From: Pandoraea fibrosis
Lineage (GTDB): Bacteria > Pseudomonadota > Gammaproteobacteria > Burkholderiales > Burkholderiaceae
Direction: 5' to 3'
Assembly: GCF_000807775.2 (NCBI RefSeq)
Contig: NZ_CP047385.1
Span: 1,054,001 to 1,118,000, forward strand
DNA length: 64,000 bases
Shown here: piece by piece, positions 1 through 64,000 of the stretch
Position numbering within the stretch: the first letter of the stretch is position 1
Layout: every line of letters begins with the position of its first letter
Notes under the pieces: model-generated
What the model saw: only the letters and a program-made list of their open reading frames with translations
What the model was told of the DNA's origin: nothing
Database searches by the model: none
Position numbers and translations under genes: made by a program

Positions 1-1493
1 ACGATCTCGAGCGACAGGATGGGGCGATCGCCGCCGTGCACATCCTGTACCGATCCGGCAGGTCGTAGCATCGCACGAGCATCGGCTTCTTCGCTCGCAT
101 AGGCGCCGCTCAGGGCGTCGATGTCTTCGATGCCCACGGAGGGCGGCATCTCGATGCGGCGATAGGTGGTCGCATGACCGCAATGCAAAATGTGCAAGTG
201 CTCGACATCGCCCGGCTCGGTGGCGGGCGCCCAGCAGAGTCGGAATGTGCCATCGCCGCTCGACTCCAAGGCAAATTCGCTCGTATCGGTTTCGAGGGAA
301 TGCTCTTGATATAGCGTTGGAGTGCTCGGTTCCAGCGGTCCGCTTAGCATCATGTATCCCCCGCGCTCGACGATGTCGTACACGATATCTCCGTTCGCTT
401 CGCGATAGGTCCCGGCTCGTTCGGAGGCGGAGACCATTCTGGCCGGTGTCGGGGCAGGGGCTTCCTTCATCTCGTCGGCCAGCAAGACATCCAGCATGCG
501 AAGCGAGAGCGCCGCTGGCGCCGAAACAGCCCCGTTGCTAAGCAGCACAACGTCGATGCCGTGCTCGGGAACGCATAGCATTTGACACGATCCGCCGACG
601 ACACCACCGGCATGGTGGATCAGTTCACACCCACGATATTGCGTGCGCTTCAACCCCATCATGTAATCGCTGCGCAGGCCGCTGGAGAACACGGGGGACG
701 AGAACATCAATTCCCATGTGGCAGGGCTACCCACGCGCTTGATTCCGCGCAAATGGGCGCACCATTTGAGCATGTCGTCCACGCACGAGACGACGCCGCC
801 TTCACCGAGAATCTCACGCGAAGGAAATATCCCCCGGTCGTAAGATCCTGTGCCGCTCCCGACATGACTCGCGGCCATGTGGGGCTGGATCTGATCATCG
901 CCGGACAGACAGAACGTATCGTTCATGCCCAGCGGTTCGAAGATTTCAGAGGCGAGAAATGCCGCGAACGATTGTTGGCTGACACGTTCGATTGCTAGCG
1001 AAATCAGGTGATATCCGCCGTTGCAGTACATCATCCGCTCGCCCGCCGGAAAGTTGACGCCTGTTTGCCGGCGCTGAATGTCGAGCAGGTAGCCGGGCTG
1101 GGGCGCGATCAATCCGTTGGTGAGGAGCGATATATCGAGCGCGCAGCGCTGGCCGCTGGTGTGCGTCATGAGCGAGCGGAGGGGCGCGTCACCGGCAATA
1201 CCCGTCAGTTCCGGCAAATAGCGGCGGATCGGCACATCGATATCCAGCGCTTTTGCTTCCCGGAGCAGCAGGGCCGCGAGGCATGTCATGTGTTTGGTCG
1301 TCGACCCGATACGCAGCCGGGTTCGAACATCCAGGCCAAGACCCAGTCCCGTATTCGCCATGCCGTAGGCGCGGCGTAACACCACGTCTGCGCCAATGGC
1401 GGCGCTCACGACGACGCCGGGTGCATCGCTTCGGTTGAACGGAGCAAACAGTGCTGTCAGCGCCTCGCTGTCAAATCGCTCCTGTGCCGACAC
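1..1493 (-). CDS. Serine hydrolase, class C beta-lactamase / D-aminopeptidase-like (partial, 3' end outside window)
   Basis: Read on the minus strand from a GTG at 1493 that is preceded, 7 nt away, by a good GGGAGG ribosome site; the frame stays open for 497 codons to the window edge, so the C-terminus is missing. The three catalytic signatures of the serine beta-lactamase/penicillin-binding fold are visible: S-T-T-K (SxxK) near residue 70, Y-C-N (YxN) near residue 170, and H-A-G (in place of KTG) near residue 300. A C-terminal beta-rich extension follows the hydrolase domain, as in D-aminopeptidases and esterase-like members. No signal peptide is evident, suggesting a cytoplasmic enzyme. It lies 16 bp downstream of the epimerase gene and is almost surely in its operon, which favours a role in cleaving D-amino-acid-containing or N-acyl amino-acid compounds; the substrate is an inference. 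Confidence 0.85.
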   Translation of the reverse strand, partial: MSAQERFDSEALTALFAPFNRSDAPGVVVSAAIGADVVLRRAYGMANTGLGLGLDVRTRLRIGSTTKHMTCLAALLLREAKALDIDVPIRRYLPELTGIAGDAPLRSLMTHTSGQRCALDISLLTNGLIAPQPGYLLDIQRRQTGVNFPAGERMMYCNGGYHLISLAIERVSQQSFAAFLASEIFEPLGMNDTFCLSGDDQIQPHMAASHVGSGTGSYDRGIFPSREILGEGGVVSCVDDMLKWCAHLRGIKRVGSPATWELMFSSPVFSSGLRSDYMMGLKRTQYRGCELIHHAGGVVGGSCQMLCVPEHGIDVVLLSNGAVSAPAALSLRMLDVLLADEMKEAPAPTPARMVSASERAGTYREANGDIVYDIVERGGYMMLSGPLEPSTPTLYQEHSLETDTSEFALESSGDGTFRLCWAPATEPGDVEHLHILHCGHATTYRRIEMPPSVGIEDIDALSGAYASEEADARAMLRPAGSVQDVHGGDRPILSLEI

Positions 1494-1509
1494 GGCATTT
1501 CCTCCCGTA

Positions 1510-2526
1510 TCAATTCGCCTCATGGTGAGTCTCATCGCTGCCCCAAGGGCTAGCGGGGCCCAGCAGGTAGCCATTGCGGTATTGGAACGAAGGCGTGCGA
1601 TCCTCGGCCAGAAAGCAGGGGCCATCGAGGTCGACCCGATCACTCAACTGTCCCAGCACGTAGGCCGGGGCGACGCCGAGCGACGTGCAGGGCATGCATC
1701 CGACCATGACCGAAAGCCCGAGATCCCGAATCGGCGTGATCAGCGAAAGCGCTCGCGTGAGGCCGCCGCACTTGTCCAGCTTGACGTTGACGACGTGGTA
1801 CCTGCGGGCGACGGTGGCGAGATCGTCCAGATCCTGAAACGATTCGTCTGCGGCCAGACGGATCGGATACGACATCGATTCAAGACATACGTCTTCACCC
1901 ACGGGCAGCGGTTGCTCCAGCAGCTCGACGCCAACGTGCTGCATCACCGGCAGCATCCGGATCATGTGGTCTTGCGTCCACCCCTGATTGGCGTCGACAG
2001 ACAGTTCGACGCCCGGGCGAGCCGCTCGGATCGCGAGTAATCGATCCGCGTCGAGTGGGCTTCCGTCCAGTTTGATCTTCAGTGCCAAGGCGTCTTCATA
2101 GCCGCGAGCCGCTTCGGCCATGGCTTCCACGGTATCCACGCCGACAGTGAACGACGTTCGCAGCGGGCGCAGGCGCGGGCGTCCGGCAAGTTGTGCGACC
2201 GTCGTGCCACGACGCTGAGCGGTCAGAGACCACAGCGCTGCATCGACGGCATTTCTGGCGCCACCCGCAGGCATCAGCGCGATGAGGTCTTCCCGGGAGA
2301 TACCGCGCTCGATGTCGGGACGCACCGCCGCAATCTGATCGGCCATGCCGTCCGGCGTTTCCCCCCGGTAGTAGACGCCGGCGGCCTCGCCCCGACCTTC
2401 ATGCTGACCGGACCGCAAAGATACGACCAGAACACTGGCGGCTTCGACGGTGTGACCCGAGACGTGGAAGGGGGTGGCCAGCGGCCATCGTTCGACGAGC
2501 GTGGAGAGCGTGCAGGGAGTTGTCAT
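1510..2526 (-). CDS. Enolase-superfamily dipeptide epimerase / N-acyl amino acid racemase-like
   Basis: A 338-aa protein of the mandelate racemase / muconate lactonizing branch of the enolase superfamily. An N-terminal capping domain is followed by a TIM barrel with K-I-K (KxK base motif) near residue 150, D-A-N-Q-G-W (first metal Asp) near 178, E-Q-P-L (second acidic ligand) near 204, A-D-E-S (third) near 227, and a V-K-L-D-K-C-G-G lysine on the opposite face near 250. This arrangement is that of L-Ala-D/L-Glu epimerases, N-succinyl/acetyl amino acid racemases and related enzymes, which invert the alpha carbon of peptide or N-acyl amino acid substrates in the cytoplasm. It starts 6 bp after the MFS transporter stop and ends 16 bp before the serine hydrolase, so the three likely act together on one imported substrate. 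Exact specificity cannot be read from the sequence. Confidence 0.85.
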   Translation of the reverse strand: MTTPCTLSTLVERWPLATPFHVSGHTVEAASVLVVSLRSGQHEGRGEAAGVYYRGETPDGMADQIAAVRPDIERGISREDLIALMPAGGARNAVDAALWSLTAQRRGTTVAQLAGRPRLRPLRTSFTVGVDTVEAMAEAARGYEDALALKIKLDGSPLDADRLLAIRAARPGVELSVDANQGWTQDHMIRMLPVMQHVGVELLEQPLPVGEDVCLESMSYPIRLAADESFQDLDDLATVARRYHVVNVKLDKCGGLTRALSLITPIRDLGLSVMVGCMPCTSLGVAPAYVLGQLSDRVDLDGPCFLAEDRTPSFQYRNGYLLGPASPWGSDETHHEAN

Positions 2527-2532
2527 TTGATC

Positions 2533-3885
2533 TTAGGCGTAGCGTTCGATAGCGAGACGTACCGCGTTGGCCGCACTGCGCATTAGGAGGCACGCCACGA
2601 TGAATCCGGACAGGGCCACGGCAACGATGGCCCAGATGAGACCCGAGGCAGTGCCGTGCAGGTGATCCGACATCAGGCCAATGGCGACAGGGCTGCCGGA
2701 TTGCATCAGCACGGTTGTCAGGACCCCGATGGCCGCCACTCTCGATCTCAGATAGGGCGGACAAATGCTCTGCATCAGGCCCGGAAACATGATCATCCCG
2801 GCGACGACGCACATGAATTGAGCACCGAACAGGACGTAGAGGCAGGACACGGATGGCGCGATCAAATAGCCGAGACTGACGATGCAGGCCCCAAGGGCCC
2901 CCCACTCGCATACCCGTAGCGGGGCGAGTACGCCGAGGCGTGTGCTCAGGCGGCGAGCGAGGAGCCAGCCGAGAACGCATCCGACGACGCTCCCCACCAT
3001 CGCTGCACTGCCTAGTCCGGCGCCGGCGGTTGCCGGCGTCGCGCCGAAGAAGCGCACGGCGACGACGGGTATCCAGGTGGTAGTGCCGGCAAAGGCCATG
3101 TTGATCAGTGCGATCGCACCGAAAAATCGGATCATCATCGGCATCTCGCTGCGGAAGTACTCCCCGGCAGCGGGCCCGGCGGGCGATACGTTGCCGGTCG
3201 CGCGTTGGAGGTTCGAATGCGCATAGCGCGGCCGGATCATCGCGACGATCAGTACCAGCAGCGGCGCGGGGACGGCTACGGCGAAGAACGCGATACGCCA
3301 CGTGGACGCATTGCCCAGACCGAAGGGCAAGACGCCGTGCAGGGTGTCGATCCCCTGGATCAGTAAGCCGCCAAGCGCCATGCCCGCGCCGGCGCTCAAT
3401 AGATTGACCAGTGCAAAGACGGAGTTGGCGAGGATGCGTTGCCGCGCAGGAAATAGATCGGGGAGCAAGCCGTAGATGATCGGCATGAGTCCCGCTTCGC
3501 CGATGCCCAGCCCGATGGAGGCGATGAAGAGCGTCCAGAATCCGGTCGCCAAACCGCAGGCGGCAGTCGCGGCACTCCAGAGAAGGATGCAGAGTGCCAG
3601 AACGATCCGGCGATCCAGCCGGTCCGCGAGCCACCCGATCGGAATGGCCGCCGCGCCTGCAAACAGCGCGATACCGGCGCCTTGCAGCAGTCCCACCTGA
3701 ATGTCGGCAAGGCCGAATTCTGCGCGAATGAGCTCGGCCAATAGCACCAGCATCTGGCGATCGACATTGGCGAAGAACGTCACGATGACGAGAGCAAAAA
3801 GCCCGAGCCACGCCCCGATCCCCGCATACCTCCCGCGGCGAGCCGCCGTTTCATACTGTGGCGTTTCGGTATTCGAATCGAACAT
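2533..3885 (-). CDS. MFS transporter (Spinster/anion-cation symporter type)
   Basis: A 450-aa integral membrane protein with about twelve hydrophobic segments. The loop between segments 2 and 3 carries G-W-L-A-D-R-L-D-R-R, the classical major facilitator signature, and an N-V-D-R-Q stretch in the first helix is typical of the Spinster and phthalate/sugar-acid type subfamilies. It should move a small organic solute across the inner membrane. The gene is 56 bp downstream of an exbD gene and 6 bp upstream of the epimerase gene. The natural reading is a transporter feeding the epimerase and hydrolase (peptide or N-acyl amino acid); this substrate is inferred from the neighbours, not from the transporter itself. 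Confidence 0.85.
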   Translation of the reverse strand: MFDSNTETPQYETAARRGRYAGIGAWLGLFALVIVTFFANVDRQMLVLLAELIRAEFGLADIQVGLLQGAGIALFAGAAAIPIGWLADRLDRRIVLALCILLWSAATAACGLATGFWTLFIASIGLGIGEAGLMPIIYGLLPDLFPARQRILANSVFALVNLLSAGAGMALGGLLIQGIDTLHGVLPFGLGNASTWRIAFFAVAVPAPLLVLIVAMIRPRYAHSNLQRATGNVSPAGPAAGEYFRSEMPMMIRFFGAIALINMAFAGTTTWIPVVAVRFFGATPATAGAGLGSAAMVGSVVGCVLGWLLARRLSTRLGVLAPLRVCEWGALGACIVSLGYLIAPSVSCLYVLFGAQFMCVVAGMIMFPGLMQSICPPYLRSRVAAIGVLTTVLMQSGSPVAIGLMSDHLHGTASGLIWAIVAVALSGFIVACLLMRSAANAVRLAIERYA

Positions 3886-3941
3886 TTGAAGTCCAGTAGT
3901 AGTGCGTCAGCGCGCGCGGACATCGGCGGACAGACGAGATG

Positions 3942-4370
3942 TCATTGCGCGAAACGCTCGTTGCCCACCAGTCCGATGCGCGTCACGCCGAGCCGTTGCG
4001 CCGACGCCATGACCATCGCGACCGATCGATAAGGGGCTTTCGCGTCGGCGCGCAGGTGCAGCTCGGTGGGGGGCGTGGACGTTGCCGCTTCGGTGAGGTG
4101 AGTCTCCAACTGTGTGCGGTCGTTGAGCGGCAATCCGTTCCATGCCACAACGCCTTGCTCATCGACATCGACTTGCACGACGAGCGGTGGGATCGCGGGT
4201 GACGCATTGGAAGGCGTGGGCATGTCGAGTTTTACGGCATGCGTCTGAATCGGAATGGTGAGAATCAGCATGATCAGAAGCACCAACATAACGTCGATGA
4301 GTGGCGTCGTGTTGATCTCCACCATGATGTCGCTGCTCTCGCCAGCGCCCGATGGCATGGTCATGGCCAT
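3942..4370 (-). CDS. exbD: ExbD/TolR family biopolymer transport protein (second copy)
   Basis: The chosen ATG at 4370 is preceded by GGAGA and gives a 142-aa protein; a longer upstream frame has no good start. Residues 18-45 hold the ExbD hallmark: a short cytosolic tail, then N-T-T-P-L-I-D-V-M-L-V-L in which Asp26 is the proton-pathway aspartate of the single transmembrane helix. A periplasmic domain of about 90 residues follows. ExbD works with ExbB in the inner membrane to drive TonB with the proton motive force. It lies 31 bp after a paralogous exbD gene; the two share the N-terminal pattern MAMT-x-SG-G and the membrane helix but differ in the periplasmic part, so this is an old tandem duplication rather than a recent one. 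Confidence 0.92.
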   Translation of the reverse strand: MAMTMPSGAGESSDIMVEINTTPLIDVMLVLLIMLILTIPIQTHAVKLDMPTPSNASPAIPPLVVQVDVDEQGVVAWNGLPLNDRTQLETHLTEAATSTPPTELHLRADAKAPYRSVAMVMASAQRLGVTRIGLVGNERFAQ

Positions 4371-4401
4371 GACAGTCTCCTGGGGTAGCGCGCCGTCGGC
4401 A

Positions 4402-4836
4402 CTATTGGCGCGGCGGCGCTTCGGTAATGAAGTCGACCTTGGCGATGCCGGCGCGCTGGCATGCCAGCACAACCCGTCCGATGGCGGCGTAGCGGGCATC
4501 GAGGTCGCCGCGAATATGCACTTCGGGCTGGGGTGTCAGTACGGCGACCGCCTTGAGTTTTTCCAGCAACGTTGTGGCATCGGGAATCCGTCGCTCGTCC
4601 CAATAGACCTCACCGTCGTGGGTGACGGCGAGGACGATGTTCTGAGGTGTGGTTTGCAGGGGTTGGACCGATTCCTTTGGCAGGGTGACGGGAACGGTAT
4701 GCGAGACCACGGGAATGGTGATCAGGAAGATGATGAGCAACACCAGCATGACGTCGACCAGCGGCGTCGTGTTGATTGTCGCCATGACCTCGTCGTGCTC
4801 TGCACCACCGCTCCCGCCGGATAGGGTCATCGCCAT
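4402..4836 (-). CDS. exbD: ExbD/TolR family biopolymer transport protein (first copy)
   Basis: A 144-aa single-span membrane protein. After a short glycine-rich cytosolic tail, N-T-T-P-L-V-D-V-M-L-V-L contains the conserved proton-path Asp28; a proline and beta-rich periplasmic domain ends in the family-typical R-G-D pattern at about 108-110 and a repeated helix. The start lies 4 bp after the exbB stop, so translation is probably coupled. Together with the next gene it provides two ExbD proteins to one ExbB and one TonB, an arrangement also known from multi-ExbD TonB systems such as that of Xanthomonas. Confidence 0.93.
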   Translation of the reverse strand: MAMTLSGGSGGAEHDEVMATINTTPLVDVMLVLLIIFLITIPVVSHTVPVTLPKESVQPLQTTPQNIVLAVTHDGEVYWDERRIPDATTLLEKLKAVAVLTPQPEVHIRGDLDARYAAIGRVVLACQRAGIAKVDFITEAPPRQ

Positions 4837-4840
4837 GACA

Positions 4841-5671
4841 TCACCCCACGCGAGCGACTTGAGCGGCTCGGGTCGCCAATGCAGCGGCGGCTGTCGTTTT
4901 TCCTGTCAGCAGCACGTTATGCAGTTCGCTGCCGAACTCGCGCACGCGCTCCATGACGGCCTTGTTGCGACGGACAAGCCAGTTGTATCCGAGCACGGCG
5001 GGAACGGCGACGGCCAGGCCGATTGCCGTCATGATCAACGCTTCCCCCACAGGCCCGGCGACCTTGTCGATGGAGGCTTGCCCGGCAATGCCGATGGCGG
5101 TGAGCGCGTGGTAGATGCCCCAGACGGTGCCGAAAAGGCCAACGAACGGGGCGGTGGAACCGACGGTGCCCAGGAACGACAGTCCATCCTGGAGACGATT
5201 CGATACGCCGGTCATGGCACGTTCGATGGCGCTGGCGATCCAGGTATTCAGGTCGACCTGATCGAGCAACGCACCGGTGTGATGATCGCGTGCCGACAGC
5301 GCCGTTTCGGCAATGTAACGAAACGGACTTCCTGCATCGAGTGAGCGGATCCCTTCGGAGAGCGAGGCGGCGTTCCAGAACGTCTTTTCCGCGGCACGTG
5401 CGCGTCGCAGGATCTTGGCCTGTTCGAGCAGCTTGGCGACGATGATGTACCAACTTCCCATCGACATGATGACGAGAATGAGCAGGGTCCCGCGAGCGAT
5501 CATGTCGCCGCCTTCCCAAAGCGCTTGCAGCCCGTAGGGGTTGATCTCCGCCGAGGCAGCGTGTGCGCCCGGTGAAGCGAGCGCCACGAGCGTGGTGAGC
5601 GCGCAGATAACGGCGGTTGAGACCAGGGGGCGGCGCTTACGCGGTGTGGCACGATATGGGAACTGAAACAT
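4841..5671 (-). CDS. exbB: ExbB/TolQ family proton channel protein
   Basis: A 276-aa MotA/TolQ/ExbB protein with an extended N-terminus. Residues 18-40 form a hydrophobic stretch ending in A-H-A that could be a cleavable signal. Three further membrane segments lie near 60-80, 165-190 and 210-235; the second contains the family-defining T-A-P-F-V-G-L-F-G-T-V-W-G-I motif. The protein forms the pentameric channel around ExbD and energises TonB. A strong AGGAGA ribosome site precedes the ATG. The gene sits 54 bp after tonB and overlaps functionally with both downstream exbD genes. Confidence 0.93.
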   Translation of the reverse strand: MFQFPYRATPRKRRPLVSTAVICALTTLVALASPGAHAASAEINPYGLQALWEGGDMIARGTLLILVIMSMGSWYIIVAKLLEQAKILRRARAAEKTFWNAASLSEGIRSLDAGSPFRYIAETALSARDHHTGALLDQVDLNTWIASAIERAMTGVSNRLQDGLSFLGTVGSTAPFVGLFGTVWGIYHALTAIGIAGQASIDKVAGPVGEALIMTAIGLAVAVPAVLGYNWLVRRNKAVMERVREFGSELHNVLLTGKTTAAAALATRAAQVARVG

Positions 5672-5725
5672 GGTCGTCTCCTTGACGTGAGTTCAGAGGG
5701 GGAAGAAGGGCGGTTGCGGACCGCC

Positions 5726-6361
5726 TCAATTGAGTTGGAAATCGAACGGCACTTGAACGCGCACATCCTGACCTTGTGCGACGCACTGGAACTGCCGCAC
5801 CGCGCTCTCGGCCGCCCGGTCCAGCGCCGGGGCTGCCGAGCGGGCGACACGAAGTTGTTTCACTTGCCCGTCGGTGCCGACAATGAATTCGATGAGGACG
5901 TTGCCGGTGATGTTGTCGCGCAGCGCTTCGCGTGGATAGCGGATCGCAGCCCGGACTTGTGCGGAATTCGGACAGACGACACCGACGTTGGCTGCCACCG
6001 GCTTGCTTTCGACGGGTGCCGGCGGCGCAACCGGTGTCGTGGCGACAGGCTTGTCGCTTTGTGCGGCAATCGCGTTGGGCTGCGGGGTGGCCTGTACCTG
6101 CACTTCAGGCGGTGGCACGTAGGCCTTGGGTGGCACGACGGGGCGTGGGGCCGGCGCGATCTTCTTGACCGGAGGGGGCGGCGGCGGAGGCGGAGGTTTG
6201 ATTTCCTCGATGATTCGTGTCTCGATGGGCGCCTGAATGATCGTCGCGACACGCGTGGCGAGCCCACTCAGCAAGGCATACAGAATCAGTGCGTGCACAA
6301 GCAGGGCAACGCCGATGCCAAGCAGTCTCCGGGCGGGCGGTTTGGGTTGAGCGTAATTCAT
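5726..6361 (-). CDS. tonB: TonB energy-transducing protein
   Basis: A 211-aa TonB protein. One N-terminal transmembrane anchor (about residues 12-35) is followed by E-E-I-K, a run of nine prolines and a Pro/Lys/Ala-rich spacer that spans the periplasm, then a C-terminal TonB domain (about 130-211) with the conserved R-Y-P-x-x-A pattern and the G-x-V-x-(I/V)-x-F-x-V strand. It links the ExbB-ExbD motor to outer-membrane receptors. It is the first gene of the leftward set and carries AGGAGA about 11 nt before the ATG. No TonB-dependent receptor is present nearby, so the partner receptor must be elsewhere or beyond the left edge. Confidence 0.93.
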   Translation of the reverse strand: MNYAQPKPPARRLLGIGVALLVHALILYALLSGLATRVATIIQAPIETRIIEEIKPPPPPPPPPVKKIAPAPRPVVPPKAYVPPPEVQVQATPQPNAIAAQSDKPVATTPVAPPAPVESKPVAANVGVVCPNSAQVRAAIRYPREALRDNITGNVLIEFIVGTDGQVKQLRVARSAAPALDRAAESAVRQFQCVAQGQDVRVQVPFDFQLN

Positions 6362-6434
6362 GGACTACGTGTCTCCTACCTGCATAGGTGTGGAGTCACG
6401 TTACGGCGCAGGTATTTCTGTTTCATCTCGACTT

Positions 6435-6452
6435 TGTATCGGGATTGATACA
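6435..6452. promoter_or_regulatory. Palindromic operator candidate between tonB and response regulator
   Basis: TGTATCGGGATTGATACA is a perfect 6-bp inverted repeat with a 6-bp spacer, in the 223-bp region between the divergent tonB and response-regulator genes. It fits a dimeric regulator site better than an RNA hairpin because no U-tract follows on either strand. Which protein binds is unknown; the adjacent response regulator is one candidate. Confidence 0.45.
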
Positions 6453-6584
6453 TAGACGATGCGAGGCACTGACGCCGAATGTTTCAAGACCGCAACAAAG
6501 CCGCAAGATTGCTGGCACGTTTGTCGCCGATAATCCGGAAATCGGGCGCGTCGAATCGACGTGGCGGGGGACTAAAAGAGGAAA

Positions 6585-7310
6585 ATGACCATGGCAACGC
6601 ACGTACTTGTCGTCGACGACGATGCGCAGATACGGAGTCTGCTTTGCGATTGCCTCGCCGGCTTTGGCATGACCTGTACGCAGGCTGCCAGCGGTGAGGA
6701 GATGCATGATGCGCTTGAGCGCAACGACATCGATATTGTCGTGCTCGATCTGATGCTTCCCGACAGCGACGGGCTGACGCTATGCCGGGAATTGCGCACA
6801 TCGTCGGAGATTCCCATCGTGATGTTGACTGCGCGTGGCGAGATGACCGACAGAATTGTCGGCCTCGAACTCGGTGCGGACGATTACGTCGTGAAGCCCT
6901 TCGAGCCGCGTGAGCTGGTCGCGAGAATTCAGACGATCCTTCGCCGCACCAAGGCGCAGGCGAGGGCGGTACCCGAGCCGAAGGACGAGCGGCGATTCGC
7001 GGGATGGCGTCTCAGTCTGATCGGCCGTCATCTGATTGCGCCCGACAACACCGTCATTCCTCTCTCGAACGCTGAATTTCGACTGCTGAATGCATTTCTT
7101 TCTGCGCCGGGCCGTGTGCTGAGTCGTGAGTACCTGATGGATGCGGCCCGAGGGAAGTCCATCGATGCGTTCGATCGCAGCATCGACGTCCAGATATCGA
7201 GGCTGCGACATAAGCTGCGAGAAGACATCAAGGAGCCACGGTTACTGCGGACGATCCGTGGCGAGGGCTACATGCTTGACGTCAGGGCACGATCGGATGG
7301 GGAGGGGTAG
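6585..7310 (+). CDS. OmpR/PhoB-type response regulator (orphan)
   Basis: A 241-aa two-component regulator. The receiver domain (1-120) has the acidic pair D12-D13, phosphoacceptor Asp55, Thr82 and Lys104. The C-terminal winged helix (about 140-235) carries the typical L-S-N-A-E-F-R-L-L, R-(S/E)-x-L-M and R-S-I-D-V-x-I-S-R-L-R-x-K-L patterns and R-G-x-G-Y near the end. It should bind DNA after phosphorylation by a sensor kinase. The downstream gene is unrelated and no histidine kinase is present in the window, so its partner must be encoded elsewhere. AGAGGA lies 5 nt before the first ATG; a second ATG two codons later is also possible. It is divergent from the tonB cluster and may control it. 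Confidence 0.93.
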   Translation: MTMATHVLVVDDDAQIRSLLCDCLAGFGMTCTQAASGEEMHDALERNDIDIVVLDLMLPDSDGLTLCRELRTSSEIPIVMLTARGEMTDRIVGLELGADDYVVKPFEPRELVARIQTILRRTKAQARAVPEPKDERRFAGWRLSLIGRHLIAPDNTVIPLSNAEFRLLNAFLSAPGRVLSREYLMDAARGKSIDAFDRSIDVQISRLRHKLREDIKEPRLLRTIRGEGYMLDVRARSDGEG

Positions 7311-7575
7311 GTTTGGGTGGGATAAATGCATCGAACCGACCTTTTTCCCTCTTCCTCTCAAGAGGGCTGACAACACTTGCTCTGGCTAGTCGGAGAGCTC
7401 CCGGCTCGGTCGGTACACAATCGGCTCGTCACGGTGAGCTAGTTCGAAAGTGATTGAGGGCGAGCATCTTGTGCGCTACGCGCTAACGCATGCATCCCGG
7501 AATCAGCCATCGCATGATTCGGTCAATGGATGGTTCCGGGCGCACGCCTGGTGGGGAGATGGTCACGCTTAGCGC

Positions 7576-8787
7576 TTACGCGCTCAGTGGCTCAGTGTGT
7601 TCGACATAGGCTCGCTGTCGTTGCCGCGCGGTGGCCGGACTGCCAGCGTTTGCCCCCGCCCCCTCGGTTTTCGCCTGTCGCCGAAACTCCCGTGGTGACA
7701 CGCCGTAGCGCGCACGGAAGTCCCGCGAGAAATGTGCGCCATCGGAGAATCCGCATTCCAGCGCGATATCGGTGATGCTGCGCGTATCGTGACGCAACTG
7801 CCACCGCCCGTAATCCAGTCGCATGCTGCGAAGAAATGACATCGGCGAAACGGCAAGCGCCTCGTGGAAGGCCCGTTCCAGTTGCCGTCGTCCGACGTTC
7901 ACATACCGGGCGATGGCGTCGAGCGTTGGCGGATTGTCGATGCGCTGCTCGATGAAGTGGGCAGCCTGCCGCACGCGAATGTCGGTAATGTGGGAGAGAT
8001 CCGCATAAAAATGCGCCTGCGGCAGCTTCGCCGGACGGATACCTTGCAGCATCATGTGCCGCACGACTTGCTGCGCTTTCGCCTGACCGCAGTGCCGGGT
8101 CACGAGATACAAGCCCAGATCGATGGCCGCCGTCGATCCGGCGCACGTGATCAGATCCCCTTCGTCGACGAACAGATGATCGACCACCGCCTTCGTCTGT
8201 GCGAAGCGCGACCGAAAGGCATCCAGCACGTTCCAATGCACGCAGACGGTGCGTGACCCTACCAGTCCCGCCTGTGCAAGCGTGAACGTGCCGGTGCAGA
8301 TGCCCAGCATGCGCACATGCTTCGCGCTGGCAAGCTGAAGCCAATCGCGTAACTGTGGCGGAAGAAAAGTATTCGGGTAGTCGTTCCCGCCGCACATGGC
8401 AATGTAATCAAAGCACGAGGGGTCTTCCGACAGTGCGCCATCGACATTCACCTCCACCCCCGCGCTCGACTGACGCGGCAATCCGTCCATGCTCATGACG
8501 CGCCAATGCACGTCGATCTGACGGCTGCGTCCACCGTGATCGGCGGCCAGGCGCAGAACATCGACGAGGCCCGCGAACGCGGCCAGCGTGAACTGGTGTA
8601 GCAAGACGAGCCCGATGGACAACTTGGCCTTGGCGATCGGCTCGATGGCGTCATGCGCCGTGTCGTGGCTGGCGCCGCCAATCGGCGATACGTCCGGCAC
8701 CAGCAGATGGGGCGCCCCCGACGCGCGCTTCTTTTTTTTCGACGTTTCCTGTCCAGTCGTCTTGCCGTAGATATGACGGCTTTGCAT
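7576..8787 (-). CDS. GlxA-family transcriptional regulator (DJ-1/PfpI-like + AraC HTH)
   Basis: A 403-aa regulator starting at the ATG at 8787; a TTG 12 codons upstream also keeps the frame but is a poorer start. Residues about 55-230 form a DJ-1/PfpI-type domain (C-G-G-N-D near 130, G-I-C-T-G-T-F near 165, the nucleophile-elbow position). Residues about 300-390 form a double helix-turn-helix AraC domain with G-F-S-D-G-A-H-F-S-R-D-F and R-x-x-Y-G-V-S-P-R-E-F-R. GlxA-type regulators commonly respond to amines, carnitine, choline or amino acids. It is divergent from the ABC importer operon and is the obvious regulator for it. A TATAAC -10 sequence ends only 6 nt before the ATG, so the transcript could be leaderless. 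Confidence 0.88.
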   Translation of the reverse strand: MQSRHIYGKTTGQETSKKKKRASGAPHLLVPDVSPIGGASHDTAHDAIEPIAKAKLSIGLVLLHQFTLAAFAGLVDVLRLAADHGGRSRQIDVHWRVMSMDGLPRQSSAGVEVNVDGALSEDPSCFDYIAMCGGNDYPNTFLPPQLRDWLQLASAKHVRMLGICTGTFTLAQAGLVGSRTVCVHWNVLDAFRSRFAQTKAVVDHLFVDEGDLITCAGSTAAIDLGLYLVTRHCGQAKAQQVVRHMMLQGIRPAKLPQAHFYADLSHITDIRVRQAAHFIEQRIDNPPTLDAIARYVNVGRRQLERAFHEALAVSPMSFLRSMRLDYGRWQLRHDTRSITDIALECGFSDGAHFSRDFRARYGVSPREFRRQAKTEGAGANAGSPATARQRQRAYVEHTEPLSA

Positions 8788-8821
8788 GTCGCGGTTATAC
8801 AAGTTTTTGACCGATGCTTGC
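8788..8821 (-). promoter_or_regulatory. Predicted promoter of the GlxA-type regulator
   Basis: On the minus strand TTGCAA and TATAAC are separated by 18 bp, and the -10 element lies 6 bp before the ATG at 8787. The -35 element lies inside the palindrome CTTGCAAG, so a protein bound there would block transcription. No ribosome site separates the -10 from the start codon. Confidence 0.4.
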
Positions 8822-8824
8822 AAG
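8814..8824. repeat. ATGCTTGCAAG direct repeat, copy 1
   Basis: An 11-bp sequence containing the palindrome CTTGCAAG, exactly repeated at 8930-8940. The two copies bracket the intergenic region between the divergent GlxA-type regulator and ABC importer genes, suggesting paired operator sites. Confidence 0.5.
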
Positions 8825-8929
8825 CTGGCGACAACCCTTGCTCGCTACGATGCAACTCAGCGATATCCGCTGTGTCGCACGCCAGATGGACCTGAGCGCG
8901 ACGCCTGCGGAACGCACAAGATGCTCGTA

Positions 8930-8940
8930 ATGCTTGCAAG
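8930..8940. repeat. ATGCTTGCAAG direct repeat, copy 2
   Basis: Second exact copy of the 11-bp sequence, 40 bp before the start of the binding-protein gene. See the copy at 8814-8824; regulator binding is inferred. Confidence 0.5.
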
Positions 8941-8979
8941 ACTCGGAATGACTGGCCACACCTTCCTTCGGGGGATGAC

Positions 8980-10047
8980 ATGAACTTCTGCAGCCGCAAC
9001 ACCTTACGGAAGTCGGTAATCGCGATGGCGATTGCGACAACCGCGTCTATGTCTGCTTTCCAGGCGGCTGCGCAGTCTTCGCGCATTACGGTCGCCATGT
9101 ACGGCGGCAACTGGGGCGACGCCTTCAAAGCCTGCGTCGCCGAGCCCTTCACCAAGGCCACTGGCATTGCTGTCACGCCTGAAATCGGCACGTCCACCAC
9201 AACGCTCGCGAAGCTGCAACAGCAAAAGAATTCGCCGACCATCGACGTCGCCTGGCTCGACGGCGGCATCAGCGAACTGGCTTTCGATGCGGGGGTTCTC
9301 GACAACCTCGATGCCACGGGCATTCCCAATCTGAAGAACGTCAATGCGAAGGGCGTCTATCGCAACGGCAACACCACCTATGCGGTGAGTTCCGGCTACT
9401 ACTCGCTGGGCCTGACATACAGCACGAAGTCGGTCAAGACGCCGCCCACCAGTTGGAAAGACCTCTGGAAGCCGGAGTATGCGGGCGCTGTGACGGTGCC
9501 GTCGCCGTCGAATTCCGCAGGCGTTCCGTTCGTGGTGTTTCTCGCCCATGTCTGGGGTGTCGATCCGGCCAATCTCGGCCCGGTGTACAGCAAGCTGGCT
9601 TCGCTCGACGCCTCGCTGTTCTACGACAGTTCGGGCGCGGCTACCAATGCTTTCCAGAGCGGCGAAGCCGTCATCGGCGCGCACTTCAACGTTGGCGCAT
9701 GGGATCTGATCGACAAGGGCGTGCCCATCGGATTCGTCGTGCCGAAGGAGGGCGTCTGGGCGACGGACGCTCGTCTGCATCTGGTCAAGGGATCGCGCAA
9801 CAAGGGGGCCGCCGAGAAGTTCATCAATACGGCGCTCACTCCCGAAGCGTCGTCGTGCCTGGCCTCGAAACTGTATCTTGGCCCGGCCGTTGCCGGCGTG
9901 AAGGTGTCGCCGGATGTCGCGCGCAAGTTGCCGTGGGGCGCAAATGGATCGGTCGACAGCCTGAAGCTGTTCGACTGGAGCATGATCAACGCGCGTCGCG
10001 CCGAGATCACGTCGGCCTGGAACCGTCAGGTGTCTGCAAAGAAGTAA
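8980..10047 (+). CDS. ABC transporter periplasmic substrate-binding protein (polyamine/amine type)
   Basis: A 355-aa secreted protein: a basic start, a hydrophobic core and an A-A-A-Q-S boundary near residue 32 form a cleavable signal peptide. The mature part has the PotD/PotF (family 1) layout, including M-Y-G-G-N-W-G-D at the first beta-strand, D-V-A-W-L-D-G-G near 90 and T-S-W-K-D-L-W-K-P-E near 155. Such proteins bind spermidine, putrescine, opines or related amines in the periplasm. It opens an ABC operon with the ATPase 13 bp downstream and two permeases. The co-transcribed proline-racemase-family enzyme suggests the ligand may be an amino-acid derivative instead of a polyamine. Confidence 0.9.
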   Translation: MNFCSRNTLRKSVIAMAIATTASMSAFQAAAQSSRITVAMYGGNWGDAFKACVAEPFTKATGIAVTPEIGTSTTTLAKLQQQKNSPTIDVAWLDGGISELAFDAGVLDNLDATGIPNLKNVNAKGVYRNGNTTYAVSSGYYSLGLTYSTKSVKTPPTSWKDLWKPEYAGAVTVPSPSNSAGVPFVVFLAHVWGVDPANLGPVYSKLASLDASLFYDSSGAATNAFQSGEAVIGAHFNVGAWDLIDKGVPIGFVVPKEGVWATDARLHLVKGSRNKGAAEKFINTALTPEASSCLASKLYLGPAVAGVKVSPDVARKLPWGANGSVDSLKLFDWSMINARRAEITSAWNRQVSAKK

Positions 10048-10060
10048 GGAAGGTCGCACC

Positions 10061-11127
<1,067 letters not shown>

Positions 11128-11131
<4 letters not shown>

Positions 11132-12018
11132 ACCCGGCATTGTCGCTTCCCGCGCACGACGAGGGAACGCACAGGCTGCGACTGGCGCCCGTGTGGATGA
11201 TTGGCGTGCCTTTGCTGTTCTTCGCCGCGTTCTTCCTCGCACCGCTGGTCGTGGTGCTGGTCGCGAGCCTCACTTCCGTCAATGCCTCCGGGCTGTCGGT
11301 GCTGACGTTCGTCAACTATGCGCGGGTGCTCGCCGATCACTATCACTGGGACGTCACGCTCGTCACGTTTCGTATCGCTTGCCTCACGACGGTGTTCTGC
11401 GTGCTGCTCGGCTACCCGCTTGCCTGGTATCTCGTGCGCATCGTGCGTTGGCAGGCGTGGCGTCGGGCCTGCGTGATTCTGCTTGTCGTGCCCATGCTCA
11501 CGAGCAATATCGTCCGATCGTTTGGCTGGATGGTATTGCTTGGCCGCAATGGGCTAATCAATGAGGCGCTGCTGGCGACCGGACAGATCGAACGCCCGCT
11601 TCGTTTCCTCGGCACGGAGACCGGCATCCTCATCGGCATGGTGTACGTGTTGCTGCCGTTCGTCGTGCTGGCGGTGGGCAACTCGCTGGCCCGCGTGGAC
11701 ACATCGCTTGAACAGGCCTCCGCCGATCTCGGCGCCAAGCCTTACGAGACGTTCTTTCATGTGACGTTGCCATTGACGATGCCCGGCATCGTGGCGGGCG
11801 CGATCATGGTCTTTACGCTTGCGGTCTCTGCCTATGTCACGCCGGCATTGCTCTCCGGCGGACGCGTCACGGTGCTCTCGATGCTGATCTTCCAACAATA
11901 CAGCTCGACGTTCGACGTCCATTACGGCGGCGCACTCAGCATCGTGTTGCTCGTGTTCACCCTGGCGATGGTGGCGTTGGCGGGACGGATCGGCGCGGTG
12001 CGGGGAGGTGTCCGATGA
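11128..12018 (+). CDS. ABC transporter permease (PotB-like)
   Basis: Starts at the ATG overlapping the ATPase stop (ATGA at 11128-11131) and gives 296 aa. About six membrane segments are present after a short hydrophilic N-terminus. The cytoplasmic EAA loop is visible as E-Q-A-S-A-D-L-G-A followed by L-P-L-T-M-P-G-I, the docking site for the ATPase. It is one half of the heterodimeric inner-membrane channel. The frame stays open far upstream over the ATPase gene, but the coupled ATG is clearly the right start. Confidence 0.93.
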
Positions 12019-12803
12019 TTGCGCGATTTTCCGTTCGTCTGGTGGCATGGGCTGTGCTCGCCTACCTGATGTTGCCGCTCATCGTGATTCTCGGCAGTTC
12101 GCTGACCCGCACCGAGTTCCTGGCGTTTCCGCCGCAGGGCATCACGTTGCGCTGGTACCAGCAGATGCTGCACGACCAGAGTTATCTGGCGGCCTTCTCG
12201 ACGAGCACGACGCTGGCGTTCACGGCGACGGTGTTGTCGCTCCTGCTGACGGTGCCCGCGTCGCTGGTGCTGGCGCGATACGAGTTTCGTGGCAAGGGCA
12301 CGCTGACGGCGATTCTGATGGCGCCGCTGACCCTGCCGCACATTGTGCTCGGCGCCGCGCTGCTGCAGTTCGGTGGGTACTTCGGTCTGACACGCAGCTT
12401 CCTGTCGCTTCTGATCGGCCACACCATCATCGTGGCGCCATTCGTGCTGCGCTCGGTGCTCTCGATGATGACGCCGGAGCAACGCGCGCTGGAAGAAGCC
12501 TCGAGCGATCTGGGGGCAAATCCGTGGACGACGTTCTTCCTTGTCATCCTGCCGCGCATCCGGCCGGGCATCGTGACCGGCTCGATCTTTGCGTTCATTT
12601 CGTCGTGGATCAACGTCGAGCTTTCGATATTCAACACGACGGCGGATCTCAACACTATTCCGGTCAAGTTGTTCAACTACGTGCAGTACACGATCGACCC
12701 GACGATCGCCGCGGTGTCCGGTGCGACGATTCTGGTAGCCGTTGTGGCGATCGTGATCCTGGATCTCACCATCGGTCTCGACATGTTGTCCGACCGCAGC
12801 TAA
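12015..12803 (+). CDS. ABC transporter permease (PotC-like)
   Basis: A 262-aa second permease whose ATG overlaps the stop of the first (ATGA at 12015-12018). Six membrane segments and the EAA loop E-E-A-S-S-D-L-G-A with L-P-R-I-R-P-G-I are visible. Together with the preceding three genes it makes a complete importer of the spermidine/putrescine type. The next gene, an amino-acid racemase-family enzyme, follows after 30 bp and is probably in the same transcript. Confidence 0.93.
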   Translation: MIARFSVRLVAWAVLAYLMLPLIVILGSSLTRTEFLAFPPQGITLRWYQQMLHDQSYLAAFSTSTTLAFTATVLSLLLTVPASLVLARYEFRGKGTLTAILMAPLTLPHIVLGAALLQFGGYFGLTRSFLSLLIGHTIIVAPFVLRSVLSMMTPEQRALEEASSDLGANPWTTFFLVILPRIRPGIVTGSIFAFISSWINVELSIFNTTADLNTIPVKLFNYVQYTIDPTIAAVSGATILVAVVAIVILDLTIGLDMLSDRS

Positions 12804-12833
12804 TCCTCAACTGACTCTTCTGGAGCAATTGTT

Positions 12834-13847
12834 ATGCGCAAGCAAGACGCGTTCGACGTCATCTACACCCATACCGAAGGTGAACCGCTTTGCATCATCC
12901 ACAGCGGCATTCCGTATCCGGCCGGGTCCACGATCCTGGAAAAGCGGGCTTTCCTCGAAGCCAACTACGACTGGCTGCGCATGGCGCTCATGCGTGAGCC
13001 GCGCGGCCACCGCGATATGTTCGGTGTGTTCCTCACGCCGCCGTCGAGTCAGGAGTTCGATGCCGGTCTGATCTATATCGACGGCACCGAGTACTCGCAT
13101 ATGTGCGGCCACGGCACGATTGCGGTCGCCATGGCGATGGTGGCGCACGGCTTCGTACCGCGTGGTCCGAACGGCATTACGCGCATTCGCTTCGAAACGA
13201 CGGCCGGTCTTGTGGTCGCGGAAGTGGCGACCGAAGGCGATGAAGTGCTGTGGACGCGTTTCGAGAATGTGCCGGCGTATGTCGCGGCGCAGGACGTTCC
13301 GGTACATCTGCCCGGCTATGGCGATCTGAAGGCCGACATCGTCTGGGGCGGTAACTACTTCGGGATTGTCGATCTGAGCGGCTGCAATCTGCGCATCTCG
13401 CCGGAGAACGGCAGCGAACTGTCGCGCCTCGGTCTGTTGGTACGCGATCAGATCAACGCGAAGATGCGCATCCAGCATCCGACGCAAGCGCACGTGAATA
13501 ACCTGAACTACGTGACTTTCTGGCATTCGCCGACGATTGAAGGCGCGTTCTACAAGAATGTTCACGTGTTCAGCGCCGGACAACTGGATCGCTCGCCGGG
13601 GGGCACCGGCACCAGCGCGATGATGGCGATGTTCGAAGCACGCGGACAACTGAAGATGAATCAGCCCATCCTGACCGAGGGCCTGCTGGGCAGCGGTACG
13701 TTCGAAGGTTGCCTGTTGGGTGAGGTGGATTTGAACGGCACGCGTGCCGTGCGTCCGACGGTCAAGGGCACGGCCAGTGTTCTGGGTACCGCGCGCTGGA
13801 TCATCGATCGCAAGGACCCGGTCGGCGCAGGGTTCCTGGTGCGATAA
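12834..13847 (+). CDS. Proline racemase-family protein with second catalytic Cys replaced by Gly
   Basis: A 337-aa cytoplasmic enzyme of the proline racemase / 4-hydroxyproline epimerase / trans-3-hydroxyproline dehydratase superfamily. The first catalytic motif is intact (M-C-G-H-G-T, Cys91). The second motif, usually D-R-S-P-C-G-T-G, reads D-R-S-P-G-G-T-G, putting Gly256 where the second cysteine (or the Thr of dehydratases) should be. A two-base 1,1-proton-transfer racemase reaction therefore looks unlikely, and a one-base dehydratase-like or different reaction is plausible. It follows the ABC importer by 30 bp, so the importer probably brings in its substrate, perhaps a hydroxyproline-like or N-modified imino acid. 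Function assignment beyond the family is inference. Confidence 0.85.
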   Translation: MRKQDAFDVIYTHTEGEPLCIIHSGIPYPAGSTILEKRAFLEANYDWLRMALMREPRGHRDMFGVFLTPPSSQEFDAGLIYIDGTEYSHMCGHGTIAVAMAMVAHGFVPRGPNGITRIRFETTAGLVVAEVATEGDEVLWTRFENVPAYVAAQDVPVHLPGYGDLKADIVWGGNYFGIVDLSGCNLRISPENGSELSRLGLLVRDQINAKMRIQHPTQAHVNNLNYVTFWHSPTIEGAFYKNVHVFSAGQLDRSPGGTGTSAMMAMFEARGQLKMNQPILTEGLLGSGTFEGCLLGEVDLNGTRAVRPTVKGTASVLGTARWIIDRKDPVGAGFLVR

Positions 13848-13862
13848 CGCCCCTTGGGGGGT

Positions 13863-13907
13863 AAGGGGGGGTATGGGAGAACGCGACGTTCGGCCACCCC
13901 CTCCTTT
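13863..13907 (+). terminator. Possible terminator after the ABC/racemase operon
   Basis: A G-run at 13865-13871 can pair with ACCCCCTCC at 13896-13904, enclosing a small AACG/CGTT hairpin, and only three T residues follow. It is placed correctly, 15 bp after the racemase-family stop, but is weak. Confidence 0.35.
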
Positions 13908-14140
13908 CGTTCATCGCGCTCGTGTACCGTCTCGCCCGTCGAATCGCTGTCAGGAACTTCGGGCGCCTGCGCTGCACTCGGCGCAAGGCGTTGCAAAGGC
14001 CCGACAGTCCAGCCCTCGCGCAACGCAGAGTCGAGCGAGATATCGTTGGTTATCCTTCGGAATCGATGTGAATTTGGTAAGCTCCCTGTCAATACGAATT
14101 GACCTGTCCGGTAGCTCGGGGCACGAAGAAGGGGGGGATC
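13908..14140. other. Intergenic region upstream of AraC-type regulator
   Basis: No open frame or RNA gene is recognisable. It should hold the promoter of the following AraC-type gene, but I see no convincing -35/-10 pair. Confidence 0.4.
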
Positions 14141-15193
14141 ATGGCGCACACGGACATCCGCATTTCGACCGACTCGATCGAGCCGTCGCTACGTGACGAC
14201 TACTGGCGCGAAGTCACACGGCCGTTCTGCGAGACGCTGCGTTCCGAGCGCGCGGACGCTCCCCCTCTCGAGGGGACCATGCTGATTCGCAATGTAGCCG
14301 GATTAACGCTGGGCTCGACGACGTTCAACGCCCAGCGGTATGTGCGAAACAAACGCACCATTGCGCAGGGCGGACTCGACCACTATCTCATTCATGTGCT
14401 GGTCGCGGGTTCGATTCACGGCAACTTCGCCGGCCGGGATGTCGTGGCAGCGCCAGGCAGCATCTGCGTCATCGATCTCGCGCGAACCTATGAGTGCGAC
14501 GTCGATGCCGGTGTGCGACTGGCGACGACCGTGCCGCGAGCGGGTATCGAGACGTCGCTGGGCAGCCGCGATCTGCACGGATTCGTGCTCAAGCCAGGGC
14601 TGCCGATTACCCGTTTGCTGGTGGATTATCTGCGCGGTCTGCATGCCGTGTCTGCCGACTTGTCCGCCAGCGAAGACATTGCCGTGCAAGACGCTCTCGT
14701 GACCTTGCTGACCGCGGGGCTGACCAGCGCGCCGCCCGCGCAAGCCGAACCGAAGTCCGTGCTCGGCCGGGCGTTGCGTGAACGCCTGCTGACGTACATT
14801 GAAAACCACCTCGCGCACCCGGAACTCGGGCCGGAGCTTCTGGCGCGGCGCTTTCGCATCTCGCGCGCCCACTTGTATCGTGCGTTTGCGGAGGATGGCG
14901 GCATCGTCAGCGTGATCCGCAGCCGACGCCTTAATGCCAGCTACCGGGCTCTCATCGATCCGAGCAAGGCCACCTGGACGACGGCGAAAATCGCCACCGA
15001 CTCAGGCTTCTCCGACGTGGGCAAATTTCGCAAGGCATTTACCGCGAGCTTTGGCGTGACCCCGGACGACGCCCGCGCACAGGGTCGCTTCGTTGCGCCG
15101 TCAATTAGCGGAGCTGGCCAGTTAGCGACGCATTTCGCCGCTTTCGGCGCGCTTCAGGCCGGTCAGTGGCCTCAAAACCGCTTGGATGGGTGA
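14141..15193 (+). CDS. AraC-family transcriptional regulator
   Basis: The ATG at 14141 follows a purine-rich AAGGGGGGGAT ribosome site and gives 350 aa; a TTG 14 codons earlier is less likely. The N-terminal 200 residues match the layout of AraC-binding-like domains of the FeaR/NphR type (ligand sensing), and residues about 240-330 hold two helix-turn-helix units with R-F-R-I-S-R-A-H-L-Y-R and D-S-G-F-S-D-V-G-K-F-R-K-A-F, ending F-G-V-T-P. FeaR-like regulators often control amine or aromatic aldehyde oxidation, which would suit the nearby aldehyde dehydrogenase; this link is inferred. Confidence 0.88.
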   Translation: MAHTDIRISTDSIEPSLRDDYWREVTRPFCETLRSERADAPPLEGTMLIRNVAGLTLGSTTFNAQRYVRNKRTIAQGGLDHYLIHVLVAGSIHGNFAGRDVVAAPGSICVIDLARTYECDVDAGVRLATTVPRAGIETSLGSRDLHGFVLKPGLPITRLLVDYLRGLHAVSADLSASEDIAVQDALVTLLTAGLTSAPPAQAEPKSVLGRALRERLLTYIENHLAHPELGPELLARRFRISRAHLYRAFAEDGGIVSVIRSRRLNASYRALIDPSKATWTTAKIATDSGFSDVGKFRKAFTASFGVTPDDARAQGRFVAPSISGAGQLATHFAAFGALQAGQWPQNRLDG

Positions 15194-15358
15194 GTCGCAA
15201 CGACGCTGTCAACTTCCCAAGTGGGCGTCACCTCTCGTATTGCACCTCGCCGTGCGCGTCGGGGATTCATCGAAAGTGCAAGCCAGCCGCCGGTATCATA
15301 AAACACGGCGTCGGCGCGCTGGCAGGATGCCATCTCCCACCACCGAAGGAGACCGACG

Positions 15359-15973
15359 ATGAATCCCATAGGCATCGCAACGCCGGGCACTGCCCCGACG
15401 AGCTTCCCCTTGACGCATCAGCAACAACCTCATCGGCACGAGAGTTTCGTCGCGGATATTCAGACAGTAAAACTCAGAACGGCTGGCAGGCTCGAGTCGC
15501 CATTCGCAGCCACCGCGCAGCGAATTCGTCCTGTCGAGTCCGCAAGTCCCTTGCCGGTGGTGTCGCTCAGGAATTTGCTGGACGTCACCGACCCGGAGCA
15601 GGATCCTGGTCCGGCGGTGGACTTCGCGTTTTTCCGGGAGCCGCTGAAGCAGAACATGGCGCTGTTGGGCCAATGGGCCGCCGCTGCCAAGGCCGGTAGT
15701 CAGTCCGACGCGTGGTCACAGTTCGTCAACGACATCTCGGCGTACTACTTCAAGGGGAGCCGGCGGCAGCGTGTCATGGACGCGTTGATCCTGTCCATCG
15801 ACGTGCTGCCCGCGAGCCATCGTGCGGATGCGCTGGCCTGTCTGCTTGCCGATGGCGAGGAGGGGATGGCGGCGGCCGAAGAGTTCTGGGAATACATCGG
15901 GCTGGATCGAATCCCCGAGACGGACAAGGAGCGGGTGCGCGGTTTGATCCGGCAGTACGGCATCGGGGCGTAA
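15359..15973 (+). CDS. Hypothetical protein, unknown family
   Basis: A 204-aa protein with a strong AAGGAGA ribosome site 6 nt before the ATG, so it is very likely expressed. The first 75 residues are low-complexity and polar with no signal peptide. Residues about 85-204 look like a compact alpha-helical domain rich in Ala, Asp and aromatic residues (F-F-R-E-P-L, W-S-Q-F-V-N-D, E-E-F-W-E-Y). The disordered N-terminus plus helical body would fit a secreted effector, a chaperone or an adaptor protein, but no motif decides. It stands alone between an AraC regulator and a convergent aldehyde dehydrogenase. Confidence 0.6.
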   Translation: MNPIGIATPGTAPTSFPLTHQQQPHRHESFVADIQTVKLRTAGRLESPFAATAQRIRPVESASPLPVVSLRNLLDVTDPEQDPGPAVDFAFFREPLKQNMALLGQWAAAAKAGSQSDAWSQFVNDISAYYFKGSRRQRVMDALILSIDVLPASHRADALACLLADGEEGMAAAEEFWEYIGLDRIPETDKERVRGLIRQYGIGA

Positions 15974-15984
15974 CACGGCAAAGG

Positions 15985-16059
15985 GGTCGGTGACATTCGG
16001 TTGAGTGCGCCCCGTCGAATCAAACGGCACAGACTCACCCGGGAAAAGTGTCACCGACC
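15985..16059. repeat. Inverted repeat between convergent genes
   Basis: GGTCGGTGACA at 15985-15995 is perfectly inverted as TGTCACCGACC at 16049-16059, 53 bp apart. It lies exactly between the end of the unknown gene and the end of the leftward aldehyde dehydrogenase gene. It may act as a bidirectional transcript-end structure or be a small dispersed repeat element; no T-tract is present. Confidence 0.5.
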
Positions 16060-16066
16060 TGGCGAC

Positions 16067-17488
16067 TCAAACGACGCCCAATACCGACTTCGGTTCCATG
16101 AAGGCTTCCAACCCGAAGGTGCCGTACTCGCGGCCAATACCGGACTGTTTGAACCCGCCGAATGGCGCGGCCGGTTCGTGGGCGAGCGTGTTGACGAGCA
16201 CGCGCCCCGCCACGATCTGCGACGCCACGGCGCCCGCGCGCTCGAGATCCGGGGAGCAGACGTAAGCCTGAAGCCCGTAGGGCGTGTCATTGGCAATCGA
16301 GACGGCTTCCGATTCGTCGCGATAGGCAATGATCGACAACACGGGGCCGAAGATTTCTTCGCGAGCAATCGTCATATCGTTGCGCACACCGCTGAACAGC
16401 GTCGGGCGCACAAACCAGCCTGCATCGATACCGTCCGGACGCCCGGGACCGCCCGCCAGCAGACGCGCGCCCTCGTCGATGCCGATACCGATATAACGCT
16501 GCACCCGCTCCCATTGCTTCTGGCTCACCATCGGCCCGATGTGGGTTGCGGGGTCACGCGGATCGCCCGCATGAATTCCCGCCACGGCGGCAACCATGCC
16601 TTCCTCGAACTCGCGCAACCGCGCCTGCGGCACAAGAATACGGGTGCCGGCGATGCAAGCCTGCCCGCTGTTCATGAACCCGGCCTGAAGCGCGAGGGGG
16701 ATGGCGTCTTCGAAGTTCGCGTCGTCGAGGATCACCATCGGCGACTTGCCGCCCAACTCCAGCGTCACGCGCTTGAACGTTTCCGCAGCGGTGCGAAGAA
16801 TCGAGCGGCCGACCGCCGTCGAGCCGGTGAACGAGAGTTTCGCAACGTCCGGATGCGAACTGATCTCGGCGCCAACGGTGTCGCCGCGTCCCGTCACGAT
16901 GTTGAATACGCCAGGCGGAAGCTGAGCGTCGTGCAGCGCCTCGGTCACGACGCGCGTCTGGATGGCGCTCATTTCGCTCGGCTTCACGACTGCCGTGCAG
17001 CCCGCAGCAAGCGCCGCAGCCAGCTTGCCGCAGATAAACCCGGCGTTGCTGTTCCACGGCGTGATCAGACCCGCAACGCCCAACGGTTGCATGACGACTT
17101 CTGCGGTACCGATATGGCGCACGAGCGCATAGTCTTCCAGCGTATTCGCGGCTTGCAACAGCACATCGCTGGCGTGCAGGGCCATCCAGCGAGCACGCTC
17201 GATCGGTGCGCCATATTCTTCGACGATGGCGTCGCACAGCGCATCTTCGCGTGCGAGAACGGCGCCATGCAGACGTTTGAGCATTGCCACGCGCTCATGC
17301 TTGCTCGTGCGTGAAAAGGCAGGAAAGGCGCGCTTGGCGGCGGCGATGGCGGCGCGCGCATCGTCGGCGTCCGCCAGTCGGACCTGACCGATGACCTGTT
17401 CGGTGGCTGGGTTGAAAAGATCGAAGCGTTCGTCGCCGTGCGGGGTGACGAAAGCGCCGTCGATATAAATCTTGTCGATGATCTTCAT
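16067..17488 (-). CDS. NAD(P)-dependent aldehyde dehydrogenase
   Basis: A 473-aa protein of the aldehyde dehydrogenase superfamily. The Rossmann part has T-P-W-N-S-N (usually TPWN) near 145 and K-P-S-E near 170; F-T-G-S-T-A-V-G gives the nucleotide loop near 225; L-E-L-G-G-K-S-P supplies the catalytic glutamate near 245; and S-G-Q-A-C-I-A-G-T-R supplies the nucleophilic Cys278. The C-terminal P-F-G-G-F-K-Q-S-G-x-G-R-E motif is present. It oxidises an aldehyde to the acid, but the substrate is not defined. AGGACA precedes the ATG. It is divergent from a LysR gene that probably regulates it. Confidence 0.93.
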   Translation of the reverse strand: MKIIDKIYIDGAFVTPHGDERFDLFNPATEQVIGQVRLADADDARAAIAAAKRAFPAFSRTSKHERVAMLKRLHGAVLAREDALCDAIVEEYGAPIERARWMALHASDVLLQAANTLEDYALVRHIGTAEVVMQPLGVAGLITPWNSNAGFICGKLAAALAAGCTAVVKPSEMSAIQTRVVTEALHDAQLPPGVFNIVTGRGDTVGAEISSHPDVAKLSFTGSTAVGRSILRTAAETFKRVTLELGGKSPMVILDDANFEDAIPLALQAGFMNSGQACIAGTRILVPQARLREFEEGMVAAVAGIHAGDPRDPATHIGPMVSQKQWERVQRYIGIGIDEGARLLAGGPGRPDGIDAGWFVRPTLFSGVRNDMTIAREEIFGPVLSIIAYRDESEAVSIANDTPYGLQAYVCSPDLERAGAVASQIVAGRVLVNTLAHEPAAPFGGFKQSGIGREYGTFGLEAFMEPKSVLGVV

Positions 17489-17589
17489 GATCTGTCCTGA
17501 GAAAACTGGGTCGATGACTCAAGATAGACCAGCGATATTGCGCTGACTAGCCGTACAATCGTGGATGACTTGTTGAGGAATTCAGGATA

Positions 17590-18522
17590 ATGAGAACGTC
17601 AGGCCTTGCGGAACTGGAAGCGGTCATGGCGGTTGCGCGTCATCGGAGTTTCCGTGCGGCAGCGACCGAGTTGGGGGTATCGACGTCGGCACTCAGTCAT
17701 CAGGTGGCAGCGCTTGAAGCCCGTATCGGCGTGCGACTCTTCAACCGAACGACCCGCAGCGTCTCGCTCTCCGAGGCGGGCACGCAGTTCGTGGCCAGCA
17801 TCGCGCCAGCGCTGTCGACCATCCAGACAGCGCTAGACGACGCCGGTACTTTTCGCGATACCCCGTCCGGCACGCTGCGCATCAATACGTCGGTGGGCGC
17901 AGCTCATCAGGTGATGCCGTTGCTCTTCGAATTCTCCGCACGCTATCCCGACGTGAAGCTCGACCTCGTAACGGAGGGGCGTCTGATCGATATCGTTGTC
18001 GACGGCTTCGACGCAGGCATTCGTCTCATGGAAATCGTGCCGCAGGACATGATCGCGGTGCCGTTCGGCGACCGGCAGCGGTTCGCGGTGGTCGGCAGCC
18101 CGGCGTACTTCGCCCGTCATCCGCCGCCGCGCACACCGGCGGATCTGCGCGAACACCAATGCATTCGAAGCCGCATGCCGAGCGGCGCCATCTACCAATG
18201 GGAGTTCGAGCGGCACGGCGAGATGTTGCGCGTCGATGGCAGGGGCTCGATCACGCTCGACGATGCGAGTCTGATGCTCCGGGCCGCCCGTGCGGGTGTC
18301 GGTCTGGCCTACCTGACGGAGTGGAACGTGCGCGACGATCTGGCGGCCGGCACTCTCGTGAGAGTGCTCGAAGCGTGGACACCGCCGCTCGACGGATTGG
18401 CACTCTACTATCCGGGCCGCCGCCACGTTCCCGCCGCCCTGCGCGCGTTGATCGATGTGATCCGCGAACGTGCCGACGCCGAGCGCGCGCCTGCGCCCCG
18501 CAAAGGGCGAGGTCGTGCGTAG
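17590..18522 (+). CDS. LysR-family transcriptional regulator
   Basis: A 310-aa regulator with the N-terminal winged helix of LysR proteins (residues 1-62: E-L-E-A-V-M-A-V-A, R-S-F-R-A-A-A-T-E-L, S-A-L-S-H-Q-V-A-A-L-E, R-L-F-N-R-T-T-R) and a two-lobed periplasmic-binding-like effector domain (about 90-295). AGGA lies just upstream of the ATG, and TACAAT in the short divergent region is a fair -10 candidate. It is transcribed away from the aldehyde dehydrogenase with 101 bp between the start codons, the usual LysR regulator/target layout. Confidence 0.93.
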   Translation: MRTSGLAELEAVMAVARHRSFRAAATELGVSTSALSHQVAALEARIGVRLFNRTTRSVSLSEAGTQFVASIAPALSTIQTALDDAGTFRDTPSGTLRINTSVGAAHQVMPLLFEFSARYPDVKLDLVTEGRLIDIVVDGFDAGIRLMEIVPQDMIAVPFGDRQRFAVVGSPAYFARHPPPRTPADLREHQCIRSRMPSGAIYQWEFERHGEMLRVDGRGSITLDDASLMLRAARAGVGLAYLTEWNVRDDLAAGTLVRVLEAWTPPLDGLALYYPGRRHVPAALRALIDVIRERADAERAPAPRKGRGRA

Positions 18523-18531
18523 CGACGGGGA

Positions 18532-18933
18532 TCACCGCCCGGGGATGATCGGTGCCGGCGGCGGGGTGGCAGGCCGTTGCGGCGTCGCCGAATTCCCGAA
18601 CGCGTTTCCCATGCGCTGAGACGTCGCGCTCCAGTTGAACTGGCCGCCGATCTGATTGCTCGGCTTGTTGGCGATGTCTTCCGATTCCAGGCCGGGCGCC
18701 CGTCCGCCCGCGAGCGGGCTCGACGCCGGCTGTAACTGATTCGTCAGACAGTCATACGACGGCGAGCGCTGTCCATTCACTTCCACATCGACACAGCCGG
18801 CTCGCGTGCGCGAAGCCTCGTCGGCGGCGCTCACGTGCCCAATTGCGCCGAGCGTCAATGCAAGGACGCTTGCTATCGATGCACCTGACACCATCGCGGG
18901 TGCACGAAATCCCCAAGTGTTCTCTGCCTTCAT
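18532..18933 (-). CDS. Small secreted protein, unknown function
   Basis: The ATG at 18933 with GGGGAG 8 nt upstream gives 133 aa; the open frame reaches further upstream but lacks a good start. Residues 1-35 form a signal peptide with a hydrophobic core and a V-S-A boundary. The mature part has two cysteines (C-V-D-V-E-V-N-G and Y-D-C-L, a likely disulphide pair), then a Gln/Asn/Pro-rich tail ending in P-P-P-A-P-I-I-P. Small proteins with this C..YxC pattern occur in Burkholderiales next to transport genes, but no function is known to me. It converges with the LysR gene and is divergent from the two-partner secretion locus. Confidence 0.65.
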   Translation of the reverse strand: MKAENTWGFRAPAMVSGASIASVLALTLGAIGHVSAADEASRTRAGCVDVEVNGQRSPSYDCLTNQLQPASSPLAGGRAPGLESEDIANKPSNQIGGQFNWSATSQRMGNAFGNSATPQRPATPPPAPIIPGR

Positions 18934-19012
18934 GGCATGTCTCCCCGTCAAAAATGTCAGGCCGTCCATCAGGACTCCGACCCAACAAGCATACGTCAGT
19001 CCTGCCGTTTTT

Positions 19013-19032
19013 CGAGAAAGATGAATTTCTCG
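19013..19032. repeat. 7-bp inverted repeat upstream of the TpsB-like gene
   Basis: CGAGAAA and TTTCTCG flank a 6-nt spacer in the 293-bp region between the small secreted protein and the TpsB-like gene. It could be an operator; the flanking T-run is on the wrong side for a terminator. Confidence 0.3.
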
Positions 19033-19226
19033 TGACAAACGTTAGTCGGCCGCGTTCCCGGACGTCTAGGTATCCGTATTCGTGAGGAATGTCGACACGG
19101 ATTGCGTGCGGCCGGGCGATTCCAGCGGTGTTTGGGTAAGCACAGGAAATCGCTGATAAGCGCCAGGCCACCGGGGGCACTGCATCGGGCAGAGCCGCGT
19201 CGACCTAACAAAGCAGAGTCTTCTAT

Positions 19227-20912
19227 ATGCGTTTGATGAAATCGAACCGGCCGTGGCTGCGCTGGGCGGCAGTGTGCGCAGTCACGTTGGGGGGAACCGT
19301 TCATGGCGTTGCGATGGCTCAGGAAGCCAACGCCGCTCGGTCGGACAACGCGCCTGCGGTCAAGCCGCAGGCAGGCGCAGCAGAATTGGCGCCAGCGAAG
19401 GAAAAGTCTGCCGAAGCGCAGAAGCCAGTCAATATCAACGAGTACGTTGTGCGCGGCAATACCGTGCTCGACGTGCGCACAATCGAAAAGGCGGTCACAC
19501 CGTATCTCGGGCCGAACCGCACGCTCGCCGACATCGAAGCGGCACGCGATGCCTTGCTCGCGGCCTATCAGGCCAAGGGCTACCAGTCGGTGTACGTGGA
19601 TCTGCCGGAGCAACAGGTCACCGGCGGCATCGTGTATCTGAAGGTGAGCGAGACCAAGCTGGGACGTCTGCGTGTGGTCGGCTCGGAATACCACTCGCCG
19701 CGCGAGGTGCGCGATCGCGTGCCGTCGCTGGCCGAGGGCAAGGTGCCGGACTTCAACGCCGCCCAGGCGGAACTCACGGCCCTGAACCGTACCGGCGAGC
19801 AACAGGTAGTGCCGCTCGTCAAGCAAGGCGCCGTGCCCGGCACGATGGACGTCGATCTCAAGGTCGAGGACACCAACCCGTGGCGGGCCAGCCTCAGCCT
19901 GAACAACGACCGCAGCGCCGATACGAAGCCGCTGCGCATGCTCGCCTCGGTGGGCTACGACAACCTGTGGCAACTCGGCCATCGCGTGTCGATGAGCTTC
20001 TTCGGCGCGCCGCAAGACTTCAGCCAGAGCAAGGTCTGGTCGGGATCGTATGTGGCGCCGTTGGGCGCTTCGCCGTGGACCCTCGAACTCAATGGCTATC
20101 AATCGGACAGCAACGTCGCCACCACCGGCGGTACCACGGTGCTCGGCAAGGGCCACGCGATCGGCCTGAAGACGACGTACACGCTGCCGGATACCGGTGC
20201 CTGGTACCACGCCTTCAGTGTGGGCGTGGACTTCAAGGACAACACGGAAACCACGCGCTTCGGCACCGCCGGCGATGTGGTGCCGCTCAAGTACGCACCG
20301 ATCACGCTCGGTTACAGCGGCTTCTATCAGGACGAAGACCTGAGCGCCGGGCTGAATACGTCGATCGTCTCGGGCATGTCGAGTTTCCTTGGTTATGGCA
20401 GCAGTCCTGCCCAGTTCGATGCGAAGCGCTACAAGGCCTCGCCGAGCTTCATGGTGCTGCGCGCCGATGCGAACGGGACTTACACGTTCAGCGGCGGCTG
20501 GCAACTTTCGGCGCGCGTGGCCACGCAGATGACCGATTCGCCCCTGATCTCGAACGAACAACTGGCAGGTGGCGGCATGAACTCGGTGCGCGGCTACCTC
20601 TCGGCCGAGGCGACGGGCGACTACGGCGTGGTGGGTTCCATCGAATGGCGCACGCCACCGATCCCGCTGCTGGGACCGGTCGTCTCGAACTGGCGCGCCT
20701 ACGCGTTCTTCGATGGCGCGCGACTGGGGCTGCGCGACGCGTTGCCCGAGCAGACGTCGCGGTACTCGCTGGCGTCGGTCGGCGTGGGCTCGTCGCTGCG
20801 GCTGACCTCGCACGTGACGGGCCGCGTCGATGCCGCGTATCCGCTGACCAACGGGCCGCGCACGGAGCGCTACAAGCCGCGACTGAACTTCAGCGTCACG
20901 GCAACTTATTGA
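19227..20912 (+). CDS. Two-partner secretion outer-membrane transporter (TpsB, ShlB/FhaC family)
   Basis: A 561-aa outer-membrane protein. A signal peptide ends near A-M-A-Q at residue 32. Residues about 68-145 form a POTRA domain (I-N-E-Y-V-V-R-G-N-T-V-L, then G-Y-x-S-V-Y-V), followed by a second POTRA-like part and a 16-stranded barrel. V-R-G-Y at 454-457 in the sixth-loop region is the conserved VRGY/F tetrad of the Omp85/TpsB superfamily, and the chain ends in an aromatic residue (Tyr) as barrel proteins do. It should export the giant TpsA protein encoded at the far end of this locus. The position of the partner, about 9 kb downstream, is unusual because TpsA and TpsB genes are normally adjacent. 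It starts the ExbB-ExbD-TonB gene set. Confidence 0.93.
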   Translation: MRLMKSNRPWLRWAAVCAVTLGGTVHGVAMAQEANAARSDNAPAVKPQAGAAELAPAKEKSAEAQKPVNINEYVVRGNTVLDVRTIEKAVTPYLGPNRTLADIEAARDALLAAYQAKGYQSVYVDLPEQQVTGGIVYLKVSETKLGRLRVVGSEYHSPREVRDRVPSLAEGKVPDFNAAQAELTALNRTGEQQVVPLVKQGAVPGTMDVDLKVEDTNPWRASLSLNNDRSADTKPLRMLASVGYDNLWQLGHRVSMSFFGAPQDFSQSKVWSGSYVAPLGASPWTLELNGYQSDSNVATTGGTTVLGKGHAIGLKTTYTLPDTGAWYHAFSVGVDFKDNTETTRFGTAGDVVPLKYAPITLGYSGFYQDEDLSAGLNTSIVSGMSSFLGYGSSPAQFDAKRYKASPSFMVLRADANGTYTFSGGWQLSARVATQMTDSPLISNEQLAGGGMNSVRGYLSAEATGDYGVVGSIEWRTPPIPLLGPVVSNWRAYAFFDGARLGLRDALPEQTSRYSLASVGVGSSLRLTSHVTGRVDAAYPLTNGPRTERYKPRLNFSVTATY

Positions 20913-21037
20913 GCGGATGGCGCGACCTGCCGGCGACCCGAAAACGATCCTTCCGAATTTCACGACACAACATTCACGACCTGATGCCCGATGCGCCAAT
21001 TCAACGCATCGGGCGGCATAAACGGAGAAATACAGCC

Positions 21038-22810
21038 ATGCGACGCATTCTTCCATTCCTGCTTGCGCTGATCGGCACGCTGATGCCGGTGCTCGCGCAC
21101 GCCTGGTGGCAACCGGATTGGGCGTACCGCAAGCCGATCACCATCGATGTCGGCCCGCAAGGCGGCAACATCGCGGGCGACGCCGGCCGTGTGCCGATGC
21201 TGCTGCGCTTGCATACGGGTAACTTCAGCTTCGAAGGCGTGAACGAGACCGGGGCCGATCTGCGCTTCGTGGCCGCCGACGACAAGACCGTTCTCAATCA
21301 CCAGATCGAGCAATTCGATCCGGTGCTGGGCATTGCGCTCGTGTGGGTCGATGTGCCCGCCGTGAGCGCAGGCGCCAAGCAACAGGTCTGGATGTACTAC
21401 GGCAACCGTAAGGCACCTGCGGCCGGCAACGGCCAGCGCGTGTTCGACCCGGATTACACCGCCGTGTATCACTTTGGCGAATCGAATGTGCCGGCACGCG
21501 ACACGACCGCTTACGGCAACAACAGTCAGAACCCGGTCGTCACGCTTGACGGCGCGATCATCGGCAAGGGGGCGCAAGTGGGCGCTTCGCCGATCGTGTT
21601 GCCGGCCTCGCCGTCGCTCGCGCTCGCCGCAGGCAGCCCGTTCACGTTCTCGGCCTGGGTGCGCCCGGAGAAGCTGGGCGCGAACGAAGCGATTTACGTG
21701 CGCCGCGACGGCGCCAACGATCTCGTGATCGGCGTCGATCAGGGGGTGCCGTTCGTGCAGGTGGGCGCTCAGCGCAGCCAGCCGGGTCAACCGATTCAGG
21801 CCGGTCAGTGGTCGCATCTGGCAGTCACGGCAGATGGCAAGTCGGTCACGCTTTACGTCGGCGGTCACGCGGCCACGACGCTCGCGCTCGCACTGCCCGC
21901 CCTGAACTCGCCGACGATCATCGGCGGCGACGCCGATGGCGCCACCGGTGGCCTCGCCCGCTTCTCGGGGGCTGTGGACGAAGTGCATCTCTCGAAGGTC
22001 GCGCGCAGCGCCGCACTGCTGCAAACGGACGCCGTCTCGCAAGGTGCCGAATCGCGTCTGATCGCCTTCGGTCCAGACGAGCAGCAAGCCGGCAAGAGCC
22101 ACTTCGGTTTCATCCTCGCGGCCATGCCGGTCGACGCCTGGGTAGTGGTCTGTGTGCTGGGCCTGATGGCGTTGGTCTCGTGGATCATCATGATCACGAA
22201 AGGCCGTAGCTACGCTGCAAAGGCGCGCGCCAACAGTGCCTTCATGACGCAATTTCGCGAAGCCTCGGGCGCACCGCTCGACCAGATTGCGCGCACGAAT
22301 CGCGTGCCGGAGGACGTGCGCGACCAATCGCCGCTGTGGCGACTGTACGAGGTTGCGCTCGGCGAATTGCATCGCCGTCACGAACTGGGCTACGACACGA
22401 GCGCGGTCTCGGACGCGACCATCAGCGCCATTCGCGCGTCGATGGACGGTGCGATGGTGCGCGAAGTCGAAGACATGAGCAAACGCATGAACTGGCTGTC
22501 GACGTCGATTGAAGGGGCGCCGTATGTCGGTCTGTTCGGCACCGTGATCGGGATCATGCTGGTGTTCGTCGTGGCGGCCATGGCGGGCGCGGTGGACATC
22601 AACTCGGTAGCACCGGGCATGGCCGCTGCACTGCTGTGTACGGCTGCCGGTCTCGGCGTGGCGATTCCCGCACTGTTCGGCTACAACTGGCTGGTGTCGC
22701 GCTCGGATGCGCTCTCCGCCGACATGGCCGTGTTCGTCGACGAGTTCACGACCCGCCTTGCCGAAGAGCAGGGCGAAGGCCGCCGTCAGCCCGTGCTGCA
22801 ACGCGCCTGA
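21038..22810 (+). CDS. ExbB-type proton channel fused to periplasmic DUF2341/LamG-like domains
   Basis: A 590-aa fusion with a start at ATG 21038 (GGAGAA upstream). A signal peptide (1-22, A-H-A boundary) is followed by a DUF2341-like module (about 23-135, with W-V-D-V-P and W-M-Y-Y-G-N) and a concanavalin/LamG-like beta-sandwich (about 145-325, with F-T-F-S-A-W-V-R-P and W-S-H-L-A-V-T). The membrane part begins near 357; the second segment carries the MotA/TolQ/ExbB motif G-A-P-Y-V-G-L-F-G-T-V-I-G-I (about 493-508) and the third lies at about 527-555. The protein thus joins a likely ligand- or glycan-binding periplasmic head to the proton channel that energises TonB. ExbD follows after 12 bp and TonB after that, so a dedicated motor is encoded here. 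Confidence 0.92.
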   Translation: MRRILPFLLALIGTLMPVLAHAWWQPDWAYRKPITIDVGPQGGNIAGDAGRVPMLLRLHTGNFSFEGVNETGADLRFVAADDKTVLNHQIEQFDPVLGIALVWVDVPAVSAGAKQQVWMYYGNRKAPAAGNGQRVFDPDYTAVYHFGESNVPARDTTAYGNNSQNPVVTLDGAIIGKGAQVGASPIVLPASPSLALAAGSPFTFSAWVRPEKLGANEAIYVRRDGANDLVIGVDQGVPFVQVGAQRSQPGQPIQAGQWSHLAVTADGKSVTLYVGGHAATTLALALPALNSPTIIGGDADGATGGLARFSGAVDEVHLSKVARSAALLQTDAVSQGAESRLIAFGPDEQQAGKSHFGFILAAMPVDAWVVVCVLGLMALVSWIIMITKGRSYAAKARANSAFMTQFREASGAPLDQIARTNRVPEDVRDQSPLWRLYEVALGELHRRHELGYDTSAVSDATISAIRASMDGAMVREVEDMSKRMNWLSTSIEGAPYVGLFGTVIGIMLVFVVAAMAGAVDINSVAPGMAAALLCTAAGLGVAIPALFGYNWLVSRSDALSADMAVFVDEFTTRLAEEQGEGRRQPVLQRA

Positions 22811-22822
22811 CGAGGACGAATC

Positions 22823-23233
22823 ATGGCAAACGCAATGCGATTCGCGGCGAAGAAGCGCGCAGGTGGCATCAACATCACGCCGTTCGTCGACGTGCTGCTG
22901 GTGGTGCTGGTGATCTTCATTCTCACGAGTAACGCCAGTATTCCCGGCATCAAGGTCGATCTCCCGAAGGCCAGCTCGTCGGTGGCGCTCGAAAAACCGA
23001 AGACGAAGGCGATCACGGTCGATAACACCGGGCAGGTGTTTCTCGATGCCTATCCGGTGACGCTGACCGAGCTTGAGGATCGCTTGCGCACGGAAAAGGC
23101 GGTCACACCCGACTTCCCGGTGATCGTGCGCGGCGACGCGCAGGTGCAGTACGCCAAGGTTGTCGAAGTGCTCGACCTGCTGCGCCGGATCGATCTCAAC
23201 CAGGTCGGCCTCGTGACCGGCAAGCCGCAGTAA
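22823..23233 (+). CDS. exbD: ExbD-family protein of the two-partner secretion locus
   Basis: A 136-aa single-span protein. Residues 16-36 read I-N-I-T-P-F-V-D-V-L-L-V-V-L-V-I-F with the proton-path Asp23, then a periplasmic domain of about 90 residues. It lies 12 bp after the ExbB fusion and 10 bp before the TonB gene. It is clearly different in sequence from the two ExbD proteins near 4-5 kb, showing that the window encodes two separate TonB motors. Confidence 0.95.
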   Translation: MANAMRFAAKKRAGGINITPFVDVLLVVLVIFILTSNASIPGIKVDLPKASSSVALEKPKTKAITVDNTGQVFLDAYPVTLTELEDRLRTEKAVTPDFPVIVRGDAQVQYAKVVEVLDLLRRIDLNQVGLVTGKPQ

Positions 23234-23243
23234 GGAGCGCAGC

Positions 23244-23969
23244 GTGAAACCTCGCGATTTCGCGTCTAGCCCCGTGCGGCCCGCCGCCAGGCCGCCCAGT
23301 CCGGCGCTCGCGCTGTTGCGCCGGCGTGGCGCACTGATCGTTGGCGGCCTCGTCGTGCTCGGACTGATCGCCCTTTTCTGGCACTTGCTCACGGACAAGG
23401 CCAGCATGCGTCGCGAGGTCAACACCCCGCCGATGCTCATGCTGCCGCCGCCTCCGCCGCCCCCGCCGCCGCAGGAGAAACCGCCCGAGCCGCAGCCGGA
23501 GAAGATCAAGCCGGAAGTCGTCGAGCCGAAGCCGGCCGACCCTGTAGAGCCTCCGAAGGACGACACGCCGCCGAGCCCGACCAAGGATCTGGGCGATGCC
23601 GTGACGATCAATGGCGACGCGCAGGCCGGTACCGATGCGTTCGGCATCGGCGCGGGCAGCGGCGGCGGCATGACCGGTGGCGGGGGGGGATTGGGTAGCC
23701 GCTCGTATAGCGCGTGGCTGGCGAGTTCGCTGCAACAGGCGTTCGGGCGCGATCAACGCACTCGCACGCTGGCCTTCGACGACGTGCGCATCGATCTCTG
23801 GCTCGACGCCGACGGACGCGCCACACGCGCCCAGTTGGTACGGGGCACCGGTAACGCGGCGATTGACGATGCGGTGCTCGCGATGTTGCGCGACTTCCAT
23901 GCAGAAGAGAAGCCGCCTGCATCGTTGCGCTACCCGCTGTCGATGAGCATTCGGGGGCGCAGGCCATGA
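23244..23969 (+). CDS. tonB: TonB-family energy transducer of the two-partner secretion locus
   Basis: A 241-aa protein starting with GTG 23244 (AAGGAG 8 nt upstream). A single membrane anchor (about 30-52) is followed by a periplasmic spacer with a run of nine prolines and many Lys-Pro/Glu-Pro pairs, a glycine-rich link, and a C-terminal TonB domain (about 150-241, S-Y-S-A-W-L-A-S-S-L, D-V-R-I-D-L-W-L-D-A-D-G-R, Y-P-L-S-M-S). It should be driven by the preceding ExbB fusion and ExbD. Its likely outer-membrane target is not a classical receptor, because none is encoded here; the TpsB protein, the porin or the barrel-less STN protein are candidates. Confidence 0.9.
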   Translation: MKPRDFASSPVRPAARPPSPALALLRRRGALIVGGLVVLGLIALFWHLLTDKASMRREVNTPPMLMLPPPPPPPPPQEKPPEPQPEKIKPEVVEPKPADPVEPPKDDTPPSPTKDLGDAVTINGDAQAGTDAFGIGAGSGGGMTGGGGGLGSRSYSAWLASSLQQAFGRDQRTRTLAFDDVRIDLWLDADGRATRAQLVRGTGNAAIDDAVLAMLRDFHAEEKPPASLRYPLSMSIRGRRP

Positions 23970-25828
23970 CGCGCACTACGGCGTCCGACACGCCACACAT
24001 GCCGCAATCAGGACTTCCTTTTTACGCAAAAGTCACACACAAAATGAAAGCACTGGAACGTATGACCGACGCTCTCGCGCACCGACGTGCGCCTCGCGCA
24101 GCGGGCACCGCAGGCGCGGTGGCACTGGCGCTCGCGCTGCTGGGCGCCACGAGCCTGGCCCATGCACAGGCGCAGCCCGCCCCGAAAGATACCGCCATGG
24201 TCAAGCTGATCCGTGGTCTCATCAAGAGCGGCGCGATCGACAAGACCACCGGCGAAGCCCTTCTGGCACAAGCGGAGACGGAAGCCTACGCGGCATCGGC
24301 GGCAGCGCAGAAGGCGGCCGCCGCACCTGCCGTGGCGGCGGCGGCCGTGCCCGGAGGCGAGCCGGGCGACGTGCGCGTCCCGTACATCTCGCAGACCACG
24401 CGCGATCAGATTCGCGACGAGGTGAAGAACGAAGTGATGGCGCAAGCGAAGACGGAGGGCTGGGCTGCGCCGAACGAAACGCCGGAGTGGACCAAGCGCA
24501 TTCACATCGAAGGCGACTTCCGCCTGCGCAACGAATCGCGCTTCTATTCGAGCAGCAACACGAACACGCAGATCGACTGGGCGCAGATCAACAAGGGCAA
24601 TGGTTTCGACGTCAATTCGAACACCAATCTGACGCTCCCGCCGCTGCTCAATACCACGCAGAACCGCACCAACCAGTTCCGTGCCCGTGCACGCTTCGGC
24701 ATCTTCGCTGACGTGTCCGAGCAGGTGAAGGCGGGGGTGAGACTGGCCAGCAGCAACGACGACAGCCCGGTGTCGACCAACTCCACGCTCGGTGGCGGTC
24801 TGAACAAGAAGAGCGTGTGGCTTGACCAGATGTGGATGTCGTATCAGCCGTTCGACTGGATGAAGATCACGGGCGGGCGCTTCACGCCGCCCTATGTCAC
24901 CTCCGACATGCTGTTCTCGAACGACCTGAACATCGACGGCATTGCCGCGCAGTTCAACAAGGTGCTGCCGCAGAACCCGAACGTCGAACTGTTCGGCTCG
25001 CTCGGCTTCATCCCGCTGGAGTACTCGGGCGACAACTCGCCGTCGAACAGCCAGAGCAAGATGTCGAGCCAGACCAAGTGGATGCTCGGCACGCAGTTCG
25101 GTGCGAACTGGAAGCTCGACTCGAAGAACAGCTTGCGCGGCACGCTGGGGTACTTCGACTTCCGCAACATCACGGGTCAACTGTCGTCGCCTTGCGCGCT
25201 GTATGCAGGCCAGACGAGCTGCGATTCGGACTGGTCGCGTCCGGCGTTCATGCAGAAGGGCAACACGCTCATGCTGCTGCGTAACATCGCGCTCAACCCG
25301 CTCGATCCGGCCAATACGGCACAGCCGCAGTACGTCGGCTACGCCTCGAAGTTCCAACTGCTCGACTTGTCGGCCCGTTGGGACACGATGCTGGCCGGGC
25401 GCTATCCGCTGCGCTTCGACGTGAACTACATCCGCAACCTGGCCTACAACGAAGGCGAGATGTGGGCACGTGCGAACGGTGGCATCGTGAACAACTTCGG
25501 CGCGGGCGATGCAACGCGCGCCAACTTCAAGAGCGGTCCGAACGCCTACCTGTTCCAGGCGACCTTTGGCAAGCCGGTCATGGCGTCGCGCGGCGACTGG
25601 AACGTGTTGTTCGGTTACAAGCGTATCGAGCCGGATGCCGTGCCCGATGCCTACAACGACTCGACGTTCCACGGCGGTGGCACGAACGCGAAGGGTTACT
25701 ACATCGGGGCTTCGTATGCCTTCGACAAGAACGCATGGCTCTCGGGCCGCTGGCTTTCGACGAAGGAAGTCTATGGTGCGCCGCTGTCGATCGACACGTT
25801 GCAGATCGAAGTCAACGCGCGATTCTAA
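23966..25828 (+). CDS. Large putative porin
   Basis: A 620-aa protein whose ATG overlaps the tonB stop (ATGA at 23966-23969). A second ATG at 24044 would give 594 aa with a more normal signal peptide; in both cases the hydrophobic stretch ends at A-H-A-Q-A. The mature N-terminus (about 70-150) is alanine-rich and helical, probably a periplasmic coiled segment, and is followed by a beta-barrel of about 470 residues rich in alternating aromatic strands and ending in Phe, typical of outer-membrane insertion. It belongs to the putative porin type seen with ExbB/ExbD gene sets. Co-location with tonB suggests an energised outer-membrane function, which is inferred. Confidence 0.85.
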   Translation: MTRTTASDTPHMPQSGLPFYAKVTHKMKALERMTDALAHRRAPRAAGTAGAVALALALLGATSLAHAQAQPAPKDTAMVKLIRGLIKSGAIDKTTGEALLAQAETEAYAASAAAQKAAAAPAVAAAAVPGGEPGDVRVPYISQTTRDQIRDEVKNEVMAQAKTEGWAAPNETPEWTKRIHIEGDFRLRNESRFYSSSNTNTQIDWAQINKGNGFDVNSNTNLTLPPLLNTTQNRTNQFRARARFGIFADVSEQVKAGVRLASSNDDSPVSTNSTLGGGLNKKSVWLDQMWMSYQPFDWMKITGGRFTPPYVTSDMLFSNDLNIDGIAAQFNKVLPQNPNVELFGSLGFIPLEYSGDNSPSNSQSKMSSQTKWMLGTQFGANWKLDSKNSLRGTLGYFDFRNITGQLSSPCALYAGQTSCDSDWSRPAFMQKGNTLMLLRNIALNPLDPANTAQPQYVGYASKFQLLDLSARWDTMLAGRYPLRFDVNYIRNLAYNEGEMWARANGGIVNNFGAGDATRANFKSGPNAYLFQATFGKPVMASRGDWNVLFGYKRIEPDAVPDAYNDSTFHGGGTNAKGYYIGASYAFDKNAWLSGRWLSTKEVYGAPLSIDTLQIEVNARF

Positions 25829-25838
25829 GGAGGTGGTC

Positions 25839-26597
25839 ATGAGTCAACAGCCCTCGCGCGCGATGAAGCGTCTGGCCTCAGGTGTGGCCGCCGCGGTGCT
25901 GCTCGCCGTGTGCTCCGTCGCCACGGCACAGACGCCGCAGGGCGCGCCGAGTATGGAAGAGCGTCTGCGCACGCAATTGCGCAGCACGACCGAGCAACTC
26001 CAGCAGGCGAAGAACGAACTCGCCGCACTCAAGGCCGGCGGCGCCACCGCCGGCGCACCTGGCAAGGACTCGCCCGAGGCGCTGAAGAAGGCGCTGGACG
26101 AAGCCCAGCGGCAACTTGCCGCGGAGCGTCAGGCGCGCGAGCGTCTGTCGCAGGACGCCCGGGCTTCGCAATCGGAAGTGAAGGCGGTGGCCGACAAGGC
26201 CAACGTGCAGATTGCGCAGTACCGCAATGCCTACGACGAACTGCTCAGGCTCGCGCGTCAGGCCGATGCGCAGCGCAAGCATCTCGCCGACGAGACGGCG
26301 GCGCAGCGAGTCGCGCTCGCGATGTGCAAGGAGAAAAACGATCGCCTCTACGCCGTGGGACAGGAAATCCTGACGGCCTACGAGACGATGGATGTGGCGA
26401 CCGTGGTCGCCGCGCGTCAGCCGTTCGCTACGCAGACCCGCGTGAAGTACGAGCAAATCGCCCAGCAGTACGGCGACAAGCTGTACGAGGGCAAGTTCGA
26501 CGAGCAACAGGCCGCTGCCGCCATCGCTGCAAAGCCTGCCGAAACGGCAGCGTCGTCGGCACCGGCATCGGTTGCAGCACCGGCAGCATCGCAGTAA
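25839..26597 (+). CDS. Exported coiled-coil protein, unknown function
   Basis: A 252-aa protein with a near-perfect AAGGAGG ribosome site before the ATG at 25839. Residues 1-31 form a signal peptide (V-A-T-A-Q boundary). Residues about 38-165 are highly charged, Gln/Ala/Leu-rich heptads, predicted to form a long coiled coil; a single Cys lies in M-C-K-E-K-N near 166. The tail (about 215-252) is Ala/Ser/Pro-rich. It is likely periplasmic or surface-attached and could act as a scaffold for the secretion and TonB machinery. It has no recognisable catalytic motif. It is 10 bp from the porin gene and certainly in the same transcript. Confidence 0.8.
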   Translation: MSQQPSRAMKRLASGVAAAVLLAVCSVATAQTPQGAPSMEERLRTQLRSTTEQLQQAKNELAALKAGGATAGAPGKDSPEALKKALDEAQRQLAAERQARERLSQDARASQSEVKAVADKANVQIAQYRNAYDELLRLARQADAQRKHLADETAAQRVALAMCKEKNDRLYAVGQEILTAYETMDVATVVAARQPFATQTRVKYEQIAQQYGDKLYEGKFDEQQAAAAIAAKPAETAASSAPASVAAPAASQ

Positions 26598-26673
26598 TAC
26601 CGCGCGTGACGAGGGGGCGTGCACGGCGCACCTCGTCCTGAATTCGCATAACGATAGTTCGAGGATCACTGGC

Positions 26674-27276
26674 ATGAACGAAGAGAACACGACACAACAC
26701 GACAATCACGACGCCGAGCGAGCCGGTGCGCCGACGTCTTCGGGCGCGGCGTCGCCCGCCGACATCGTCACGTTCGTCACGTCCGCTCAGGTGGCAGATG
26801 CCATTCGCGCCGCCGGATGCGCGGTGTCGGTGCAACAAGACGATCTGGTCACGCGCCTGCACAGCGCGAGCCACGGTATCGGCTATCAGGTGCATTGGGG
26901 CAATCAGGCCGGTGCCGACCAGTATCTCAATTTCACGCTGAGCTGTCCGCTGCGCGTGCAGGGCGGCGATTTGCCCGACGGCCTGATCAACGAGTGGCAT
27001 CGTTCGCGCCGCTTCGCCCGTGTGGCGGCGCACGGCGAGTTTCTCGTGCTGGAGATGGACGTCATTGTGGCGGGCGGCGTTTCCCCCGATTTCCTGAATT
27101 TCTCGATGCGACTCTGGGTCGAGATGATGGGACAGTTCTTCCTGCATCTTCGCAACTTCACACAGCAAGGCGCGGGCCAGATCCCGGGGGCCGGGGCATC
27201 GGGCGAAGCCCTTGCTGTTACGCCGGGCGATACGCTCGGGAGCGGCGATTCGCAGGTACCGATGACGCTTAACTAA
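26674..27276 (+). CDS. YbjN-domain protein
   Basis: A 200-aa cytoplasmic protein with no signal peptide. Residues about 30-155 match the YbjN layout (secretion-chaperone-like alpha/beta fold): a first helix (S-A-Q-V-A-D-A-I-R-A-A-G), a beta-sheet with F-T-L-S-C-P-L, then N-E-W-H-R-S-R-R-F-A-R and a closing helix. YbjN proteins are thought to act in signalling or as chaperone-like factors; here it could assist the giant exoprotein before export. It is the last gene before a strong intrinsic terminator. Confidence 0.8.
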   Translation: MNEENTTQHDNHDAERAGAPTSSGAASPADIVTFVTSAQVADAIRAAGCAVSVQQDDLVTRLHSASHGIGYQVHWGNQAGADQYLNFTLSCPLRVQGGDLPDGLINEWHRSRRFARVAAHGEFLVLEMDVIVAGGVSPDFLNFSMRLWVEMMGQFFLHLRNFTQQGAGQIPGAGASGEALAVTPGDTLGSGDSQVPMTLN

Positions 27277-27372
27277 AGCGTTACCGCGCGGCGCATCTTT
27301 TGCGCGTTTCTCGCCTGAGCCTCGGGAACCTCCCGCGCGCGGTTGTTTCACGTCCAGGTAGACGACTGGTTG

Positions 27373-27417
27373 GCCCGTAACCCGCCTACACCCCGTGGGC
27401 GCGTTACGGGCGTTTTT
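27373..27417 (+). terminator. Intrinsic terminator after the TpsB-TonB-porin operon
   Basis: GCCCGTAAC at 27373-27381 pairs perfectly with GTTACGGGC at 27403-27411 and is followed by G and five T residues. It closes the transcript that begins at the TpsB-like gene. Confidence 0.9.
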
Positions 27418-27644
27418 CGTGGGCGCTCGGGGACACCCGATGCCGTGAAATGCAGCACGATCGGCGGCACTGTCAAAGTACCGTCACAATCGCCCACCAG
27501 AATTCTCAGGAATTCTTACAAATTATTTTCGGACCGGGGAAACGGCTGACGCCTTGGCGCGCCACCGTGCGCTTTGCCTGCCGCAGAGGTCCCGGGATTC
27601 CCGATATTTCCGACCGCCTGCCATGCAAAGGCCCGCCGCCCGAC
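27418..27644. other. Promoter region of the VreA-like/sigma/anti-sigma operon
   Basis: 227 bp with no gene. It holds a Pho-box-like tandem repeat (27470-27487) and a pair of EcoRI-like palindromes, AGAATTCT and GGAATTCT, at 27499-27516. TTACAAATTAT follows, an AT-rich stretch in otherwise GC-rich DNA. Confidence 0.6.
27470..27487 (+). promoter_or_regulatory. Pho-box-like PhoB binding site
   Basis: CTGTCAA - AGTA - CCGTCAC: two 7-bp repeats separated by 4 bp, matching the spacing of the PhoB box (CTGTCAT, 4 bp, CTGTCAT) with 6/7 and 5/7 identities. A CAGAAT sequence begins 10 bp downstream, the place of the -10 element in PhoB-activated promoters. It lies 158 bp before the VreA-like gene. PhoB control is predicted, not shown. 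Confidence 0.6.
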
Positions 27645-28355
27645 ATGATTGCCATTGCTCGCTCTGCACGTTTGCGATTCGCTGCTGCGGGCGTGCTGGT
27701 GGGCTGGCTGCTGTGCTGCATGCCGGGCGTTTCGCTCGAAAGCGCGTCGGCGGCGCCGCAGGCGCAATCGTTTGATTTCCCGGAGATGCCCTTGAAGGAC
27801 GCGCTCGCCCGCTTCGATGCGCTCACGCGTATGTCCGTCTTCTACCCGTCTTCGCTGGTGGAAGGGCGCCGCTCGCATGCCGTCTCAGGTATTTATTCGC
27901 CGCGCGAAGCGCTCGACGTACTTCTCGAAGGCACGGGCGTGATGGCCGAGGCAACGGCGCAGAACGCTTTTGTTCTCGCGCCACTGGGCATGACGGACGT
28001 GCGGGACGCCACAACGCACAACTCGGCGCGGGTGGCCGACGACTACCACGCACGATTGCAGGGCAAGGTGTTGCAGGCGCTGTGCGCCATGCCATCGCTT
28101 TCGCCGGGGGAGTATCGATTGGCAATGACGGTGCAGGTCGGCGAGAACGCCAGGGTGGGGCGCGTGCGTCTGCTCGATACAACGGGGGATGCGCGTCGCG
28201 ATGGGGCGATCCTGCGTCGCCTTCAGGGACTTGACGTTGGCATCGCACCTGCCGACACGTCGCATCCGTTCGTGCTGTTGCTGGTGCCAGCCGAATGCCG
28301 GGCGACTTCGTCCGCGTGTGCACCCTCGCCGTGTCCGGCGACGACGGAGCGATAG
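27645..28355 (+). CDS. Barrel-less signalling protein: STN domain plus TonB-C-like domain (VreA-like)
   Basis: The ATG at 27645 gives 236 aa with a signal peptide (about 1-37, ending near A-S-A-A). Residues about 40-115 form an STN domain (secretin/TonB short N-terminal: F-D-F-P-E-M-P-L-K-D-A-L-A-R-F, S-G-x-Y-S-P-R-E-A-L-D-V-L-L-E-G-T-G, then A-F-V-L-A-P). Residues about 130-215 resemble a TonB C-terminal domain (Y-R-L-A-M-T-V-Q-V-G-E, D-A-R-R-D-G-A-I-L-R-R-L). There is no receptor barrel. In iron-transport signalling the STN domain of a receptor contacts the FecR-type anti-sigma factor; here the signalling part exists alone, as in the VreA protein of P. aeruginosa PUMA3. Its stop is directly adjacent to the sigma-factor start. 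Confidence 0.85.
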   Translation: MIAIARSARLRFAAAGVLVGWLLCCMPGVSLESASAAPQAQSFDFPEMPLKDALARFDALTRMSVFYPSSLVEGRRSHAVSGIYSPREALDVLLEGTGVMAEATAQNAFVLAPLGMTDVRDATTHNSARVADDYHARLQGKVLQALCAMPSLSPGEYRLAMTVQVGENARVGRVRLLDTTGDARRDGAILRRLQGLDVGIAPADTSHPFVLLLVPAECRATSSACAPSPCPATTER

Positions 28356-28871
28356 ATGGTCGATACGCCCCGGGCATTCCTGCGCGATTTGCTCACGCAG
28401 CGTTACGAGGATCTCAAACGCAAACTGACCTGGCGTCTCGGGTCTGCCGAACTCGCCAGCGACGCGCTGCACGACACATGGGTGCATCTCGATGATCGCG
28501 CCGATCGCCAGAGCGACGTGAAGAGTCCCGGTGCGTATCTCATGCGCATCGCCATGAACATGGCGTTCGATCGCGTACAGCGCGAGCGCCGGTACATGAG
28601 CGACGACGAGATCGATGCGCTGATGACGGAGTTCGTGGACCCGGCGCCCGGCCCCGCGCAGACGGTGGAAGCGCGCGACGAGATTGCGCTGCTGGAGCGT
28701 TTGCTCGCCACCATGCCGCCGCGCCGCCGCGCGATCTTCATCGCGGTGCGGGTGCACGAGATGTCCAACGAGGATGTGGCGCGTCGCTTCGGCGTGTCCG
28801 CGCGTCTGGTCGGTCTTGAGCTCAAGCGTGCTCACGAGTACTGCATGGCCCATATGCCGAGGTCCGAATGA
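28356..28871 (+). CDS. ECF sigma factor, FecI type (VreI-like)
   Basis: A 171-aa extracytoplasmic-function sigma factor. Region 2 (about 10-80) includes D-A-L-H-D-T-W-V-H-L and P-G-A-Y-L-M-R-I-A-M-N-M-A-F-D, and region 4 (about 110-165) includes L-P-P-R-R-R-A-I-F and S-N-E-D-V-A-R-R-F-G-V-S. It should direct RNA polymerase to genes of the surface-secretion locus. The ATG immediately follows the TAG of the VreA-like gene, and the FecR-like gene is 76 bp downstream, so all three belong to one signalling operon. Confidence 0.92.
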   Translation: MVDTPRAFLRDLLTQRYEDLKRKLTWRLGSAELASDALHDTWVHLDDRADRQSDVKSPGAYLMRIAMNMAFDRVQRERRYMSDDEIDALMTEFVDPAPGPAQTVEARDEIALLERLLATMPPRRRAIFIAVRVHEMSNEDVARRFGVSARLVGLELKRAHEYCMAHMPRSE

Positions 28872-28947
28872 GCGAAGGATTGCCGATGGCGTGCGGGAAA
28901 ACCGTCTCATGGAGTGAGACCTTCCGTCTCGTGCGAGAGGTGACGCC

Positions 28948-29970
28948 ATGAGTGCCCGACCCGATACCCCCTTGCCGCCGAAGCGGCGTCTCGACGCGCT
29001 CGAGCGTCAGGCCATGGCATGGGTGCGGCGAATGGCGTCGGGGGAGATGACCCACGCCGACGGCGACACGCTGCGCGAGTGGGCGCGTCGTGACCCGAGC
29101 CATGCGCAAGCGCTGGCGAACGCGCGTCGTCAGTGGCAGCACCTGACTCAGGCGGCCCATCGGCATGCCGCGGCGGCTGCGGTATGCGCGGCCCCGGCCC
29201 CCGCGCGGTCGCCCGCACAGCATCGAAAGACCGAACGCGGCTTCGATCCGCGCCGTCGCTGGTGGTTGGCGGGCACCGCCGGGGCATTTGCGACCGCGGC
29301 CGGCGTCGCTGCGATCGGTGGTCCGCTTGGCTGGTTGCCGGGGACGGCCGCCCTGCACGCGGATTACCGAACCGGCACTGGCGAACAGCGCACGGTGGCG
29401 CTTGCCGGCAATGTGTCCGTCGAAATGAATACACGCACGAGCGTGGCGGTGCGCGCCGGTAGTACCGCGGGCATTGATCTGCTCGGCGGTGAAGCCGCGG
29501 TCGATACCACACGCGCGGCAGCGCCGTTCGAGATCGTTGCCGGGGCGGGGCGCACGATTGCGCATCGCGCCCGAGTGGAAGTTCGCAACGTGGCGCAGAA
29601 GGTGTGCGTCACCTGTATCGATGGTGTGGCCGAAGTTGTGCACACGGCGGGGCGCGTGCAACTGAGCGCGCGTCAACAACTGGTCTACGACGAGCGCGCG
29701 CTGCAATCGCTGGTGAATGTCGGCGACGGTGAAATGCCGGCATGGCGCGACGGCTATCTGCGATTCACCGAAGTCCCGCTGGGCGACGTCATCGACGAGA
29801 TCAATCGCTATCGTCCCGGCAAGGTCGTGCTGATGAACGACAGGCTGGCGACGCGTCCGGTGACAGGACGCTTTGCGATCCGCTCGCTCGACGTCGCCCT
29901 CGGTCAGATCGAGCATTCGCTGCAACTCTCTGCGCACACCTTGCCGGGGGGCATCGTTCTGCTCGGATGA
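28948..29970 (+). CDS. FecR-type anti-sigma factor / sigma regulator (VreR-like)
   Basis: A 340-aa inner-membrane protein. The cytoplasmic N-terminal anti-sigma domain (about 15-75: A-M-A-W-V-R-R-M-A-S-G, W-A-R-R-D-P-S-H-A-Q-A) precedes an Ala-rich link and one membrane segment (about 108-132). The periplasmic FecR domain (about 140-265: Y-R-T-G-T-G-E-Q-R-T-V) is followed by a C-terminal STN-like domain (about 268-340: L-R-F-T-E-V-P-L-G-D-V-I-D-E-I-N-R-Y). It holds the preceding sigma factor and releases it on a periplasmic signal, which should come from the VreA-like STN protein. Confidence 0.92.
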   Translation: MSARPDTPLPPKRRLDALERQAMAWVRRMASGEMTHADGDTLREWARRDPSHAQALANARRQWQHLTQAAHRHAAAAAVCAAPAPARSPAQHRKTERGFDPRRRWWLAGTAGAFATAAGVAAIGGPLGWLPGTAALHADYRTGTGEQRTVALAGNVSVEMNTRTSVAVRAGSTAGIDLLGGEAAVDTTRAAAPFEIVAGAGRTIAHRARVEVRNVAQKVCVTCIDGVAEVVHTAGRVQLSARQQLVYDERALQSLVNVGDGEMPAWRDGYLRFTEVPLGDVIDEINRYRPGKVVLMNDRLATRPVTGRFAIRSLDVALGQIEHSLQLSAHTLPGGIVLLG

Positions 29971-29987
29971 CCCGGCGTGTTGGGCTT

Positions 29988-30010
29988 CGTGACGGCTTGA
30001 CCCTGTCACG
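29988..30010. repeat. Inverted repeat after FecR-like gene
   Basis: CGTGAC at 29988-29993 and GTCACG at 30005-30010 form a 6-bp inverted repeat, 17 bp after the anti-sigma stop. It contains CTGTCAC, a good PhoB half-site, but the second half expected 11 bp away is poor. No U-tract follows, so it is not an intrinsic terminator. Confidence 0.35.
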
Positions 30011-30070
30011 AAAGATTCAAATAAATCCTTGCCGATTGGCTCGTGCCGAACGGTCTTAGTCCCGAGAGCG

Positions 30071-30136
30071 TCAAGCGTTCGCAGCGCTTGAACGAAAACC
30101 TGCCAGGGCCGTCGCCGGCGTTGTCGCGAGACAACG
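30071..30136 (+). promoter_or_regulatory. Two-hairpin leader upstream of the giant exoprotein gene
   Basis: TCAAGCG (30071-30077) pairs with CGCTTGA (30085-30091), and CGTTGTC (30119-30125) pairs with GACAACG (30130-30136) around a GCGA tetraloop. The second hairpin ends 35 nt before the chosen ATG. The structures suggest mRNA stabilisation or translational control of the very long message. Confidence 0.5.
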
Positions 30137-30171
30137 TCCCACGGCCGCACGAGACGCCAGACGGGATTGAG

Positions 30172-33100
30172 ATGACCATGCACAAGCGCGTAGTTTCCCT
30201 ATCAACTCGCACGCGGGCCAGCACACGTCTGCTACGCATTCGACCGCTTGCCCAGGCCGTGGCCGTATTCGCCGCCAGTAGCGCCATGATTAGCGCGGCG
30301 CATGCGCAGCAGGCTTTCAGTAACGCGTGGTTTGCCGCTCGCGGTGCGGCGCAATCCACCGCGGCGCAGACGGGCCGCCTGCCGAACGGTATGCCGGTAT
30401 CGTCGTTGCAGAATCCGGGGGAGCAACAGCAACGCGCTACGCAGGCCGTGCAGAATTCCATCGCCAATCTCGCCACGGCCGCGCAAGGCATTGCCGCGAT
30501 GCAGGCTGCGCAGAACGCTGCGCGTCAGGCTGCTGCCGCAACACCCGAGACTATCCCCGACGGTCTGGCCGAAGGAGGCCTGAAGGTCGACACGAATAGC
30601 CTCACCGCCGGCTGGATCAATGCGAACAAGAAGATCGCACAGGATCGCGATGCCGCCGGCAACACCAAGGTGGCCATCGAGCAAACCGGCGAGAAGGCGA
30701 TTCTGAACTGGGAGACGTTCAACGTGGGCCGTCGCACGACGGTCGAGTTCGTGCAGCAACCGGGTTGGGCGGTGCTCAACCGCGTGAACGATCCGCAGGC
30801 GCGTCCGAGCCAGATTCAGGGGCAGATCAAGGCCGACGGCACGGTGATGATCGTCAACCGCAACGGCATTCAGTTCTCGGGAACGGCGCAGGTCGATACG
30901 CGCAATCTCGTCGCGGCTGCGGTTGGCATGACGAACGATCAGTTCAATCGCGGCATCTACGGTGCCGCCGTGTCCGGCGCGACGGTGCCGACGTTTGCCA
31001 ACGATCTTCAGGTGAGCGGATCGAGCGTGTCGCACACGGGGGCGAGCGCCGACGTGACGGTGGACGCGGGCGCACGCCTGAACACGCGGCGTCCGCAATC
31101 GGTGACGGAAGGCGGCGGCTACGTGTTGTTGCTCGGGCGCGAAGCGCACAATCGCGGCACGATCGTCACCCCCTCGGGGCAGACGGTCATCGCCGGTGGC
31201 GATGCGTTTGTGATCCGGCGCGGCGTCGGCACCGACGGCAATGTGAATTCGAGCACGCGCGGCAACGAAGTCGAGCCGAAGCTGTTGCCGGGGTCGACGG
31301 CCGGGCGCGTGAGCAACAGCGGTCTGATTCAGGCGGCGCTTGGCGACATCACGCTTGCGGGGCGTCAGATCGAGCAAAGCGGTGTGCTGGTCTCTACCAC
31401 CTCGGTCAATGCGCGCGGCACGATTCACCTGACGGCGAGTGGCGACAGCAACGCCCTGGTGCGCGTGGCACCCGGCGCGCTCAACGCCATCGTGCTCGAC
31501 CCGTCGGGCGATGCGGCACTCGATGCGCAACGCACGACGTTGCTGGCCGATGCTGCGAAGGCGGCGGAATCCGGGTTGTACAACCGCCGGGATCAGTCGC
31601 TCGTGCAAATCACGTCGTCTGGCGACGTATTGTTCGACAGCGACTCGCTCACCCTCGCCACGGGCGGGCAGATCAATGTGCTGGCCACCCGTCGCGCGAT
31701 GGCGATGGAGCGCGCGAAGCTCGACGTCTCCGGCGCCGTGGGGGTGAAGGTGGCCATGTCGGCAAACAATGTCGAGGTGAACGTCCAGGGTAACGAGCAG
31801 CGTGACGCACCGAGTAATCGGGACACGCATTTGCTCAATAACCTGACCGTCTACATCGACCGGCGCTATCTCGTGCGTGTGCCTGCCGGCACACAGGGGT
31901 ACACCACCGATCGCTGGTACACGCCGGGCGGCCTGCTGGAAGTCAGCGGCTATCTGAACACGGCGTCGCACAGCATCGGCGAGTGGGCGGCACAAGGCGG
32001 GACGGTGCAATTGGGCGGAGCCGAGGTGGTCACGCGCGCCGGTTCGCTCATCAATCTGGCGGGCGGCACGCTCGACGTGCAGACCGGCATGATCCGGCAA
32101 AGCTGGCTGCGCGGCGTCGACGGGCAGTTGTATCGCGTCGATAACGCGCCGGGCGATTTGCGGTACCTCGGGACGTATCGCGGGTTCGAGGCCGAACACG
32201 CCCGCTGGGGAAAGAGCACGACCGAGACGTTCGCCACGCTGTTCATCGCACCGGGGCAGCGTCTGGAGAATGGATACACCGTGGGGCGCGACGCCGGGCG
32301 GTTGATTATCTCGGCACCCTCTGCGGTGCTCGAAGGCGATGTCGATACCGCCGCTTACCAAGGCCCGCGTCAGACACAGGCTGCCGACCGGGGGCTTTAC
32401 GACGGGTATCTGCAATCACCGCTTGCAGCACCGCGTGCCGGTCAGTTGATCGTCGGCAAGCTCACGCCTTACTACGACGACACCACGCTCACGTTGCGCG
32501 ATAGCCCGTCGGCCATCGCGCGCACGATCAATGTCGGCGACGTTCAGGCGCTGGCGGCGGACATTGCGCAGGGGAGTGCGCTCGACACCCAGCGCGCAGG
32601 AAAGATATCGCTCGACGCAGGCTGGCTCAACCGTCAGCAGTTTGGCGGCGTGAAGCTGCTGGCGACAGATGCGCTGACGCTCACGCGCGACATTCGTGTA
32701 GCGGACGGCGGCGACGTTGGTTTGCATGCGACGCGAGTCGACATCGACGCGAACGTGACGGCGCGTGGTGGCTCGATTGCGGCGGGCAACATTGTGCAGC
32801 GCGTGCTCCAGGCGACGAACGGCGCGTGGGGCGATGTCCCTATCACGGACCCCGCGCTGATCGCCGGCGGCCAGTACGTCAAGGTGGCGCGTGGCGTGAC
32901 GCTCGACACGCGTGGCCTGTGGAGCCGTGCGGACGATGATGAGGCGGGCATCCACGGTATGCCGTACCTCAATGGCGGCAATGTCATCTTCTCGACGACC
33001 GGCGACGTGCGAGTGGCGCAGGGCAGCACCATCGACGTCTCGTCGGGGGCCGTGCGGCTCGCGGGCGGCACGGTGCGTGGCGGCAAGGGCGGCAATGTGT

Positions 33101-36100
33101 CGCTGCTGGCCAGCCAGTACGACACGACTGGCAAGAGCGCTGGCGAGCTGCATGTCGACGGCGAGCTGCGCGGTTATGGCGTGAGCGGTGGCGGCACGTT
33201 GAAGCTGGACACCGGCAATGGCGTGGTGATCGGCGCGCCGACATCGCCTGGCTCGTCGCCCGATACATCGCTCGGTGTGTCGCTTTTCTCGACTGGCTTT
33301 TCCCGCTATGACGTCACAGGGCAACTGGGGTTGACGATAGCGGATGGCGCGCACCTCGACGTTGTCATGCCCGTGCTGAACGTCGACGGGCAAGCCGCGC
33401 GCGACACGCTCAGCGGCAGCGATCCGTCAGGCGTGTTGTCCGTCCTCCTTGCACCCGTCTGGCAAAGCGATGCCGCCAGGGGCACGATCACGCAGCGCAG
33501 CGGGGCCGATCTGGCGTTGTCCGCCGGCTCGCAACTCAAGCGTGGGCAACTGAGCGTGGGCGACGGGGCACAGATCGAAGTCGATCCGGGACGCAACATC
33601 ACGCTCACGAGCAACGGGCAGATGACGGTGCTCGGCACGCTGCGCTCTGCATCGGGCACGGTCAGTCTGTTGCCTGGCCTGTTCGGTACCGGCGATGCGC
33701 AAGGCCGACCCGAGGGCACGTTCACACCGACATCGATCTGGCTGGGCGGCAATGCCGTCATCGATGTCGCCGCGCGCCCGATGGTGGCAAAGGACGCCTC
33801 CGGCGCAATTTCCGGCAAGGTGGCCGCAGGCGGCACCATCCAGATCGGCGCGAAGTATGTCGCGGGCGCTACCCAGGTCGAGGCAGCCGACGCGTTCGTT
33901 ATCGTGCGCCCCGGCGCACGGCTCGATGCGTCGGGCACAGCCGCCGACGTCGATGTGCCGGGGCAGGGGCGCACGCACGTGGCAAGCAACGGCGGGGTCA
34001 TCTCACTGGCGTCGGCACGCGGTCTCTATCTCGACGGCGATATGAAGGCGGCGTCGGGCGGCGCAGGCGCTGCGGGCGGTACGCTCAACGTGGTGCTCGA
34101 GACGCTGGCTTACGGCATGGTGGATCGGACCACGCTGCGCGGCAGCAATGTGGACGATTCCGTGCGCGTGGCGCACGAGATGATCGTCGCCCAGACGCAG
34201 GGCGGCAGCGCGCTCTCGGATACGCTGCGTCCGGGCGCGCTCGGCGGCGGACTGGCGTTGGGCAACGCACGCATCGGCGTCGATCGCGTGACGGCCGGCG
34301 GCTTCGACAATCTCTCTTTGCTCGCCAACGGGATGATGGATTTCGACGGCAACGTCAATCTGTCGCTCGGTCAGAGCTTGCGCCTCACCGCAAGTTCGTT
34401 TGGCTTGGCAGCGAACGCTGCACCGGGCGCGCAGGTCAGGTTTGCCGCGCCCTACGTGCAGCTTGCCGGCACGACACGCCAGCAATCCGATAACTTCCTC
34501 ATGCCCAACCCGGTGAGTGGTTCGAGGAACAACGGACAGGGTGCCGGGGCGCTGGGGGTGCCGCTGCTCGACGATCAGGCGAAATTCGAAATCAACGGCT
34601 CGCTCATCGACGTATCGGGCCGGATGCAATTCGGCACCGCAGGGACCATCGAGACCAACGCCGGAACTCCCGTCAGTGTCTTGCGTAATGCGTTCGGCAA
34701 TGTCGCCTTGCGCAGTACCGGTGACCTGCGTCTGCTCGACAAGACCGAAGTCTATTCGCCAGGCGACATGACGTTGGCCGCCGTGCAGATTTATCCGACA
34801 CAGAACGCGAGCGCAATGATCGTCGTGGGGCAGCGTAGCTATCCGAGCGATTGCTGTGTGCGCCTGAACCAGTTGGACCCGACGCATGTTCTGACCATCG
34901 AGCGTGTGGGCGATACGCTGGCGGTGCAGCCGTATTCGCTGTTCGGCAGTCTCACCCTTAAGGCCGGGCAGATCCGTCAGGGCGGCGTGCTGCGCGCTCC
35001 GATGGGGACCATCACGTTCGGGGCGCCGATGGAGACGGAAGCCAACGGCATCCTGACCTTGTTGCCGGGTAGCGTGACGTCCGTGAGCGCGAATGGACTC
35101 GTGATGCCTTATGGCGGCTCGCTCGACGGACTGAGTTATCTCAATGCTGCCGTCGACGCGCGATACTCGCTCGCCGGCGGAGGACCGTCGGTCGTGGTGT
35201 ATAGCCATGCGTTGGCTGTGGATCCGGGGGCCGTCATCGACCTCTCGGGGGGCGGCGAAATCCGGGGCGCCGCATTCCTCACCGGCCGTGGCGGCTCTAC
35301 GGATGCCCGTCTCGCGCCGCTGATGCAAGTGGTGCAGACCGGCACAAAGGGAAGTTTCCGTCTGCCCTCCCTCTCGTCCAATCCGGTCTACGCCATCGTG
35401 CCTGGGGTACAGCCAGCCTATGCGCCGGTGGTAAGCGAGAACGGCGCGGGCGCCCCCCTCATGGGGCAGCAGATCACCATCGGCGCCGGGGTGCCGGGAT
35501 TGCCCGCCGGCACCTATACGCTGCTGCCGTCGACGTTCGCGTTGCTGCCCGGCGCGTATCGCGTGGAGTTGCAGACGCAGTCCCCCGCGCAGGCGGGCCT
35601 CGCACCGGTCGCAATGCGCAATGGGTCGCTCACACTTCCGGCGCAATTGAGCGTGAGCAACACGAGCCTTCGTAACGCCACGCCGACGCAGGCCGTTCTG
35701 ACTTCGGCGGATGTCCTGCGCACCTACTCGCAGTACAACGAGATGAGTTACGCGGACTTCGCCCGTGCCACGAGCGAACGTGTCGGAGCACCTCGTGCGC
35801 TGATCGAGGCGGACGCCAAGCGTCTCGATCTCTATTTCCTGTCGGATGTCTACCGGGGCAAAATCGCCGATACATCAGCGTTGCGCTTTCAGGGCTCGGC
35901 GAACGTCGCCCCGGCCAAGGGCGGTTACGGCGCCAGCCTGCTGGTCACCGCACCGTCCACCGGTAACTTTGAGATCCTCGGTGCAGGTGCGACACCCCGG
36001 CAAGACGACAAGTCGCTTATTTCGCTCAGAGCGGACGATCTGAACGCGATCGGCGCGGCGCGCATGGGGATTGGCGGACTACCCGTGGTCGCCGCCGACG

Positions 36101-39100
36101 CCACCGGGTCGATCCTCAGCGCCACCACAGCCGGGTTCACAGGCAACGCCTACAACGTTGTGCTGCGCGGTGGCGCAATGCTGCGCGCAAGCGAAGTGTT
36201 CATCGTCACGATCTCCACCGCCAAGGGCATTACCGTCGAGCAGGGGAGCGGCATCAACACACTCGGCTTCGGCATGCCGATGTGGGATTCCACAATGGGG
36301 TATACCTACACGCCGGGGGCGGCGGGGGTGCTGGCGGTGTCCAATGGCCGGCTCGCGATGCTATCGCCGTTGCCGACCGGCGCACAGGATTCCTTTGGCG
36401 CCGGGTACATCGACCTTGGCGTTTGCGCGTCGCCCGCCGCATGTGCAGGTGAAACGCTGCTGCTGTCCGAAGGCTCGATTGCGGTGGCGACTGACAAGCG
36501 ATTCACGATCACCGATGCCGTGCGCTACGGCACGCGCCAACTGTCGCTCGCGGTCGGTCGGGTCAATGTTGGCGATCAGGCATCGCTGGATTCGCTTGCC
36601 GCTTCCGGGCGTCTGGCGGAAGGACTGACGCTCAACCAGACGGTGCTGTCGCGACTGTTACGCGGCGACCGGGCCTATGGCGCGCCTGCGCTCGAAAGCC
36701 TGTCTCTCATCGCTCGCGATTCGATCAATTTCTACGATTCCGTCGAGCTATCGACCATCGATGCTGCAACCGGAAAATCGAGCATCGATGTGCTCGTGCT
36801 GGGCACGCCGGCCATCTTCGGATACGGCGCGAGCGATGCACTCGCGCGTATTCGCACCGATCGGCTCGTGTGGACCGGCTCGAAGTCACCTGCGGGCGCC
36901 ATCGTCGAGGGCGGGGCAGGCACCGGCAGCGGTCGCTTGTCGCTCGACGCACGGGAGATCGAATTCGGCTTCGGACCGGCCACGCAGCGCGACGTCAATC
37001 ACGATATGAACCGCATGACCGTCGGTTTCTCGACAGTCGAACTCAACGCCAGCGAGCGGGTAACGGCTAACCAGAAGGGCAGCCTGTCCGTCTATCGCTC
37101 ACAGAACGGGTGGAACGACCAGAAGCAGGATTTCGATTACAGCGGCGGTGACATCGTCATCGATACGCCACTGCTCACGGGGGCGGCAGGGTCGGTGAAC
37201 CGTTTCGTCGCGGGCGGCAACGTGTCGGTGACGAACGCGAGTGCTCGCACGAGACCCGTGATCGACAACGGCAAGCTTGTGGCCGCGCTGGGGGCCGAAG
37301 TCGCGCTGAGCGCTGGCGGGGCAGCGAGCGTCGACACGAGCGTCGTGCTGCCGAGCGGCCGCTTGACCGTGGCCGCACAGGCGGATGTGACACTTGGTGA
37401 TGGCGCCCAACTCGATCTGGCCGGACGCAAGCTCGATTTCTTCGACACCAGCAAATACAGCTGGGGCGGCGATATGGTCCTGTCGAGCGCCAACGGCAAC
37501 GTTCGCCAGACCGCCGGGTCGCGCATCGATCTGTCGGCGCTGGAAAACCGGGCCGGCAAGCTCACCGTGACGGCGCTGTCACCGGTCAGCGGCGTCGTAT
37601 CGCTGGCGGGCAAGGTGCTCGGCAGTGCCAGCGGTCGCTACGATGCGGGCGGCACGTGGGTGCCGTTCGCTGCGGGAGGCGTCGACATCCGCGCTCAGCA
37701 CGTCGACGATTTCGGCGGGCTCAATGCTCGTCTGACCGACGGCGGCGTCTTTGGCAGCCGCAGCTTCCAGATCAAGCAGGGCAGTCTTGTCGTTGGCGAC
37801 GAACTCAAGGCGCGTGAGATCACGCTCTCGATCGACGGGGGACGACTTGACGTGCTCGGGCGTGTCGACGCGAGCGGGGCACAAGCGGGCACCATTCGCC
37901 TCTCGGCCCGCGACGGCGTGACGGTCGGTGGCAACGCGGTGCTCGACGCGCACAGCACCACGCTGCGTCTGGACAGTTATGGGCAGCCCATCGAAGCTTC
38001 CAACCGTGCGGTCATCGAGATCAACGGCAATCAGGGACGTGTGGTGCTGGCCGACGGTGCACGGCTCGATGTGCGTGCCGGGACGAACGACGTGAAAGGC
38101 GCACCCCTGTCGGTCGGGACGGTCGAGATCAGCGCAAAGCGTCTGGGCGGTGCGAACGAAGCCCTGGGCAACGACATCGCGATCGATGCGGGCGGTAACG
38201 TCGTGATCGACGGTGCGCGCTCGATCACCGTCAACGGGATGTACCGCGACACCCAGGCACCGGCCGGCACCGATGTTTCCATCGACGGCCGTCCATATCA
38301 GCTCGTCAATCAAGCTTATCTGGACGCGCTTCACGCGCAGAACGAAACGTTCATGTCGAACGCGCTGGCCAATGGCGCGTTGCTCGCGCGGCTGGCCGGA
38401 TTGCGCCGCTATACCGATGCCTTCCATCTGCGCCCGGGTGTCGAGATCGTCAGCGCGACGCCTGACGGCGACATTCACCTGGACGGCGATATCGACATGT
38501 CGCGCTATCGCTACGCGAGCCTGAACCCGAACACGCAGAAGACCGGTGTGTGGGGCAGCGGCGAAGCGGGCGCGCTGACGATTCGCGCCGGGGGAAATCT
38601 GAACGTCTTCGGCAGTCTGACCGACGGGTTCGATACCAGCAAGCTCACGCCGGGTGCGGACAACAAGGGGTGGGTGCTTACCAGCGGAACTGCAGGGTGG
38701 GGCGGCGATGCCGTGATCCCGGTGGGCGGGTTGGTGACGCTCGCCGCCGGCACGGAATTCCCGGCCGATCGCAAGCTTAACTACGACGTTCAGGTGGCGG
38801 CGACGAAGTTGCCTGCCGGCACGCGTCTGCCCGCCAGCATCACACTGAGCGCCGATCTGACGCTGCCGTCGGGCACTGTGCTTGGGGCGGCCGTGCGCGA
38901 TGCGGCGGGCAACGTGGTGTACCCGGCGGGTACGGCGCTGACGTCGGCCCTTACCTTGCGCTCCGGCATGCAGATCGATGCCGGCATGGTGTTGCCTTTG
39001 GACGCGTCTGTGGCAGCGATGCGCTGGCCTGCGGGCGCTGTGATGCCGGTGAACCTCAAGCTCGCCGCCGATGTGTTGCTGCGCAAGGGCGCGATCATTC

Positions 39101-42100
39101 CGGCCGAGACCGACGTCAAGCTGCCGGGAGGCGTGCTGTTCGTCAACGTGCGCCCGGCGGATGCCGACGGTAATCAGGGGCAGATTCATGCGCTTGCGCC
39201 GATGCTTCAGGCGGGTTCGGCGTCGTGGTCGCTGCGGCTGGTCGCTGGCGCCGATACGTCGGCTGCCGATCCGCGTGCGTTGCAGCCGTTGAAGGCCGAT
39301 GGACATCTGACGCTTGCAGACACGCACTACGGCATGGGCGTGCTCAATGTGCTCAAGCCGGGGACCGGCACGCTTGGCGTTTATCGCTGGGGGCCGGATG
39401 CTGCGGAGTTGGGCGCCGTCGAGGGCGAGATTGTGACGGAGGAAGACCTGATCAACTGGGGCATTTCCACGCCCGCGGACATCGACATGTGGAACGGGTA
39501 CTACGATGCGTTCCGACTCGTGACGCCCGGCATTCCCGCCGAGTACGAGTTGAAGACGCAACCCGCTCGCGAACCTGTCTTCAGCGTGGTGCGTACCGGC
39601 ACGGGCGATCTCGACATGCTCGCGGCGGGTAACTTCACGATGAGTTCGCCGTTTGGGGTTTATACGGCGGGTACGCAGGCGCGTGATGTGACGAGCGCCT
39701 ATAACCTCGCACGGGCCACGATCAAGAATACGTCCGTGCTGGGGGCGGAGGGGGCGGCCTTCGAGTCATACGTCAGCGGTGCGCAGAGTCTCTACAGCGC
39801 GTGGTATCCGGAGCATGGCGGCAATCTGTTCGTGCGCGCTCAGGGCGATATTCGTGGCGACACCGTTGGCACACGTGACGGCTATCAACGCTCGACAAGT
39901 TTTGGTGTTCCGCGAGCGGTTCCGGATGCCGGCAATCTGGGCAATTGGCTGTGGCGCCAGGGATCGGGCTCCGTGATTGCGCAAGGGGGCGTGCCGAGCG
40001 CGTGGTGGGTCAATTTCGGGACGTATGTGGTCGGCAAGGAAGACGGCTACGCGGCATTCGAGAAGGTACCGTTCCTGGTGGGCTTTGCCGGACTTGGCAC
40101 GCTCGGCGGCGGCAATGTGGTGCTCGAAGCCGGCGCGAACGCTGGCATGCTGGAGTCCCGCATGGGGGCAGGCAATAGTTACGGCCCAAGCGCGCTCGCT
40201 CGCAGCGAGGGCTTGAATGTCGCGGTAGGCAGCACCGGTCGGGTGTCGGCGGACGGTTCGCAGATTCAATTGACGGGCGGCGGCGATCTCGACGTGCGGA
40301 TCGGCGGCGGTCTGAATCCTGTACGAGAAGTTCGTGCCATCACGCAGCCTGGTAGCTTGATCAAGGACTCGGCAGAGTGGCGCAATGGCAACCTTGGGCT
40401 GAACGGCACGTTCACGAACCTGCGCGGTGCCACGCGCATCGAAGCGGGGGCGCTGGGCGGTGTCGACGCGCTGTTCGGCGCCACCGATTTGCGCGAGACC
40501 CGGGCACGCGATGTGTTCACCCCCCAGATCGGCATGGCGACCGGGGGACCCACGCTGGTACTCGGCGACTCGACGATTCGCATCGACACACGTGGCGACC
40601 TGGTGATAGGCGGCTATGGCGATGCAACGCGCGCACAACAGCGCACCAACGGCACGCCGTTCACCGCGTCGGGCGTCAACTATAGTGGCGAAGGATTCAG
40701 TTGGTTCACGCTGTGGACGCCTTCCACTGCCATCGACTTGTTCAGTGCGGGCGGAAATCTCGCACCACTCACCGCGATGGCCGACCCGCGGGCAGGGGCG
40801 AACTACGCGTCGACCGACGGCCGTTTCGTGCTGCCTGCGACACTGCGCGCGGTCGCTGCTAGCGGCAATATTTACAACGGCTTTTCGGCAACTCGTATTC
40901 TCGATGCGGAGTCGAAGGTGACGATCGGCGACACGCCGGCGTTGCTGGCACCGGAGCCCGTCAGTTCGTTGTTCAGAGTGGCGCCCGACGGTGGTGCGCT
41001 CGAGATGATGGCCGGCCAATCCCTGTTCGGATCCGGGTTCCCCATCAGCCGTTCCGCGGCCGATCCCACGGCGTTACCTACGCCGCAAAACCCTGCCTTC
41101 ATGGGGGGCGTGCGCAATGCATGGTTCGGCCGTGCTTACCTCACGAACGTGCGACAGGATGCCATCGCACCGCAACTGCTGTTCTATTACAGCCCGGATT
41201 CCGCGACACGGTTCCCGATGTTCAGCCTGACCCCGGCGACCGTCTCCGGCTATGACTTCACCGGCATCGCGCCGGCCCGTTTCTATGCACTCACGGGCGA
41301 TATCGTCGGACTGCAAACGGGCGGCATTGACTACCGCGGCAGCATAACGCCCGTCGCAGGCACGCAGCCGACCTGGTACGAAGGCAATGGCGCCGTGGCG
41401 ATTCGGGCCGGGCGAGACATCGTCAACTCGGGAACGCCGCTCGGCACCTATTTGAGCACCAACGCTGACTTCGCCGGCTGGACCACCACGCCCGATTTCA
41501 CTGATCCGGTCAACAATCCGGGACGCCCGATGAGGGTCGCGTCGACGACGATGCGCGGCAACCTGATCGTGCAGAACTCGGCGGACGATGTCTCCGTGGT
41601 GTCGGCGGGTCGGGACATTCTTTACAGCACGTTCTACGTGGCGGGCCCGGGTTTGCTGGAAATCACGGCGGGGCGCAACGTCTTCATGGGCGACAAGGCC
41701 GAGTTGCGCAGTCTCGGCGCGCTCGCCAACGTCAAACCCGGCGACCGGAGCAACGGGGCTGCGATTGCGGTAGCGGCGGGTGTCGGACCCCGAGGGCTCG
41801 ACGGCATCGACTTCAAGGCGTTCGCCGCCCGGTATCTCGATGCAGCGAATCTGGCAGACGGTGGACGGCCGCTCGCCGATCAGCCGGGCAAGGCAGTCGT
41901 TGTGTACGGCGGAGAACTCACGCTTTCCGGATGGTTAGGTCAGGAGTTCGGCTATCGCGGAAATGCGGCAGGCGCCGATGCGTTCCTCGTCACTAAGCAG
42001 GCAGAACTCGACGCGGCGAGTCAGGCTGCCGGTGGCGCAGGCGGCATCGCCAAACGGGATCTGCGCAATGAGTTCGCGCAGCAAAGCCAGTTGTATCTCG

Positions 42101-43359
42101 TGAATTGGCTCGCGACACGCTTCGGCGGCCGCAACGCGCTCGGGCGACATTTCGATGCGGCGTCGATGGATGCCCGTCAGTTCTTCGACGCCTTGCCGCC
42201 CGAGCACCAGCGCGCGTATCTGCGCGATGTGTACTTCGCGGAACTGCGCGCTTCGGGGCGTGAGTACAACGATGCGAGCGGCCCGCGCGCGGGTAGTTAT
42301 CTGCGGGGGCGCGAGGCCATCGCCACGCTCTTCCCCGAGCAGGACGAGAGCGGTGCGTCGCGTCAGTATGACGGCAGTCTCACGATGTACAGCAGTGCGC
42401 TCTACTATCTGCAAAACCTGGATCGCCAATCGACGACACGTCCGGTGCCTGGTGTGAAGTATTTGACGCAGGCGCAATGGGTCGCGCGTGGCAGTCCTGC
42501 GTATGATGTTCCTCACTATGAAGTTCAAGACGCGGGCATCCATACCGACTTCGGCGGCGGGGTGAGCATCATGACGCCGGGCGGACGGACGCTCGTTGGC
42601 GTGGACGGTGGTTTTGTGCCGGCTGAAGGCTCCGGTGTGCTCACGCAGGGGCGCGGCAACATCGACATGTATGCGCGAGATAGCATTCTGCTCGGTCAGA
42701 GTCGTGTATTCACCACGTTCGGCGGCAATATTCTCGCGTGGTCGGCGCAGGGCGACATCAACGCGGGCCGTGGATCGAAATCGACGGTGGTCTACACACC
42801 GCAGCGTCGTGTCTATGACGACCTCGGACTTGTAGCGCTCTCGCCGACAACTCCAAATACGGGCGCTGGCATTGCCACGTTGAACCCGATCCCTGAGATT
42901 CCGCCGGGCGACATCGATCTGATTGCGCCGCTTGGCACGATCGACGCGGGGGAGGCGGGGATTCGGGTGTCCGGTAACGTGAACATCGCGGCGCTGCGGG
43001 TGATGAACGCCGAAAACATTCAAGTGCAGGGCAAGTCCGTTGGTATTCCGACGATTGCGGCCGTAAATGTGGGCGCGCTCACGAATGCCAGTGCGACGGC
43101 GGCGCAGGCGGCCGCGGCGGCACAGGACGCGGTGGCTCGCGATCGGGCGTCGGCGCGGCAGGGCCAGCCGTCGATTTTCTCTGTTCGCATGCTCGATACG
43201 GGGACGTCGAACGATGCGACCGGCAAGCCGCGTGCCGATAGCACTCGGATGTTCCGCTACGATCCTGCGTCGCCCGTACAGGTGCTCGGCCAGATGAACC
43301 TGAGTGAGGCGCAGTTGCAGGCGCTCACGCCCACGGAGCGGAAGAATCTGATGCGCTGA
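30172..43359 (+). CDS. Giant filamentous haemagglutinin-like TpsA exoprotein (DUF3739-type)
   Basis: About 4395 aa from ATG 30172 (ATG 30178 is equally possible; a GTG at 30043 is open but lacks support). Residues 1-45 form an extended basic signal peptide with an A-H-A boundary, as in TpsA proteins. The secretion (TPS) domain follows: A-I-L-N-W-E-T-F-N-V-G near 180 and N-R-N-G-I at 229-233, the NPNGI-like motif recognised by TpsB. The rest is a long beta-helix of Gly/Ser/Asn/Asp-rich repeats (A-G-G-x-I, D-A-G-A-x-L patterns), with a distinct Leu-Pro-Ala-Gly repeat near 2850-2990. The last 400 residues have the DUF3739-like end, with G-V-S-I-M-T-P-G-G-R, G-N-I-D-M-Y-A-R-D-S and an Ala-rich tail. 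No toxin or VENN-type C-terminus is seen. It should be exported by the TpsB at 19227 and act at the cell surface as an adhesin or similar fibre. Confidence 0.93.
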   Translation: MTMHKRVVSLSTRTRASTRLLRIRPLAQAVAVFAASSAMISAAHAQQAFSNAWFAARGAAQSTAAQTGRLPNGMPVSSLQNPGEQQQRATQAVQNSIANLATAAQGIAAMQAAQNAARQAAAATPETIPDGLAEGGLKVDTNSLTAGWINANKKIAQDRDAAGNTKVAIEQTGEKAILNWETFNVGRRTTVEFVQQPGWAVLNRVNDPQARPSQIQGQIKADGTVMIVNRNGIQFSGTAQVDTRNLVAAAVGMTNDQFNRGIYGAAVSGATVPTFANDLQVSGSSVSHTGASADVTVDAGARLNTRRPQSVTEGGGYVLLLGREAHNRGTIVTPSGQTVIAGGDAFVIRRGVGTDGNVNSSTRGNEVEPKLLPGSTAGRVSNSGLIQAALGDITLAGRQIEQSGVLVSTTSVNARGTIHLTASGDSNALVRVAPGALNAIVLDPSGDAALDAQRTTLLADAAKAAESGLYNRRDQSLVQITSSGDVLFDSDSLTLATGGQINVLATRRAMAMERAKLDVSGAVGVKVAMSANNVEVNVQGNEQRDAPSNRDTHLLNNLTVYIDRRYLVRVPAGTQGYTTDRWYTPGGLLEVSGYLNTASHSIGEWAAQGGTVQLGGAEVVTRAGSLINLAGGTLDVQTGMIRQSWLRGVDGQLYRVDNAPGDLRYLGTYRGFEAEHARWGKSTTETFATLFIAPGQRLENGYTVGRDAGRLIISAPSAVLEGDVDTAAYQGPRQTQAADRGLYDGYLQSPLAAPRAGQLIVGKLTPYYDDTTLTLRDSPSAIARTINVGDVQALAADIAQGSALDTQRAGKISLDAGWLNRQQFGGVKLLATDALTLTRDIRVADGGDVGLHATRVDIDANVTARGGSIAAGNIVQRVLQATNGAWGDVPITDPALIAGGQYVKVARGVTLDTRGLWSRADDDEAGIHGMPYLNGGNVIFSTTGDVRVAQGSTIDVSSGAVRLAGGTVRGGKGGNVSLLASQYDTTGKSAGELHVDGELRGYGVSGGGTLKLDTGNGVVIGAPTSPGSSPDTSLGVSLFSTGFSRYDVTGQLGLTIADGAHLDVVMPVLNVDGQAARDTLSGSDPSGVLSVLLAPVWQSDAARGTITQRSGADLALSAGSQLKRGQLSVGDGAQIEVDPGRNITLTSNGQMTVLGTLRSASGTVSLLPGLFGTGDAQGRPEGTFTPTSIWLGGNAVIDVAARPMVAKDASGAISGKVAAGGTIQIGAKYVAGATQVEAADAFVIVRPGARLDASGTAADVDVPGQGRTHVASNGGVISLASARGLYLDGDMKAASGGAGAAGGTLNVVLETLAYGMVDRTTLRGSNVDDSVRVAHEMIVAQTQGGSALSDTLRPGALGGGLALGNARIGVDRVTAGGFDNLSLLANGMMDFDGNVNLSLGQSLRLTASSFGLAANAAPGAQVRFAAPYVQLAGTTRQQSDNFLMPNPVSGSRNNGQGAGALGVPLLDDQAKFEINGSLIDVSGRMQFGTAGTIETNAGTPVSVLRNAFGNVALRSTGDLRLLDKTEVYSPGDMTLAAVQIYPTQNASAMIVVGQRSYPSDCCVRLNQLDPTHVLTIERVGDTLAVQPYSLFGSLTLKAGQIRQGGVLRAPMGTITFGAPMETEANGILTLLPGSVTSVSANGLVMPYGGSLDGLSYLNAAVDARYSLAGGGPSVVVYSHALAVDPGAVIDLSGGGEIRGAAFLTGRGGSTDARLAPLMQVVQTGTKGSFRLPSLSSNPVYAIVPGVQPAYAPVVSENGAGAPLMGQQITIGAGVPGLPAGTYTLLPSTFALLPGAYRVELQTQSPAQAGLAPVAMRNGSLTLPAQLSVSNTSLRNATPTQAVLTSADVLRTYSQYNEMSYADFARATSERVGAPRALIEADAKRLDLYFLSDVYRGKIADTSALRFQGSANVAPAKGGYGASLLVTAPSTGNFEILGAGATPRQDDKSLISLRADDLNAIGAARMGIGGLPVVAADATGSILSATTAGFTGNAYNVVLRGGAMLRASEVFIVTISTAKGITVEQGSGINTLGFGMPMWDSTMGYTYTPGAAGVLAVSNGRLAMLSPLPTGAQDSFGAGYIDLGVCASPAACAGETLLLSEGSIAVATDKRFTITDAVRYGTRQLSLAVGRVNVGDQASLDSLAASGRLAEGLTLNQTVLSRLLRGDRAYGAPALESLSLIARDSINFYDSVELSTIDAATGKSSIDVLVLGTPAIFGYGASDALARIRTDRLVWTGSKSPAGAIVEGGAGTGSGRLSLDAREIEFGFGPATQRDVNHDMNRMTVGFSTVELNASERVTANQKGSLSVYRSQNGWNDQKQDFDYSGGDIVIDTPLLTGAAGSVNRFVAGGNVSVTNASARTRPVIDNGKLVAALGAEVALSAGGAASVDTSVVLPSGRLTVAAQADVTLGDGAQLDLAGRKLDFFDTSKYSWGGDMVLSSANGNVRQTAGSRIDLSALENRAGKLTVTALSPVSGVVSLAGKVLGSASGRYDAGGTWVPFAAGGVDIRAQHVDDFGGLNARLTDGGVFGSRSFQIKQGSLVVGDELKAREITLSIDGGRLDVLGRVDASGAQAGTIRLSARDGVTVGGNAVLDAHSTTLRLDSYGQPIEASNRAVIEINGNQGRVVLADGARLDVRAGTNDVKGAPLSVGTVEISAKRLGGANEALGNDIAIDAGGNVVIDGARSITVNGMYRDTQAPAGTDVSIDGRPYQLVNQAYLDALHAQNETFMSNALANGALLARLAGLRRYTDAFHLRPGVEIVSATPDGDIHLDGDIDMSRYRYASLNPNTQKTGVWGSGEAGALTIRAGGNLNVFGSLTDGFDTSKLTPGADNKGWVLTSGTAGWGGDAVIPVGGLVTLAAGTEFPADRKLNYDVQVAATKLPAGTRLPASITLSADLTLPSGTVLGAAVRDAAGNVVYPAGTALTSALTLRSGMQIDAGMVLPLDASVAAMRWPAGAVMPVNLKLAADVLLRKGAIIPAETDVKLPGGVLFVNVRPADADGNQGQIHALAPMLQAGSASWSLRLVAGADTSAADPRALQPLKADGHLTLADTHYGMGVLNVLKPGTGTLGVYRWGPDAAELGAVEGEIVTEEDLINWGISTPADIDMWNGYYDAFRLVTPGIPAEYELKTQPAREPVFSVVRTGTGDLDMLAAGNFTMSSPFGVYTAGTQARDVTSAYNLARATIKNTSVLGAEGAAFESYVSGAQSLYSAWYPEHGGNLFVRAQGDIRGDTVGTRDGYQRSTSFGVPRAVPDAGNLGNWLWRQGSGSVIAQGGVPSAWWVNFGTYVVGKEDGYAAFEKVPFLVGFAGLGTLGGGNVVLEAGANAGMLESRMGAGNSYGPSALARSEGLNVAVGSTGRVSADGSQIQLTGGGDLDVRIGGGLNPVREVRAITQPGSLIKDSAEWRNGNLGLNGTFTNLRGATRIEAGALGGVDALFGATDLRETRARDVFTPQIGMATGGPTLVLGDSTIRIDTRGDLVIGGYGDATRAQQRTNGTPFTASGVNYSGEGFSWFTLWTPSTAIDLFSAGGNLAPLTAMADPRAGANYASTDGRFVLPATLRAVAASGNIYNGFSATRILDAESKVTIGDTPALLAPEPVSSLFRVAPDGGALEMMAGQSLFGSGFPISRSAADPTALPTPQNPAFMGGVRNAWFGRAYLTNVRQDAIAPQLLFYYSPDSATRFPMFSLTPATVSGYDFTGIAPARFYALTGDIVGLQTGGIDYRGSITPVAGTQPTWYEGNGAVAIRAGRDIVNSGTPLGTYLSTNADFAGWTTTPDFTDPVNNPGRPMRVASTTMRGNLIVQNSADDVSVVSAGRDILYSTFYVAGPGLLEITAGRNVFMGDKAELRSLGALANVKPGDRSNGAAIAVAAGVGPRGLDGIDFKAFAARYLDAANLADGGRPLADQPGKAVVVYGGELTLSGWLGQEFGYRGNAAGADAFLVTKQAELDAASQAAGGAGGIAKRDLRNEFAQQSQLYLVNWLATRFGGRNALGRHFDAASMDARQFFDALPPEHQRAYLRDVYFAELRASGREYNDASGPRAGSYLRGREAIATLFPEQDESGASRQYDGSLTMYSSALYYLQNLDRQSTTRPVPGVKYLTQAQWVARGSPAYDVPHYEVQDAGIHTDFGGGVSIMTPGGRTLVGVDGGFVPAEGSGVLTQGRGNIDMYARDSILLGQSRVFTTFGGNILAWSAQGDINAGRGSKSTVVYTPQRRVYDDLGLVALSPTTPNTGAGIATLNPIPEIPPGDIDLIAPLGTIDAGEAGIRVSGNVNIAALRVMNAENIQVQGKSVGIPTIAAVNVGALTNASATAAQAAAAAQDAVARDRASARQGQPSIFSVRMLDTGTSNDATGKPRADSTRMFRYDPASPVQVLGQMNLSEAQLQALTPTERKNLMR
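38731..39140 (+). repeat. Leu-Pro-x-Gly degenerate repeat inside the giant exoprotein
   Basis: This stretch (residues about 2854-2990) encodes about seven degenerate units of the form L-P-A-G-T-x-L-P, L-P-S-G-T-V-L, Y-P-A-G-T-A-L, L-R-S-G-M-Q-I, W-P-A-G-A-V-M-P, L-R-K-G-A-I-I-P. It differs from the Gly/Asn-rich beta-helix repeats before and after it and probably forms an inserted domain or a stiff spacer. Confidence 0.6.
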
Positions 43360-43364
43360 GGCTG

Positions 43365-43395
43365 GAACGACTCTCCTTGATGGGGAGAGTCGTTC
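43365..43395 (+). terminator. Hairpin after the giant exoprotein gene
   Basis: GAACGACTCTCC at 43365-43376 pairs perfectly (12 bp) with GGAGAGTCGTTC at 43384-43395 around a 7-nt loop, 5 bp after the stop. No U-run follows, so it may need Rho or act mainly to protect the 3' end. Confidence 0.65.
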
Positions 43396-43484
43396 GACGG
43401 CAGCCTGATGATCAGGGTGACCACTATATATAGCGGGCCAACGGAAGGAATTTGCCGGCCTTTCAAAATAGTTTCACAAAGGGC
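43396..43484. other. Spacer before the rRNA promoters
   Basis: No gene. It contains a short TATATATA tract (43425-43432 area) and an AT-rich stretch just upstream of P1 that may act as an UP element. Confidence 0.4.
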
Positions 43485-43513
43485 TTGCGCAGTTCGTCGA
43501 AGGTGACTAATAT
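43485..43513 (+). promoter_or_regulatory. rRNA operon promoter P1
   Basis: TTGCGC at 43485-43490 and TAATAT at 43508-43513 with exactly 17 bp between them, in an AT-rich context. Start of transcription is expected near 43520. Confidence 0.7.
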
Positions 43514-43648
43514 CTCGTCTCTCGCAACGACAGCGGCGCAGCGAAAGCGGCGACGACGTGGAAGCGACGGGCTGGAAAGCCCGGTGGTTAGGGGTTTTGG
43601 AGCTTGTGAGTCGCTACGGCGATGAGCGAAGAGAAGCGAAAAAAACTG

Positions 43649-43677
43649 TTGACGACGACGAGAAGCTGCGACATAAT
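43649..43677 (+). promoter_or_regulatory. rRNA operon promoter P2
   Basis: TTGACG at 43649-43654 and CATAAT at 43672-43677 with a 17-bp spacer, preceded by an A-rich GCGAAAAAAACTG that resembles an UP element. It is the second of two tandem promoters before the 16S gene. Confidence 0.75.
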
Positions 43678-43761
43678 CTCACTTCTCTGCTGCTGATGCA
43701 GCGACGCAGAAAACGAAGCGACGGCGCGGTAAGTGTGCGACGAAGCGAAGTCAGATGCGAT

Positions 43762-43776
43762 TGATCTTTAAAAATT
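43762..43776 (+). promoter_or_regulatory. boxA antitermination site in the rRNA leader
   Basis: TGATCTTTAAAAATT matches the rrn boxA core (TGCTCTTTAACAA) and lies about 190 nt before the 16S gene. It recruits NusB/S10 so that RNA polymerase resists termination. Confidence 0.8.
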
Positions 43777-43777
43777 G

Positions 43778-43801
43778 AACAACCGATAAGTGTGGGCACT
43801 C
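43778..43801 (+). other. 16S precursor processing stem, 5' arm
   Basis: This 24-nt arm pairs with 45507-45530 (three wobble or mismatch positions) and brackets the 16S gene, forming the long stem cut by RNase III. Confidence 0.75.
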
Positions 43802-43952
43802 GATGAATAGTGCGTCTGCTTCGGCAGATTAGCTTTAAATTTATTGAGGCTCACATAGTAATAGGTAAGTTAAGTAATTAACTTGTCAGCATACTTTGAG
43901 AGCGACCGGTTCGAGTGATTTATCACGAAAAACCGAAAACAGTAACAGGTTT

Positions 43953-45488
<1,536 letters not shown>

Positions 45489-45506
45489 GAGCATGCACTG
45501 GAAGTT

Positions 45507-45530
45507 GAGTGTTCACGCTTATCGGTTGTT
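45507..45530 (+). other. 16S precursor processing stem, 3' arm
   Basis: Pairs with 43778-43801 upstream of the 16S gene to form the RNase III substrate. Confidence 0.75.
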
Positions 45531-45550
45531 TGACTGCGTAGATCTAAGTC

Positions 45551-45627
45551 GGGTCTGTAGCTCAGGTGGTTAGAGCACCGTCTTGATAAGGCGGGGGTCG
45601 AAGGTTCAAGTCCTTCCAGACCCACCA
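45551..45627 (+). tRNA. tRNA-Ile (GAU)
   Basis: 77-nt cloverleaf in the 16S-23S spacer: GGGTCTG/CAGACCC acceptor stem, anticodon GAT at 45585-45587, TTCAAGT T-loop, encoded CCA end. Confidence 0.98.
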
Positions 45628-45739
45628 ATCTCTTTCCACCGACGCCTGGTAGAAAGAAATCTGGCTGAGGCAAGGCACAAAAAGCCGCGGCATACATTGG
45701 TATGCAAGGTTTTTTGTAACGCCGCATCAGACTGATTTG

Positions 45740-45815
45740 GGGGGCATAGCTCAGCTGGGAGAGCACCTGCTTTGCAAGCAGGGGGTCGTCGGTTCGATCC
45801 CGTCTGCCTCCACCA
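45740..45815 (+). tRNA. tRNA-Ala (UGC)
   Basis: 76-nt cloverleaf in the 16S-23S spacer: GGGGGCA/TGCCTCC acceptor stem (one G-U pair), anticodon TGC at 45773-45775, TTCGATC T-loop, encoded CCA end. Confidence 0.98.
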
Positions 45816-45924
45816 ATTCCTTAGATCACACATCGATGTCAGTCAAAAGCTTTTACGTCTGTAGTAAATCCCAATAGTGATTTAGCGTGAACGTTTTTGA
45901 ATGACAGCAATGTCATGCAGTATT

Positions 45925-45940
45925 TGTTCTTTAACAATTT
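45925..45940 (+). promoter_or_regulatory. boxA antitermination site before 23S
   Basis: TGTTCTTTAACAATTT is almost identical to the E. coli rrn boxA and lies about 160 nt before the 23S gene. Confidence 0.85.
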
Positions 45941-46088
45941 AGAAGAAGTAGTAGTACAACGGAAGCGCGTTAGAGATGGCGCGTGGAAATTGTACGGGTT
46001 GTGATTGTATCAACCAGTATTTAAGTGATCGAAAGATGACTTGGAATACGGCACAACGCGATAACTCAACCTATAGCTGGAAGACATT

Positions 46089-46098
46089 CTGGTTATAG

Positions 46099-46105
<7 letters not shown>
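46089..46105 (+). other. 23S precursor processing stem, 5' arm
   Basis: The 17-nt arm pairs with 48968-48984 (one G-U pair), forming the stem that brackets 23S and is cut by RNase III. Confidence 0.7.
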
Positions 46106-48976
<2,871 letters not shown>

Positions 48977-49116
48977 ATAACCAGTGTGTTTTCCCTGGTT
49001 TGAGTGACGTGTGTGCCCCAATGGCGCTGATACGCTCACAACCCAATTACATGTAGTACTACGCTTCTTCTGAATTGGTTTTGTTGCACGCCTAGTGCAG
49101 CAAGACATACAAGTTA

Positions 49117-49232
49117 TGCCTGATGACCATAGCGAGTTGGAACCACCCCTTCCCATCCCGAACAGGACCGTGAAACGACTCCACGCCGATGATAGTGCGG
49201 ATACCCGTGTGAAAGTAGGTAATCGTCAGGCT
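49117..49232 (+). rRNA. 5S ribosomal RNA
   Basis: About 115 nt. The ends GCCTGA and TCAGGC pair to form helix I, and the central CCATCCCGAAC and CGCCGATGATAGTG segments match bacterial 5S. It is the last gene of the rRNA operon. Confidence 0.95.
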
Positions 49233-49241
49233 CCCCTAAAG

Positions 49242-49274
49242 ACCCCTTGCTACAACGCGTAGCAAGGGGTTTTT
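49242..49274 (+). terminator. rRNA operon terminator
   Basis: ACCCCTTGCTA at 49242-49252 pairs with TAGCAAGGGGT at 49260-49270, followed by TTTTG. An 11-bp stem with a T-run 10 nt after 5S is a strong intrinsic terminator. Confidence 0.92.
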
Positions 49275-50231
49275 GCTTTGTGTGATCGCTTTATCCTGTG
49301 ACTTGCGGGGTGGTTCAAGCGCCGGGCAAGCGGGCTGGTCTTGGTGCTTTGGAATGCCCTGCGATGCTGGTAGCAGTTGTTCGTTGCAGAGCGAAAGCTT
49401 CCGCCTGTAATCGTCATTTCCGTCGGGCTCACATTTCCGCACAACAGGCGGGCGTCGGCGTTCGTTTCCGCGGCTTCGGTGCGGCGCATGAGAAGGCCTG
49501 CCTACCCGGTGTGATGCCTCCACACGCCTGAGGATGTACGCCAATCATCTGACGCTCGGAGGGGTTGAGTGCTACGCCTGTCATTACCGGATCTGGCAAG
49601 ACCCTAGTGCGCTCCAATGACCGCATCTGGCCTGTCTTGGAGACGATATGGGACTGACGTTCGATTTCTCCCGGAGGCTGACGGCGGCACCGAACGTCTC
49701 AACGCTTTGGGGGGTATGTGCATGAAAGACGCCGGCTCCGCAGGGCGTTACCAGGTCACCGAGCTGCTGGACGGTGGAGTGCTGAATGATCGCCGCAAAC
49801 AGCCCGGAGACGCGCAGGCTTATCTCATCCGTCGTGATGCGGCGTTGACGCCTTTGGCTTACGGCAAACGCATGATTCAACCGGTTGATGGCGTGCTTAA
49901 CTGCAACTGGGAGCGCGGCATCCGGATGATCTCCATGGCAGCGGATATTGTGGTTGATTGCTGCGATGACCTGGGAGCGACCATTGCCAGTCGCCCGAAA
50001 GCCACGCGAAGCATCTCGCAAAAGCTCGGGCGGGAATTCCATAACGCACGAGACAGCCTGAGCCGGTACGTCGACGCCTGATGCCGCCGGATATTGATGT
50101 CAACGTGCCGTTGGGAATGATCGAGATCCGGCCCTGATTCACATATTCAAGCAAATCAAAGACTTGCCGCATATAGTGAAAATCCGCAGAGCATCAGGCA
50201 CAAAAACTGCGTATTTAATGCATGGAAGGTG
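49275..50231. other. About 1 kb between rRNA operon and tRNA array, no recognised gene
   Basis: No RNA gene or known protein family is recognisable. Several frames on both strands stay open for 75-155 codons but give arginine-rich, motif-free proteins. The stretch could be a decayed insertion or a non-coding region; one possible small gene is listed at 49716-50081. Confidence 0.5.
49716..50081 (+). CDS. Possible small protein of unknown family
   Basis: A 121-aa frame starting ATG-TGC-ATG with GGGGGGT a few bases upstream. Codon use is partly like that of neighbouring genes, but an antisense frame (49584-50042) is open across almost the same stretch, so the reality of the gene is uncertain. 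No signal peptide, membrane span or motif is seen. It may be a remnant of a larger gene. Confidence 0.25.
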   Translation: MCMKDAGSAGRYQVTELLDGGVLNDRRKQPGDAQAYLIRRDAALTPLAYGKRMIQPVDGVLNCNWERGIRMISMAADIVVDCCDDLGATIASRPKATRSISQKLGREFHNARDSLSRYVDA

Positions 50232-50260
50232 TTGACAAGGCCGGGGGACATCTCCATAAT
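50232..50260 (+). promoter_or_regulatory. Promoter of the tRNA-tuf operon
   Basis: TTGACA at 50232-50237 and CATAAT at 50255-50260 separated by exactly 17 bp, 14 bp before tRNA-Tyr; a GC-rich discriminator follows. This is a near-consensus housekeeping promoter. Confidence 0.85.
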
Positions 50261-50274
50261 TGCAAATTCTCTGC

Positions 50275-50360
50275 GGAGGGGTGCCCGAGTGGCTAAAGGG
50301 GGCAGACTGTAAATCTGTTGGCTTACGCCTACGTTGGTTCGAATCCAACCTCCTCCACCA
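50275..50360 (+). tRNA. tRNA-Tyr (GUA)
   Basis: 86-nt class II tRNA with a long variable arm; acceptor GGAGGGG/CTCCTCC, anticodon GTA at 50309-50311, T-arm GTTGG-TTCGAAT-CCAAC, encoded CCA. Confidence 0.98.
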
Positions 50361-50434
50361 GAATGCGGAAGTAATGAGCGTCGGAAACCTCGGTCTCCGG
50401 CGCTTGTTACGAAGAAGCGAGAGTCGGAATCCAA

Positions 50435-50508
50435 GCGGGTGTAGCTCAATGGTAGAGCAGAAGCCTTCCAAGCTTATGACGAGGGTTCGATTCCCTTCAC
50501 CCGCTCCA
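50435..50508 (+). tRNA. tRNA-Gly (UCC)
   Basis: 74-nt cloverleaf; acceptor GCGGGTG/CACCCGC, anticodon TCC at 50467-50469, encoded CCA. Second gene of the tRNA-tuf operon. Confidence 0.98.
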
Positions 50509-50543
50509 GGTGACGCGCAGAAGCAGTAGAAGTAACAGGATTC

Positions 50544-50618
<75 letters not shown>

Positions 50619-50691
50619 AAAGATAGTGTGAAGCGCGGCAATCAACATGCCGAGCAACCTCGGCAATAGATAACCCCGTTAGGAGTCGAAA

Positions 50692-51882
<1,191 letters not shown>

Positions 51883-51909
51883 GCCGGTACCTTAACGGTC
51901 CGCGCTTAC

Positions 51910-51946
51910 GGGGTCAGCTTTTGGCGGCTGGCCCCTCTGCTGTTTT
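51910..51946 (+). terminator. Terminator-like hairpin after tuf
   Basis: GGGGTCAGC at 51910-51918 pairs with GCTGGCCCC at 51927-51935 (one G-U pair), followed by a mixed T-rich TCTGCTGTTTT. It ends right at the first base of tRNA-Trp, so termination may be partial or the hairpin may aid tRNA processing. Confidence 0.6.
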
Positions 51947-52022
51947 AGGGGTATAGCTCAACTGGCAGAGCGTCGGTCTCCAAAACCGAAGGTTGGGGGT
52001 TCGATTCCCTCTGCCCCTGCCA
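51947..52022 (+). tRNA. tRNA-Trp (CCA)
   Basis: 76-nt cloverleaf; acceptor AGGGGTA/TGCCCCT, anticodon CCA at 51980-51982, encoded CCA end. It directly precedes secE, as is common in proteobacteria. Confidence 0.97.
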
Positions 52023-52044
52023 AACAACTGTCTGCAAGCTGGAA

Positions 52045-52425
52045 ATGGCGAATTCTCCCGTAGAAACTGTGCGTACGACTGGCGACAAGCTGCTGCTGGC
52101 ACTGGCCGCAGTGCTGGTGATTGCTGGCGTCGTGGCGTTCTACGCGTTGGAGCAACAGGCACTGTACGTGCGTGTCGCTGCCATCGTCGTCGTTCTGGCC
52201 ATCGCAGCAGGTGTTGCATTGGCATCGCAAACCGGCAAAGGCTTCCTGGCTTTTGCCAAGGATGCGTATCGGGAAGTGGGTAAGGTCGTTTGGCCGACCC
52301 GTAAAGAGGCCGCTCAAACGACCGCGATTGTCTTCGCGTTCGTCATCGTCATGGCGTTGTATCTGTGGATCAGCGATAAGACGATTGAATGGGCAGTGTT
52401 CTCTTTGATTCTTGGCTGGAAGTGA
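52045..52425 (+). CDS. secE: Preprotein translocase subunit SecE
   Basis: A 126-aa inner-membrane protein with three hydrophobic segments (about 17-35, 40-58, 95-115), the longer form found in gamma- and betaproteobacteria. The conserved amphipathic region [19 protein letters not shown] lies before the last membrane span and clamps SecY. It starts 22 bp after tRNA-Trp and ends just before nusG (secE stop and nusG start are 1 bp apart), the usual coupling. Confidence 0.97.
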
Positions 52426-52426
52426 T

Positions 52427-52984
52427 ATGTCTGATACCGGGGCTGCACCGAGTAAGAAGCGCTGGTACGTCGTTCATGCTTATTCCGGCATGGAAAAGAG
52501 CGTAGCCAAAGCGCTTCGCGAGCGCATTGCGCGCGCTGGCATGGAAGACTACTTCGGCGAAATTCTCGTTCCGACCGAAGAAGTTGTTGAAACAAAAGGT
52601 GGCCACAAGTCGGTCACCGAGCGTCGTTTCTTCCCCGGCTATGTGCTGTGTGAGATGGAAATGACGGACGACACGTGGCACTTGGTGAAGAATACCGCCA
52701 AGGTCACCGGCTTCGTCGGCGGTACGGGCAATCGTCCGATTCCGATCCGACAGGCCGAGGTCGACAAGATCATGTCGCAAATCAAGGACGGGGTGGAAAA
52801 GCCGCGTCCCAAGACGTTGTTCGAGGTGGGCGAGTTGGTTCGAGTCAAGGATGGTCCTTTCACGGACTTCAACGGCTCGGTGGAAGAAGTGAACTACGAA
52901 AAATCTCGCCTCCGTGTTTCCGTCACCATTTTCGGACGGGCGACTCCGGTAGAACTGGAGTTCGGACAAGTCGAAAAGATCTAA
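52427..52984 (+). CDS. nusG: Transcription termination/antitermination factor NusG
   Basis: The ATG at 52427, just after the secE stop, gives 185 aa. The NGN domain begins [12 protein letters not shown] with F-F-P-G-Y-V near 70, and the KOW domain (about 130-180) includes [13 protein letters not shown]. It binds RNA polymerase and links it to Rho or to the ribosome. A strong terminator follows, separating it from the L11 operon. Confidence 0.97.
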
Positions 52985-52993
52985 GAATAAAAT

Positions 52994-53021
52994 GCGCCGG
53001 CGCGACGTCCGGCGCGTTTTT
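52994..53021 (+). terminator. Intrinsic terminator after nusG
   Basis: GCGCCGG at 52994-53000 pairs with CCGGCGC at 53009-53015, followed by G and five T residues, 9 bp after the nusG stop. Confidence 0.9.
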
Positions 53022-53093
53022 GCGTTGGTGACAGCCGTCGCCGAGGAGCGCCAGTAGCCGGATTTCCGGTGAAAACGCGCTATGACTCAACCC

Positions 53094-53114
53094 CGAATAT
53101 GCGCCACATATTCG
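53094..53114 (+). promoter_or_regulatory. Hairpin in the rplK leader
   Basis: CGAATATG at 53094-53101 pairs perfectly with CATATTCG at 53107-53114 around a 5-nt loop; it ends 14 nt before the rplK start and includes the region just before the ribosome site. In other bacteria ribosomal protein L1 represses this operon through a leader structure, and this hairpin is a candidate for it. Confidence 0.45.
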
Positions 53115-53128
53115 TTCCGGAGTAAACC

Positions 53129-53560
53129 ATGGCAAAGAAAATCATCGGCTTTATCAAGCTGCAGATTCCTGCAGGTAAAGCCAATCCGTCGCCCCCCGTG
53201 GGCCCGGCACTGGGTCAACGCGGCCTGAACATCATGGAGTTCTGCAAGGCGTTCAACGCGCAAACGCAGAGCCTCGAGCCGGGTCTGCCGATTCCGGTGG
53301 TGATCACCGCATTTGCAGACAAGAGCTTCACGTTCGTCCTGAAGACCCCGCCGGCAACGGTGCTGATCAAGAAGGCTGCCAACCTGCAAAAGGGTTCGAG
53401 CAAGCCGCACACCGACAAGGTGGGCAAGATCACCCGCGCACAAGCGGAAGAAATCGCGAAGACCAAGATGCCTGACCTTACCGCCTCCGATCTGGACGCT
53501 GCGGTTCGCACCATCGCTGGCAGCGCACGTTCGATGGGCATCACGGTGGAGGGTCTGTAA
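53129..53560 (+). CDS. rplK: 50S ribosomal protein L11
   Basis: A 143-aa protein of standard length. N-terminal [22 protein letters not shown] and the C-terminal RNA-binding [25 protein letters not shown] are typical. It forms the GTPase-associated centre with 23S helix 43/44. Its stop overlaps the rplA start (TAATG), coupling the two. Confidence 0.98.
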
Positions 53561-54237
53561 TGGCTAAGATCTCTAAGCGTCAACAAGCACTGGCCGCCAA
53601 GGTCGACCGCAACAAGCTGTACCCGGTCGGCGATGCTCTGGCCCTGGTCAAGGAATGCGCAAGCGCCAAGTTCGACGAGTCGATCGACGTCGCCGTGCAA
53701 CTGGGCGTGGATGCGAAGAAGTCGGACCAAGTGGTTCGTGGTTCGGTCGTTCTGCCGGCAGGTACCGGCAAGTCGGTTCGCGTGGCCGTTTTCGCCCAAG
53801 GCGAAAAGGCTGAGCAAGCCAAGGCTGCCGGCGCTGAAATCGTTGGCATGGAAGACCTGGCCGAGCAGATCAAGGCCGGCAACATGGACTTCGATATCGT
53901 GATCGCTTCGCCGGACACGATGCGTATCGTCGGTACGCTGGGCCAGATCCTCGGCCCGCGCGGCCTGATGCCGAACCCGAAGGTTGGCACGGTGACCCCG
54001 GACGTTGCCACGGCTGTGAAGAACGCCAAGGCAGGTCAGGTGCAGTTCCGCGTTGACAAGGGCGGCATCATTCACGCCACGATCGGTCGCGCATCGTTCG
54101 AACCGGCAGCGCTGCAGAAGAACCTGTCGGCCCTGTTGGAAGCCCTGACGAAGGCCAAGCCGGCTTCGAGCAAGGGTGTCTACCTGCGCAAGATCGCCCT
54201 GTCGAGCACGATGGGCGTTGGCGTGCGTGTGGACTAG
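53560..54237 (+). CDS. rplA: 50S ribosomal protein L1
   Basis: A 225-aa protein of the L1 family (slightly shorter at the C-terminus than E. coli L1). The signature [18 protein letters not shown] lies near 120-140. It binds the L1 stalk of 23S and in other bacteria represses its own operon. Start overlaps the rplK stop. No terminator follows directly; the L10 leader begins. Confidence 0.97.
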
Positions 54238-54578
54238 GCTAGCCTGGCTGCCTAAGTGAGACAGTATCGCAATCGCAGGGTGATGGCGTCCCCTGCGATG
54301 GCCGAGATCCTCGAGATCGAAAGCCAGTAGCAAAAGACTTTGGGCGGAAGCGAGTTCTTCGGAAAGCGCTTCCGGTTATCAAAGACCGTTGGCGGGAATG
54401 GGCACTCACTGACGCTCCCTTAATACGCCAGCCAACGCAGATGGCGAACCCGAACAAGTTTTGCAGTCACACCGTCGCACGCGGGCAACCGGGCGCGAGG
54501 GTTGAAACTCCAGACATGTCGGTAAGCCGTTAGTGGAACGGCGTCACCATGAGGTGATGTCAATTTTGGAGGTTAACC
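54238..54578 (+). promoter_or_regulatory. L10 (rplJ) leader region
   Basis: 341 nt without a gene, upstream of rplJ. In proteobacteria this leader binds the L10-L7/L12 complex for translational control. Complementary patches such as TCACC/GGTGA (54544-54557) lie just before the ribosome site. I cannot draw the complete fold by eye. Confidence 0.5.
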
Positions 54579-55076
54579 GTGGCACTTAATCTTGATGATA
54601 AGAAGGCCGTCGTGGCAGAAGTATCGGCGCAAGTCGCCGGCGCTTCGACCATCGTTGTGGCTGAATATCGCGGAATCACGGTTGGCGATCTGACGAAGCT
54701 TCGCGCCAATGCGCGTCAGCAAGGCGTCTACCTGCGCGTTCTGAAGAACACGCTGGCACGCCGCGCGGTGGAAAACACCCCGTTTGCTGACCTGGCTGAG
54801 CAGATGACCGGTCCTCTGATCTACGGTATCTCGACGGATCCCGTAGCCGCTGCGAAAGTCTTGAACGACTTTTCGAAGGGCAACGACAAGTTGATCTTGA
54901 AGGCCGGCTCGTACGACGGCAAGGTGATGGACAAGGCAGGCGTGCAAGCGCTGGCCTCGATCCCGAGCCGCGACGAACTGCTCGCGAAGTTGCTGGGTGT
55001 CATGCAAGCGCCGGTTTCCGGCTTTGCTCGCGTCCTGGCTGCCGTGGCCGAGAAGAAGCAAGCGGAAGCTGCTTAA
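54579..55076 (+). CDS. rplJ: 50S ribosomal protein L10
   Basis: A 165-aa protein beginning with GTG, with a good GGAGG ribosome site 7 nt before. [22 protein letters not shown] and [10 protein letters not shown] are the family marks; the C-terminal helix anchors the L7/L12 stalk dimers. It is followed after 60 bp by rplL. Confidence 0.98.
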
Positions 55077-55136
55077 TTCTCGACCCGGTTACACGATCGC
55101 TGACTTCGGTCCGAACACAATCTAGGAGTTTTACAA

Positions 55137-55514
55137 ATGGCAATCACGAAAGACGAAATCATCGAAGCCGTAGGCGCGATGTCGGTTATGGAACTGAACG
55201 ACCTGGTCAAGGCGTTCGAAGAGAAGTTCGGCGTGTCGGCTGCTGCCCTGGCAGTTGCTGGCCCGGCAGGTGCTGGCGGCGGTGCTGCTGCTGCTGAAGA
55301 GCAAACCGAATTCAACGTCGTTCTGGCAGAAGTCGGCGCGAACAAGGTCGGCGTTATTAAGGCCGTCCGCGAAATCACCGGCCTGGGCCTGAAGGAAGCC
55401 AAGGATCTGGTTGATGGCGCTCCGAAGGCTGTTAAGGAAGGCGTCGACAAGGCTGCTGCTGAAGAAGCCAAGAAGAAGCTGGAAGAAGCCGGCGCCAAGG
55501 TCGAAGTCAAGTAA
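55137..55514 (+). CDS. rplL: 50S ribosomal protein L7/L12
   Basis: A 125-aa acidic protein with an N-terminal dimerisation part (1-35), an Ala/Gly-rich flexible hinge (about 40-56) and the C-terminal domain with [12 protein letters not shown] and [10 protein letters not shown]. It recruits translation factors to the ribosome. Present in several copies per ribosome, hence its own strong ribosome site (TAGGAG). Confidence 0.98.
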
Positions 55515-55533
55515 TTCGGCTCTGCGCGTAGGG

Positions 55534-55565
55534 AAGGCTGGCGACGAAAAGTCGTCAGCCTTTTT
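55534..55565 (+). terminator. Strong intrinsic terminator/attenuator between rplL and rpoB
   Basis: Twelve paired bases (55534-55545 with 55551-55562, one G-U pair) around a GAAAA loop, running into five T residues. In E. coli an attenuator in the same place lets only part of the polymerases reach rpoB. Confidence 0.88.
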
Positions 55566-56009
55566 GTGCTTTCAGGAGATGCAAATCCCACAAGGGGCGT
55601 GCGGAAATCGAAAGTCGGCGCGAAGCGGCGCCAAGTGGTTGAAAGCAAAATGATTTCGCCGAAGCCTGTGCCAGCCACGCTGTTTCAAACGCGTGTATCA
55701 CCGGCAAGTTGAGCGAAAGGCGGTATCAGAGAAGTAGCGAAGGCGTATCGAAGAGGCCAAAGAAAAAATCGCGCGGGAATGAGCCGGCGGCGGTTTTCTC
55801 TTTGTCTTCTGAAGCGACTGCAGAAGGCAAGTTTGGTCGGGCGACGGGCAACACAGGCATCCGTCGCCGTCAGCCAGCGGTTGGTAGCGGCCAACCACCA
55901 AGCTCGTTGCTCTACGGCAAGCCCGCCGTGGAGGACGTCTGGTCTCAGTCGATGAACACCCGTTGGCGATGCCTGCCGTCGTCGTCAGCGTAGTGATTCG
56001 GAGATCGTA
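55566..56009. other. rplL-rpoB spacer
   Basis: About 440 nt with no recognised gene. It should contain an rpoB leader and perhaps an own promoter and RNase III site; no convincing -35/-10 pair was found. Short open frames here have no family features. Confidence 0.5.
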
Positions 56010-59000
56010 ATGCACTATTCCTTCACCGAGAAGAAACGCATTCGCAAGAGTTTTGCGAAGCGTCCGACCGTGCACAAGGTGCCGTTTTTGCTGGCCACCC
56101 AGCTCGCCTCGTACACATCGTTCTTGCAAGCCGATGCGCTTGCATCGGAGCGGAAGCCGGAGGGTCTGCAAGCAGCCTTCTCCTCCATTTTCCCGATCGT
56201 TTCTCACAACGGGTTCGCACGCCTGGAGTTCGTCAGCTATCTGCTCGGTACCCCTGCGTTCGATGTCAAGGAATGTCAACAGCGCGGCCTGACCTTTTGC
56301 TCGGCCCTGCGCGCCAAGGTTCGTCTGGTGATTCTCGACAAGGAATCGCCGAACAAGCCGGTCGTCAAGGAAGTGAAGGAACAGGAAGTGTACATGGGCG
56401 AAATTCCGCTCATGACCTCGACGGGTTCCTTCGTCATCAATGGCACGGAACGTGTCATCGTCTCGCAGCTGCACCGTTCGCCGGGCGTGTTCTTCGAACA
56501 CGACAAGGGCAAGACGCACAGCTCGGGCAAACTGCTTTTCTCCGCGCGTATCATCCCCTACCGCGGCTCGTGGCTGGACTTCGAATTCGATCCGAAGGAC
56601 ATCCTGTACTTCCGCGTTGACCGCCGTCGCAAGATGCCGGTCACGATCCTGCTCAAGGCCATCGGCCTGACGCCGGAACAGATCCTCGCGAACTTCTTCG
56701 TGTTCGACAACTTCAAGCTGATGCCGGAAGGCGCACAGATGGAGTTCGTGCCGGAGCGTCTGCGCGGTGAAGTTGCGCGTTTCGACATTACGGATCGCGA
56801 AGGCAAGGTCATCGTTCAGAAGGACAAGCGCGTCAACGCCAAGCACATCCGTGATCTGGAGAACGCCAACACCAAGTTCATCTCGGTGCCGGAAGACTAC
56901 CTGCTCGGCCGCGTGCTCGCGAAGAACGTGATCGATGGCGATACCGGCGAAGTGATCGCCAACGCCAACGACGAAATCACCGAAAGCGTGCTGGTCAAGC
57001 TGCGCGAGTCGGGCGTGTCGGACATCCAGACGTTGTACACGAACGATCTGGACCAGGGTTCGTACATCTCGGCCACGCTGCGTATCGACGAAACCGCCGA
57101 CCAAACGGCCGCGCGTATCGCGATCTACCGCATGATGCGCCCGGGCGAGCCGCCGACCGAAGATGCGGTCGAGGCACTGTTCAACCGTCTGTTCTACAGC
57201 GAAGAAGCTTACGACCTGTCGAAGGTGGGTCGTATGAAGTTCAACCGTCGTGTTGGCCGTGACGAAGTGCTCGGACCGATGACGCTGGAAGACGACGACA
57301 TTCTCGCGACCATCAAGATCCTCGTGGATCTGCGTAACGGCCGTGGCGAAGTCGACGACATCGACCACCTGGGTAACCGTCGCGTGCGTTGTGTCGGCGA
57401 ACTGGCCGAAAACCAGTTCCGCGCCGGTCTCGTGCGTGTCGAGCGCGCTGTGAAGGAACGTCTGGGTCAGGCCGAGTCGGAAAACCTGATGCCGCACGAC
57501 CTGATCAACAGCAAGCCGATCTCGTCGGCCATTCGCGAGTTCTTCGGTTCGTCGCAGCTGTCGCAGTTTATGGACCAGACCAACCCGCTGTCGGAAATCA
57601 CGCACAAGCGTCGTGTTTCCGCACTGGGCCCGGGCGGTCTGACGCGTGAGCGCGCCGGCTTTGAAGTTCGCGACGTGCACCCGACTCACTACGGTCGCGT
57701 GTGCCCGATTGAAACGCCGGAAGGTCCGAACATTGGTCTGATCAACTCGCTGGCGCTGTACGCCCGCCTGAACGAATACGGCTTCCTCGAGACGCCGTAT
57801 CGCAAGGTGGTGGACGGCAAGGTTACCGACCAGATCGACTACTTGTCGGCGATTGAAGAAGGTCGTTACGTGATCGCTCAGGCGAACGCGTCGATCGGCG
57901 AAAACGGCGAACTGACCGATGAACTGGTCTCGTCGCGTGAAGCTGGCGAAACGCTGATGGTCACGCCGGACCGCATCCAGTACATGGACGTGGCACCGTC
58001 GCAGATCGTGTCGGTGGCAGCCTCGCTGATTCCGTTCCTCGAGCACGATGACGCGAACCGCGCGTTGATGGGTTCGAACATGCAGCGCCAGGCCGTGCCT
58101 TGCCTGCGTCCGGAAAAAGCGGTCGTCGGTACGGGTATCGAACGTACCGTGGCGGTTGACTCGGGTACGACCGTGCAGGCGTTCCGTGGCGGTGTGGTCG
58201 ACTACGTCGATGCCGGCCGTGTGGTGATTCGCGTGAACGACGATGAAGCCGTTGCCGGTGAAGTCGGCGTGGACATCTACAACCTGATCAAGTACACGCG
58301 TTCGAACCAGAACACCAACATCAACCAGCGCCCGATCGTGGAAGTGGGCGACAAGGTGGCGCGCGGCGATGTGATCGCCGACGGCGCGTCGACCGATCTG
58401 GGTGAGCTGGCGCTGGGTCAGAACATGCTGATCGCGTTCATGCCGTGGAACGGCTACAACTTCGAGGATTCGATCCTGATCTCGGAGCGTGTCGTTGCGG
58501 AAGACCGTTACACGTCGATCCACATCGAAGAGCTGAATGTGGTCGCTCGCGACACGAAGCTCGGACCTGAGGAAATCACGCGCGACATCTCGAACCTGGC
58601 GGAAGTGCAACTGAGTCGCCTGGACGAGTCGGGCATCGTGTACATCGGCGCGGAAGTCGAAGCCGGTGACGTGATGGTGGGCAAGGTCACGCCGAAGGGC
58701 GAAACCCAGCTCACGCCGGAAGAAAAGCTGCTGCGCGCGATCTTCGGTGAGAAGGCGTCGGACGTGAAGGACACCTCGCTGCGCGTGCCCTCGGGCATGA
58801 GCGGTACGGTGATCGACGTGCAAGTGTTCACGCGTGAAGGCATTCAGCGCGACAAGCGTGCTCAACAGATCATCGACGATGAACTGAAGGGCTATCGCCT
58901 GGACCTGAACGACCAGCTGCGTATCGTGGAAGGCGATGCGTTCCAGCGTCTGGAGCGCTTCCTGGTGGGCAAGACGGCCAACGGCGGTCCGAAGAAGCTC

Positions 59001-60116
59001 GCCAAGGGCACCAAGATCACCAAGGAATACCTGGCCGATCTGGACCGTTACCACTGGTTCGACATTCGTCTGGCAGACGACGAAGGTGCGCAACAACTCG
59101 AGCAGATCAAGGAATCGATCGAGCAGAAGCGTCACTCGTTCGATCTGGCCTTCGAAGAGAAGCGCAAGAAGCTCACGCAAGGCGACGAACTGCCGCCGGG
59201 CGTGCTGAAGATGGTCAAGGTGTACCTGGCGGTCAAGCGTCGTCTGCAGCCGGGCGACAAGATGGCCGGCCGTCACGGTAACAAGGGCGTGGTCTCGAAG
59301 ATCGTGCCGATCGAGGATATGCCGTACATGGCCGATGGCCGTCCGGCTGACATCGTGCTCAACCCGCTCGGCGTGCCGTCGCGGATGAACGTGGGTCAGA
59401 TTCTCGAGTCGCACCTCGGCTGGGCAGCGAAGGGTCTGGGCTGGCGTATCGGCGAAATGCTGCAAGCGCACACCAAGGTCCAGGAAGTTCGCAAGTTCCT
59501 GACGAAGATCTACAACGAGAGCGGTCAGCAAGAAGATATCGACAGCCTGTCGGACGACGAAATCATGTCGCTGGCGCGCAACCTGCAGAACGGCGTGCCG
59601 TTCGCAACGCCGGTGTTCGACGGCGCGCATGAAGAGGAAATTCGTCGCATGCTGGATCTGGCATTCCCGGATCACATCGCGAAGGAACTCGGCATGACCA
59701 AGTCGAAGAACCAGGTCACGCTGTTCGACGGTCGTACCGGCGAAGCCTTTGAGCGTCCGGTCACGTGCGGCTTCATGCACATGCTCAAGCTGCACCACTT
59801 GGTCGACGACAAGATGCACGCGCGTTCGACCGGTCCGTACTCGCTGGTGACGCAACAGCCGTTGGGCGGTAAGGCTCAGTTCGGTGGTCAGCGCTTCGGT
59901 GAAATGGAAGTGTGGGCACTGGAAGCCTATGGCGCATCGTATGTGCTGCAGGAAATGCTGACCGTGAAGTCGGATGACGTGACGGGTCGTACGAAGGTGT
60001 ACGAGAACCTCGTCAAGGGCGATCACGTGATCGATGCCGGCATGCCGGAATCGTTCAACGTGCTGGTCAAGGAAATCCGTTCGCTCGGTATCGATATCGA
60101 CCTGGAGCGCGGTTAA
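56010..60116 (+). CDS. rpoB: DNA-directed RNA polymerase subunit beta
   Basis: A 1368-aa subunit, full length for betaproteobacteria. It begins [15 protein letters not shown]. The rifampicin pocket reads [21 protein letters not shown], all wild-type residues, so no resistance change is present. The C-terminal region [10 protein letters not shown] (active-site lysines) and [11 protein letters not shown] are present. It forms half of the catalytic cleft with beta'. rpoC follows after 26 bp. Confidence 0.99.
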
Positions 60117-60142
60117 TCGCGTTCAGGCAACAGGAGAAAGCA

Positions 60143-63100
60143 ATGAAAGCTTTGCTCGATCTATTCAAGCAAGTCCAGCAGGACGAACAGTTCGACGCGA
60201 TCAAGATCGGTCTGGCTTCGCCGGACAAGATCCGCTCGTGGTCGTTCGGCGAAGTGAAAAAGCCGGAGACGATCAACTACCGGACTTTCAAGCCCGAGCG
60301 TGACGGTCTGTTCTGCGCAAAGATCTTCGGTCCGATCAAGGACTACGAATGCCTTTGCGGCAAGTACAAGCGCCTGAAGCACCGTGGCGTGATCTGCGAG
60401 AAGTGCGGCGTGGAAGTCACGCTGGCGAAGGTGCGTCGCGAACGCATGGGCCACATTGAGCTGGCCTCGCCGGTTGCGCACATCTGGTTCCTGAAGTCGC
60501 TCCCGTCGCGTCTGGGCATGGTGCTCGACATGACGCTGCGCGACATCGAACGCGTGCTGTACTTCGAAGCCTACGTGGTCCTCGAACCTGGCATGACGCC
60601 GCTCAAGCGTTGCCAGATCATGACGGAAGAGGATTACTACAACAAGGTCGAGGAATACGGCGACGAATTCCGTGCCGAGATGGGCGCGGAAGGCGTGCGC
60701 GAGCTGCTGCGCTCGATCGACATCGACCAGCAGGTCGAGCATCTGCGCGCCGAGCTGCAAGCCACGGGCTCGGAAGCCAAGATCAAGAAGTACGCCAAGC
60801 GCCTGAAGGTGCTCGAGGCTTTCCAACGCTCGGGCATCAAGCCCGAGTGGATGGTGCTCGAAGTGCTGCCGGTGCTCCCGCCTGAGCTGCGCCCGCTGGT
60901 GCCGCTCGACGGTGGCCGCTTCGCGACCTCGGATCTGAACGATCTGTATCGCCGCGTCATCAACCGTAACAACCGTCTGAAGCGTCTGCTCGAGCTCAAG
61001 GCCCCGGACATCATCGTGCGCAACGAAAAGCGCATGCTGCAAGAGTCCGTGGACTCGCTGCTCGACAACGGCCGTCGCGGTAAGGCGATGACCGGTGCGA
61101 ACAAGCGTCCGCTCAAGTCGCTGGCCGACATGATCAAGGGCAAGAGCGGTCGTTTCCGTCAGAACTTGCTGGGTAAGCGCGTTGACTACTCGGGCCGTTC
61201 GGTGATTACCGTGGGCCCGACGCTCAAGCTGCATCAGTGCGGTCTGCCCAAGCTGATGGCGCTCGAACTCTTCAAGCCGTTCATCTTCCACAAGCTGGAA
61301 GTGATGGGCGTGGCCACGACCATCAAGGCCGCGAAGAAGGAAGTCGAGAACCAGACGGCGGTGGTGTGGGACATCCTCGAAGAGGTGATCCGCGAGCATC
61401 CGATCATGCTGAACCGCGCACCGACGCTGCACCGTCTGGGTATCCAGGCGTTTGAGCCGGTGCTGATCGAAGGCAAGGCAATTCAGCTTCACCCGCTGGT
61501 TTGCGCGGCATTCAACGCCGACTTCGACGGTGACCAGATGGCCGTTCACGTGCCGCTGTCGCTCGAAGCGCAGATGGAAGCGCGTACCCTGATGCTGGCC
61601 TCGAACAACGTGTTGTTCCCGGCTAACGGCGATCCGTCGATCGTGCCGTCGCAGGATATCGTGCTGGGTCTGTATTACGCGACGCGCGACAAGATCAACG
61701 GCCGCGGCGAAGGCCTGTCGTTCATCGACGTCTCGGAAGTGCTGCGTGCGTACGACAACAAGGAAGTCGAACTGGCTTCGCGTGTGAACGTGCGTATCAC
61801 GGAGTACACGGTCGATCCGGAAACGGGCGAAAAGACGCCGAAGATCACGCTGTACCCGACGACTGTCGGCCGCGCGATTCTGTCGGAAATTCTGCCGCCG
61901 GGCCTGCCGTTCTCGGTGCTGAACAAGTCGCTCAAGAAGAAGGAAATCTCGAAGCTGATCAACACGGCGTTCCGCCGCTGCGGTCTGCGCGAGACGGTGA
62001 TCTTCGTCGACAAGCTGATGCAGTCGGGCTTCCGCCTGGCAACGCGTGCCGGTATCTCGATCTGCGTCGACGACATGCTCGTGCCGACGAAGAAGGAAGA
62101 GCTGATCGGCGAAGCGTCGAAGAAGGTCAAGGAATACGACCGTCAGTACATGTCGGGTCTGGTCACGGCGCAAGAGCGTTACAACAACGTCGTGGACATT
62201 TGGGGTGCTACCGGTGACGCCGTGGGTAAGGCGATGATGGAGCAGCTCTCGAAGGAAAAGACGATCGATCGCGACGGTAACTCCGTGGATCAGGAGTCGT
62301 TCAACTCGATTTACATGATGGCCGACTCCGGTGCTCGCGGTTCGAGCGCCCAGATTCGCCAGCTCGCCGGTATGCGTGGCCTGATGGCCAAGCCGGACGG
62401 CTCGATTATCGAGACGCCGATTACCGCGAACTTCCGCGAAGGCCTGAACGTGTTGCAGTACTTCATCTCGACCCACGGTGCACGTAAGGGTCTGGCCGAT
62501 ACGGCACTGAAGACGGCAAACTCGGGTTACCTGACGCGTCGTCTGGTCGACGTGACGCAGGATTTGGTCGTGGTCGAAGACGATTGCGGCACGAGCAACG
62601 GCGTGGCGATGAAGGCGCTGGTCGAGGGCGGTGAAGTGGTCGAAGCCCTGCGTGACCGTATCCTGGGTCGCGTGGCAGTCGCCGACGTTGTGAATCCGGA
62701 AACGCAGGAAACGGTGTACGAGGCCGGCACGCTGCTGGACGAAGACGTCGTCGAAATGATCGAAACGCTGGGTATCGACGAAGTGCGCGTGCGCACGCCG
62801 TTGACCTGCGATACGCGCTATGGTCTGTGCGCAGCCTGCTATGGCCGCGATCTGGGTCGTGGCACGCGCGTGAACGTCGGCGAAGCCGTCGGCGTGATCG
62901 CCGCACAGTCGATCGGCGAACCGGGCACGCAGCTCACGATGCGTACGTTCCACATCGGTGGTGCAGCGTCGCGTGCGGCAGTGGCCTCGTCGATCGAAGC
63001 CAAGTCGAACGGTACGGTTCGCTTCTCGGCGACCATGCGTTACGTGACGAATGGCCGTGGCGAGCAGATCGCGATCTCGCGTTCGGGCGAAATCCTGATC

Positions 63101-64000
63101 ACGGACGATCATGGCCGTGAGCGCGAGCGTCACAAGGTGCCGTATGGCGCCACGCTGCTGCATCTGGACGGCGCGCAGGTCAAGGCCGGCGCCCAACTGG
63201 GTACGTGGGACCCGCTGACGCGCCCGATCATTACCGAACACGGCGGTTTCGCCAAGTTCGAGAATGTCGAGGAAGGTGTCACGGTTGCCAAGCAGATCGA
63301 CGATGTGACGGGTCTGTCCACGCTGGTCGTGATCGATCCGAAGCGTCGTGGTCCGGCGTCGAAGAATGTGCGTCCGCAGGTCAAGCTGCTCGACGAGAAT
63401 GGTGTGGAAGTGAAGATCCCGGGGACCGATCACGCTGTGACGATCGGCTTCCAGGTGGGCGCACTGATCACCATCAAGGACGGTCAGCACGTTCCGGTGG
63501 GCGAAGTGCTTGCACGTATCCCGACCGAAGCGCAGAAGACCCGCGATATTACCGGGGGTCTGCCGCGTGTGGCCGAGCTGTTCGAAGCGCGTGCACCGAA
63601 GGACGCCGGCATTCTGGCCGAAGTCACGGGTACCACGTCGTTCGGTAAGGACACGAAGGGCAAGCAGCGTCTGGTCATTACCGATCTGGACGGCAACCAG
63701 CACGAATTCCTGATTCCGAAGGAAAAGCAGGTGCTGGTGCACGACGGTCAGGTGGTGAACAAGGGTGAAATGATCGTGGACGGCCCGGCCGACCCGCATG
63801 ACATCCTGCGTTTGCAGGGTATCGAAGCGCTGGCACGTTACATCGTCGACGAAGTTCAGGACGTGTATCGCTTGCAGGGTGTGAAGATCAACGACAAGCA
63901 CATCGAGGTGATCGTTCGCCAGATGCTGCGTCGTGTGCAGATCACCGACAACGGCGATTCGCGCTTCATCATCGGTGAACAGGTCGAACGTTCGGACATG
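60143..64000 (+). CDS. rpoC: DNA-directed RNA polymerase subunit beta' (partial, 3' end outside window)
   Basis: Begins at ATG 60143 with AGGAGA upstream and stays open for 1286 codons to the window edge; the full protein is about 1400 aa, so roughly the last 120 residues are missing. The N-terminal zinc site is visible (Cys70, Cys72 and the C-E-K-C pair near 85-88), and the catalytic N-A-D-F-D-G-D lies at 458-464 with the three magnesium-binding aspartates. The trigger loop and second zinc cysteines ([12 protein letters not shown] near 888-899) are also present. Confidence 0.99.

Follow-up and report, generated by a model that had tools for sequence, protein, structure and literature searches.

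A Pandoraea version of the PUMA3/Pdt two-partner secretion locus, with a TolQRA-like motor gene set that accompanies DUF3739-type TpsA

An eleven-gene two-partner secretion locus

Within positions 19227-43359 of the 64,000-nucleotide stretch of the Pandoraea fibrosis genome analysed here (the window), eleven genes lie on the plus strand in the order tpsB, ExbB fusion, exbD, TonB-like, porin, coiled-coil, ybjN, STN, ECF sigma, fecR and tpsA. An earlier note on this DNA had proposed such a same-direction set; Pfam and NCBIfam searches returned all the genes it named in the order it gave, and its coordinates were correct. The first gene, tpsB (19227..20912), encodes the outer-membrane transporter of two-partner secretion (TPS) and matches Pfam POTRA_2 and ShlB. 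It is followed by the exbB fusion (21038..22810), which combines a signal peptide recognised by eye with Pfam DUF2341, Laminin_G_3 and MotA_ExbB, by an exbD/tolR-like gene (22823..23233; Pfam ExbD) and by a TonB/TolA-like gene (23244..23969). The product of the latter has no Pfam match at 1e-3; its C-terminal domain matches NCBIfam tonB_Cterm (E 4.8e-7), and a transmembrane helix and a proline-rich stretch were recognised by eye. Next come a Porin_5 porin (24044..25828; Pfam E 7e-186), a periplasmic coiled-coil protein with a signal peptide by eye and no Pfam family at 1e-3 (25839..26597) and a YbjN-family protein assigned by Pfam (26674..27276). A VreA-like STN protein (27645..28355; Pfam STN), a VreI-like ECF sigma factor (28356..28871; Pfam Sigma70_r2/r4, NCBIfam sigma70-ECF 1.1e-18) and a VreR-like, FecR-type anti-sigma factor (28948..29970; Pfam FecR and DUF4880) precede the last gene, tpsA (30172..43359, ~13 kb). 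Its giant secreted product, 4438 aa when counted from GTG, has a TPS domain (PF05860, 4e-20), a beta-helix, DUF3739 (8e-39), a C-terminal helix and a strand motif, PSIFSVRML, near its end. With POTRA and barrel in TpsB and the TPS domain in TpsA, the pair has the make-up of two-partner (type Vb) secretion.

For two genes a start downstream of the longest frame is more likely. An ATG at 30172 or 30178 is preferred over GTG 30043 for tpsA because a −10-like element (30052-30059) sits inside the longest frame, and a start at about 27645 over 27450 for the STN gene because a PhoB-box-like element at 27470 does so there. By Pfam, the 11 cluster proteins include no TonB-dependent receptor and no TolB or Pal partner, and no hxc T2SS, phdA or PpiC (PA0699) gene was found among the 26 window ORFs scanned, each of at least 100 aa and within the first 43.4 kb. 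Elsewhere in the window, ABC transporter genes adjoin a proline racemase family gene (8980-13847), with no connection to the cluster seen.

The locus is a rearranged member of the PUMA3/Pdt system

In Pseudomonas aeruginosa, vreAIR is described as controlling pdtA and the operon phdA-pdtB-exbB2-exbD2-tonB4-PA0696 to PA0701, whose PA0696 product is a putative porin, with PA0698 in the YbjN family and PA0699 of PpiC type; a 2009 paper reports that PUMA3 homologues, including those of Burkholderia vietnamiensis and Janthinobacterium, are found together with homologues of TPS, ExbBD and PA0696, and exbB2-exbD2-tonB4 was in 2020 still presented as a putative, uncharacterised system (PMC2729926, PMC7035377, PMC4971064). 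The Pandoraea locus has the counterparts TpsB, ExbB, ExbD, TonB, porin, a gene in the PA0697 position (the coiled-coil protein), YbjN in that of PA0698, a VreA with STN and TonB/TolA-like end, sigma factor and FecR. At the corresponding genes it also has predicted promoter elements, both PhoB-box-like and alternative, among them a PhoB box predicted from the sequence at the vreA-like promoter. The order pdtB-exbB2-exbD2-tonB4-PA0696-PA0697-PA0698 recurs as well, the comparison being with the published description rather than the P. aeruginosa sequence. The locus differs in that the vre trio sits between ybjN and tpsA, and in that the 11-gene run showed no hxc or PpiC gene. None of the 120 matches listed of 1682 homologues, many of them nameless, was named as a P. 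aeruginosa protein, so orthology to PA0674-PA0701 rests on the published descriptions. Given the match in gene content and the like predicted promoter elements at equivalent genes, the earlier designation "PUMA3/Pdt-like but rearranged" is well supported: the locus is a rearranged member of the PUMA3/Pdt system in its Pandoraea version. Among the literature matches listed, titles and abstract openings showed no work on what a motor of the exbB2/exbD2/tonB4 kind does, and no paper naming DUF3739 was found among those searched; the gene set itself is known from work on PUMA3.

The cluster motor resembles TolQRA more than ExbBD-TonB

The channel domain of the ExbB fusion scores higher with NCBIfam TolQ (138.8 bits) than with ExbB (74.7 bits), and the same holds against PDB chains (TolQ 82 bits, ExbB 51 bits); the ExbD protein reaches 98.7 bits as TolR versus 70.6 as ExbD_2. 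The C-terminal profile of the cluster TonB, a gene whose layout is conserved among relatives, gives 25.7 bits on the TolA of its own genome, which lies elsewhere and was assigned by eye between TolR-like and TolB-like frames, and 10-13 bits on the genome's two canonical TonBs. On these scores the cluster motor appears closer to TolQRA than to ExbBD-TonB. This qualifies the "own TonB motor" of the earlier note. Set beside Tol-Pal, the cluster is alike in its channel subunits and C-terminal domain, which score closest to TolQ, TolR and TolA, and differs in having no TolB/Pal, in its linkage to TPS and in the DUF2341-LamG part of its channel protein, which is predicted to be periplasmic.

These likenesses could mean that the motor does envelope work, with Tol-like tethering required because the cell exports so large a fibre during phosphate stress, and that it belongs to the stress regulon as an accessory, making no direct contact with TpsA or TpsB. 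The higher scores of the ExbB and ExbD domains as TolQ and TolR agree with this, as does the TonB-like domain lying nearest to the genome's own TolA among the three TonB/TolA proteins compared. As described below, however, the motor co-occurs almost perfectly with a single type of TpsA but not with TPS systems of other kinds, which points to a specific partner, and we hold the envelope account to be distinctly unlikely.

TtpC of Vibrio is reportedly an ExbB relative with a periplasmic extension, presumably of a different family from that of the cluster ExbB fusion. The Vibrio TonB2 system, in which TtpC is a fourth protein (PMC6957404), serves iron transport, not TPS. DUF2341 itself appears in a 2025 paper only as an additional domain, left unexplained, in proteins of ExbB type (PMC12505986). 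A Rosetta-stone fusion joining the ExbB protein to a larger protein was sought and not found; the long DUF2341 frames of genomes G101, G180 and G278 are LamG-like and channel-less. A canonical ExbB-family gene and a TonB gene (PF03544) lie on the minus strand at 4841-6361 of the window, 13 kb upstream of the cluster, and this TonB scores far from the cluster TonB.

DUF3739-type TpsA and the fusion-type motor occur together

The best 80 of 107 loci recovered with the ExbB fusion were mostly from Burkholderiales, with some from Xanthomonadales and one from Steroidobacter; the seven nearest relatives of the fusion are from Pandoraea (95-98% identity). Where the flank sufficed, tpsB is the immediate neighbour of the fusion in 69 of 76 loci, and the order fusion-exbD-tonB-porin-coiled-coil is kept in 66 of 72 (65 of 72 when extended with ybjN), the coiled-coil gene being present in 67 of the 72 and YbjN in 66. 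With the order and the adjacency kept to this extent, the grouping is not due to chance. Because these loci had been picked via the fusion, the converse was tested too, starting from DUF3739 in samples of 143 class genomes and 200 order genomes (the source genome, G000, and G107 are in both).

DUF3739 is present in 10 and DUF2341 in 13 of the class genomes, and in 23 and 25, respectively, of the order genomes. The ExbB fusion was found with DUF3739 in 9/10 class and 22/23 order genomes, and without it in 1/133 (G104, on an 8.6-kb contig) and 1/177 (G193, on a 3.5-kb contig), where a genome with no DUF2341 match was scored as lacking the fusion, so that motors without DUF2341 would escape these counts. 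In both DUF3739 genomes that lack the fusion, G101 and G276, DUF3739 lies close to a contig end (46 and 398 bases). The Fisher p values of 1.9e-12 (class) and 4.7e-27 (order) are only a guide, since the genomes are related and two of them are in both samples. Genomes with DUF2341 and no DUF3739 are either truncated systems (G104, G193) or have no ExbB fusion (G180, G278, G067, G128). The TPS domain as such occurs in 51 of the 143 class genomes, and of the 42 among them that have no DUF3739 a single one (G104) has the fusion.

Of the 31 DUF3739 genomes in the two samples, 21 have tpsA immediately before the ExbB fusion without an intervening tpsB, and tpsB stands before tpsA in all three of these in which the other end of tpsA was read (G107, G021 and G119). 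Two genomes (G091, G279) have tpsB between tpsA and the fusion; in the remainder the arrangement is split or gapped, runs off a contig end or, as in the window, is rearranged. Adjacency and co-occurrence thus place the tie between the DUF3739-type TpsA and the fusion-type motor, and we take these sequence comparisons as evidence, new here, that the two belong together. Type V secretion, and with it the plain TPS pathway, is described as needing no energy input (review, PMC5422565). A TPS subtype that is hardly ever found without its own proton-channel motor either challenges this general rule or reveals a job for such motors besides uptake.

The genes might also be no more than a co-regulated neighbourhood whose members function separately, since YbjN and the sigma trio vary among loci, gene order differs by lineage and another DUF3739 TpsA, the second of the source genome, has no motor nearby. 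The core linkage is kept across genera despite the differing gene orders, however, and we regard this explanation as very improbable. The second TpsA (C1:4680575-4692895, minus strand; L082, L083) is of ~4100 aa and has STN-sigma-FecR genes of its own; no tpsB or motor lies within the 30 kb read and the STN-type promoter composite described below was not found there. It may be served by the TpsB of the window. A homologue of a CAAX-type (Rce1-like) membrane protease lies near nine of the clusters (L100, L089, L106, L111, L107, L102, L129, L110 and L126), directly after the coiled-coil gene in eight and ~3 kb further on in L110, and T2SS E-type and F-type genes lie near three and four loci, respectively. 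These flanking genes gave no sign of a common function.

The STN-sigma-FecR trio

The VreA-like protein has an STN domain, a C-terminal domain close to that of the cluster TonB (hhalign probability 98.1) and no beta-barrel, which is the make-up of VreA, and the ECF sigma and FecR-type anti-sigma genes adjoin its gene as in PUMA3. In comparisons for which the sets were defined by gene position, profiles of the STN C-terminal domain and of the cluster TonB each detect the other set (101/104 and 32/32), and the STN C-terminal domain scores a median of 33 bits with cluster TonBs, 3-7 with the canonical TonBs of its own genome and 13 with TolA. The very low E-values of a first iterative STN search were discarded, as TonB proteins had entered the STN profile. 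From this likeness, the VreA-like protein and the cluster TonB may have a common docking partner. P. aeruginosa VreA has been modelled as an STN domain with a TolA/TonB-like C-terminal domain, is described as mostly soluble and is reported to be dispensable for sigma activation and virulence (PMC2729926, PMC7035377, PMC4971064).

Among the 69 loci with 9.9 kb of downstream sequence, the search of this neighbourhood found the trio complete in 31, partial in one and absent from 37. The earlier note had taken it as a test that homologous clusters keep these genes together; this holds for tpsA, tpsB and the motor, but only those 31 loci have the complete sigma trio alongside the cluster.

Predicted promoters of the tpsB-motor, STN and tpsA genes

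A predicted promoter of the tpsB-motor operon (19021..19068, plus strand) combines an inverted PhoB-box-like element (19021-19036) with an ECF-type −10, CGTCTA (19063-19068). The corresponding composite, TGAA..(7)..TGAC followed by CGTCTA/T, gave 61 matches in 4.48 Mb on both strands, 60 of them upstream of tpsB in 58 of 90 loci; with the spacing left free over 11 values, 59 of the 60 are 47 nt long and one is 48. It is missing from 32 of the 90 loci, some of them truncated and some, those of Janthinobacterium, counted as misses because they have TGTCTA instead. If CGTCTA is the −10, the box lies at about −54 to −39, similar in position to the pho box published for P. aeruginosa, in which mutations were placed in the repeats at −56 to −50 and −45 to −40 (PMC2729926, PMC7035377, PMC4971064).

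For the STN-sigma-FecR genes, a predicted PhoB-σ70 promoter (27470..27503, plus strand) has its box at 27470-27487 and its −10 at 27498-27503; the arrangement of two direct repeats, 10 bp and a −10 occurs in 21 of 32 regions, including that of the window, with 0.0 expected from mononucleotide shuffling. The predicted tpsA promoter (30003..30059, plus strand) consists of a PhoB-box-like element (30003-30020), a −35 region (30029-30037) and the −10 GGTCTTAG (30052-30059), and by eye the box with GGTCTTAG or GGTCTAG is conserved in Pandoraea and Cupriavidus loci. The patterns for the promoters, and that for the TpsA tail described below, were composed after viewing the sequences, and near-identical Pandoraea loci were counted singly, so these figures are a measure of conservation and as tests are neither blind nor independent.

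One hand-chosen locus per lineage was also scored against a plain PhoB consensus (14 positions, 40 shuffles), with p <= 0.05 in 11/35 tpsB, 7/14 STN and 4/14 tpsA regions. In the window the score was significant for STN only (p 0.65 and 0.35 for the TPS genes), and in 24 of the 35 tpsB regions, that of the window included, it failed to tell the box from shuffled sequence. This score is indecisive, so the promoter case rests on the fixed spacing across genera. The promoter elements suggest control of the STN gene by PhoB and of tpsB and tpsA by PhoB together with the sigma factor, and suggest that the phosphate-starvation control known from P. aeruginosa is common to many Burkholderiales.

The porin and a possible role in uptake

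An AF2 model of the porin (34 sequences, pLDDT 74) shows a barrel with N-terminal helices, in which DSSP secondary structure and fold matches give no sign of a plug. The best PDB matches by Foldseek are OmpM1, OprB and OmpF, with a query-normalised TM of ~0.4. As modelled, the porin looks like an unplugged general-porin barrel, and the plugged receptor that is the usual client of such a motor therefore seems to be absent from the locus. Full-length Porin_5 (E < 1e-100) was found in 10/10 DUF3739 class genomes and in 1/133 others (G104); eight further class genomes have weak partial matches.

This constant company, together with the predicted phosphate-starvation control, would suit an uptake system in which TpsA catches a polymer, phosphorus-rich or other, outside the cell and the motor powers its import through the porin. 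HxuA-HxuB-HxuC offers a precedent of a kind, a haem system in which TPS is joined to a TonB-dependent function and the TpsA feeds a TonB-dependent receptor; it differs in that HxuC is itself a TonB-dependent transporter, of which the cluster has none, and in that the published hxu operon comprises three genes, none of them for a motor (PMC5422565). The lack of such a receptor among the cluster genes and the unplugged appearance of the porin model speak against import, which we think unlikely.

The TpsA tail and a model for the motor

The TpsA tails of relatives share a strand motif, typically PS[IVLF][FLI][TS]V.V[LI]GFG, which may resemble TonB boxes. The pattern finds it in 65 of 74 tails, that of the window included, versus 0.12 expected in shuffles, and misses it in nine. 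Where tpsA adjoins exbB the motif usually begins 12-39 residues before the C-terminus; in the TpsA of the window ~54 residues follow it. In an AF2 model of the last 288 aa (33 sequences, mean pLDDT 68) the beta-helix is followed by a 31-residue helix, of low to moderate confidence, and then by a disordered tail that contains the motif.

The TPS pair CdrA-CdrB is not known to include motor genes. It is alike in that the adhesin CdrA is removed from the surface by periplasmic LapG, which cleaves it at a site that the authors speculate to be near the C-terminus (PMC4694147). In one genome (G156, L103:5491-8174) LapG- and LapD-type genes lie directly beside the DUF3739 cluster, which by analogy suggests a retained fibre C-terminus. 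A general LapG rule was rejected: homologues occur in 2/129 loci, one of them the query itself, none turned up in those Pandoraea loci that were searched, and sites of AAG type are scattered.

The reading that we favour, with a probability of roughly 45% for the model as a whole, is that the motor works on the fibre at its periplasmic end. Phosphate starvation, acting through PhoB, would turn on the VreA-like, sigma and anti-sigma genes, and PhoB and the released sigma factor would then turn on the tpsB-motor genes and tpsA, as the promoter footprints suggest. TpsB would export TpsA as a long surface fibre whose tail would remain periplasmic. The TolQRA-like motor, with the predicted periplasmic, lectin-like domain on its ExbB-type subunit, would act on the fibre end, TpsB or the porin, and in doing so hold, pull or free the fibre. 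The STN protein, which has a TonB-like end on a domain of FecR-binding type, could thereby sense whether the TonB docking site is occupied.

Linkage, the co-occurrence of Porin_5, the promoters, the likeness between STN protein and TonB, the tail motif and model, the plug-less porin and the LapG/LapD case argue for this fibre-end model. Against it stand the working of plain TPS without energy input and the dispensability of VreA in P. aeruginosa; the tails without the motif, its distance from the end in the window and the rarity of LapG; and the weak plain PhoB score, the loci without the tpsB composite and the second TpsA with neither motor nor tpsB nearby. Gene content, linkage, domain homology, tail motif and promoter elements can be read off the DNA, whereas PhoB and sigma control, the periplasmic position of the tail, the target of the motor and the sensing step are inferred. 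As the earlier note proposed, proton-motive force may be coupled to how the fibre is secreted, released or sensed. An extension of the model, which seems to us doubtful, would make DUF3739 fibres a separate energised class of TPS, in which a TolQRA-like motor takes hold of the C-terminal strand on the periplasmic side, so that the fibre is held, pulled back or let go at the expense of proton-motive force, and the VreA-like protein reports engagement of the end to the sigma switch. Through the co-occurrence, the tail motif and the promoter layout, the vague gene list exbB2-exbD2-tonB4 is turned into testable predictions.

Beyond tpsA, the window contains tRNA-Ile and tRNA-Ala genes (45551-45815), a pair typical of the spacer of rRNA operons, and more tRNA genes at 50275-52022; the GC content falls in this region.
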